A stretch of DNA of 38,534 bases, taken from NCBI GenBank assembly GCA_019449555.1, contig JAGRPN010000433.1, positions 1 through 38,534 of the forward strand. Direction: 5' to 3'. A model generated the notes under the pieces. It had not been told where the DNA came from. It searched no databases and was given only the letters and a program-made list of their open reading frames with translations. Shown piece after piece: positions 1-38,534 of this stretch; positions within the stretch are counted from its first letter, which is position 1, and each line of letters opens with the position of its first letter. Position numbers and translations under genes: made by a program. The DNA comes from Ramlibacter sp. (lineage in GTDB: Bacteria > Pseudomonadota > Gammaproteobacteria > Burkholderiales > Burkholderiaceae_C).

Positions 1-1
1 C

Positions 2-535
2 GAGATGAGCGAGCAGCTCGCCACCGTGGGCATACGGGGCGCGTACGAAGGCGCCCTCAAGTACGCGGGCAACCCGGAGCTGATCTCGCGCACCCACTTC
101 GCCCGCTTCCTGGTCGAAACCGGCGTTTGCAAGGACACCGGGGAGGTGTTCCGCAGGTACCTCACCGACGGCAACCCCGGTTTCGTGCCGCACCGCTGGG
201 CGGCGCTCAAGGCCGCGGTGCGGTGGATCACCGGTGCCGGCGGCATGGCCGTGATCGCCCATCCCGCGCGCTACCGGTTCACGGCCAACGAGGAGTTCGC
301 GTTGTTCAGCGAATTCAAGGCGCACGGCGGCCGCGGCGTGGAGGTCGTGACGGGCAGCCACACGCCAGCCGAATACGTGAGGTACGCCGATACGGCGCGC
401 GAGTTCGGCCTGGCGGCATCTCGCGGCAGCGACTTCCACAGCCCCGGCGAAAGCCACACCGACCTGGGCCAACTGCCCTTGCTGCCCGGCGCACTCACGC
501 CGGTGTGGGAAGTGCTGGCCGACCGCGTCCAGTGA
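2..535 (+). CDS. PHP-domain phosphatase/exonuclease, C-terminal part (RNase AM/YciV-like)
   Basis: The reading frame is open from the left edge, so the N-terminal part (probably over 100 residues) is missing and the ATG at 5 is not the true start. The visible 177 residues fit the C-terminal half of the PHP family that includes YciV/RNase AM, which hydrolyses 3',5'-nucleoside bisphosphates and trims short 5' RNA ends. Supporting motifs are AHPARYR near the middle and GSDFHSP towards the end, both typical metal-site histidine/aspartate segments of PHP enzymes. The stop codon overlaps the GTG start of the EamA gene (GTGA at 532-535), implying co-transcription and translational coupling. The family is fairly certain; the exact substrate is inferred. 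Confidence 0.8.
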   Translation, partial: EMSEQLATVGIRGAYEGALKYAGNPELISRTHFARFLVETGVCKDTGEVFRRYLTDGNPGFVPHRWAALKAAVRWITGAGGMAVIAHPARYRFTANEEFALFSEFKAHGGRGVEVVTGSHTPAEYVRYADTAREFGLAASRGSDFHSPGESHTDLGQLPLLPGALTPVWEVLADRVQ

Positions 536-1446
536 AGCCGCCGGGCGGGTCTTGGGCGGGCGGACAGGGTTCGCTGGCCGGGATCGCAATGGTGCTCGGC
601 GCATGTGCCTGCTTCGCAGCGCTGGACACGACCACCAAGTACGTCAGCGCCACCGTGCCGCTGTTGATGGCGCTGTGGTTCCGCTACGCCTTCCAGGCGG
701 TCGCCACCACCGTTTCGGTCCTGCCTGCGCGCGGCATGTCGGTGCTGCGCACGATGCAGCCGAAGTTCCAGGTCCTGCGCGGCGTGCTGCTGCTCGCGAG
801 CAGCCTGCTCGCGTTCGCCAGCCTCAAGTACATGCCCGTCGGTGAATTCACCGCGATCGTCATGATCTCGCCACTCGCGATCACGGTGCTGGCGGCCACC
901 GTCCTGAAGGAACGGGTCTCGCCGATGCGCTGGGCGCTGGTCGCCGGCGGCTTCGCGGGGACGCTGATCATCATCCGGCCGGGCGGGCAGGCATTCACCT
1001 GGGCCAGCCTGTTGCCGCTCGGGCTCGTGGTGACCAACGCCTGGTTCCAGGTGCTGACCAGCAAGCTCGCGCGCACCGAGGACCCGGTCACCATGCACCT
1101 GTACACCGGCTGGGTGGGAACGCTGATCGCCTCGGTGGCGCTGCCCGTCGTGTGGACCGCCTTGCCCAACCCCTGGCTCTGGGCCGCGCTTTGCTTCATG
1201 GGCCTGATGGGTGCAGTGGGGCACTTCATGCTGATCCTCGCGTACCAGCGGGCGCCGGCCGCCACGCTCACGCCGTACCTGTACGCGCAGATCGCGTTGG
1301 CGATGCTGGGCGGCTGGCTGGTGTTCTCGCACGTGCCGGACGGCTGGTCGCTGCTCGGGATCGCGATGATCGCCGCCTGCGGGGCCGGCGGCGCGTGGCT
1401 GACGATGCGCGAGACCCGGCTGGCGCTCGAGCCGATCGAAGCCTGA
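532..1446 (+). CDS. EamA/DMT-family transporter
   Basis: Inner-membrane protein of 304 residues with about ten hydrophobic helices, arranged as the two five-helix EamA repeats of the drug/metabolite transporter superfamily. The stretch TTTKYVSATVPLL near the N terminus and LKYMPVGEFTAIVMISPL around residues 97-115 are typical of this family. The substrate cannot be read from sequence. I chose the GTG at 532 because it overlaps the preceding stop as GTGA and leaves room for the first helix; an ATG at 589 would start inside that helix. The next gene begins 13 bp after the stop, so the first three genes probably form one operon. Confidence 0.8.
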   Translation: MKPPGGSWAGGQGSLAGIAMVLGACACFAALDTTTKYVSATVPLLMALWFRYAFQAVATTVSVLPARGMSVLRTMQPKFQVLRGVLLLASSLLAFASLKYMPVGEFTAIVMISPLAITVLAATVLKERVSPMRWALVAGGFAGTLIIIRPGGQAFTWASLLPLGLVVTNAWFQVLTSKLARTEDPVTMHLYTGWVGTLIASVALPVVWTALPNPWLWAALCFMGLMGAVGHFMLILAYQRAPAATLTPYLYAQIALAMLGGWLVFSHVPDGWSLLGIAMIAACGAGGAWLTMRETRLALEPIEA

Positions 1447-1459
1447 ATCACAATCGGCC

Positions 1460-2092
1460 ATGGCCCAGTACTTCGACGTCCATCCCGAGAACCCGCAGGT
1501 GCGGCTGCTCAAGCAGGCTGTGGGCTTGCTCGAGCGCGGCGAAATCCTGGCCGTGCCGACCGACTCGAGCTACGCGCTGGTCTGTCACCTGGACGACAAG
1601 GCGGCCGTGGACCGGGTCCGGCAGATCCGCGGCGTGAACGAACGACACCTGTTGACGCTGCTGTGCCGCGACCTGAGCGAGCTGGCCAACTACGCCCGCG
1701 TGGACAACCGGCAATACCGCCTGCTCAAGTCCGCGACGCCCGGCCCGTTCACCTTCATCCTCGAGGCGACGCGCGAGGTTCCGCGCCGCGTGAGCCATCC
1801 GCAGCGCAAGACCATCGGCTTGCGCGTGCCGGACCATCGCGTGCTGCAGGAGCTGCTGGCACTGCACGGTGCTCCGTTGCTGGCCACCACGCTGATCCCG
1901 CCGCACGAGACGCACCCGCTGAGCGATGCCCAGGAGATCCGCGACCGCTTCGAGCACGAGATCGGCGGCGTGATCGGCGGGACCTGCCCCTCCGAGCCCA
2001 CCACCGTGATCGACCTCACGCCGATGGGAACCGGCGGCGAAGCGGTGGTCGTGCGGCGCGGGCGCGGCGACCTGGCGGCGCTCGGTCTGTGA
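1460..2092 (+). CDS. yciO: YciO-type Sua5/YrdC/YciO-family protein
   Basis: A 210-residue protein with the YrdC-like fold, which binds ATP and RNA in threonylcarbamoyl-AMP synthases (tRNA t6A biosynthesis). The segments LLTLLCRDLSELANYARVDN, ATPGPFTFILEAT and RKTIGLRVPDHRV match the YciO branch rather than TsaC/Sua5: the KxR motif of true TsaC is replaced by NERH. It may therefore not be the cell's main t6A enzyme; the role of YciO proteins is not well defined. Length is normal for YciO (about 205-210). It follows the EamA gene by 13 bp and is probably co-transcribed with it. Confidence 0.85.
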   Translation: MAQYFDVHPENPQVRLLKQAVGLLERGEILAVPTDSSYALVCHLDDKAAVDRVRQIRGVNERHLLTLLCRDLSELANYARVDNRQYRLLKSATPGPFTFILEATREVPRRVSHPQRKTIGLRVPDHRVLQELLALHGAPLLATTLIPPHETHPLSDAQEIRDRFEHEIGGVIGGTCPSEPTTVIDLTPMGTGGEAVVVRRGRGDLAALGL

Positions 2093-2125
2093 CCTTCCAA
2101 GTGTTGCCATAGCGGGCAGAGCCGG

Positions 2126-2144
2126 CCCCGGACTGGATCCGGGG
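2126..2144. other. Perfect GC-rich stem-loop between yciO and the M50 gene
   Basis: CCCCGGA (2126-2132) and TCCGGGG (2138-2144) form a perfect 7-bp stem around a 5-nt loop. It lies 34 bp after the yciO stop. No T-run follows, so it is not a classical intrinsic terminator. It could be a transcript-stabilising hairpin or a dispersed palindrome. The remainder of the 96-bp gap shows no clear Shine-Dalgarno for the next gene. Confidence 0.45.
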
Positions 2145-2188
2145 ACCCGCAATCCCTGCCGGATCGCTGTCTGAGACAATCCCGGCAT

Positions 2189-2851
2189 ATGTCCAACATG
2201 GTCCAGACCGTCCTGATTTATGCGCTGCCGGTGCTGTTCGCGATCACCATCCATGAGGCCGCGCACGGCTATGTGGCCAGGTACCTCGGCGACAACACGG
2301 CGTACATGCTGGGCCGCGTGACGCTGAACCCGATCAGGCACATCGACCCGATGGGCACGATCCTGATGCCGCTGCTGCTTTACTTCGCGACCTCCGGCGC
2401 ATTCCTGTTCGGGTACGCAAAGCCGGTGCCGGTGAACTTCGCGCGGCTGCGCCATCCCAAGCGCGACATGGTGTGGGTGGCGCTCGCCGGCCCGGCGTCC
2501 AACTTCGTGCAGGCCCTGCTGTGGGCCATCGGCTACACCGTGCTGGTGGGCTCAGACATGAACGAGCGCTTCTTCCTCGAGATGTGCAAGGCGGGCGTGC
2601 TGGTGAACCTGGTCATGTGGGCGTTCAACCTGTTCCCGCTGCCGCCGCTGGATGGCGGGCGCATCCTGGTGGGGCTGCTGCCGCGCCGGCAAGCCCATGC
2701 CGTCAGCCGGCTGGAGCCCTGGGGCTTCTTCATCGTGATGGCGCTCGTGATCGTGGGCGTCGTCGGCACGTACTGGCTGCGGCCGCTCATCGCCATCGGC
2801 TACTGGACACTGGACCGGCTGCTGCTCCCCCTTCAATTCCTGCTCGCCTAG
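2189..2851 (+). CDS. Site-2 protease family (M50) membrane zinc peptidase
   Basis: A 220-residue polytopic inner-membrane protein of the compact SREBP/RseP-like M50 group without a PDZ domain. The zinc motif HEAAH is at residues 22-26 in the first hydrophobic helix, and the third ligand region FPLPPLDGGR places the aspartate at about D155 in a later helix. Such proteases cleave substrates within the membrane; the substrate here is unknown. Size and motif spacing are normal for the short family. The TAG stop at 2849-2851 lies inside the left end of the MITE-like element, so the last residues and stop may have been shaped by that insertion. The ATG at 2189 has no strong ribosome-binding site. 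Confidence 0.85.
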   Translation: MSNMVQTVLIYALPVLFAITIHEAAHGYVARYLGDNTAYMLGRVTLNPIRHIDPMGTILMPLLLYFATSGAFLFGYAKPVPVNFARLRHPKRDMVWVALAGPASNFVQALLWAIGYTVLVGSDMNERFFLEMCKAGVLVNLVMWAFNLFPLPPLDGGRILVGLLPRRQAHAVSRLEPWGFFIVMALVIVGVVGTYWLRPLIAIGYWTLDRLLLPLQFLLA

Positions 2852-3118
2852 GGCCTGTTCACACTACTTTTGCAAGATGCGTTGCGAGTCAAAAAGGTCA
2901 TGCGCAAGGCGCGAAACGCAGCCGGACTCGACGTCCGGCCAGGCTTCGCAACGCGGCGCATGGCCTTTTTGGCCGCAACCCGCAGGGAACGGGGTTAAAA
3001 CAGCGCCACTCGTTGTTACGCTCCTAGCCCAGGCGGCCAGCCTGGGCGTCGTCGCGCGCCTAGATTGGCGCTGTTTTAACCACGTTCGCACTCGCAAAAA
3101 TAGTGTGAACAGGCCCTA
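2849..3118. mobile_element. MITE-like non-coding element with 25-bp terminal inverted repeats
   Basis: The ends 2849-2873 and 3094-3118 are inverted repeats of 25 bp with one mismatch (core GGGCCTGTTCACACTA). A TA dinucleotide sits at both outer ends and could be a TA target duplication, as made by IS630/Tc1-type transposases. Inside are nested hairpins: AAAAAGGTCATGCGC near 2891 pairs, with one mismatch, with 2957-2971; GCCGGAC/GTCCGGC at 2921-2939; GTTAAAACAGCGCCA (2994-3008) with its perfect complement at 3066-3080; GCCCAGGC/GCCTGGGC at 3027-3047. No transposase is encoded. The left end supplies the stop codon of the M50 gene and the right end is 15 bp before trpS, so the trpS leader lies largely within the element. 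Confidence 0.75.
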
Positions 3119-3133
3119 ACCCGACTTTCTTCC

Positions 3134-4411
<1,278 letters not shown>

Positions 4412-4475
4412 TCGTTGGCATGCTAATAGCTCGACATTCGCCAACCGACCCCATTCGGAGTTATCCTTACTTCTT

Positions 4476-5099
4476 ATGACCCCCGAAATCAAGAATTCGA
4501 AGCCGATGTGCGTATACGTGATCGACGATCACCCGCTCATGCGTGAGGCCGTCGTCATGCTGATGAGGCGCCTGCGCCCCGGCGCCAACGTCGTCGAACT
4601 GGACCGCATCGGCGGAGTGGAAGCCGCCGTCAAGCAGCACGGCCCGCCCGACCTGATCTGCCTGGACCTGAAACTGCCGGACACCACCGGCACTTCCGGC
4701 ATCCACGAACTGAAGAACCGCTTCGGCGATACGCCGCTGGCGGTGTTATCGGCTTCGCCCGCCGCCGACGCCGAGGAACAGTGCATCGAGGCCGGCGCGG
4801 ACATCTACATCGAGAAGTCGGCCGGGGCCCAGGAAATCGGGAATGCGCTGCGCGCGCTGCTCACGGCGGACGGCGGTTTCGAGGAACTCACGCCGACGGA
4901 CAACAAGTTGTCCAAGCGCCAGAAGCAATTGATCGTGATGTTGGACCGCGGCTTGTCCAACCGCGAGATCGCGGACGAGCTCGGGATCAGCGAGCACACC
5001 GTCAAGGTGCACCTGTGGCGCCTGTTCCGCCGGCTAGGCGTGAAAAGCCGTACCCAGACCATCCACTACGCCCGTACCCACGGCATGCTGACCAGCTGA
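4476..5099 (+). CDS. LuxR/NarL-type response regulator
   Basis: A 207-residue two-domain regulator. The N-terminal receiver has the acidic pair in VIDDHP (residues 15-20), the phospho-acceptor D64 in CLDLKLPD and a conserved lysine in YIEKSAG. The C-terminal GerE/LuxR helix-turn-helix spans about residues 145-192 (LSNREIADELGISEHTVKVH). It probably activates or represses genes when phosphorylated by a histidine kinase; the convergent kinase next door is the obvious candidate partner. The ATG at 4476 was chosen as the first start giving a full receiver; an ATG at 4506 is an alternative. Its last 66 bases overlap the 3' end of that kinase on the other strand. Confidence 0.85.
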   Translation: MTPEIKNSKPMCVYVIDDHPLMREAVVMLMRRLRPGANVVELDRIGGVEAAVKQHGPPDLICLDLKLPDTTGTSGIHELKNRFGDTPLAVLSASPAADAEEQCIEAGADIYIEKSAGAQEIGNALRALLTADGGFEELTPTDNKLSKRQKQLIVMLDRGLSNREIADELGISEHTVKVHLWRLFRRLGVKSRTQTIHYARTHGMLTS

Positions 5100-6494
5100 G
5101 CCGCCGAAGGCCGCCGCGCGGTCGGCCGCCTCCTGCGCATCCGTGGGCTTGAGCGTCAGGCGAAACACGGTCCCGTGGCCCGGCCGCGAAGCCAGGCTGA
5201 GCGGGTGGCCGAGGATGGCCGACAGGCGCGCCACGATGTACAGCCCCAGCCCGAAACCGTCTTCCGTGCCGGCGTGGCTCGGCACCTTGTAGAACTCCCG
5301 GAAAATTTCCCGCTGGTGCACCGGCGCGATGCCCACGCCGGTGTCCCACACCTCGATGCGCCGCCCTTCCACCGTGAAGCGCGAAGCCAGCAGCACGCCG
5401 CCGCGCTCGGTGTACTTCACGGCGTTGGAAACCAGGTTGCCGACGATGCGCCGCAGCAGGATCGCATCCGACAGCACGGTGCCCGGCGCGACATGCACGT
5501 GGAACCGCAACCCCTTGGCCTGCGCCAGCGGCCGGTACTGCAGCTCCAGGTCGTGCAGCAACTGGCCGAGATCCACCGGTTCGATGTTCAATTTGATCTT
5601 GCCCGAGTCGAGGCGCACCAGGTCGAACAGCGAATCGAACAGCGCGTTCACGGCCTTGGTCGATTCCACGATCTTGGGCGCGATCTCGTGCACCAGCTCC
5701 GGTTCGCTGCCCAGCCAGTCGGCGTACAGGCTCAAGGCATGCACGGGCTGGCGGATGTCGTGGGCGGCGCTGGCGAGGAACCGGTTCTTGATCTCGACGG
5801 CATCGAGCGCGGCCTGCGTCTGGCGCGTGAGCGATTCGATCAACTGGTTGTTGCGGTATTGCAGCTCGAAGTTCCGGCGGTGCGTCTCGTGCAGCCGCAG
5901 CCCGGCCTGGCGCAGCACCTGCCAGAAAATCACGAGCAGTGCGATCACGTAGTAGTGATCGCTGGATTCGCGGAACCGCAGTTCCACCCCGATGCGCCAC
6001 AGCATCACGGCCAGCGCGGTGATCGCCAGCGTGTCCAGGTACGCCCGCAGCGTGGCCAGGTGGCTCGACAGGCTGTTGATCGAGAACATCGCGAGCCCCG
6101 CCAGCATCAGCCAGCAGATGAACTGGTCCGCCAGTGACGAGCGATCGAAATACAGCAGCGTGGAAAGGCCCCAGACCAGCGCGCTCGCAGGCCACAGCAG
6201 CCGGTAGCGGTTGAAGAATGCGACGTGCTCGGCGGCGTCGCCGCTCATCACCTCGTGAACGTACTTCCGGATGATGGCAAAGCGCGCCGCCGCCACCGCC
6301 ACGGCGGCGAAAGCCCAGAGCAGCAGCGAGCTCACCGCCACGTCGCCCCAGAGCACACCGATGAAAATCGGGATGAGGAACAGCGCCAGCACTTGCGTGT
6401 TGCGGGCAGTGAGCATGAGACTGCGCGCCAGCTCGCCTTCCACCCACTGCGCCTCGGCCGGCGTCGAGATTGCGGGCGGAACGTCGAGCTTCAT
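5034..6494 (-). CDS. Membrane sensor histidine kinase
   Basis: A 486-residue kinase with an N-terminal membrane region of about five to six hydrophobic helices (residues ~30-190), then a HisKA dimerisation domain with the phospho-accepting H245 in SAAHDIRQPVHAL, and an HATPase_c domain with N box (GNLVSNAVKYTE), G1 box (VWDTGVGIA) and G2 box (EDGFGLGLYIV). It lacks a PAS or periplasmic sensor domain, so the signal is probably sensed in the membrane. The ATG at 6494 starts just before the first conserved part. The stop lies 66 bp inside the opposite-strand LuxR regulator, and the last ~35 residues are low-complexity. The receiver gene just upstream ends 37 bp before this start, so the two probably form one leftward operon. 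Confidence 0.88.
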   Translation of the reverse strand: MKLDVPPAISTPAEAQWVEGELARSLMLTARNTQVLALFLIPIFIGVLWGDVAVSSLLLWAFAAVAVAAARFAIIRKYVHEVMSGDAAEHVAFFNRYRLLWPASALVWGLSTLLYFDRSSLADQFICWLMLAGLAMFSINSLSSHLATLRAYLDTLAITALAVMLWRIGVELRFRESSDHYYVIALLVIFWQVLRQAGLRLHETHRRNFELQYRNNQLIESLTRQTQAALDAVEIKNRFLASAAHDIRQPVHALSLYADWLGSEPELVHEIAPKIVESTKAVNALFDSLFDLVRLDSGKIKLNIEPVDLGQLLHDLELQYRPLAQAKGLRFHVHVAPGTVLSDAILLRRIVGNLVSNAVKYTERGGVLLASRFTVEGRRIEVWDTGVGIAPVHQREIFREFYKVPSHAGTEDGFGLGLYIVARLSAILGHPLSLASRPGHGTVFRLTLKPTDAQEAADRAAAFGGSAGQHAVGTGVVDGLGTAFHA

Positions 6495-6531
6495 GGGCCC
6501 GAGTCTAGAGCAGAAAAAGGGCCCCTTCCGG

Positions 6532-6900
6532 TCAGGCCAGAGCGGAACAGAACGCGATGAACCGCGGCATGTCGTGCGCCTTGTGGAACACGGCATCCGC
6601 GCCGAGCGCCAGGCAGTGCTTTTCGATCGCGGGCGACAGGTAGCTGCTCAATACCACGGCTTTGCCGTGGCTGGCCCACGAGCGGCATTTGGCCAGTACG
6701 CCCATCCCCGTCCCGGCGTCGAGGATCAGGTCGATCACGGCAAGATCCCAGCCGTGCGGGTTCTCCTCCAACCACAGGTTGGCCTCGGCTTCGGTCGTGA
6801 CGGTGGAAACCGGCTTCAGGTCGCCGACGCTCTCGAGCAACCTGGCGACGATGTCATGGACTCTCCGGTCATCTTCGACCAACAGTACGCGAATAGTCAC
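6532..6900 (-). CDS. Single-domain response regulator (CheY-like receiver)
   Basis: A 122-residue stand-alone receiver domain. It has the acidic pair D10/D11 (VLLVEDD), phospho-acceptor D57 (LAVIDLIL), a conserved serine in VLSSYLS and K107. There is no output domain, so it probably works by protein contact or phospho-relay. I chose the GTG at 6900, with a GGAG-like site about ten bases upstream, because the upstream extension is non-conserved and cysteine/arginine-rich. It sits 37 bp before the start of the sensor kinase on the same strand, and the two are likely expressed together with the convergent LuxR regulator as a phospho-relay set. The partner assignment is inference from position only. 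Confidence 0.8.
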   Translation of the reverse strand: MTIRVLLVEDDRRVHDIVARLLESVGDLKPVSTVTTEAEANLWLEENPHGWDLAVIDLILDAGTGMGVLAKCRSWASHGKAVVLSSYLSPAIEKHCLALGADAVFHKAHDMPRFIAFCSALA

Positions 6901-7186
6901 GTGTGGGACGCTCCGGCTGATTCGGCATCTGCAACAAAACGCCGGCATCGCATCAGGTGCAGCCGGCGGCCATCCTCGCCCTGTTGCCTTTCGGAAGGCT
7001 CTTTTGGAAACGGATCGGAATCGCGAGGCCGGCTCGCGGCCGGCAACTTGCCGCGGTGGCCCCTAAGGAGCCCGCATTGTTGTCGGTTTGCCGGCACCGG
7101 TCTGCCGGACGTTTCCTACACGGATGCGCCGGGCACGCCGCGCCGCCGCTCCTGCCGACAGGCGGGCACCGCGTGCAATGTACGAA
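6901..7186. other. Spacer upstream of the receiver gene; no gene seen
   Basis: This 286-bp GC-rich spacer separates the receiver gene from the stop of the PRC-barrel gene; both are on the minus strand, so it should hold the promoter of the receiver-kinase pair. I see no convincing coding region in it. On the minus strand, 7120-7110 reads TGTAGGAAACG, which recurs on the plus strand at 12547-12557. GC-rich self-complementary stretches (around 7028-7055) suggest RNA structure. Confidence 0.4.
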
Positions 7187-7585
7187 TTACGGCAAGACCT
7201 GCGGCTTCATTGCCGGTGTCGGGCGCGGCTCGTCCTGCGCTTGCTTGCGCTCTTGCCAACCGTATGCCGCCAGCGGCCCGTGTTCGCGATCGAAAGCGGG
7301 AGCGGACTCGAGCGCATCCTGCCCGCGATCGAGAACGAATTGCTGACCGCAGGCGCGCAAGGCGTCCCAAGGAACGGCGAACAGGCGCTCGCCGATACCC
7401 ACGAATCCCCCCACGGCAAGCACAGCGTAGGCGATCCGGCCGCGCTCGAGGTCGAGCACGAGATCGCTGATGCTCCCCAGCACGCGTCCTCGCGGATCCA
7501 CCACTGTGCGGGCATAGAACGAAGTGGCCGCGCGCAACTGGGGGACATGAGCCGCCTGGGACGCTTCGATGGAATCCAGCTGCAT
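7187..7585 (-). CDS. PRC-barrel domain protein
   Basis: A 132-residue cytoplasmic protein with one PRC-barrel domain, a small beta-barrel found in photosynthetic reaction centre subunit H, RimM and many stress-associated bacterial proteins. The family pattern is RTVVDPRGRVLGSISDLVLD (about residues 26-45), then RGRIAYAVLAVGG and RLFAVPWDAL. The C-terminal ~40 residues are hydrophilic and unremarkable. I chose the ATG at 7585 because GGAG lies seven bases upstream; an ATG at 7621 would add 12 residues but has no such site. It is divergent from the hybrid kinase, and nearby regulators and the KGG protein point to a stress context. Specific function unknown. Confidence 0.8.
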   Translation of the reverse strand: MQLDSIEASQAAHVPQLRAATSFYARTVVDPRGRVLGSISDLVLDLERGRIAYAVLAVGGFVGIGERLFAVPWDALRACGQQFVLDRGQDALESAPAFDREHGPLAAYGWQERKQAQDEPRPTPAMKPQVLP

Positions 7586-7704
7586 GGGGACGCTCCAGAG
7601 TTCCCGCGAAAGCAGCAACATCGGTGCCGGTTACGTTTGGTAGCGCCCGGACCCTTTTTCGCCCGGCTGCGTGTACCCTCAGCCTCCCGGTCCGGACCTC
7701 GACA

Positions 7705-10662
7705 ATGCGCGCGCTGCAACGATTCAAAGAGCGGTTGGAATCCTCCTGGCCGGCCGCTTCGCTGCGCACCCACCTGACCGCCGTGATCCTGCTGGCGACC
7801 TTGCCGGTCGCGGCGCTGATGATCTTCCAGATCTTCGCGGATGTGCACAGCGAGCAGGCGCAGCTCGAGGACGACCTGGCCCGTTCCGCCGCCGCGCTGG
7901 CTCAGGCCGTGGAGCGCGAACTGGCTTCCTCGATCGATGCGCTGGCGGTGCTGTCGCAGGCCAACGCGCTGCGCGAAGGCGAGCTGCCGGCGTCCAGCGA
8001 GCTGGCGAACTGGCGGCCGCGCCGCGACTGGGACAGCATGTTCGTGCTCGGCCCCGACGGCATCCTCCTGTTCGACAGCGCGGGGCCCCCGGCGCAGCTT
8101 CCCGATGCAAACGCCTCCCTGCGCGAGCTTCACCGGCAGGTGGTGCGGCAATCGCGGCCCGTGGTGGACAGCCTTGCCGCAGCGCCCACCGGCCGCCGTG
8201 CGATCGGCGTGGCGCTGCCGGTCACAAACAACGGAGCAATCCGCTATGTGATCGGAGCGCGTATCGGCGAGGCCGCGTGGCATCAGCTGGTGGCCACCGC
8301 CAGCGTGCCCGCGGGTGCCCACGCCAGCCTGCTCGACGCGCAGGACCGCCTGATCGCCTATTCGCCCGGCGCTGCGCCGACCTCGACGACGGCCTTGCCG
8401 CCGCAAGCGGCCGCCGCCGCCCGCGATCATCCTGCCGGCGTGCAGCGGCTGACCGACGTCGGCGGCCGTGCTGCGTACGCGGCATGGAATGCGGTGCCGA
8501 TGGCGCGCTGGCAGGTGCGCGTCACCCTGCCCGCCGCGCCGATCGAGGCCGCGCACCGCCGCGCGATGATCGCGGCGCTGTCGACCGGTGGCGGCAGCCT
8601 GCTGCTCGGTTTGTTCCTGGCCGCCGCCGCGGCCCGGCGGGTCGCGCGGCCGCTGCACCAGCTGGCCACGCAAGGACCGGGCGGCTTGCCGGCACGCATC
8701 GCGGTGCACGAGGTCGCATTGCTGCGCGACGCGCTCCTGCGGGCGCGCGAGCGTGATGCGGCGGCGCGCGATTTGCTGCTGGCGAAGGCGCAGGAATTCG
8801 AAATCCTGTTCAACAGCAGCCCGATCGGGATGGCTTTCGCCCAGGACCCGGCCTGCCGCGTGATCTCGCACAACGCGGCGATGGACGCCCTGATCGGCGG
8901 GTCGCGCAAGGCCGGCAGCGTGCGTGTGCTGCACGAAGGCCGCGTGCTGGCCCCGGGGCAGCAGCCTTTGCAGCGCGCGGCCGCGCTCGGCGAAACCGTG
9001 GCGGGCATGGAGCTGGAAATCGCCATCGAGGGCCGTCCTTCGACCTTCGTCATCGCCAACGCGGTGCCGCTGCGCGATGCGGGCGGCCGGCCCCGCGGCG
9101 CGGTGAGCGCGCTGGTGGACATCACGCAACGCAAGCTGGTCGAGGCGCGACTGCTCGCCACCGACCAGCAGTTGCGCGAAAGCCAGCGGCTGATGGACCT
9201 GGCCCAGGAAGCCGGCCATGTGGGCTTCTTCCACTACCGTTTCGCGAACGACCGCCTGACGTGGACGCCGGGCCAATGCAAATTGTTCGGGATCGACCAA
9301 CTGCCCGCCGGCGGGCTGCAGCGCTGGTACGCCCTCATCGATCCGGCCGACCGCGAGCGGGTGGAGCGCGAGTTTTGGACCGTTTGCGCGCTGCGGCGGG
9401 AAAAGGAAACACTCGAGTATTGCGTGCCCCCGGCGCGCTGGCTGTCCAGCCGTATCCTGCTGCGCTACGACAGCGACGGCCGCGCATCGCAGATGATCGG
9501 CGTCACGGTGGACATGACGGACCAGAAGCAGTCCGAGCGCGCGCGCGCCCAACTCACGGAACGCGCCCTGGCGGCACGCCGCGAAGCCGAGGCGGCCAGC
9601 CGGGCCAAGGACGAATTCCTCACCATGCTCAGCCACGAGCTGCGCAATCCGCTAGGCGCCATCTCCGCGGCCGCCGACGTGCTCGACACCGCCAACGCCG
9701 ACAGCGCGACGGCCGGCGAAGCGCGCGCGATCATCGGGCGCCAGACCCGCAACCTGGCGCACATGATGAACGACCTGCTCGACGTCGGCCGCGTCATCGC
9801 CGGCAAGATCCTGCTCGCGCGGCAGCCCGTCAATGTGGCTGCGGTGGTGCAGCGGGTGCGCGAGACGCTGGCGCTCACGGGCGAGGCCAAGGAGCATTCG
9901 GTTCGGCTCGAGCTGCAGGATGCCTGGGTCGACGGCGACGCCGTGCGAATCGAGCAGGTGGTCACGAACCTGCTGACCAACGCCGTGAAATACACGCCTC
10001 GCGATGGCGCGATCCAGGTCGATGTGCATCAGGAAGGCGATAGCGCCGTGCTTGTGGTGCAGGACGCCGGCATCGGCATCCCGCCCGCCCTGCTGCCGCG
10101 CATCTTCGACTTGTTCGTGCAAGGCGAGCGGCCGTTGCACCGCCCGGCCGGTGGACTGGGCATCGGGCTGACGCTGGTGCGCAGGCTCGTCGAGTTGCAC
10201 GGCGGCAGCGTCGGCGCGGAAAGCTCCAGCCACGGCAGCCGCTTCACCGTCCGGCTGCCGGCGATCGCGCCAGCGCCACTGCACGATGCCGAGGCGCTGC
10301 CCCCGTCGCGGCGCCGCCAGGTGCTCGTGGTGGAGGACAACGACGACCTGCTGTCGGCGCTGCGCTCCAAGCTCGAACTGGACGGGCACACCGTCAGCAC
10401 GGCGGCCGATGGGGTGGAAGGCCTGACGCGCCTGCTCCATCTCAAGCCGGAGGTTTCGATCGTGGACATCGGGCTGCCGGGCCTGACGGGTTTCGACCTC
10501 GCCCGTCATGCCCGCGCGGCAGGTTACGCGGGCCGGCTGATCGCACTGTCGGGCTACGGCGCGGAACGGGATGCCCAGGCGGCAATGGTGGCGGGGTTCG
10601 ACGCGTACCTCGTCAAGCCGGTGGATCGCCACCAGTTGCGTGCGAGCCTGAGCGGTGATTGA
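7705..10662 (+). CDS. Hybrid sensor histidine kinase (membrane sensor - PAS - PAS - HisKA - HATPase - REC)
   Basis: A 985-residue inner-membrane hybrid kinase. Transmembrane helices lie at about residues 24-44 and 287-310 and enclose a ~240-residue periplasmic sensor region of double-Cache type. Two PAS-like domains follow (about 365-475 and 495-610), the first with FNSSPIGMAFAQD. Next come HisKA with phospho-accepting H644 in MLSHELRNPLGAIS, HATPase_c with NLLTNAVKYTPRDGA near 754, and a C-terminal receiver with phospho-acceptor D921 in IVDIGLPG. The attached receiver suggests a multistep relay or self-regulation. The ATG at 7705 is preferred because upstream codons are not conserved-looking. 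The sigma54 activator gene starts 97 bp downstream and is the likely partner. Confidence 0.9.
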   Translation: MRALQRFKERLESSWPAASLRTHLTAVILLATLPVAALMIFQIFADVHSEQAQLEDDLARSAAALAQAVERELASSIDALAVLSQANALREGELPASSELANWRPRRDWDSMFVLGPDGILLFDSAGPPAQLPDANASLRELHRQVVRQSRPVVDSLAAAPTGRRAIGVALPVTNNGAIRYVIGARIGEAAWHQLVATASVPAGAHASLLDAQDRLIAYSPGAAPTSTTALPPQAAAAARDHPAGVQRLTDVGGRAAYAAWNAVPMARWQVRVTLPAAPIEAAHRRAMIAALSTGGGSLLLGLFLAAAAARRVARPLHQLATQGPGGLPARIAVHEVALLRDALLRARERDAAARDLLLAKAQEFEILFNSSPIGMAFAQDPACRVISHNAAMDALIGGSRKAGSVRVLHEGRVLAPGQQPLQRAAALGETVAGMELEIAIEGRPSTFVIANAVPLRDAGGRPRGAVSALVDITQRKLVEARLLATDQQLRESQRLMDLAQEAGHVGFFHYRFANDRLTWTPGQCKLFGIDQLPAGGLQRWYALIDPADRERVEREFWTVCALRREKETLEYCVPPARWLSSRILLRYDSDGRASQMIGVTVDMTDQKQSERARAQLTERALAARREAEAASRAKDEFLTMLSHELRNPLGAISAAADVLDTANADSATAGEARAIIGRQTRNLAHMMNDLLDVGRVIAGKILLARQPVNVAAVVQRVRETLALTGEAKEHSVRLELQDAWVDGDAVRIEQVVTNLLTNAVKYTPRDGAIQVDVHQEGDSAVLVVQDAGIGIPPALLPRIFDLFVQGERPLHRPAGGLGIGLTLVRRLVELHGGSVGAESSSHGSRFTVRLPAIAPAPLHDAEALPPSRRRQVLVVEDNDDLLSALRSKLELDGHTVSTAADGVEGLTRLLHLKPEVSIVDIGLPGLTGFDLARHARAAGYAGRLIALSGYGAERDAQAAMVAGFDAYLVKPVDRHQLRASLSGD

Positions 10663-10759
10663 AGAGTTCTCACCTTGTGTTACAGCACATCCGTCCGGCA
10701 CGGCTGAATAATGAACCGGGCCCTGCGAGGGGACCCTTGCAAGAGGAAAGCAAAGAACA

Positions 10760-12106
<1,347 letters not shown>

Positions 12107-12185
12107 CGCAGCCCGGCTTGCGGCAAGATTTACCGCCGAGCGGCCGCGGAGGCCCGTAAGTGGGCCAAAACAGGGGAAAACGCAC

Positions 12186-12201
12186 GGGCACGAAGCTTGC
12201 A
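12186..12201 (+). promoter_or_regulatory. Sigma54 (-24/-12) promoter candidate for the KGG gene
   Basis: GGGCACG-AAGC-TTGCA matches the sigma54 consensus TGGCACG-N4-TTGCW at every position but the first. The invariant GG (12187-12188) and GC (12199-12200) are ten bases apart, as required. The predicted start site, about 12 bases downstream, leaves a leader of ~30 nt before the ATG at 12241. An inverted repeat GGCCC/GGGCC (12151-12155/12162-12166) upstream could be an activator site or the terminator of the preceding gene. Confidence 0.65.
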
Positions 12202-12240
12202 CAGACCGGACTCTTTCAACCCACGTTCGAAAGGATCCAC

Positions 12241-12498
12241 ATGGCTTTAGAAAACACCTCGGCGCAGAGCAACACCAGCGGGCCGACGACGCCGCGCCGC
12301 AGCCTGCGAGGCTTCGCCGCGATGGACCCGCAGCGCCAGCGCGAAATCGCGAGCCTGGGCGGCCGGGCGGCCCACCAGAGCGGCCACGCCCACGAATTCA
12401 GCAGCGAGGAAGCACGCGCCGCGGGCCGCAAGCGCCACGCCCGCAGCGACAGCGTCGGCACCGGCCCCGCGGCCAGCGCCGGCTCGGAAGCCCGCTGA
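12241..12498 (+). CDS. KGG-repeat stress-induced protein (YciG/Con-10-like)
   Basis: A small hydrophilic protein of 85 residues with the stress-induced KGG repeat. The first repeat, RGFAAMDPQRQREIASLGG, is at about residues 23-41 and the second, FSSEEARAAGRKRH, at about 53-66. Such proteins (E. coli YciG, fungal Con-10) accumulate in stationary phase or under stress; their molecular action is poorly known. The ATG at 12241 has a good ribosome-binding site (AAAGGAT, a few bases upstream). The sigma54 promoter at 12186-12201 and the adjacent sigma54 activator suggest two-component control. Confidence 0.85.
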   Translation: MALENTSAQSNTSGPTTPRRSLRGFAAMDPQRQREIASLGGRAAHQSGHAHEFSSEEARAAGRKRHARSDSVGTGPAASAGSEAR

Positions 12499-12539
12499 CC
12501 TCTCCCTCTCTGTTCGCGGCCGTGCAACGCGGCCGATCC

Positions 12540-12564
12540 GGCCCGCTGTAGGAAACGGCGGGCC
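12540..12564 (+). terminator. GC hairpin after the KGG gene, possible weak terminator
   Basis: GGCCCGC (12540-12546) pairs with GCGGGCC (12558-12564) around an 11-nt loop, followed by a C-run and TT rather than a real T-tract. A second stem, GTCCTG/CAGGAC (12573-12578/12586-12591), follows. Termination is only a suggestion. The loop contains TGTAGGAAACG, also found at 7110-7120 on the other strand. Confidence 0.35.
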
Positions 12565-12643
12565 CCCCTTGGGTCCTGGGACTGACAGGACGAGCGCGCC
12601 GGCTCACCTAGGATGACTCGAGTCTTCCGCAAGGAGCCGCTTC

Positions 12644-12691
12644 ATGAAAACTTCCCAAGCCGCACGACGCCGTGCGAGGGGGCCGCGATGA
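12644..12691 (+). CDS. 15-residue leader peptide ORF coupled to the next gene
   Basis: An ATG with a strong Shine-Dalgarno (AAGGAG at 12631-12636, seven bases upstream) opens a 15-codon frame, MKTSQAARRRARGPR, that is rich in arginine. Its TGA overlaps the ATG of the following small gene (ATGA at 12688-12691). It may be a leader whose translation controls the downstream gene by coupling, or simply a decoy start. It is too short for any homology claim. Confidence 0.4.
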   Translation: MKTSQAARRRARGPR

Positions 12692-12990
12692 ATGCCGACG
12701 CCCTCGCCCTCAGCCGCGCCTGCGCCGCGCTCTGGATGGCCACGCTGTCGCTGATGACCGCGTTCATGCAGACGGGCGCACCGGCGCACCGCTATCTCAT
12801 CGCACGCAAGATCGCCAGGAACCTGGGCACGCTGCGCGAACAGGATTGCTTCACGGCGGAATGCCGGATGATCTTCTCCAACCTGTCCCAGCGCTGGAGC
12901 GCCAAGGCCGATCAGTTGGCGCCGCGCGACGAGCGCTCGCGCGGCGGCGGCACGGGCCTGTTGCAGCCCGCGATGTTCAAGTCGAATTAG
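12688..12990 (+). CDS. Small hypothetical protein
   Basis: A 100-residue protein not recognised as a named family. It is mostly helical in appearance, with a hydrophobic stretch (LWMATLSLMTAFMQTGAP, about residues 15-32), a basic segment (RYLIARKIARNLGTLREQ) and two cysteines (DCFTAEC). The last 25 residues are polar and glycine-rich. The start at 12688 is chosen because of the ATGA coupling with the leader and the purine-rich GAGGGGG upstream. An in-frame start at 12613 would add 25 unlikely residues. It could be a small stress or phasin-like protein, but there is no firm evidence. Confidence 0.6.
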   Translation: MNADALALSRACAALWMATLSLMTAFMQTGAPAHRYLIARKIARNLGTLREQDCFTAECRMIFSNLSQRWSAKADQLAPRDERSRGGGTGLLQPAMFKSN

Positions 12991-13007
12991 AGTGGCGCGC
13001 CGCGGCG

Positions 13008-13208
13008 TCAGTCGCAATTGCCCTGGTCGACTTCGCCTTGGTCGGCGGCGGTTTCGTCCTCGCCGTCCGGTTGCGGCGGCGTGGTTTCGTTGAGCTGGGC
13101 CGGTTCCAGCTCGAACCTGTCGTTCAGGTGCGGAATCACGCTGGCCGCGCCATGCCCCGTGCGTGGGGCAGGCAGGTGATCTTTGGGCATCGGCAGTGGA
13201 TTTGGCAT
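13008..13208 (-). CDS. Small hypothetical protein with acidic tail
   Basis: A possible 66-residue product starting MPNPLPMPKDHLPAPRTGHG and ending in a glutamate/aspartate-rich tail (about residues 40-66). It is proline-rich and probably disordered. It is in the same direction as, and 72 bp downstream of, the VanZ gene, and converges with the hypothetical gene at 12688. The ribosome-binding site is weak, and a TTG at 13253 would add 15 residues. I recognise no family; it may be a chance frame. Confidence 0.4.
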   Translation of the reverse strand: MPNPLPMPKDHLPAPRTGHGAASVIPHLNDRFELEPAQLNETTPPQPDGEDETAADQGEVDQGNCD

Positions 13209-13280
13209 TTGCCGCCGAGCGTAGTCGGAGCACGCCCCGCCGTTTAGCAGCAAACTTCTCGCGGAGGTGTAGGTTGATTC

Positions 13281-13649
13281 CTACTCGGCGGATTCGGCGG
13301 GCCGTCGGGCACGCGCCGTCATGCGCGCCAACTGCCAGCCGAGGGCGAGACCGACGGCGTCGGCGAGCCAGTCGCCCCATTCCGCGCTGCGGTACGGGGT
13401 GAGGCCCTGGAGCAATTCGATCAGCCCGCCGTAAACCAACAGTCCGGTCAGCATCACCGCGACGCGAGTGCGATACGACCAGATCGCCAGCACGGCAAGC
13501 ACCGCGAATGCCAATGCATGATTGAGCTTGTCCCACGGCGTCGAGGGCATGTAGCGGCTGGGCGGGATGAGCGCCAGCACGAGCACAACGACCGCGCACG
13601 ACCAGAAGGCCCACCGCAGCGCGGCTATCGAAGTCAAACGTCCGAACAT
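13281..13649 (-). CDS. VanZ-like membrane protein
   Basis: A 122-residue inner-membrane protein with four hydrophobic helices in the short VanZ-like arrangement. Family signatures are WDKLNHALAFAVLA (about residues 39-52), the glutamate/glutamine segment GGLIELLQGLTPYRSAEWGD and DAVGLALGW near the end. VanZ was first named for low-level teicoplanin resistance, but most short homologues have unknown function. It lies 46 bp downstream of soeC on the same strand and could be read through from the soe operon; a functional link to sulfite oxidation is not indicated. Confidence 0.8.
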   Translation of the reverse strand: MFGRLTSIAALRWAFWSCAVVVLVLALIPPSRYMPSTPWDKLNHALAFAVLAVLAIWSYRTRVAVMLTGLLVYGGLIELLQGLTPYRSAEWGDWLADAVGLALGWQLARMTARARRPAESAE

Positions 13650-13695
13650 GCGATGAACTATCTCACATCGCGGCGCGCTCGCTGCGTCAGCAAGG

Positions 13696-14634
13696 TCACG
13701 AAACGCGCTGGTAATAGAGGTTCTGCGGGTGGCGCGCCTGCGCGAAGAAGACCCAGCGTTCGGCCAGGAGCCCCGCCGCCTGCACGAGCAGCGCCATCAC
13801 CCAGGGCATCGGCGAGGCAGTGCCCCAGCCCCACGCGAGCAGCGCCAGCGGCAGCGCGAAGCCGAACAGCACCGCCATCCATGTGACGCGCCGCAACGCC
13901 TGCGCGCCGAGCCGGTGAAAGAATTCGCGCGTGTTGAAGCTGCCCGCCGACATGCCCATGGACATCTGCACCAGCCGCCGCGCATGGATGCCGGTGGCCG
14001 ACTGCAATGTGGAGCGGGGCTTGAGCGCGGCGTTGCGCCGCAAGCTCGCCACGCGCGCCGCGCCTGCGGCCAGCGTGACGACGATCGCCGCCGGGCCCAC
14101 CACGGCGAGCAGGCGCGCTTCGCCGGCTACGGCGGCAAGCCCGGCCGCGAGCACCATGCCGGACGAAAGGCCGATCAGTGTGTAATTGACGGGCGTGAGC
14201 GGGTGCGCCCACTCCTGGATGAACCGGATGCCGGCGTAGATCATGCCGGTGCACACCCACAGCACGATCGCCAGCACGATCGCCGCCAGCGGGAACAGCA
14301 CGGCAACCGCCACGCCGCCGCGGCCCGCCACAAGGGCCAGCCACCACAGCGCGAGCACGCCGATCAGCGCGGGCAGCACGATCACCTCGCGCGAGAGCCA
14401 CGAGGTGCGCCACATGGCCGCCGCCCGCCACGCCCGCAGCGGCCGCGCGAGATGGAAGAACGACGCGGCCAGGCCGATCACCAGCAGCGCAATGGCCAGC
14501 CCCAGCCCGCGCGCGAGCAAGACATTGGAGGACGACAGCGCACCGCCCAGCACCGCCACGGACAGGCACACGGCCAGCCCCTGCCCGAAGCCGGCGAGCA
14601 CGGTGAAGAACACGACGGACCAGGCTGGATTCAT
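13696..14634 (-). CDS. soeC: SoeC: DmsC-family membrane anchor of sulfite dehydrogenase
   Basis: A 312-residue integral membrane protein with about eight helices, of the DMSO reductase anchor (DmsC) family. It would anchor SoeAB to the cytoplasmic side of the inner membrane and pass electrons from sulfite oxidation to quinone. The N-terminal PAWSVVFFTVLAGFGQG and the segment SFFHLARPLRAWRA (about residues 62-75) are typical of the family. Its ATG overlaps the soeB stop (ATGA at 14634-14631), so expression is coupled. DmsC proteins also serve DMSO, polysulfide or tetrathionate reductases; the Soe call rests on the SoeA sequence type and the sulfur-oxidation context. Confidence 0.85.
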   Translation of the reverse strand: MNPAWSVVFFTVLAGFGQGLAVCLSVAVLGGALSSSNVLLARGLGLAIALLVIGLAASFFHLARPLRAWRAAAMWRTSWLSREVIVLPALIGVLALWWLALVAGRGGVAVAVLFPLAAIVLAIVLWVCTGMIYAGIRFIQEWAHPLTPVNYTLIGLSSGMVLAAGLAAVAGEARLLAVVGPAAIVVTLAAGAARVASLRRNAALKPRSTLQSATGIHARRLVQMSMGMSAGSFNTREFFHRLGAQALRRVTWMAVLFGFALPLALLAWGWGTASPMPWVMALLVQAAGLLAERWVFFAQARHPQNLYYQRVS

Positions 14635-15308
14635 GGCGACGGGTCCGCGGGCTGCGCCGCCGGCGAGCGCCGCGGCAGGTAACGATTGGCGGGCCGCGTT
14701 TCCCATTCAGGCATCAGCGCGTACCCGCCCCGCTGCGCGATCGCCTGTGACACCTGCGAGTGCGGATCGTTGACGTCGCCGAACAGGCGCGCGCCAGTGG
14801 GGCACGCCTTCACGCACGCGGGCAGTCGATCGGCCGGCGGCAGCGCCGGGTCATGGATACGGTCCACGCACAGCGTGCACTTGGTCATCACGCGGCGTTC
14901 TTCGTCGAACTCGCGCGCGCCGTACGGGCAGGCCCACGAGCAGTACTTGCAACCGATGCACTTGTCGTAGTCCACCAGCACGATGCCGTCCTGCTTGCGC
15001 TTGTAGCTGGCACCGGTGGGGCAGACGGGCACGCATGGCGGGTCCTGGCAGTGCAGGCAGCTCTTGGGGAAGTGGACCGTGTCGGTCGCGGGGAAGGTGC
15101 CCGCCTCGTAGGTCTGCACGCGATTGAAGAAGGTGCCCGTCGGCCCCGCCCCATAAGCGGACTCATCGGCGAGCGGCCCCGCCGCGCCGGAGGTGTTCCA
15201 CTGCTTGCACGACGTCACGCAGGCCTGGCAGCCGACGCACACGTCCAGGTCGATCACCAGCGCGAGCTGGCGCGCCAGCGTCGGCCCGGAAGGTTCGGAT
15301 CCCTTCAT
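14631..15308 (-). CDS. soeB: SoeB: four-cluster iron-sulfur subunit of sulfite dehydrogenase
   Basis: A 225-residue cytoplasmic ferredoxin-like subunit with four cysteine groups, as expected for four [4Fe-4S] clusters: CVGCQACVTSC (24-34), CLHCQDPPCVPVCP, CIGCKYCSWACP and CTLC with a later CVKACP. It should carry electrons from the molybdenum site of SoeA to SoeC. There is no Tat signal, in line with a cytoplasmic enzyme. Its ATG overlaps the soeA stop (ATGA at 15308-15305) and its stop overlaps soeC, so the three subunits are tightly coupled. Confidence 0.9.
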   Translation of the reverse strand: MKGSEPSGPTLARQLALVIDLDVCVGCQACVTSCKQWNTSGAAGPLADESAYGAGPTGTFFNRVQTYEAGTFPATDTVHFPKSCLHCQDPPCVPVCPTGASYKRKQDGIVLVDYDKCIGCKYCSWACPYGAREFDEERRVMTKCTLCVDRIHDPALPPADRLPACVKACPTGARLFGDVNDPHSQVSQAIAQRGGYALMPEWETRPANRYLPRRSPAAQPADPSP

Positions 15309-18211
15309 CGATTCCTCCTGCCGGCAAAGTAGGCCAGCCGCTGCGGCGGGCGCTCGCGCGTGCCGGGTGCCGCCGGCACCGCCGCCACTTGCGGAAAGCT
15401 CTCGTGCGGCTCGTCCGCGGCGGCGGGGCGGATGCGAACGCGCACGTCGTACCAGCCGGCCTGGCCGGTGACGGGATCGCTGTTGCTGATGCGCGAGCGC
15501 GGCACGCCCGGTGCGGGCAGCTCGCTCGAGATCAGGTGGTTCAGCAGGAAGCCGCTGCGCGATTCGTCGGCGTCGGCGTCCAGCCGCCACGCGCCGCGGC
15601 CCTTGCCGATCGCATTCCAGGTCCACACCGTGCCCGGCTCGACGGCTTCGCTGTAGCGCAGCCGGCAGCGCACTTTGCCCCAGCGGCTCTCGACCCACGC
15701 CCAATCGCCGTCGGCCACGCCCGCGGCCTGCGCGGTGGCCGGATGCACGTGCAGGTAGTTGTGGCTGTGGATCTGCCGCAGCCACGCGTTCTGCGAGTCC
15801 CACGAGTGGTACATCGCCATCGGCCGCTGCGTCACCGCATTGAGCGGATACGCGCCGCGATCGGTGGCCGCGTCTTCCAATGGCGGATACCAGAACGGCA
15901 ACGGATCGAAGTAGGTGGCGATGCGCTCGCGCAGGTGCTCGGGCGGCTGCCGGCCGCTCGTCTTGCCCTGCGCCGCGAGGCGGAAGCTTTGCAGGCAGTC
16001 GGAATAGATCGCGAGCTGGATCGGGTCGTTCTTCTGCCGCCAGCCCTTGGCCTGCGCGAAATCCAGGTAGGCGCGATTCCAGTTGCGCATGTACTGCATG
16101 CCCTCCGGCAGGTGGTACTGGAACACGCAGTTGTTGGCTGCGTACATCTCCCACTGCTTCGGGTTGGGTGCGCCGCGCAGCGGCTCGCTGCCGCCCGCGC
16201 CGCGCCATCCCATGAGAAAGCCCACGCCGGGCTGGGCCTGGAAATTGACGATGAAGTCCTGGTAGCCGCTGAACTTGCGCGCGCCTTCGGGTGTGGTGAA
16301 CGCCGGCAATTTCAGCCGCGACGCCAGCTCGACCAGCACTTCCTGGAACGGCTTGCAGCCAGGCGGCGGAGCGACGACCGGCACCCGCACCGAATCGACC
16401 GGGCCGTCGAATTCGGAGATCGGCCGGTCGAGCATGCTCATCACGTCGTGCCGCTCGAGATAGGTGGTATCGGGCAGCACCAGGTCGGCGAAGGCCACGG
16501 TCTCGCTCTGGAACGTGTCGCAGACCGCCACGAACGGGATCATGTATTCGCCGTCATCGCCCCGGCGCGTGAGCATCTCGCGCGACCTCATCGGGTCCAT
16601 GCTGGAGTTCCACGCCATGTTGGCCATGAACAGCAACAGCATGTCGATCCGGTAGGGGTCGCCCCGGGCGGCGTTGGCCAGCACGTTGTGCATCAGGCCA
16701 TGCGCGGCCAGCGGGTACTCCCACGAGAACGCGTGGTCGATGCGCATCGGCGTGCCGTCGTCGAGGATCGCCAGTTCCTCGGGGCTGGCCGGGAAACCGA
16801 GCGGCGCCGCGTTCAGCGGCGTGTTCGGCTGGATCTGGTCGGGCGCATTGAACGCGCGGTAATTGGGCACGATGTGGCGCGGGTACGGCGCCTTGTGGCG
16901 AAAGCCCCCCGGCGCGTCGATGGTGCCGAGCACGGTCATGAGCACCGCCAGCGCGCGCACGGTCTGGAAGCCGTTCGAGTGCGCGGCCAGCCCGCGCATC
17001 GCGTGGAATGCGACCGGCCTCGCTTGCGTCGTCGCATGGTGCTTGCCCCACGCATCGGTCCACGCAATGGGAAGTTCGAACGCGTGCTGCAGCGCCGTCT
17101 CCCCCAGCTCGCGCGCCAATTGTGCGATCCGCTCGGCGGGGATGCCGGTTATGGCCGCTGCCCATGCCGGGGTGCAATCCCGCACGCGATCGATCAGCAA
17201 TTGGAATGCGGGGGCGACGCGCGTGCCGTCGGCCAGCGTGAAGCGTCCTTCCAGCGCGGGGTCGGCGCCCTCCGCAATCCCCTCGGGATACGCGGCGACG
17301 GCCCGGTTCGCGATGCGGTCCCAGACCAGCTTGTTGTGCGGATGCCGGCCGTCCGGCGCCGGCCCGGCCGCCGCGTCGAACGCGAACAAGCCCTCGCGCT
17401 CGCCGTCGTCGAGCACCACCAGTTGCGGCGCATTCGTGAAGCGCTTGAGGAACGCCCGGTCGACGCGCCCGCAGCGGATCAACTCGCTCAAAAGTGCCAT
17501 CAGCAGCGCCCCGTCGGTGCCGGGCTTGATCGGAATCCATTCGTCGGCGATCGCCGAATAGCCGGTGCGCACCGGGTTCACGGAGATGAACCGCCCGCCC
17601 GAACGCTTGAAGCGCGCGAGCGCCGCCTTCATCGGATTGCTGTGATGGTCCTCGGCGGTGCCGAGCATCACGAACAGTTTCGCCCGCTCGAGGTCGGGCC
17701 CGCCGAACTCCCAGAAGCTGCCGCCAACGGAATAGATCATCCCGGCCGCCATGTTCACCGAACAGAAGCCGCCGTGCGCCGCGTAATTCGGCGTGCCGAA
17801 CTGCCGCGCGAACAGCCCGGTGAGCGCCTGCATCTGGTCGCGGCCCGTGAACAGCGCGAACCGCTTCGGGTCGGTAGCGCGGATGCGCGACAGCCGCTCT
17901 TCCAGCAGCTCGAAGGCGCGCTCCCACGAGATCGGCTCAAATTCGCCCGCACCGCGTTCGCTGCCCGCCTTGCGCAGCAGCGGCTGCGTCAGCCGCGCGG
18001 GCGAGAGCTGCTTCATGATGCCGGCGGAACCCTTGGCGCAGATCACGCCCTGGTTGATGGGATGCTCCGGATTGCCGTCGATGTAGCGGATCTCGCCGTC
18101 CCGCAGGTGCACGCGGATGCCGCAGCGGCAGGCGCACATGTAGCAGGTGGTGGTCTTCACCTGCGTGCCAGCCGAGGCGTACGGCGGGCCGAGCGGGTCG
18201 TGCAGCGGCAT
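15305..18211 (-). CDS. soeA: SoeA: molybdopterin subunit of cytoplasmic sulfite dehydrogenase
   Basis: A 968-residue molybdopterin oxidoreductase of the DMSO reductase/polysulfide reductase class. The N terminus binds a [4Fe-4S] cluster through C23-x2-C26-x3-C30-x27-C58 (CYMCACRCG ... GVICAKG). There is no signal peptide, in contrast to periplasmic PsrA/PhsA, so the enzyme faces the cytoplasm as SoeA does. It should oxidise sulfite, the product of the Dsr and persulfide dioxygenase routes, directly to sulfate. The length fits SoeA (about 950-970). Its ATG shares one base with the stop of the FadL-type gene (TGATG). Assignment over another related oxidoreductase rests on sequence type, the missing signal and the neighbouring sulfur genes. 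Confidence 0.87.
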   Translation of the reverse strand: MPLHDPLGPPYASAGTQVKTTTCYMCACRCGIRVHLRDGEIRYIDGNPEHPINQGVICAKGSAGIMKQLSPARLTQPLLRKAGSERGAGEFEPISWERAFELLEERLSRIRATDPKRFALFTGRDQMQALTGLFARQFGTPNYAAHGGFCSVNMAAGMIYSVGGSFWEFGGPDLERAKLFVMLGTAEDHHSNPMKAALARFKRSGGRFISVNPVRTGYSAIADEWIPIKPGTDGALLMALLSELIRCGRVDRAFLKRFTNAPQLVVLDDGEREGLFAFDAAAGPAPDGRHPHNKLVWDRIANRAVAAYPEGIAEGADPALEGRFTLADGTRVAPAFQLLIDRVRDCTPAWAAAITGIPAERIAQLARELGETALQHAFELPIAWTDAWGKHHATTQARPVAFHAMRGLAAHSNGFQTVRALAVLMTVLGTIDAPGGFRHKAPYPRHIVPNYRAFNAPDQIQPNTPLNAAPLGFPASPEELAILDDGTPMRIDHAFSWEYPLAAHGLMHNVLANAARGDPYRIDMLLLFMANMAWNSSMDPMRSREMLTRRGDDGEYMIPFVAVCDTFQSETVAFADLVLPDTTYLERHDVMSMLDRPISEFDGPVDSVRVPVVAPPPGCKPFQEVLVELASRLKLPAFTTPEGARKFSGYQDFIVNFQAQPGVGFLMGWRGAGGSEPLRGAPNPKQWEMYAANNCVFQYHLPEGMQYMRNWNRAYLDFAQAKGWRQKNDPIQLAIYSDCLQSFRLAAQGKTSGRQPPEHLRERIATYFDPLPFWYPPLEDAATDRGAYPLNAVTQRPMAMYHSWDSQNAWLRQIHSHNYLHVHPATAQAAGVADGDWAWVESRWGKVRCRLRYSEAVEPGTVWTWNAIGKGRGAWRLDADADESRSGFLLNHLISSELPAPGVPRSRISNSDPVTGQAGWYDVRVRIRPAAADEPHESFPQVAAVPAAPGTRERPPQRLAYFAGRRNR

Positions 18212-19506
18212 CAGAACTTCTTGCTCCAGCCCAGGCCGATGGAGAACTCGCGCATGCGGATGGTCTCGTTGCCGCCGGCGCCCGGGCCGAGCACGGCGTT
18301 GAACATGGACGGTCCGCTCACGCTGCCGCGCCGCGCGAACATGAAGGCGCCGGTGAATTCGCTGTCGTTGCCCATCGCCTGGGTGAATCCGACCGTGTAA
18401 TGGCTGGTCATCACGCCCGGCGCGAGGATGTTGAAAGTGACGTCGGACGACCGGATCGGGTTGTCGTTGTGGTTGTAGCCCGCGCGCAGCGTGAGGCGGC
18501 TGTTCATCTGCCATGCGACGCCGAGCTTGTAGACGTTGATGTCGCGCCAGCCGAAGCCGGGGCCGTTCGCCGCGCCCAGCGGAGCGAGCGCCGAGCTCGG
18601 ATTGCCCACCGACGCGACGCCCGAGTAGTTGATGCGCTGGTAGTCCGCGGCCACCGTCCACGCGGGCACCGGCGAGAACGAAACGCCCGCGCTGTAGTTC
18701 GCCGGGATATCGAAATCGCCATTGCCGGCGAACAGGCCGGCGTACTTGTCGAAGCGGCTCATGTTCATCTTCGGCGCGTAGGCCACGCCCACGTTGACGC
18801 GATCGGCGATCCGGCCGAAGTAGCCGATGCGCACACCGACGCCGGTGGAATTGTCGTGGCCTCTGTTGGTCACGTTGCCCGGACTTTGCGTGAAGGGAGG
18901 AAAACCGGGGGCGTTGTCGAAGGCCTGGAGCCCATCCGCCTTGAATCGCTGGTAGCCCAGCAGCACCGAAGCGCCGATCGAGTGATCCGGATGGAACTTG
19001 TATGCGACCGTGGGGGCCACGATCAGTTGCATCAGGTCCACGCCCAGAGCGCCCCGGCCGCACAGCATGTTTGCGGCGCCGCCACCACAGTTGAAATTGC
19101 CTTGCGGGTAGGTGGTGTTCATCCCGCCGTTGCCGTACACGCTCACACCCGCCGACAGGGTGGTGTTGATCATGCGGTTGTAGCCGAACTCCGGGATCAG
19201 GAAGTAGTTGCGGTCGCTTTCCACGCTGCCGTTGAGGGTCGCGAAGCCGGCGCCGCTGCGCGTTGCGTCGCGCCACGGGCTGAACAAATCGACGCCGACG
19301 TCCAGGCGGGAGCCCGACCAGACCATGCTTGCGGGATTGGTCGCGCCGCCCAGGCTGTCCTGGGCCATCGCGGTCGATGCGCCCGCCATGCCCTTGGCCT
19401 TGAGGCCGTAGCCATGCGCGAAATAGCCGTTGGTGGCAAGCGCCGGCACGGCCACGAGGGCCGCCGCGAGCGGCGTGAGCCGGGTCAGGCGTTTGAAATT
19501 CGTCAT
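18211..19506 (-). CDS. OmpP1/FadL-type outer-membrane transport protein
   Basis: A 431-residue outer-membrane beta-barrel of the OmpP1/FadL/TodX family, which moves hydrophobic compounds across the outer membrane. A Sec signal peptide covers residues 1-24 (cleavage after PALA), followed by NGYFAHGYGLKAKGMAGAST, the N-terminal hatch segment with the family's NPA motif at GGATNPASM. The protein ends in phenylalanine (GLGWSKKF), as barrel proteins do. The ATG at 19506 has GGAG eight bases upstream. The stop overlaps the soeA start by one base, so it belongs to the soe operon. The natural substrate is unknown; sulfur or an organosulfur compound is a reasonable guess from context. Confidence 0.88.
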   Translation of the reverse strand: MTNFKRLTRLTPLAAALVAVPALATNGYFAHGYGLKAKGMAGASTAMAQDSLGGATNPASMVWSGSRLDVGVDLFSPWRDATRSGAGFATLNGSVESDRNYFLIPEFGYNRMINTTLSAGVSVYGNGGMNTTYPQGNFNCGGGAANMLCGRGALGVDLMQLIVAPTVAYKFHPDHSIGASVLLGYQRFKADGLQAFDNAPGFPPFTQSPGNVTNRGHDNSTGVGVRIGYFGRIADRVNVGVAYAPKMNMSRFDKYAGLFAGNGDFDIPANYSAGVSFSPVPAWTVAADYQRINYSGVASVGNPSSALAPLGAANGPGFGWRDINVYKLGVAWQMNSRLTLRAGYNHNDNPIRSSDVTFNILAPGVMTSHYTVGFTQAMGNDSEFTGAFMFARRGSVSGPSMFNAVLGPGAGGNETIRMREFSIGLGWSKKF

Positions 19507-19573
19507 CGGATGTCTCCTCGTTCTGGGTGGAAAAAGCGGTGCGGTTGCGGTCGGGGTGGCGGGCGCGGCGGCT

Positions 19574-20194
19574 TCACCAATACGCCTGCAGGCGGCCGTT
19601 GACGACGCGGCACTCGCGCTCGCGCAGCGGCTTGTCGCCCTCGGCCGTGCAGGCACCCGAACGCACGTCGAACCGCCAGCCGTGGCGCGGGCAAGCCAAT
19701 GTGTTGCCGTCGGCGTCGAGCTGCGCGATATCGGTGTCCTGGTGCGGGCAGCGGCTGTCGTACACGCGCCAGCCCCGCGCGCCGCGGTGGGCGAACACCG
19801 CCCGTCCGTCGCATTCGACGCGCCGCGTGTGCCCCAGCCGGATGCTGCGGGTTGCCGCGACGTCATGCCACTGCGGCGTGGCGGCGGCGCCGCTGAACTC
19901 GGGCAAGTCGAGCGCGAGGATCACGTCGATCGCCCACACGATCTTCGCGAGCCCCAGCGCCGGAAATGCCGCCAGCAGCGCGTCGAGCACTTCGCCGGCG
20001 GTGCAGCCTTCGCGCAGCGCCCGCGCCAGGTACTGGCGCAGTCCCCGCTCGGTCTGCGCATGCACTTTGGTGATCACGGAGATCAGGTTGCGCGTCTTCG
20101 GGTCGAGCCGGCTGCCGCAGTCCTTGAGGAACGCGAAGTAGTGCCCCATCGCCTCGGGACGCGAGCGCACCAGGTACGAGAGAGCGTCGCTCAT
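19574..20194 (-). CDS. Carboxymuconolactone-decarboxylase-like / Rieske [2Fe-2S] fusion protein
   Basis: A 206-residue cytoplasmic fusion. Residues 1-95 resemble the AhpD/CMD helical fold (LDPKTRNLISVITKVHAQTE, then AGEVLDALLAAFPALG) but lack the CxxC pair of redox-active AhpD. Residues 110-206 form a Rieske domain of ferredoxin type with ligands C149-x-H151 and C168-x2-H171 (SRCPHQD ... LACPRHGW). The Rieske cluster implies electron transfer, perhaps to or from a partner oxidoreductase; no catalytic domain is attached. It is the first gene of the soe operon, 67 bp before the FadL gene. I know of no established function for this fusion. Confidence 0.8.
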   Translation of the reverse strand: MSDALSYLVRSRPEAMGHYFAFLKDCGSRLDPKTRNLISVITKVHAQTERGLRQYLARALREGCTAGEVLDALLAAFPALGLAKIVWAIDVILALDLPEFSGAAATPQWHDVAATRSIRLGHTRRVECDGRAVFAHRGARGWRVYDSRCPHQDTDIAQLDADGNTLACPRHGWRFDVRSGACTAEGDKPLRERECRVVNGRLQAYW

Positions 20195-20510
20195 GCGGGC
20201 AGTCGACCACTCATGTCCGGGCGGCGCCGTCCTGGCCGCGCGCTTGCGGCGCGGCGACGCGGCTGCGTGGCGCAGGGGATCGGTCCGGCGGCGGTGTCAC
20301 GGGCATGAGCGGGTCTCTCTCTTGCGGCGGCGCGACACCGCAAGGAGGGCGCGGTCGGTCGGCTTCAACGCTGGGTGCGATTAGCGCAGCGCGGGGCGAG
20401 CGCGTCTATAGCCGCAAAGGGGGGATCGGGCATTACCCATAGTGGGTATGCATGGCACCACTGGATTTCTGGCGCATCCGGGCTACAGTTACTCTTCAGG
20501 GATACTCCCG
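20195..20510. promoter_or_regulatory. Divergent promoter region between the soe operon and the NarXL-like genes
   Basis: This 316-bp spacer must carry the leftward promoter of the CMD-Rieske/soe operon and the rightward promoter of the sensor kinase. I see no gene in it. A possible rightward sigma70 pair is TGGATT (20462-20467) and TACAGT (20484-20489), 16 bases apart. The palindrome at 20434-20448 is listed separately. No clear leftward promoter was identified. Confidence 0.5.
20434..20448. promoter_or_regulatory. NarL-like palindromic operator candidate
   Basis: TACCCATAGTGGGTA is a palindrome with 6-bp arms and a 3-bp centre. Read as heptamers, TACCCAT fits the NarL consensus TACYYMT exactly and the opposite TACCCAC fits in six of seven positions, but the gap is one base rather than the usual two. 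It ends 62 bp before the start of the NarX-like kinase and upstream of the possible promoter, consistent with regulation by the adjacent NarL-type regulator. Confidence 0.5.
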
Positions 20511-21746
20511 ATGGCCGGACCGATGCAAACCCGTTTGAATCCGAGCGCCAGCCTGCCATCGCGTCCCGCCACGTTCACCGTCCCACCCTTGCCCCATCTC
20601 AGCGCCATGCGCGCCGCCGACCCCGCCATCCTCGCCGAGATCACGGCGAGCCTCGCCGCCGGCCAGGAAGTGCGAGAACTGCTCGACAGCTTCCTCGAGC
20701 CGGTCGTGCGCCGGTCCCAGGCGCAGGGCGGCGCGGTGCGCCTGCTTTCGCCCGAAGGCGACAAGTTCGAACTCATCAGCAGCATCGGGCTCGCGCCGGA
20801 CGTGCGCGAGCTCGAGCATTCCGTGGACCGCAATTGCGGTTTTTGCGGCCATGCCGCCGGCGAGGGGCGCGTGGTCTGGTCCAACGACCTCGCCACTTGC
20901 GCGCGGCGCAGCCAGGGCGAGTACTTCGGCCGCGACTGCCATGGCGCGCTCGCCGTGCCCCTGCAGCACAAGGGCCGCGTGCTGGGCGTGTACAACCTGT
21001 TCTACACCCACGGCGAGGAACCGTCGGCGGAGGTCGCGGCGCTGCTTCGCTCGGTGGGCGAACTGCTCGGACTCGCGCTGGACCACCTGCGCCTGGAGGC
21101 GGAAAACATGCATGCCACCGTCGTGCGCGAGCGCCAGCGCATGGCCGGCGAGGTGCACGACGCCTTGGCGCAAAGCCTGGGCTTCGTGAAGATGCGGCTG
21201 CCGCTATTGGGCGACGCGATCCAGGCCCGCGAGGAAGGCAAGGCCCTGCGGTACCTGGAGGAAGTGCGCGAAACGCTGGGCGAAGCGCACACCGGGCTGC
21301 GCGAGATCATCACCCACTTCCGCACGGGCAGCGATCCCGACGGACTGGGCGCCGCATTGCAGGCGCTGGCCACGCGCTTCGGCATGCGCACGGGTATCGC
21401 CCTGCAGGTGGACAACCGGATGCCGCAACTGCATCTGCCCGAACGCGACGAGGCCGAGGTCTATCACATCGTGCAGGAAGCGCTGGCGAACGTGGAACGC
21501 CACGCGCGTGCGCGGCACGGCTGGCTCAGCGTCGAGCCGACGCTGGCCGGCGCCGAATTCCGCATCGAGGACGACGGCGTCGGCGCCACGGCTGCAACAG
21601 GCGAGCCGGGCCACCACGGCCTCCAGATCATGCGCGAGCGCGCGCAGCGCCTGGGAGCCGAGCTGAGCGTCTCGCAGCGGTGCGGCGGTGGGACCGTGGT
21701 GCGGCTGGCGCTGCCGCTTGCCAAGGCGCCGGGAGAAGCCGCGTGA
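20511..21746 (+). CDS. NarX-type GAF-domain sensor histidine kinase, soluble
   Basis: A 411-residue cytoplasmic kinase with no membrane helix. A GAF domain occupies about residues 40-195, then a HisKA_3 segment with phospho-accepting H216 in EVHDALAQSLGFVK, and an HATPase_c domain (HIVQEALANVERHARA; then DDGVGA; GHHGLQIMRERA). The GAF domain carries four cysteines, C109-x2-C112-x17-C130-x12-C143, which could bind a metal or iron-sulfur cluster or sense redox or sulfane sulfur. I chose the ATG at 20511 (AGGGAT about nine bases upstream); earlier starts add unconserved residues. The stop overlaps the regulator's GTG start (GTGA). It is divergent from soe and likely controls it and/or other sulfur genes. 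Confidence 0.85.
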   Translation: MAGPMQTRLNPSASLPSRPATFTVPPLPHLSAMRAADPAILAEITASLAAGQEVRELLDSFLEPVVRRSQAQGGAVRLLSPEGDKFELISSIGLAPDVRELEHSVDRNCGFCGHAAGEGRVVWSNDLATCARRSQGEYFGRDCHGALAVPLQHKGRVLGVYNLFYTHGEEPSAEVAALLRSVGELLGLALDHLRLEAENMHATVVRERQRMAGEVHDALAQSLGFVKMRLPLLGDAIQAREEGKALRYLEEVRETLGEAHTGLREIITHFRTGSDPDGLGAALQALATRFGMRTGIALQVDNRMPQLHLPERDEAEVYHIVQEALANVERHARARHGWLSVEPTLAGAEFRIEDDGVGATAATGEPGHHGLQIMRERAQRLGAELSVSQRCGGGTVVRLALPLAKAPGEAA

Positions 21747-22402
21747 ACCAGCCATTGAAGATCATCCTCGTCGAGGACCATTCCTTGTGCCGTAGCGGGC
21801 TCACCGACCTGCTGAACCAGCGCGGCCAGATGCAGGTGGCCGCCGCCACGGGCGACGCGGAGCAGGTGCCCACGCTATTGCAGGAACACCAGCCGGACCT
21901 GCTGGTGCTCGACCTGCGCATGCCGTCCATCGACGGGCTGGCGCTGCTCCGCCGGCTGCGCGCCGCCGGCTTCGAAACGCCGGCGCTGATCCTGACCATG
22001 AGCGACGCGCAGGAGGACCTGGCGGCCGCGCTGCGGCTGGGCGTGCGCGGCTACCTGCTCAAGGACATGGAACCGGAGGACGTGATCGCGGCCATCGGGC
22101 GCGCCGCCCGCGGCGAACTGGTGGTGGCGCCCTCGCTCATGCTCAAGCTCGCGCAGATGCTGCAGCACGGCGCGCCCGGCGGCGAGCGCCAGGACCTGCT
22201 GGCCTCCCTCACCGAGCGCGAACTGGAGATCCTGGAGCACCTCGCGCGCGGCGAAAGCAACAAGACCATCGCCCGCGCGCTGGAGATCAGCCACGACACG
22301 GTGAAGCTGCACGTGCGGCACATCCTGTCCAAGTTGAACCTGAGCTCGCGCGTGGAGGCCGCGGTGTTCGCCGTGGAAGCGCGCGCGGCGAAGGCGCGCT
22401 AG
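21743..22402 (+). CDS. NarL/FixJ-type response regulator
   Basis: A 219-residue regulator with an N-terminal receiver (acidic pair in VEDH at 10-13, phospho-acceptor D57, K107 in YLLKDME) and a C-terminal LuxR-type helix-turn-helix at about residues 155-202 (SNKTIARALEISHDTVKLHV). The GTG at 21743 overlaps the kinase stop, with GGGAG upstream, so the pair is translated together. It probably binds the palindrome at 20434-20448, which has NarL-type heptamers. Target genes are inferred from position: the divergent soe operon and its own operon. Confidence 0.9.
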   Translation: MNQPLKIILVEDHSLCRSGLTDLLNQRGQMQVAAATGDAEQVPTLLQEHQPDLLVLDLRMPSIDGLALLRRLRAAGFETPALILTMSDAQEDLAAALRLGVRGYLLKDMEPEDVIAAIGRAARGELVVAPSLMLKLAQMLQHGAPGGERQDLLASLTERELEILEHLARGESNKTIARALEISHDTVKLHVRHILSKLNLSSRVEAAVFAVEARAAKAR

Positions 22403-22414
22403 CCGGAAGAAAGG

Positions 22415-23692
22415 TCAATGCGCGGGATTGAGCCGCGGGTGGGTCTCCTCTCCCCACCGATAGAGCGCGGCACCCGAGAGGGCCATGGCCAGGGCGACGA
22501 ACCAGAAGGCGCTTTCCAGGTTGCCGCCCAGCACCGCCGCAGCGCCCAGGCCCAGGCCGCCGATGCCGTACCCGAGATCACGCCAGAAACGGTAGATGCC
22601 GATCGCCGAGGCTCGCCAGTTCGGGTGCGCGATGTCGGCGACGGCGGCGCTCAGGTTGGGATACAGCATCGCCATGCCCAGGCCTGCGATCACGGCGGAC
22701 ATGCTCCACCACGAGGCATTCGATCCGAGCGGCATCAGCGCCACGCCGGCGCCGCAGATCCACATGCCCCATGAGTTGAGCAGGTGCCGCCCGAAACGAT
22801 CCGACAGCTTGCCGGTGAAGAACTGGGCCGCGCCCCACGTGAACCCATAGACGCCCACGATCCAGCCGATGCCCGGCAGGCTGACGCCCCGCTGGTGCAG
22901 GAACACGGGCCAGAAGACCCATACGAGCGCGTCGACGAATTTTTCCACGAGGCCGGCCTGGCAGAGGGCCGCCATGCGCCGGTCGCCCCAACTCATCAGA
23001 GCGAACATCTCGCGAGTGGTCGGCTGCGCGCTGACACCTGCGGGATAGCGGGGCCGCAGCGCCTGCGGCGAAGGCGACGCATGGCGCTTCACTTCCGCAT
23101 GGGCCCACGGCAGCGTCTCCGCCACGGCAAGCCACGCCAGCAGCGTGGCCGCTCCGATCACGATGGCGCCGAACCAGAGCAGACCGGAGCGAGGACCCCA
23201 TAGCGATGCGGCGTAACCGGTGATCACCCCCGCGACGGCGACGCCGAGATAGCCGGAAAATTCGTTGAGCCCGATGACCAGGCCGCGCTGATCCGCGCGC
23301 GTGAGGTCCAGCTTGGCGGTTTGCGTCATGGACCATGTGAGGCCCTGGTTGACGCCGAGCAGGACGGTGGCCGCAACGATCCAGCTCCACGAGTTCGCGA
23401 AGTAGACCATCAGCGGAATCGGCAGCGCCACCAGCCAGCCCACCAGCAGCACGAGCCGGCGGCCGAGCCGCTCCGCCAGTCGTCCCGCCACGAAGTTCAT
23501 GGCGCCCTTCACGAAGCCGAAGGCGACCACGAACGCCACCAGCAGCATGAAGGAGCCCCGTGGCACACCGAACTCGGTTTCGGCCAGCGCAGGGACGACG
23601 TTGCGCATCATGCCGATGGTCAGCCCCACGAGCAGCACCTGCAGCAGCTGCTGCAGCACCTGCCCCAGGTTCGCGCGGATACCGAAGTCCAT
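22415..23692 (-). CDS. MFS transporter
   Basis: A 425-residue inner-membrane protein with twelve hydrophobic helices and a central cytoplasmic loop (about residues 198-225). The motif GRLAERLGRRLVLLVG (about 69-84) is the MFS loop 2-3 signature, repeated in the second half as GKLSDRFGRHLLNSWG. The substrate cannot be read from sequence. Its ATG shares one base with the stop of the persulfide dioxygenase gene (TGATG), so it is translated with it; export of a product such as sulfite or thiosulfate is a guess. In comparable operons this place is often held by a TauE/SafE-type exporter, which this is not. Confidence 0.85.
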   Translation of the reverse strand: MDFGIRANLGQVLQQLLQVLLVGLTIGMMRNVVPALAETEFGVPRGSFMLLVAFVVAFGFVKGAMNFVAGRLAERLGRRLVLLVGWLVALPIPLMVYFANSWSWIVAATVLLGVNQGLTWSMTQTAKLDLTRADQRGLVIGLNEFSGYLGVAVAGVITGYAASLWGPRSGLLWFGAIVIGAATLLAWLAVAETLPWAHAEVKRHASPSPQALRPRYPAGVSAQPTTREMFALMSWGDRRMAALCQAGLVEKFVDALVWVFWPVFLHQRGVSLPGIGWIVGVYGFTWGAAQFFTGKLSDRFGRHLLNSWGMWICGAGVALMPLGSNASWWSMSAVIAGLGMAMLYPNLSAAVADIAHPNWRASAIGIYRFWRDLGYGIGGLGLGAAAVLGGNLESAFWFVALAMALSGAALYRWGEETHPRLNPAH

Positions 23693-24447
23693 CAGGCGGC
23701 CGCTGCTTGCGGCGCTGAACCGCGCAGGTTCGCCTCGACAATGCGAGCCATATCCGCCGGCTGCGGGGGAATATCGGCCACGAGCGCATCGACGAACGCC
23801 TGGCGCGTCATCGACAACATCGGGTTGAAGCGCCGCTCGAACGCGATGGTGGAAGCGGGCTTGCCGGACAGCCCCGCGCCGCACGCGCTGCCCGCCTGAT
23901 GGCCAGGATAGATTTCAAGTTCAGGCGGCAAGGCGAGCAGCTTGGTCCGCAGGCTGTCGTACAGCTGGCCCGCCATCTCGCGCTCGCGCCCGGCCAGATC
24001 CGGGCGGCCGACCGCGCCGACGAAGAGCGTATCGCCGGTGACGACGAACCAGGGTTCGTCGCCCCGCCGCATGTCACGCACCAGCAGGCACACGCTGTCG
24101 GGCGTGTGGCCGGGCGTATGCACAACGTCCACCAATACATTACCGGCCTCGAGCCGCTGGCCATCGCGCAGCGGCTCGAAATCGAAGGACACACGGCCCT
24201 GGTTGCTTTCGTGCACACAGTACGGCGCACCGGTGCGCCGGGCCAGCTCCGGCCCGCCGGAGTAATGGTCCGCGTGCACGTGGGTGTCGATCACGTAAGC
24301 GATGCGAGCGCCGGCCTTCTGGGCTTCGGCGATGAACCAGTCCTCGTCACCCGCGACGACGTCGACCGCGACGGCCTTGGCCTTGCCCGCGCAGCCGAAG
24401 AAGTACGACAAGGTTGCGTTGGCAGCTGCCCGTTGCTTGAAAAACAT
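23692..24447 (-). CDS. Persulfide dioxygenase (ETHE1/SdoA-like MBL-fold enzyme)
   Basis: A 251-residue metallo-beta-lactamase-fold enzyme. The metal-site motifs THVHADH (55-61), PGH with H114, GDT with D139, and YPGHQ with H183 are those of the ETHE1 group, which uses one iron held by two His and one Asp (here H56, H114, D139) to oxidise glutathione persulfide to sulfite. The segment FVGAVGRPDLAG after D139 is also typical. No rhodanese domain is fused, but one is in the neighbouring regulator. It lies between the ArsR-rhodanese gene (20 bp upstream) and the MFS gene in one leftward operon, an arrangement like the BigR-Blh hydrogen-sulfide detoxification operons. Confidence 0.87.
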   Translation of the reverse strand: MFFKQRAAANATLSYFFGCAGKAKAVAVDVVAGDEDWFIAEAQKAGARIAYVIDTHVHADHYSGGPELARRTGAPYCVHESNQGRVSFDFEPLRDGQRLEAGNVLVDVVHTPGHTPDSVCLLVRDMRRGDEPWFVVTGDTLFVGAVGRPDLAGREREMAGQLYDSLRTKLLALPPELEIYPGHQAGSACGAGLSGKPASTIAFERRFNPMLSMTRQAFVDALVADIPPQPADMARIVEANLRGSAPQAAAA

Positions 24448-24467
24448 GGTGGGTCTCGTTGAAATGG

Positions 24468-25121
24468 CTATTGCTCGATGGGCAGGCCGCGGGCCCGCCA
24501 CTCGGCCACGCCGTCGGCGAGATGGAACGCCTGGTAGCCCTTCTTGCGCAGCAGGTCCACGGCCGATTTCGCCAACAGGCAGAAGGGGCCGCGGCAATAG
24601 GCCACCACCGGTACGTCCTTCGGCAGGTCCGTCAGGCGCTTCTTCAGTTCCTGGAGCGGCACGGAGCGGGCGTGCGGCAGATGCGCGCTGCGGAATTCCT
24701 CGGACGGCCGGACATCCAGGACCACGACCTCGCCGGCACGCGCCTTGCGCAGGATGGCTGCCCGATCGAGGCGCTCGAGCGGGTCCTTGCGCTCCACCAG
24801 CGACGCCAGCGCCATCTGCAGTTCGACCAATCGCTCCTCGGCCTCGGAACGCAGGTGCACCCACAGGTCCGCGACGCCCGAACCCGCGAGCCGGTACACC
24901 ACGTATTTGCCTTCCTTGCGCGTTTCCACCAGCTGCGCAAGCCGCAATTCCCTCAGGTGCGAACTCGCGAGCTTCAGGCTCATCCCCGATTGCGCAGCCA
25001 GGGTGTCGACACTCTTCTCGCCCTGGCACAGCAGCTCGATCAGTTCCAGGCGCTTCGGGCTGGCCAGGGCCTTGCCGATCCGGGCGACCTGCTCGTACAG
25101 GTGGTTCTTGACTTCTCTCAT
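24468..25121 (-). CDS. ArsR-family regulator fused to a rhodanese domain
   Basis: A 217-residue protein. Residues ~10-100 form an ArsR winged helix-turn-helix (SGMSLKLASSHLRELRLAQL; wing at EGKYVVYRLAG). Residues ~120-217 form a rhodanese domain with the active loop CRGPFC (C176, C181). The only cysteine in the ArsR part is C32 (ELLCQGE), a position matching the first sensor cysteine of BigR/SqrR-type repressors; the second sensor cysteine of that group is absent there, so the rhodanese cysteines may take its place. It probably senses sulfane sulfur and represses its own operon and the divergent DsrE-desulfurase pair. The ATG at 25121 is preferred; operator-like site A starts ten bases upstream. 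Confidence 0.87.
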   Translation of the reverse strand: MREVKNHLYEQVARIGKALASPKRLELIELLCQGEKSVDTLAAQSGMSLKLASSHLRELRLAQLVETRKEGKYVVYRLAGSGVADLWVHLRSEAEERLVELQMALASLVERKDPLERLDRAAILRKARAGEVVVLDVRPSEEFRSAHLPHARSVPLQELKKRLTDLPKDVPVVAYCRGPFCLLAKSAVDLLRKKGYQAFHLADGVAEWRARGLPIEQ

Positions 25122-25130
25122 GATCGATAC

Positions 25131-25150
25131 TCTAACGAATTTTAGATTGT
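25131..25150 (+). promoter_or_regulatory. Operator-like site A, next to the arsR-rhodanese start
   Basis: TCTAACGAATTTTAGATTGT. It matches site B (25228-25247, opposite strand) in 16 of 20 positions and contains the short palindrome CTAA-N6-TTAG. It begins nine bases past the regulator's start codon, overlapping where its leader or promoter must lie, so binding could shut down the gene itself. It is AT-rich in an otherwise GC-rich region. Confidence 0.55.
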
Positions 25151-25227
25151 CCTGCACGCTGGACGAAAACAGGACGGCCGTTTACAGCTATTGACACGCA
25201 CCAGAAGCCCTGAAGCCGGGGCAGTCT

Positions 25228-25247
25228 ACAATCCAAACATCATTAGA
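25228..25247 (-). promoter_or_regulatory. Operator-like site B, upstream of the DsrE-like gene
   Basis: On the minus strand this reads TCTAATGATGTTTGGATTGT, in inverted orientation to site A with 16 of 20 identical bases. It is 53 bp upstream of the DsrE-like start codon. A TTGACA (25191-25196) lies between the sites, but no well-spaced -10 goes with it. A pair of matching sites in a divergent spacer beside an ArsR-family gene suggests joint autoregulation. Confidence 0.55.
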
Positions 25248-25300
25248 TTATTGGCTAGTGGGCCGATGCAGCTCGACTGCAGGCCGGGGAAAAAGAAACC

Positions 25301-25642
25301 ATGAACACTCTATTCATCCTCAACGACGGGCCGTACGGGACGGAACGCAGCTACAACGCGCTGCGTCTGGCCAAGGCGCTGTCCAGGACCGAAGGGCAAA
25401 GCGTGCGCGTCTTCCTGATGGGGGATGCCGTCGGCTGCGCCAGGGCGGGGCAGACGGTCCCGCAGGGGTATTACAACGCGGGCGACATGGTCCGCATGGC
25501 CGGCGCCGAAGTCGGGTTGTGCGGCACCTGCATGGACGCGCGCGGATTGCGCAACGAAGACATCGTCGAAGGCGCGCGACGCAGCACGCTGAAAGCGCTG
25601 GCCGAGTGGACCGTCCAGGCGGACAAGGTCCTGGTGTTCTGA
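25301..25642 (+). CDS. DsrE-family (YchN-like) sulfur-relay protein
   Basis: A 113-residue cytoplasmic protein of the DsrE/TusD superfamily, starting MNTLFILNDGPYGTERSYNA and containing VRVFLMGDAV. Cysteines C46, C74 and C77 are present; the C74-GT-C77 segment (GLCGTCMDARG) lies where DsrE-type proteins carry a persulfide-bearing cysteine. It is not the dsrE of the dsr operon, which would be beyond the right edge, but a separate copy. It starts 1 bp before the cysteine desulfurase gene (TGA-A-ATG), so the two are probably partners in moving sulfane sulfur. It is divergent from the ArsR-rhodanese gene and likely under its control. Confidence 0.85.
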   Translation: MNTLFILNDGPYGTERSYNALRLAKALSRTEGQSVRVFLMGDAVGCARAGQTVPQGYYNAGDMVRMAGAEVGLCGTCMDARGLRNEDIVEGARRSTLKALAEWTVQADKVLVF

Positions 25643-25643
25643 A

Positions 25644-26810
25644 ATGAAAGCCCAACCCATCTACCTGGACTACAACGCGACCACACCGGTGGCGCCGGAG
25701 GTCGCCGAGGCCATGCAACCGTTCTTGCACGAAGCTTTCGGCAATCCATCGTCGTCGCACGCCTATGGACATGTCGCCCGGGATGCGGTGATGCAGGCGC
25801 GCCAACGCGTTGCCGACCTGATTGGCGCTTCGCCTTCTGAAGTGTTCTTCACCGGCTGCGCGACCGAGGCCAACAACCTGGCCTTGCTCGGCGTGGCAAG
25901 AGCGCTGGGCAGGAGCAAGCGCCACCTCGTCATCAGTGCCGTCGAGCATCCGGCCGTGATGGCGCCGGCGAAATACCTCGCGCAAGAAGGCTGGGACCTC
26001 TCGGTGGTGCCGGTGGACGAGTACGGGCTCGTGTCGCCGTTCGACATCGCAGAGGCGTTGCGGCCGGACACGGCGCTCGTCTCGGTGATGTGCGCGAACA
26101 ACGAGGTTGGCAGCATCGAGCCGATTGCGGAGATCGCAGCAATCACCAGACGGAAGTCCGTGCTGCTCCACACGGACGCGGCGCAGGCGGCAGGCAAGAT
26201 TCCGCTGGACATCGCAGCGCTCGGTGTCGACCTCCTGACGCTGGCGGGGCACAAGTTCTATGCGCCCAAGGGCATTGGCGCGCTGTACGTGCGCGCCGGC
26301 ACGCCGATCCGATCGGTGCTGCACGGTGCGGAACAGGAGCATGAACTGCGGCCGGGCACGGAGAACGTCCCCGCCATCGTCGGCTTCGGTGTAGCGGCCC
26401 AGCTGGCGCGTGATCGCCTCGCGCAGGCCCAGCACCACTCGAAGCAGCTGCGCGACCTGCTGCACCAGCGCCTGCGCGAATCCATTCCCGGGCTGATGCT
26501 GAACGGCCACCCCGAGCACCGCTTGCCCAATACCCTGCATGTCTCGTTTCCCGCGGTCAGCGGGCGGGAACTGCTCAGCGAGGTCGGCTCCATTCTGGCT
26601 GCCTCCGTGGGCTCGGCATGCCATTCGGAACTCGATACCGTCAGCGGCGTGCTCGCGGCGATGGGTTTCGGGCCGGCGCGTGCCGCGGGTGCGGTGCGGC
26701 TGTCCGTCGGCTGGATGACCACGCACGCCCAGGTCGAGGCGGCGGCCGCCGCGCTCGCCAACGCGTGGCAGCGCCTGCGCCGAGGCAAGAGCGAAACTGC
26801 GTCGGCGTGA
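25644..26810 (+). CDS. Cysteine desulfurase (NifS/IscS class)
   Basis: A 388-residue PLP enzyme that takes sulfur from cysteine as an enzyme-bound persulfide, leaving alanine. The PLP lysine is K204 in LAGHKFYAPKG, the PLP-stacking histidine is in SAVEHPAV (H102), and the catalytic cysteine is C326 in SVGSACHS. The C-terminal tail is ordinary and not fused to another domain. No isc or suf scaffold genes are nearby, so general iron-sulfur assembly is less likely than a dedicated sulfur-relay role with the adjacent DsrE-like protein. It converges on the dsr/cobA operon with a 35-bp gap. Confidence 0.9.
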   Translation: MKAQPIYLDYNATTPVAPEVAEAMQPFLHEAFGNPSSSHAYGHVARDAVMQARQRVADLIGASPSEVFFTGCATEANNLALLGVARALGRSKRHLVISAVEHPAVMAPAKYLAQEGWDLSVVPVDEYGLVSPFDIAEALRPDTALVSVMCANNEVGSIEPIAEIAAITRRKSVLLHTDAAQAAGKIPLDIAALGVDLLTLAGHKFYAPKGIGALYVRAGTPIRSVLHGAEQEHELRPGTENVPAIVGFGVAAQLARDRLAQAQHHSKQLRDLLHQRLRESIPGLMLNGHPEHRLPNTLHVSFPAVSGRELLSEVGSILAASVGSACHSELDTVSGVLAAMGFGPARAAGAVRLSVGWMTTHAQVEAAAAALANAWQRLRRGKSETASA

Positions 26811-26845
26811 GGCCTGGCTGCGGGGCCCAGCCTTCCGCGAGCGAC

Positions 26846-27685
26846 TCAGCCGGCAACCACCGCACGCGGCGCTTCGACAGCCGCGGCGCCGTCGCCGCGC
26901 GGCTCGAACCAGGCGAGCTGCTCGCGCAGGCGCACCACCTCGCCGACGATCGTGAGGCAAGGCGATTCCAGGCCGGCCTCCTCCACCGCGGCAGGCAGCG
27001 AGGCGAGCGTGCCGGTCACCACGCGCTGGTCAAGCAAGGTGCCCTGCTCCACCACGGCGGCAGGCCAGTCGGCGGGTAGGCCATGCGCGACGAGCTCCCG
27101 GCAGATCACGGGCAGGCCCGCCAGGCCCATGTAGATCACCACGGTCTGGCGCCGCCGCGCGAGGGCCGGCCAGTCCAGGTTGCAGCTGCCGTCCTTCAGG
27201 TGGCCGGCCACGAACATGCAGCTGTGCGCGTAGTCGCGGTGCGTCAGCGGAATGCCGGCGTAGGCGGCGACGCCGCAGCCGGCGGTGACGCCCGGCACGA
27301 CCTCGAACGGCACGCCCTCGGCGGCCAGCGCCTGCAGTTCCTCGCCGCCGCGCCCGAACACGAAGGGATCGCCGCCCTTGAGGCGCACCACGCACGGGTG
27401 TTCGCGCGCCAGCCGCGCCAGCATCGCATTGATACCCTCCTGCCCCAGCGTGTGGCGGCTGCGCTCCTTGCCGACATAGACGCGCCGCGCCTGCGGCCGG
27501 ATCATGGCCAGCACGTCCGGACCCACCAGATGGTCGTACACGACGACGTCCGCCTGAGCCAACAGCCGCGCGGCTCGCAGCGTCAGTAGCTCCTGATCGC
27601 CGGGGCCGGCGCCCACCAGGTAGACGGTGCCGCAACTCGCGCGGCAGGCGGCGAGCATCGTATTCAGGTCGACGAACGAATTCAT
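26846..27685 (-). CDS. cobA: Uroporphyrinogen-III C-methyltransferase (sirohaem/cobalamin pathway)
   Basis: A 279-residue SAM-dependent methyltransferase that makes precorrin-2 from uroporphyrinogen III, the first step to sirohaem. The family segments are [15 protein letters not shown] (24-38), [16 protein letters not shown] (101-116) and [20 protein letters not shown]. It lacks the dehydrogenase/chelatase domain of CysG, so precorrin-2 must be finished elsewhere. The ATG at 27685 has GGAGAG six bases upstream. It is the last gene of the dsr operon, 21 bp after the dsrR-like gene, fitting the sirohaem demand of DsrAB. Confidence 0.92.
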
Positions 27686-27706
27686 GCTTGCTCTCCGCTT
27701 CTCTTT

Positions 27707-28051
27707 TCAGGCGCAGCCCGAACAGCCGCCGCTGCCGCACTGCCTGGCTTGCGTCGCGCACCCGCCCTGTTGCGGCGACACGAAGATGAAATCGCGCTCG
27801 CCCGCGTCGAGCTCCACGTAGTCGAGCACCGTTTGCGCCAGCAACGGCCGGCTCGCGGCGGCGACCAGGACCGTGAGGCCGTCGAACACGGCCACCTCGT
27901 CATCGGGCACGGCTTCGTCGAACCCCATGTCGTAGGCGATGCCTTCGGGCGTGCGCCTGGCCGCCACACGCAGCGCCATGCCGGCCGCGCCGCTGCGCCC
28001 GGCCGCCGCGAGGATCTCCTGCGCGGCGGCGCCAGTTACGTGGAATGACAT
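27707..28051 (-). CDS. IscA/DsrR-like A-type carrier homologue
   Basis: A 114-residue protein with the HesB/IscA fold (ITGAAAQEIL-like start, LRVAARRTPEGIAYDMGFDE). DsrR of Allochromatium is an IscA homologue lacking the usual three cysteines. Here the canonical first cysteine is also absent, but the C terminus ends in C98, C104, C110 and C113 within a glycine-rich tail (GGCATQARQCGSGGCSGCA). These do not form the standard CGC pattern, though they could bind a cluster or metal. The ATG at 28051 has AAAGGAAG just upstream. Position after dsrN and the DsrC paralogue supports a role in Dsr expression or assembly. Confidence 0.75.
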   Translation of the reverse strand: MSFHVTGAAAQEILAAAGRSGAAGMALRVAARRTPEGIAYDMGFDEAVPDDEVAVFDGLTVLVAAASRPLLAQTVLDYVELDAGERDFIFVSPQQGGCATQARQCGSGGCSGCA

Positions 28052-28062
28052 GCCGCTTCCTT

Positions 28063-28428
28063 TCAATGTTCGCCCTTGGTCCGCAGCAAGCCCGCCAGCC
28101 GGTTGCCCTGCTTCTGCGGCCCGCCGATCGGGAAGAGCTCGTGCAGGTAGTGGTTGCTGCCCCGCTGCGGCCCCATCACTTTCGTGAAGTGGAGGATCAT
28201 CAACCGCACCTGCGCCTGCACGCCGTGGTGCTGGTAGTGTTCGCGCAGGAAGCGGATCACTTCCCAGTGCTCGGGCGTGAGCGTGAGCCCCTCCTCGCGT
28301 GCCAGGGCGCGGGCGAAGTCCTCGGACCAGTCCTGCAGGTTGCGCAGGTAACCTTCGCCATCCGTGGCGATTTCGCGCTCGCCGACACGGATCGAGCGCT
28401 GCAATGCGTTGTGCAAGTGCCTCTCCAT
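28063..28428 (-). CDS. Cysteine-less DsrC/TusE paralogue (RspA-like)
   Basis: A 121-residue member of the DsrC/TusE family (GEGYLRNLQDW, LTPEHWEVIRFLREHY, GSNHYLHELFP). Compared with the true DsrC in this window, the C terminus QGNRLAGLLRTKGEH aligns with QACKIAGLPKPTGCV: both catalytic cysteines are replaced (N109 and E120), and the protein has no cysteine at all. It cannot carry persulfide or the trisulfide. Cysteine-less homologues have been called RspA and proposed to be regulatory. The ATG at 28428 is preferred to the GTG at 28434 because GGAG sits five bases before it. It overlaps the region of the dsrN stop. Confidence 0.88.
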   Translation of the reverse strand: MERHLHNALQRSIRVGEREIATDGEGYLRNLQDWSEDFARALAREEGLTLTPEHWEVIRFLREHYQHHGVQAQVRLMILHFTKVMGPQRGSNHYLHELFPIGGPQKQGNRLAGLLRTKGEH

Positions 28429-28430
28429 CG

Positions 28431-29837
28431 TCACTCCAATGCGAAGGCTTCGTCGATTGCGCGACTCGCGCGCCGCGCTCGGCGGTCACGCACGAACGCC
28501 ACGTAACGCGCCGCCCAATGCGATCCCGCCCCGCTGCGCAGGTGCGCATACGAGGCCACGAGGTTGTGCAGCGCCAGCCCGTCGTTGCGGCCGTCGATGC
28601 CGTGTCCGCGCTCCACTTGCCAGCCGAAAACCAGGCCTGCCGGCAGGTTCTCCAGACTCGAATGGTGGAACTCATGCCCCTGCACCGGCCTGCCCGCGCC
28701 GCCGCCGGGCCACGGCATCGCGGCGGTTTCGCGCAGGTGCACATAGCCGCGTCCCACCGGGCGCGACCGCATCACCGCGTCGCCCGGAATCACGCCGGCC
28801 ATGCGCGCGCTGCGGCCCTGCCACTGGATGGTGCGCGCCAGGTACATCAGCCCGCCGCACTCCGCGTACGCCGGCAGGCCGTCCTCGATCGCTTCGCGCA
28901 CCGCGGTGCGCATCGCGACGTTGGCCTCCAGCTGCGCCATGCACGTCTCGGGAAAACCGCCGCCGATGAACAGGCCATCGACGTCCGGCAGCCGCGTGTC
29001 GCGCAAGGTGTCGAACGGCACGAGCTCGGCGCCGGCCGCTTCCAGCGCCGCGAGGTCGTCGGGGTAATAGAAGCTGAACGCGCGGTCCCGGGCAATGCCG
29101 ATGCGCAGATCCGCTGTCACGCGCACGGCCGGCTGCAGCGGCTCGAAGCCCGCGCCCGCCGATGCCGCCGCGGCGCGCACTGCCGGCAGGTCGACCTGGC
29201 CGCCGACGATCCGGCCCATCTCCTGGACTCGCTCCCGCGCGTCGCCGAGTTCCGGGCAGGTCACCAGGCCCAGATGGCGCTCGTCCATCACCAGCCGGGC
29301 GTCTTCCGCCACGGCGCCCAGCACCGGGATGTCCGTGTAGCACTCGATCGCCGCCCGCAACTTGCCCTCATGGCGCGAGCCGCCGACCCGGTTGAGGATC
29401 ACCCCGCCGATACGGATGTCGCGCTCGAACGCCTGGAACCCGAGCAACAGCGGTGCGACGCCGCGCGTCATGCCGCGCGCATCCACCACCAGCAGCACCG
29501 GCAGAGCGAGGCGGCGCGCCAGCGCGGCGTTGCTGTTGCTGCCGTCCAGCGCCATGCCGTCGTGCAAGCCCTTGTTGCCCTCCACCAGCGCCAGCTCGGC
29601 GCCGTGCAGTCCCTGGCGGAAGCAGCGCACCAGCGCATCGTCGTCCATCAGGTACGGATCGAGGTTGAGGCAGGCGCGGCCGGCGGCGCGGGCGAGCCAC
29701 ATCGGATCGATGTAATCGGGTCCCTTCTTGAACGGCTGCACGCGGGTTCCGGCGGCGGCAAGCGCCGCGCACAGGCCGATGCTGACCGTGGTCTTGCCCG
29801 AGGACTTGTGCGGCGCGGAAACGAGCAGGCGGTCCAT
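28431..29837 (-). CDS. dsrN: DsrN: CbiA/CobB-type amidotransferase
   Basis: A 468-residue ATP-dependent amidase of the cobyrinate a,c-diamide synthase family. The N-terminal domain has a Walker-type loop (SAPHKSSGKTTVS, residues 7-19) and KKGPDYIDP; the C-terminal class I glutamine amidotransferase domain has the nucleophile C327 in AECGGLMYL and a late GHEFHHS segment. In dsr operons it is thought to amidate sirohaem for the DsrAB enzyme. The length is typical. It starts two bases after the dsrP stop region and is followed by the DsrC paralogue. The alternative, cobalamin synthesis, is less likely because no other cob genes except cobA are adjacent. Confidence 0.9.
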   Translation of the reverse strand: MDRLLVSAPHKSSGKTTVSIGLCAALAAAGTRVQPFKKGPDYIDPMWLARAAGRACLNLDPYLMDDDALVRCFRQGLHGAELALVEGNKGLHDGMALDGSNSNAALARRLALPVLLVVDARGMTRGVAPLLLGFQAFERDIRIGGVILNRVGGSRHEGKLRAAIECYTDIPVLGAVAEDARLVMDERHLGLVTCPELGDARERVQEMGRIVGGQVDLPAVRAAAASAGAGFEPLQPAVRVTADLRIGIARDRAFSFYYPDDLAALEAAGAELVPFDTLRDTRLPDVDGLFIGGGFPETCMAQLEANVAMRTAVREAIEDGLPAYAECGGLMYLARTIQWQGRSARMAGVIPGDAVMRSRPVGRGYVHLRETAAMPWPGGGAGRPVQGHEFHHSSLENLPAGLVFGWQVERGHGIDGRNDGLALHNLVASYAHLRSGAGSHWAARYVAFVRDRRARRASRAIDEAFALE

Positions 29838-29839
29838 GG

Positions 29840-31024
29840 TCAGGCTTTGCGCGGCAGGGGCGCGGGGTCGGCCGGCATCATGTCGAACTGGCGCATCCCG
29901 ACGACCGTGATCAGGAACGCTGCGCCCACGCCGCCGATGCCCAGCAGCAGCTCGGGCAGGCTGGGCTGGTAGGCGGCCACGACGCCGTCGCCGAAGCTGC
30001 TGGTCACCGCGTGGCCGGGAAAGATGTCCAGCGGGAACGCCTGCCCGCCGACAATGAAAGCGAACAGCCACGCGAACGCGCCGAGCACGACCAGCGCGCT
30101 TGCGGCAATCACACCGCGGTCGCCGCGAAGCCGCGGATGCAACAGCAGCAGCAGCGGCGCCACCGACCCGAGCAATACATACCCCAGCCAGAACAGCAGC
30201 GCGTAGCGCGCGCCGCCGCCCTGCCCCAGCAGGAAGAACGCTTCGAAGCCGGCGCGCCGCGTCTCGTACAGGGCCGTCATGTGCTGCACGGCCACGAAGT
30301 ACAGGCTGGCTGCGACGAAGATGCCCAACAGGCGCGCGATGCGCTCGCGCACCTCGGGCTGCCAATTGCGCCCGCTGCCTGCATAGGCGACCGCCTGAAC
30401 GAGCAGGAACACGGCCAGGCCCCAGGCGAGCGACAGCAGGATGAACAGCGGCGCCAGCACCGCCGACTGGTAAGCCTGCCGCGCGACCAGGAACCCGAAA
30501 ATCGAGCCGGTGCCGGTGGTGAGCACGAACCGCCACACGAGCGCGCCGATCCCCGCCGCCTTGGACCAGCGGCCCAGCGCCGGCTCGAGCATCGTCCAGA
30601 GATAGACCACGACGACCGCGGCCATGCCCGAGTAGAGGAACACGTTCCATGCGAACACGGAGCGGAAGTTGTAATGCGTGGCGGCGACGATCACGCGGTC
30701 GGGGCGTCCGAGGTCCAGCATCAGCACCATCAGGCCGCCGGCGAGCAGCGCCAGCGAAAGCAGGCCGGACAAGCGTGCGCGCGCCTTGTAGGCGCTCTGG
30801 CCGAACACCGACCCGACCGACGCCATGTTCAGCACGCCCGAAGCGGCGACGATCATGAAGATCGCGAACACGTGCGGCAGCCCCCAGACCACCTCGTTGC
30901 CCATCCCGGTGATGACGTGTCCGTGCGACTCCATCAGATGGGCGGCGCCCACGCCGATGGCGGCCACCGCGCCGCCGAGCGTGGCGAGCAGCCAGAAAAT
31001 GCGGGTGGAGCGAACGCTGTGCAT
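29840..31024 (-). CDS. dsrP: DsrP: NrfD-family membrane subunit
   Basis: A 394-residue integral membrane protein with about ten helices of the NrfD/polysulfide reductase type, lacking haem ligands. In the DsrMKJOP complex it interacts with DsrO and exchanges electrons with quinone. Typical parts are RIFWLLATLGGAVAAIG near the start and the charged loop LDLGRPDRVIVAATHYNFRS (about 126-145). The ATG at 31024 has GGAG about eight bases upstream, and only two bases separate it from the dsrO stop. Confidence 0.92.
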   Translation of the reverse strand: MHSVRSTRIFWLLATLGGAVAAIGVGAAHLMESHGHVITGMGNEVVWGLPHVFAIFMIVAASGVLNMASVGSVFGQSAYKARARLSGLLSLALLAGGLMVLMLDLGRPDRVIVAATHYNFRSVFAWNVFLYSGMAAVVVVYLWTMLEPALGRWSKAAGIGALVWRFVLTTGTGSIFGFLVARQAYQSAVLAPLFILLSLAWGLAVFLLVQAVAYAGSGRNWQPEVRERIARLLGIFVAASLYFVAVQHMTALYETRRAGFEAFFLLGQGGGARYALLFWLGYVLLGSVAPLLLLLHPRLRGDRGVIAASALVVLGAFAWLFAFIVGGQAFPLDIFPGHAVTSSFGDGVVAAYQPSLPELLLGIGGVGAAFLITVVGMRQFDMMPADPAPLPRKA

Positions 31025-31026
31025 GC

Positions 31027-31752
31027 CTACACTCCGCGATAGCGCACGGCGGGATCGACCCCGAGGTCGGCGCGCAATTGGGTGGTGTTCCACTCGCGCA
31101 CGCGCCGCGAGATTTCGCTGGCCGGATCGTTGAGGTCGCCGAACACGATCGCGTCGTGGCCGGCCTTCGCGCACGCTTCGGCGCAGGCCGTCACCTTCTG
31201 GCCGCTGTCCAGCCGATGCACACACATCGTGCAGCCTTCCACGCAGCCTTTGCCGCGCGGCACGTCGGGCTGCTGGCTGTCCAGCGGTTCGTGCACGAAG
31301 GAGCGCGCCTTGTAGGGGCAGGCCATCATGCAATAGCGGCAGCCGATGCAGGCGTGGCGATCCACCAGCACGATGCCGTCGGCGCGCTTGAACGAGGCGC
31401 CGGTCGGGCAGACGTCGACACAGGGCGGCTCGGCGCAGTGCTGGCACATCACCGGGGCCGATGCGGTGCGGCCGGTGCGGATTTCCCGGATCTCGATCTT
31501 GCGTACCCACTGCGCGTCGGTGGGGCGCGTGCCATCGGGCAGGCCGTTTTCCGTGCGGCAGGCCTTGACGCAATCGTCGCAGCCCGGCGCGCACTTCGTC
31601 GCGTCGATCAGCATGCCCCAGCGAACGCCCGGCTTCAGCGCCACCTGCGGCGTCTCGGCACGCGCGATCTCGATCAGCCGCACCCCAGGCGCGAGCACGA
31701 TCCCGCCCAACCCCGCGGCGGCGACGGCGAGAAAGCCGCGGCGTCCGCTCAC
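31027..31752 (-). CDS. dsrO: DsrO: Tat-exported iron-sulfur protein
   Basis: A 241-residue periplasmic iron-sulfur subunit. The N terminus GRRGFLAVAAAGLGGIVLA with R4-R5 is a Tat signal, with cleavage likely after ARA near residue 32. Several cysteine groups follow (CAPGCDDCVKAC; CQHCAEPPCVDVCP; CIGCRYCMMACP; CVEGCTMC), fitting multiple [4Fe-4S] clusters. In DsrMKJOP it hands electrons between DsrJ and DsrP. The GTG at 31752 overlaps the dsrJ stop (GTGA), so the start is well fixed. Confidence 0.92.
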   Translation of the reverse strand: MSGRRGFLAVAAAGLGGIVLAPGVRLIEIARAETPQVALKPGVRWGMLIDATKCAPGCDDCVKACRTENGLPDGTRPTDAQWVRKIEIREIRTGRTASAPVMCQHCAEPPCVDVCPTGASFKRADGIVLVDRHACIGCRYCMMACPYKARSFVHEPLDSQQPDVPRGKGCVEGCTMCVHRLDSGQKVTACAEACAKAGHDAIVFGDLNDPASEISRRVREWNTTQLRADLGVDPAVRYRGV

Positions 31753-32135
31753 TTGGCAGCTCCAGCGAGGCGGACGGCGCCGGTCGCCTTCGCAATCCCC
31801 GCGCCCCCCGGCTTCGATGCGTGGCATTCGAAGCAGTCGATCTTCACCGCCGCGTAACTGTGGCAGCTCACGCAGAAATCGGTCTGCGCCTGGGCGACGC
31901 TGCCGGTCTCGCGGCCGGCGTGGCATTCGACGCAGCCCTTGAGACTGAACTTGCCGGCGCGCATGCCGGCGTGGACCGTGTCGTCGCGCTGGTGCTTCAT
32001 CAGGTCCATGTGGTTGCGCCGCATGAACGCCGGGTCGGCGACGCATTGCGCCCCCTTCGTCGCGCGCTCGATCACGGGCTGCGCGGCGGCAGCCGTGGCG
32101 GCGAGCAGGCAGGCGAGGACGAGCGCAGCGCGCAC
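31749..32135 (-). CDS. dsrJ: DsrJ: periplasmic triheme cytochrome c
   Basis: A 128-residue cytochrome with three CxxCH haem sites: C68-VE-CH (to H72), C88-VS-CH (to H92) and C101-FE-CH (to H105). C31 in GAQCVADPAF is the cysteine known to serve as an unusual axial ligand to one haem in DsrJ. A hydrophobic N terminus (residues 1-19) serves as signal or anchor. The GTG at 32135 follows GGGAG by about eight bases, two bases after the dsrL stop. It likely receives electrons from periplasmic sulfur compounds for DsrMKJOP. Confidence 0.92.
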   Translation of the reverse strand: MRAALVLACLLAATAAAAQPVIERATKGAQCVADPAFMRRNHMDLMKHQRDDTVHAGMRAGKFSLKGCVECHAGRETGSVAQAQTDFCVSCHSYAAVKIDCFECHASKPGGAGIAKATGAVRLAGAAK

Positions 32136-32137
32136 GC

Positions 32138-34096
32138 CTACTCTCCCAATCCCATCTGGATGTAGCCGGTCGGACACACGTCCTTGCAGATGTGGCAGCC
32201 CACGCACTTGCTGTAGTCGGTATCCACGTAGCGGCCGGTGGTGGCCTTGGACTTGGGCACCTTGAACACCGCCGTCTGCGGGCAGTACACGACGCAGTTG
32301 TCGCACTCGAAGCACTGGCCGCAGCTCATGCATCGTTTCGCTTCGGCTTGCGCTTGCGCTTCCAGCAGCGGCAGCATCCGCTCCTCGAAGTTATCCAGTG
32401 CCTCTTCTTTCGTCAGCGTGAGCACCTTGCGCCGGTTGCGCGGCGTGTACTGGAAGTGGCCCAGGAACAGCTCGGTGCTGGGGATCACGTACCGCTCCGA
32501 GCGGTTCTCGTAGTTGTGGATCGCGCCGGCGCTGCGGTCGGTGCCGCGCAGCGGCGCGTTGATCGTCTCGGTCGGCAGGCCCTTTTCCACGATCTTGCGC
32601 ACCAGGTCGAAGCTGTGCACGTCGATCTTCGGCCGCTTGTCGAGCGCCTCGCTGCGCAGGTGGCGATCGATCCCGTCGGCGGCGATCGCGCCGTGGCCGA
32701 TCGCCGTCGTGAGCAGGTGCGGCCGCACCACGTCGCCGCCGACGAACATGCCCGGCTGGCCCTGCACCTGGTAGTTCCTGTCCGCGCTGATGCCGCCCTT
32801 GCCGTTGTTGAGACTTTCCAGGCCGCTGAAGTCCACCGCCTGGCCGATCGCCGAAACGATCAGGTCGGCCTCGATGTCCTCTTCGGTGCCCGGGACGGCC
32901 TTGATTTCCAGCCGGCCGCCGGCGAGCTTGGCCTCGCACTGCGCCACGCGCAGCGCCGTGGCGCGGCCCGAAGCGTCGCGGATCACCGCCACCGGTGTCA
33001 GCCCGCCGCGAATCGCGATGCCCTCGGCCATCGCCTGCTCGATCTCGTGCTTGTTGGCCTGCATCTTGTCGATAACGAACACCGAGGTCAGCGTCACTTC
33101 GGCGCCCTGCCGCGCCGAGAGCGACGCGGCGTCGTGCGCGGCATGGCCGGCGATCACGCGCTCGGGCAGGTCGCTTTCATGCACATGCTCGATATGGCCC
33201 AGGCGGCGAGCGACCGTGGCCACGTCGATCGACGTGTCGCCGCCACCTACCACCACCACGCGCTTGCCGACATAGCGCATGCGTCCGTCGTTGAAGGCCT
33301 TGAGGAAGGCGGTGGCCGTGACGCAGTTCGGCGCATCGGCGCCCTCCACGGGCAGCGCCCGCCCGGCCTGGGCGCCCAGGCCCAGGAACACGGCGTCGAA
33401 CTGGGAGCGCAACTGCTCCAGCGTCACGTCGGTGCCGATGCGGCAGTTCATCCGCGCCTGCACGCCCAGGTCGAGGATGCGCTGGATCTCCGCGTCGAGC
33501 ACCTGGCGCGGCGTGCGAAAGCCCGGGATGCCGTAGCGCATCATGCCGCCGAGCTCGGCGCGCTCGTCGAAGATGGTGACGGCATGGCCCTTGCGCGCCA
33601 GCTGGTAGGCCGCCGACAGGCCGGCCGGCCCGCCGCCGATCACCGCCACCTTCTTGCCGGTGCGTTCGCTGGGCTGCGGGAACGCCAGTTTGTGCTCGAT
33701 CGCCCACTCACCCAGGAAATGCTCGACCGAGTTGATACCGACGTAATCCTCCACTTCGTTGCGGTTGCAGCCCGACTCGCAGGGCGCCGGGCAGACGCGG
33801 CCCATCACCGACGGCAGCGGGTTGGCCTCGGTGAGCCGGCGCCACGCGTACTCCTGCCAGGCCATGCCGGCCGGCGGCTTCTCGATGCCGCGCACGATGT
33901 TGAGGTAGCCGCGGATATCCTCGCCCGACGGGCAGCTGCCCTGGCAGGGCGGCGTGCTCTGCACGTAGGTCGGGCACTTGTGCGAATGGTCGGCGTCGAA
34001 GATCTCTTCCTGCCAGGCGCGCGGCTTGTGGTCGCCGTCCTTGAAGCGGCGGAAGGTGAGCGGGCGGGCCTGGACGTTCTCAGGGATGGCTGACAT
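32138..34096 (-). CDS. dsrL: DsrL: NAD(P)H-linked FAD/iron-sulfur oxidoreductase
   Basis: A 652-residue cytoplasmic flavoprotein related to the small subunit of glutamate synthase. An N-terminal cysteine-rich segment (CPTYVQSTPPCQGSCPSGED; CPAPCESGC) binds iron-sulfur clusters, then comes the FAD site VIGGGPAGLSAAYQL (about 150-165), an NAD(P) site VVVGGGDTSIDVATVARR, and a C-terminal two-cluster ferredoxin (CMSCGQCFECDNC; CVGCHICKDVCP). DsrL is required for sulfur oxidation through reverse DsrAB and acts as NAD(P):DsrAB electron partner, so its presence marks the oxidative Dsr type. The ATG at 34096 is 17 bases inside the end of sqr, so translation is coupled. Confidence 0.93.
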   Translation of the reverse strand: MSAIPENVQARPLTFRRFKDGDHKPRAWQEEIFDADHSHKCPTYVQSTPPCQGSCPSGEDIRGYLNIVRGIEKPPAGMAWQEYAWRRLTEANPLPSVMGRVCPAPCESGCNRNEVEDYVGINSVEHFLGEWAIEHKLAFPQPSERTGKKVAVIGGGPAGLSAAYQLARKGHAVTIFDERAELGGMMRYGIPGFRTPRQVLDAEIQRILDLGVQARMNCRIGTDVTLEQLRSQFDAVFLGLGAQAGRALPVEGADAPNCVTATAFLKAFNDGRMRYVGKRVVVVGGGDTSIDVATVARRLGHIEHVHESDLPERVIAGHAAHDAASLSARQGAEVTLTSVFVIDKMQANKHEIEQAMAEGIAIRGGLTPVAVIRDASGRATALRVAQCEAKLAGGRLEIKAVPGTEEDIEADLIVSAIGQAVDFSGLESLNNGKGGISADRNYQVQGQPGMFVGGDVVRPHLLTTAIGHGAIAADGIDRHLRSEALDKRPKIDVHSFDLVRKIVEKGLPTETINAPLRGTDRSAGAIHNYENRSERYVIPSTELFLGHFQYTPRNRRKVLTLTKEEALDNFEERMLPLLEAQAQAEAKRCMSCGQCFECDNCVVYCPQTAVFKVPKSKATTGRYVDTDYSKCVGCHICKDVCPTGYIQMGLGE

Positions 34097-35447
34097 GGGT
34101 GGGTTCCTGTTCGGTGGGTCGGGCCGCGGCCGTGACCGCCGGCTGGGCGAGCACTGGCGCCGGGCCAGGCCCGTGCTTGATGACACGCACGATGCCCAGT
34201 GCCTTGAGGATGTACTTCTCGTAGATCGGCTCGGAGGTGCCGGTCCTGAGCTTGCGCATGAAGTACTTCTCGTACGCGATCTTGGCGAAGTGCACCCATT
34301 TGCCTTTCTTGAACCAGTTCACGTTGCGCGGCGGGATCTGCGGCAAGGCCACGAACGCCATGCCGTTGTCGCCCATGTCGGCCAGGCAGATCGCGTTCCA
34401 GGTGCCCTTGGTGCTGGCGGTGCTGCCGTTCAGTTCGTCGGCAATGTTGTGCACGATCGCCGTGACCATCGTCTCGATCATGTAGCCGGTCTTCGGGGCG
34501 CCCGTCGCCACCGGCGTCGCCTCCACCGGCGGGATCGCCACGCACACACCCGCGGAAAAGATGTTCTTGTAGGCCTTGCTGCGCTGGTAGTCGTCGATCA
34601 GCACGAAGCCGCGCGGATTGCACAGGTTGGGCACCGCCGCCACCGCGTCCACGCCCTTGAAGGCCGGCAGCATCATCGACAGCTTGAACGGGATTTCGTG
34701 CTCCTTGAACACCTGCCCCAGGTCGTCGAGCTGCGTGACGAACAGCTTGTTCGGTTCCACCTTCGTCGTCTTGGCGTTGGTGATCCACTTGATGTCGTGG
34801 TTGCGAAACTCCGACTCCAGCAGCGACTTGGAGTCGCCCACGCCGCCCAGGCCCAGGTGGCCGATGTAGGGCTCTCTGGTGACGAAGGTGATCGGCACCT
34901 TGTGGCGCAATTTCCTGCGGCGCAGGTCAGTGTCGAGGATGAACGCGAACTCGTACGCCGGCCCGAAGCAGCTCGCACCGGGCATGGCACCGACCACCAC
35001 CGGGCCGGGGTTCTTCAGGAATTCCTGGTAGTCGGCCCAGAAGGCTTCGGCATGCCCGACGGCGCACACCGAATGGGTGTGGCCGCCGTGCGGCCCCGAT
35101 CCGGGGACTTCGGCGAAGCTGAGCTTGGGCCCGGTCGTGATGACGAGGTAGTCGTAGTCCAGCGTCTCGCCGCCTTCCAGCACGAGGCGGCTGGCGTCGG
35201 CGTCGATCTTCTCGGCCGCCTTGGCGACGAACCCGACGCCCTTGCGCTCCAATAGCGGCGCGATCTGCATCACCACCTCCTCGCGCTTGCGCCAGCCCAC
35301 GGCCAGCCAGGGATTGGAGGGCACGAACTGGAAATAGTCGAGCGCGTTGACGACGGTGATCCTGTGCTGCTTGGGCAGCATGTCGCGCATTTCGATGGCG
35401 CAGGGCATGCCGCCGATGCCGGCGCCGAGGATGACGATGTGGGCCAT
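34080..35447 (-). CDS. sqr: Sulfide:quinone oxidoreductase, inside the dsr operon
   Basis: A 455-residue membrane-associated flavoprotein. The N-terminal FAD motif is GAGIGG (9-14). Cysteines C128, C160 and C354 (in ICLADMGD) sit where Acidithiobacillus SQR has catalytic C128, C160 and C356; two further cysteines (C276, C302) flank the flavin region. This supports oxidation of sulfide to sulfane sulfur with quinone as acceptor. The C-terminal ~40 residues (proline/alanine-rich) are an extension of unclear function. It sits between dsrK (27-bp gap) and dsrL (17-bp overlap); in the classical order dsrK and dsrL are adjacent. A related flavocytochrome subunit is the main alternative. Confidence 0.85.
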   Translation of the reverse strand: MAHIVILGAGIGGMPCAIEMRDMLPKQHRITVVNALDYFQFVPSNPWLAVGWRKREEVVMQIAPLLERKGVGFVAKAAEKIDADASRLVLEGGETLDYDYLVITTGPKLSFAEVPGSGPHGGHTHSVCAVGHAEAFWADYQEFLKNPGPVVVGAMPGASCFGPAYEFAFILDTDLRRRKLRHKVPITFVTREPYIGHLGLGGVGDSKSLLESEFRNHDIKWITNAKTTKVEPNKLFVTQLDDLGQVFKEHEIPFKLSMMLPAFKGVDAVAAVPNLCNPRGFVLIDDYQRSKAYKNIFSAGVCVAIPPVEATPVATGAPKTGYMIETMVTAIVHNIADELNGSTASTKGTWNAICLADMGDNGMAFVALPQIPPRNVNWFKKGKWVHFAKIAYEKYFMRKLRTGTSEPIYEKYILKALGIVRVIKHGPGPAPVLAQPAVTAAARPTEQEPTHVSHP

Positions 35448-35474
35448 GGGGTGCCTCGCTCTCTGTCTGTCGAT

Positions 35475-36971
35475 TCAATGTGGCTCGCCGAGCCGGATAG
35501 CCTTGCTCACCAGCTGGTGCACGCCCCCGACCATGCTCATGTCGAAGCCGTAGTAGGGCAGCACCTTGCTGAACTGCGCCTTGCAGATCGCGCAGATCGT
35601 GGCCATGAAATTGACGCCGTGCTGGTCCACGACGTTCTTGAGCGCTTCCATGCGGGGCAGCGCGCCCTTGACGCGCAGCTCCAGCAGGTCGTCGGTGAGC
35701 AGGCCGCCGCCGCCACCGCAGCAGAAGGTGCTCTCGTGGATGGTCTCCGGCGCCATGTCGTGGAACCGGTTGGCCACCGCCTTGATGATCTCGCGCGGGA
35801 TGATGAACTGCCCGCCGGGCATGCTGCCCATGCGCGAAGCGCGCGCGACGTTGCACGAATCGTGGAAGGTGATGATGCGGTCGTCGTTCCTTTCCTTGTC
35901 GAACTTCAGCGCCCCCCGCCCGATGAGGTCGTGGGTGAATTCGCAGATGTGCTGCGGCACGGGGTAGCGCGGATCGAGCCAGTCGAACGGGCCGATCAGC
36001 GTGTTCCAGAAGCTGTAGGCGACGCGCCACGCATGACCGCATTCGCCGATGACGATGCGCTTGACGCCCAGCCGCTGCGCCTCTTCCTTCACCCGCAGGG
36101 AGATCTTGCGCATCTGCTCGTAGTTGCCGATGAAGAGCGCGAAATTCGCCGCCTCGCTCGCCCTGGAGCTGAGCGTCCACGAGATGCCGGCCGCATGGAA
36201 CACCTTGGCGTAGCCGATCAGGCTTTCCACATGGGGTTCGGAGAAGAAATCGGCCGAGGGCGTGATCAACAGCACCTCGGCGCCTTCGACATCCAACGGG
36301 AAGCGCACGTCGATGCCGGTGTCTTCCTTCGTGTCCTCTTCCAGGCCCGCCAGCGTGTCGGCCAGCGCCGGCTCCGGGATGCCCAGGTTGTTGCCGAGGC
36401 GGTGGACCTTGCCGATGATCTCGTTGGCGTACTTCTGCCCCAGGCCGACCGAGTCCATGATCTCGCGCGCCGCCATCGTGATCTCGGCGGTGTCGATGCC
36501 GTAAGGGCAGAACACCGAACAGCGCCGGCATTCGGAGCACTGGTTGTAGTAGCTCCACCATTGGTCGAGCACGTCCTTGCTCATGTCGACCGCGCCCACC
36601 AGTTTCGGGAAGTGCTTGCCCGCGAACGTGAAATAGCGCCGGTACACCGCGCGCATCAGGTCCTGCCGGGCGACCGGCATGTTCTTCGGGTCGCCCGTGC
36701 CCAGGAAATAGTGGCACTTGTCGGAGCAGGCGCCGCAGTGCACGCACGTGTCCATATAGACGCGCAGCGACCGGTACTTGTCCAGCAGCTCGCCCATCCT
36801 GGCGACGGCGCGCTGCTCCCAGCCTTCCACCAGCTCGCCGGGAAAACCGATCGCGCCCTGGATCGCCGGCGATGCCACGAAGGGCTTGCTGTGAGCCATG
36901 GCGCCCACGGCGACGAGCGGGATCACCGGGTACGGCTTGAGCCGGGGCGTGTCGAAGGTTGCGGCGGCCAA
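35475..36971 (-). CDS. dsrK: DsrK: HdrD-like iron-sulfur subunit
   Basis: A 498-residue cytoplasmic subunit of DsrMKJOP related to heterodisulfide reductase HdrD. Two [4Fe-4S] motifs are present: C76-VH-C79-GA-C82-SDK-C86 and CSECRRCSVFCP. CCG-type segments (FCCGGGGG and the earlier HDSCN) hold the catalytic cluster thought to act on the DsrC disulfide or trisulfide. I chose the TTG at 36971, with AAGGA upstream and a 13-bp gap from dsrM; an ATG at 36899 would drop 24 residues, including the conserved-looking LKPYPVIPL. DsrC is encoded just upstream, as its substrate. Confidence 0.93.
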   Translation of the reverse strand: MAAATFDTPRLKPYPVIPLVAVGAMAHSKPFVASPAIQGAIGFPGELVEGWEQRAVARMGELLDKYRSLRVYMDTCVHCGACSDKCHYFLGTGDPKNMPVARQDLMRAVYRRYFTFAGKHFPKLVGAVDMSKDVLDQWWSYYNQCSECRRCSVFCPYGIDTAEITMAAREIMDSVGLGQKYANEIIGKVHRLGNNLGIPEPALADTLAGLEEDTKEDTGIDVRFPLDVEGAEVLLITPSADFFSEPHVESLIGYAKVFHAAGISWTLSSRASEAANFALFIGNYEQMRKISLRVKEEAQRLGVKRIVIGECGHAWRVAYSFWNTLIGPFDWLDPRYPVPQHICEFTHDLIGRGALKFDKERNDDRIITFHDSCNVARASRMGSMPGGQFIIPREIIKAVANRFHDMAPETIHESTFCCGGGGGLLTDDLLELRVKGALPRMEALKNVVDQHGVNFMATICAICKAQFSKVLPYYGFDMSMVGGVHQLVSKAIRLGEPH

Positions 36972-36984
36972 GTCGGCGTCCTTC

Positions 36985-37719
36985 TCAGGCGCGGCGTTCC
37001 AGGCCCGCGGCCCAGGGCGCCAGGTGCCGCTGGTCGCGCGCGGTGTCGGCCTGGTTGCGCGTGGGGCTGAAGAACAGGCCCGGCCCGTGCATCAGTTTGC
37101 TGATCGGGAAGACGATCATCAGCAGCGCCACCAGGGCCAGGTGGATCAATAGCGGCGCATCGGCCGGCAGCGGCTGCAGGTCGAAGCGCATCAGCCCGAG
37201 CGCGAAGGCTTTCACCGCGACGATGTCGGTGTGGTTCACGAACCGCATCGCCAGGCCGCTCGCCCCGATGGCCAGCAGCAGCGCCAGGTGCAGATGATCC
37301 GACGGCGTGGAGATATAGCGCACCCGGTCCACCAGCCAGCGGCGGGCCCACAAGCCCGCCAGCCCCAGCACCATCGCGATGCCGGCATAGGCGCCCAGAG
37401 GCTGGACCAGCACGATCGGCGGCCACACCGGCTGCTGGAAATAGCGCAGGTGCCGCAGCAGCACCAGCAGCAGCGCCGCGTGGAAAGTCCAGCCGAAGAT
37501 CCAGGTCCATTTGCTCGAGCGGAACAGGCTTTCGAAGAACACGACTTCGCGGGCGAGGCGCAGCGCGACGCCGGCATTGGTCGTCGGCGCCGGCGTGGTC
37601 GGGATCTTCAGCGGGGCGGGCGTGCGCACATAGCCGCGGATCTTCAGCGCGACGCCGACGACCAGCACTGCCACCGACAGGTACAGCAGGGCCGCGTAGA
37701 TGACGGCGAGTGCGGACAT
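36985..37719 (-). CDS. dsrM: DsrM: NarI-like membrane cytochrome b
   Basis: A 244-residue integral membrane protein with about five helices, related to the cytochrome b subunit NarI of nitrate reductase and HdrE. It should bind haem b (histidines in WTFHAALLLVLLRHLRYF and in the SDHLHLALLL region) and link DsrK to the quinone pool. The first helix is at about residues 5-25. It follows dsrC by 41 bp and precedes dsrK by 13 bp. Confidence 0.9.
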   Translation of the reverse strand: MSALAVIYAALLYLSVAVLVVGVALKIRGYVRTPAPLKIPTTPAPTTNAGVALRLAREVVFFESLFRSSKWTWIFGWTFHAALLLVLLRHLRYFQQPVWPPIVLVQPLGAYAGIAMVLGLAGLWARRWLVDRVRYISTPSDHLHLALLLAIGASGLAMRFVNHTDIVAVKAFALGLMRFDLQPLPADAPLLIHLALVALLMIVFPISKLMHGPGLFFSPTRNQADTARDQRHLAPWAAGLERRA

Positions 37720-37760
37720 GGCGCGCGACGCTTTGCCGGAGCCGGTGGTGCCGCCGCGGG

Positions 37761-38093
37761 TCAGACGCAGCCGGTCGGCTTGGGCAGGCCCGCGATCTTG
37801 CAGGCCTGCTTGGCCGGGCCGTACGGGAACAGCTCGTACAGGTACTTGCTGTTGCCCTTGTCCGGCCCGAGCTGCTTGCCGATCGCCTTGGTCAGCACGC
37901 GCACCGCCGGGGCGATCTGGTACTCGCTGTAGTAGTCGCGCAGGAAGTTGACGACCTCCCAGTGGTTGGGCGTCATGTCGACGTTCTCCGCTTTCGCGAT
38001 CAGGTTGGCGAGCTGCTCGTTCCAGTCGGAGAGGTTGACCAGATAACCTTCCTCGTCGGTTTCGTAGCTGGAGCCGTTGATTTCGATGGGCAT
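37761..38093 (-). CDS. dsrC: DsrC: sulfur-carrier protein with both catalytic cysteines
   Basis: A 110-residue carrier protein that holds sulfur as persulfide and, with DsrAB, as a trisulfide between its two C-terminal cysteines. Both are present: C98 and C109, in CKIAGLPKPTGCV, ten residues apart, with the last cysteine next to the C-terminal valine. The ATG at 38093 has an AGGAGA site upstream. It is the substrate of DsrEFH transfer and of DsrK, encoded on either side. Confidence 0.95.
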   Translation of the reverse strand: MPIEINGSSYETDEEGYLVNLSDWNEQLANLIAKAENVDMTPNHWEVVNFLRDYYSEYQIAPAVRVLTKAIGKQLGPDKGNSKYLYELFPYGPAKQACKIAGLPKPTGCV

Positions 38094-38112
38094 GGGTTTC
38101 TCCTGAGATGGC

Positions 38113-38412
38113 TCAAAGCCAGGATTGGGTGGTGGAATGGCCGGCGACGAGGTCGACGAAGCCGGGATAATCGACGGGCTCGACGCCGCCCGCGCGATGC
38201 GCGGCCATGCCGCGCGCCTCGAGGTCGGGCAGCAGGACACAGAGCTTCAGCCGGCCCAGCGCCTCGCGCAAGCCGCAGCTGTCGGCGCCGGCGGCGGTCG
38301 CCGCGTACACGGCATCCTCGATCAGCAGCACGGTGTGGCCGTCCTGTGCCACGCGCAGGCAGCTTTGCAGCGCCAAGGACTGTTGCGGTGACTTGTTGAC
38401 GATGTGCAGCAT
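38113..38412 (-). CDS. dsrH: DsrH (TusB-like) sulfur-relay subunit
   Basis: A 99-residue protein of the DsrH/TusB family, starting MLHIVNKSPQQSLALQSC. C18 is at the position of the conserved cysteine of DsrH (C20 in Allochromatium); C46 and C58 are additional. It forms the DsrE2F2H2 hexamer with DsrE and DsrF and passes sulfane sulfur to DsrC, encoded 19 bp downstream. The W-L C terminus is typical. Confidence 0.9.
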   Translation of the reverse strand: MLHIVNKSPQQSLALQSCLRVAQDGHTVLLIEDAVYAATAAGADSCGLREALGRLKLCVLLPDLEARGMAAHRAGGVEPVDYPGFVDLVAGHSTTQSWL

Positions 38413-38421
38413 GGTGGCGTC

Positions 38422-38534
38422 CTAGAAAGAGAGAACCACGTCCTGCGACGCCATCAGCTCACCCAGCTCCGCGCTGGAGAGCACCGCCACCGGCACCATC
38501 AGGTCGTCCTCGTCCAGCCCGCGTCGCTCGAGCG
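38422..38534 (-). CDS. dsrF: DsrF (TusC-like) sulfur-relay subunit, C-terminal end
   Basis: The frame runs in from the right edge and shows the last ~37 residues, ending GLDEDDLMVPVAVLSSAELG ... DVVLSF. This tail is typical of DsrF, and the position directly before dsrH (9-bp gap) agrees. dsrE and probably dsrAB should follow beyond the edge in the upstream direction. Confidence 0.85.
   Translation of the reverse strand, partial: LERRGLDEDDLMVPVAVLSSAELGELMASQDVVLSF

Follow-up and report, generated by a model that had tools for sequence, protein, structure and literature searches.

The window analysed here, a stretch of 38,534 nucleotides that is one whole contig (C282) of a Ramlibacter genome, would be the downstream part of a reverse-Dsr (rDsr) sulfur-oxidation island put together from more than one source. 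We believe the dsr block, along with a divergent Cas6-family operon, probably moved from an Ideonella- or Rubrivivax-like donor on the Sphaerotilaceae side into a genus on the Comamonadaceae side, that SoeABC probably came from another origin than the dsr block, and that a NarXL-type two-component system would control the island through TACCC-N-GGGTA sites. We give this explanation as a whole a probability of roughly 0.77. The original prediction was that the entire block may be one transferred island. The trees, the topology tests and the native flanks uphold this for the dsr block but not for a single unit, since SoeA is of the type found in a congener.

The genes of the window are listed in Table 1. 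Functions throughout are assigned from protein families, and the catalytic steps from known families. Every element originally named is present: the dsr genes, SQR, the soeABC-type set, a persulfide dioxygenase, the DsrE/desulfurase pair and the regulators. The order first read as dsrF-H-C-M-K-L-J-O-P-N is right in its genes, but only the last codons of dsrF are there, the contig stopping within it, and sqr lies inside the operon. A second, cysteine-less DsrC (dsrC2), a dsrR-like IscA gene and cobA had been missed. The names of dsrM, dsrJ, dsrP and dsrR, all under their NCBIfam cut-offs, depend on place as well. DsrC has its two C-terminal cysteines and the DsrMKJOP set is complete; of dsrEFH the window holds dsrH whole and the 3' end of dsrF, and dsrE is unseen. 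Past cobA the genes run in blocks: DsrE-family and NifS (+), ArsR-rhodanese, persulfide dioxygenase and MFS (-), kinase and regulator (+), then CMD-Rieske, FadL and soeABC (-). The three soe genes, in the order A-B-C, encode molybdopterin, iron-sulfur and DmsC-type anchor proteins, a gene set fitting a putative soeABC.

Table 1. Features of the window, in order of decreasing coordinate
Feature	Position	Strand	Basis
dsrF, 3' end only, about the last 36 codons	38422..38534	-	contig-end translation; named from place upstream of dsrH
dsrH	38113..38412	-	TIGR03011 87 bits, cut-off 49
dsrC, two C-terminal cysteines, ends ..ACKIAGLPKPTGCV	37761..38093	-	TIGR03342 171 bits; C-terminus
dsrM	36985..37719	-	NF038037 165 bits, under cut-off 300; operon place
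dsrK	35475..36899	-	NF045796 587 bits, above cut-off
sqr, sulfide:quinone oxidoreductase, between dsrK and dsrL	34080..35447	-	590 bits to 3sz0
dsrL, type 1, 652 aa	32138..34096	-	lacks the YRR motif; a long insertion follows GGGDTS
dsrJ	31749..32135	-	NF038038 58 bits, under cut-off 100; CxxCH motifs; operon place
dsrO	31027..31752	-	NF045797 296 bits, above cut-off
dsrP	29840..31024	-	NF045798 47 bits, under cut-off; NrfD PF03916 152 bits
dsrN, CobB-type amidase	28431..29837	-	NF002204 430 bits
dsrC2, DsrC paralogue without C-terminal cysteines, ends ..GNRLAGLLRTKGEH	28063..28428	-	PF04358 113 bits
dsrR-like IscA-family gene	27707..28051	-	TIGR00049 33 bits, under cut-off; found at this position in most of the relatives examined
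cobA, uroporphyrinogen-III methyltransferase (sirohaem for DsrAB)	26846..27685	-	TIGR01469 305 bits
NifS/IscS-type cysteine desulfurase	25644..26810	+	TIGR03402 430 bits (under that model's cut-off); PF00266 252 bits
DsrE-family sulfurtransferase	25301..25642	+	PF02635 81 bits
ArsR-rhodanese fusion regulator	24468..25121	-	PF01022 + PF00581
MBL-fold persulfide dioxygenase, Blh/ETHE1-like	23692..24447	-	part 23692-24270: 3tp9 111 bits, human ETHE1 4chl 43 bits
MFS transporter	22415..23692	-	PF07690 148 bits
NarL-type response regulator, start approximate	21755..22402	+	NF007935 200 bits, under cut-off 250
GAF-containing NarX-type sensor kinase; true start may be further downstream	20448..21746	+	
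inverted repeat TACCCATAGTGGGTA, with no second copy in the window	20434..20448	.	same site class in relatives
CMD-Rieske fusion protein	19574..20194	-	PF02627 + PF00355
FadL/TodX outer-membrane protein	18211..19506	-	PF03349 79 bits
soeA, molybdopterin subunit	15305..18211	-	PF00384, PF04879, PF01568; tree: own branch with congener G272
soeB, iron-sulfur subunit	14631..15308	-	
soeC, DmsC-type membrane anchor	13696..14706	-	PF04976 83 bits

The SQR aligns to Acidithiobacillus ferrooxidans SQR (PDB 3sz0) over 2-422, has the FAD domain, and keeps the cysteine positions that we take to be the three redox-active ones of that enzyme. It differs in sitting within a dsr operon. This placement between dsrK and dsrL is rare among loci with both genes (1/22 other family loci, 3/60 named loci), and Ideonella sp. 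A288 has the same order. Locus L145 is a further dsrK-sqr case, its contig being cut off inside sqr. The order from dsrF to dsrN is otherwise that of the Allochromatium vinosum cluster dsrABEFHCMKLJOPNRS, as given in the excerpt of PMC3368242, and a dsrR-like gene follows. Compared with that cluster the window has sqr inserted, dsrC2 between dsrN and dsrR, and cobA next.

The genome (5.10 Mb in 458 contigs, 96% complete, 3.09% contamination) was searched for dsrA, soxB, aprA and sat. The N-terminal half of dsrA (224 aa; TIGR02064, 299 bits) lies at the extreme end of contig C389, on the minus strand, and is 80-93% identical to the rDsr loci of the family. The remainder of dsrA, dsrB and dsrE were not seen, and would fall in the gap between these contigs, which we treat as neighbours because of the gene order over both (dsrA...F-H-C-M-K-sqr-L-J-O-P-N-dsrC2-dsrR-cobA, with soeABC nearby). 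A dsrAB upstream of dsrE had been called for; the genome does have dsrA, but dsrB and the link to dsrE are unseen. Of the other genes, soxB, which alone was searched for among the sox genes, is present on another contig (864 bits). As first proposed, the genome has no aprA above cut-off (best 26 bits against 642) and no match to sat. Among Soe and the aprA and sat route, Soe is therefore the only cytoplasmic sulfite oxidiser found, and the idea that sulfite is oxidised by Soe only holds within that scope.

DsrL tells us about direction. It lacks the YRR motif and has a long insertion in the NAD domain after GGGDTS, which makes it type 1. According to the portion of PMC7596348 available, DsrL-1 is reported only alongside oxidative DsrAB, so the rule that dsrL marks the oxidative direction is true for this type but fails for DsrL-2. 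Since DsrL here is type 1, the direction should be oxidative. Based on this, the DsrC cysteines, the lack of aprA and sat and the presence of soxB, the predicted pathway is the known Sox-Dsr-Soe route described in the excerpt of PMC6397845, as far as soxB alone can speak for sox. What is common to both is soxB, dsrA, the dsrF end, dsrH-C-M-K-L-J-O-P, soeABC, and no apr or sat found; the Ramlibacter genome differs from that excerpt's account by having sqr between dsrK and dsrL and by the different origins of Soe and Dsr. In such a route SQR would oxidise sulfide to zero-valent sulfur, the DsrE-family proteins and DsrEFH would hand sulfur to DsrC, DsrAB (which starts on C389) would produce sulfite while electrons pass to NAD via DsrL, and DsrMKJOP would recycle DsrC. 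SoeABC would take sulfite to sulfate with electrons entering the quinone pool, and cobA and dsrN would provide sirohaem synthesis and amidation.

One could argue that SoeABC has nothing to do with rDsr and serves sulfite detoxification, the sulfite coming from either organosulfonates or sulfide spills. The relationships of SoeA are what make this attractive. It is 78% identical to that of a congener without dsr (G272) and at most 69% to others, a tree sets these two apart from 19 others, and homologues at 67-68% are found on Burkholderia and Paraburkholderia replicons. However, the window has soeABC close to the dsr operon, and 12 of the 26 dsr-positive family genomes have it at a distance of 14-25 kb from dsrA. 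Other genomes thus share the pairing, and the aprA and sat searches found nothing else that could do the sulfite oxidation. We consider pure detoxification rather unlikely. The soeABC of G272 sits elsewhere in its genome. Three genomes (G091, G193, G267) have soeABC, CMD-Rieske, FadL and sqr consecutively, so the order in the window is a rearranged form. SoeA groups with the dsr-less G272 and the Dsr proteins with Ideonella; therefore the island is composite. In the available part of PMC6397845 soeABC is in every dsr-positive strain, whereas four of our 26 dsr-positive family genomes (G101, G107, G273 and G249, the last 79% complete) have no SoeA of at least about 60% identity. Three of these four have aprA and sat, which are above cut-off in the same 13 of the 26.

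The case for transfer begins with rarity, which had been suspected for this lineage. Of 299 genomes in the GTDB family, 26 have dsrA (23 above cut-off and three with partial genes: our own, G100 and G107), and the three sampled congeners have none, leaving ours as the only rDsr genome of four in the genus. It is important to realize that the window would not be recognised as an island by odd base composition, a tRNA site or an integrase. Its G+C is flat (0.65-0.72) without a step, it has no tRNA, and no integrase was noticed among the open reading frames examined. The argument must be made with trees, which here are quick ones with SH-aLRT support and no bootstrap.

Comparing gene phylogenies with the species tree, as originally suggested, reveals a conflict. 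In an rpoB tree of 24 genomes ours joins its three sampled congeners and six others in a clade of 10 (SH-aLRT 100). AU tests on rpoB reject placing it with G199 (p 5e-46) or with 13 of the 14 rows of the second side (p 7e-5). A split that sets our genome and the whole second side (14 rows) apart from the remaining nine is not rejected (p 0.37), because an early branch of our genome on its own side satisfies it too. The six-Dsr-protein tree (23 rows) does the opposite of rpoB and puts it in the second large clade. It groups with G199 and Ideonella sp. A288 (SH-aLRT 98) in a DsrK+L+C tree of 45 rows that includes named rows and outgroups. With seven Dsr proteins (40 rows) it pairs with one row (97), again in the second clade, and the row closest to it in path length and in identity (84%) is Ideonella A288. 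Among the named rows of the DsrK+L+C tree the first clade holds Polaromonas and Rhodoferax and the second Rubrivivax and Ideonella; NCBI taxonomy places Polaromonas in the Comamonadaceae and Piscinibacter in the Sphaerotilaceae. Forcing our genome to the Comamonadaceae side gives AU p-values of 0.0007 for DsrK+L+C with nine rows, 0.010 for seven genes with eleven rows, and 0.049 for three genes with eleven rows, Hylemonella and Hydrogenophaga having been added. The outcome varies with the grouping and is weaker, indeed marginal, in this fairer and larger three-gene group. Some genes do not distinguish the sides at all, with median identities of 65.3 and 65.2% for DsrJ, 68.5 and 67.8% for DsrC2, and 67.9 and 67.4% for CobA.

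These data could also be read as an rDsr inherited vertically within the family and lost many times. Operon order is alike across the dsr-positive genomes, all 26 of which have a Cas6-like gene, and each of the two large clades keeps its own Dsr types; the marginal AU result also leaves this reading some room. Against it, our genome straddles the clades, with rpoB on one side and Dsr on the other in all three forced groupings, and the sampled congeners have no dsrA. Vertical inheritance, which the original prediction had also set against its own claim, is in our opinion unlikely, and the data agree better with an rDsr that has long been present in the family and was transferred laterally once. 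With gene trees in conflict with the species tree, one grouping marginally, and native genes on the flanks, the dsr block was apparently transferred from a neighbouring lineage.

The upstream end of the block holds a different kind of companion. Divergent from dsrA is an operon for a Cas6-family protein. It usually also encodes a DsrC paralogue (dsrC3) that has lost the two cysteines and kept the C-terminal arm (LPQPxGKGGY). Hydrogenophaga aromaticivorans D2P1 is one strain with both genes. The protein on C389 belongs to the Cas6 sequence family, its fold was matched via a homologue, and NCBI annotates it as type I-MYXAN Cas6/Cmx6. In 369 genomes of one GTDB class, DsrA and the Cas6-family protein occur together in 111, DsrA only in 8, Cas6 only in 7 and neither in 243. 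Of the 84 pairs that share a contig, 82 lie side by side in divergent orientation. Among named dsrA loci of Beta- and Gammaproteobacteria 72/80 have the gene. Of the eight that do not, six have less than 1.8 kb of sequence on the upstream side of dsrA. The other two have about 10 kb and no Cas6-like gene in it: L185 (Hydrogenophilus thiooxidans) and L201 (a Thiohalomonas MAG). The exceptions in the class sample are similar. Five DsrA-only genomes (G368, G377, G407, G504, G651) have less than 2 kb of contig upstream of dsrA, the contig of G420 stops after a TauD-like gene, and in G534 there is no more than a fragment at the end of a contig. G508 is a true absence at that place, with 13.7 kb upstream of dsrA and no Cas6-like gene. 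In none of the eight did the search find a Cas6-family gene elsewhere in the genome. The Cas6-only genomes (7/118) have a DsrC-like gene at the Cas6 locus in 6/7 and a TauD-like gene in 5/7, and one has a DsrA fragment.

The gene's neighbours are dsrA, dsrC3, the TauD-like gene and others, with no adjoining cas genes or array seen. This and the adjacency to dsrA, usually with a cysteine-less DsrC, distinguish the protein from the Cas6 of a type I-B CRISPR-associated transposon (PDB 8fcj) and from Cas6/Cmx6 of TIGR02807, as does residue 13, which is His in 36/68 and Tyr in 29/68 (65/68 together) and which we guess to be a candidate active-site position. No cas1 match was found in 43 of the 80 carriers tested, including genomes of 1.0-1.1 Mb, and a home-made scan of 138 loci found no CRISPR array. 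The gene is kept even though identity to the first of the 68 sequences is no more than 31-64%. The co-occurrence with DsrA, the divergent adjacency, the missing cas1 and arrays, and this retention all oppose the notion of a CRISPR remnant or hitchhiker unrelated to sulfur oxidation, which we regard as very improbable. Since the protein accompanies the sulfur pathway in nearly all the relatives examined, it probably serves sulfur oxidation and not CRISPR. As a tentative proposal, to which we give somewhat less than even odds, it would be a Cas6 co-opted from CRISPR as a dedicated part of rDsr across Beta- and Gammaproteobacteria, which with dsrC3 might sense the state of DsrC or DsrAB, bind or process dsr RNA, and set expression post-transcriptionally.

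Control at the promoter may also be visible. The strict repeat TACCC-N(3-6)-GGGT[AG] has a single copy on each contig: that of the window is where the kinase gene starts (20434), and that of C389 (808) is between dsrA and the DUF6967 gene; a looser form is at 8255 of C389, before dsrE2-yedE. Across 666 kb from relatives (38 loci) we count 17 strict sites, 12 of them between dsrA and DUF6967 (in 11/25 such loci), four between kinase and soeA (12 loci) and one elsewhere. None of seven Comamonadaceae-side dsrA loci has the strict motif. A looser pattern, derived by inspecting the very sequences counted, is upstream of dsrA in 20/26 family and 31/80 named loci (shuffle means 0 and 0.3). Some of the loci have the repeat at the dsrA/cas6 promoter or at that of the kinase gene. 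We predict that the NarL-type regulator binds these sites because of its conserved place; counterparts 65-89% identical adjoin cobA in relatives.

The flanking genes show which genome the two contigs belong to. For TrpS of the window, identity is 76-79% with the congeners and 69-78% with the first side; no sequence of the second (Sphaerotilaceae) side exceeds 65%. SerS of C389 shares 79% identity with congener G097, 75% with G274 of the first side and no more than 73% with full-length matches of the second side. By these genes and by rpoB, the genome and its two contigs belong with the genus, on the Comamonadaceae side. Synteny in dsr-less relatives, which had been suggested as a check, agrees: nine genes at 1-12.1 kb of the window, from a PHP gene to a sigma-54 regulator, have the same order in G272, as do SerS to RadC of C389 in G097. 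Two stretches could conceivably hide a chimeric contig join, one at 12.1-13.7 kb in the window and one at 8-16 kb in C389. That both contigs are a mis-binned Sphaerotilaceae fragment in a Comamonadaceae-side bin, as the 458 contigs, the 3.09% contamination and the foreign Dsr proteins might suggest, is very unlikely given that housekeeping genes on these same contigs are closest to congeners and lie in their gene order.

The pathway itself is already known. What is new is an rDsr block moving between two Burkholderiales lineages, with a sulfite-oxidising half of other origin, and these separate origins mean that a complete pathway was assembled from parts. Also new is the evidence that rDsr is almost always accompanied by a protein that carries the annotation CRISPR Cas6, even in genomes of only some 1 Mb in which no cas1 was found. 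The TACCC-N-GGGTA site offers a testable regulon. If the Cas6-like protein acts on dsr RNA, there would be an unstudied layer of control in sulfur oxidisers, and the label "CRISPR" would be misleading for many genes annotated in sulfur bacteria and symbionts.

The genes between cobA and the regulator look like an inserted module, because in most relatives' loci that span this interval the regulator closely trails cobA. Here the two are separated by a DsrE/NifS pair and by ArsR-rhodanese, persulfide dioxygenase and MFS genes. In several relatives soeABC and sqr are accompanied by the CMD-Rieske fusion and the FadL/TodX channel, which possibly serve sulfur uptake or quinone-linked chemistry. Among the 26 dsr+ genomes of the family aprA and sat are all-or-none, with both present in the same 13.

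The operon divergent from dsrA encodes DUF6967, a Cas6-family protein, a cysteine-less DsrC, a helical protein, a TauD-like protein and a 2Fe-2S/FAD reductase. The Cas6-like gene accompanies rDsr well outside the host family. The genome does possess some CRISPR machinery since cas1 is present, on a separate contig from the Cas6-like gene. Tandem repeats lie 3' of the cysteine-less dsrC in two other loci; these are not CRISPR. The helical protein is conserved next to rDsr and is all-helical in a confident predicted model (pLDDT 93), with no match in Pfam or NCBIfam and none significant in the PDB.

Features of the window, of other contigs of the genome (C389, C85) and of dsrA loci elsewhere (L143, L161)
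Feature	Location	Remarks
CMD-Rieske fusion, FadL/TodX channel genes	18211-20194	
TACCC-N-GGGTA inverted repeat	20434-20448	at kinase gene
ArsR-rhodanese, persulfide dioxygenase, MFS genes	22415-25121	
DsrE/NifS pair	25301-26810	faces preceding row
TACCC-N-GGGTA inverted repeat	C389 808	dsrA/cas6 promoter region
Operon divergent from dsrA	C389 (L025) 902-5225	beyond window
Helical protein gene	L025 2181-2831	61 homologues (alignment A4)
Inverted repeat, looser form	C389 8255	before dsrE2-yedE
cas1	C85 10853-11776	within 666-aa frame
Tandem repeats, 81-84 bp	L143 8273-8459	Polaromonas MAG
Tandem repeats, 81-84 bp	L161 23-315	uncultured beta proteobacterium

The TACCC-N-GGGTA sites likely mark a NarL-type regulon.
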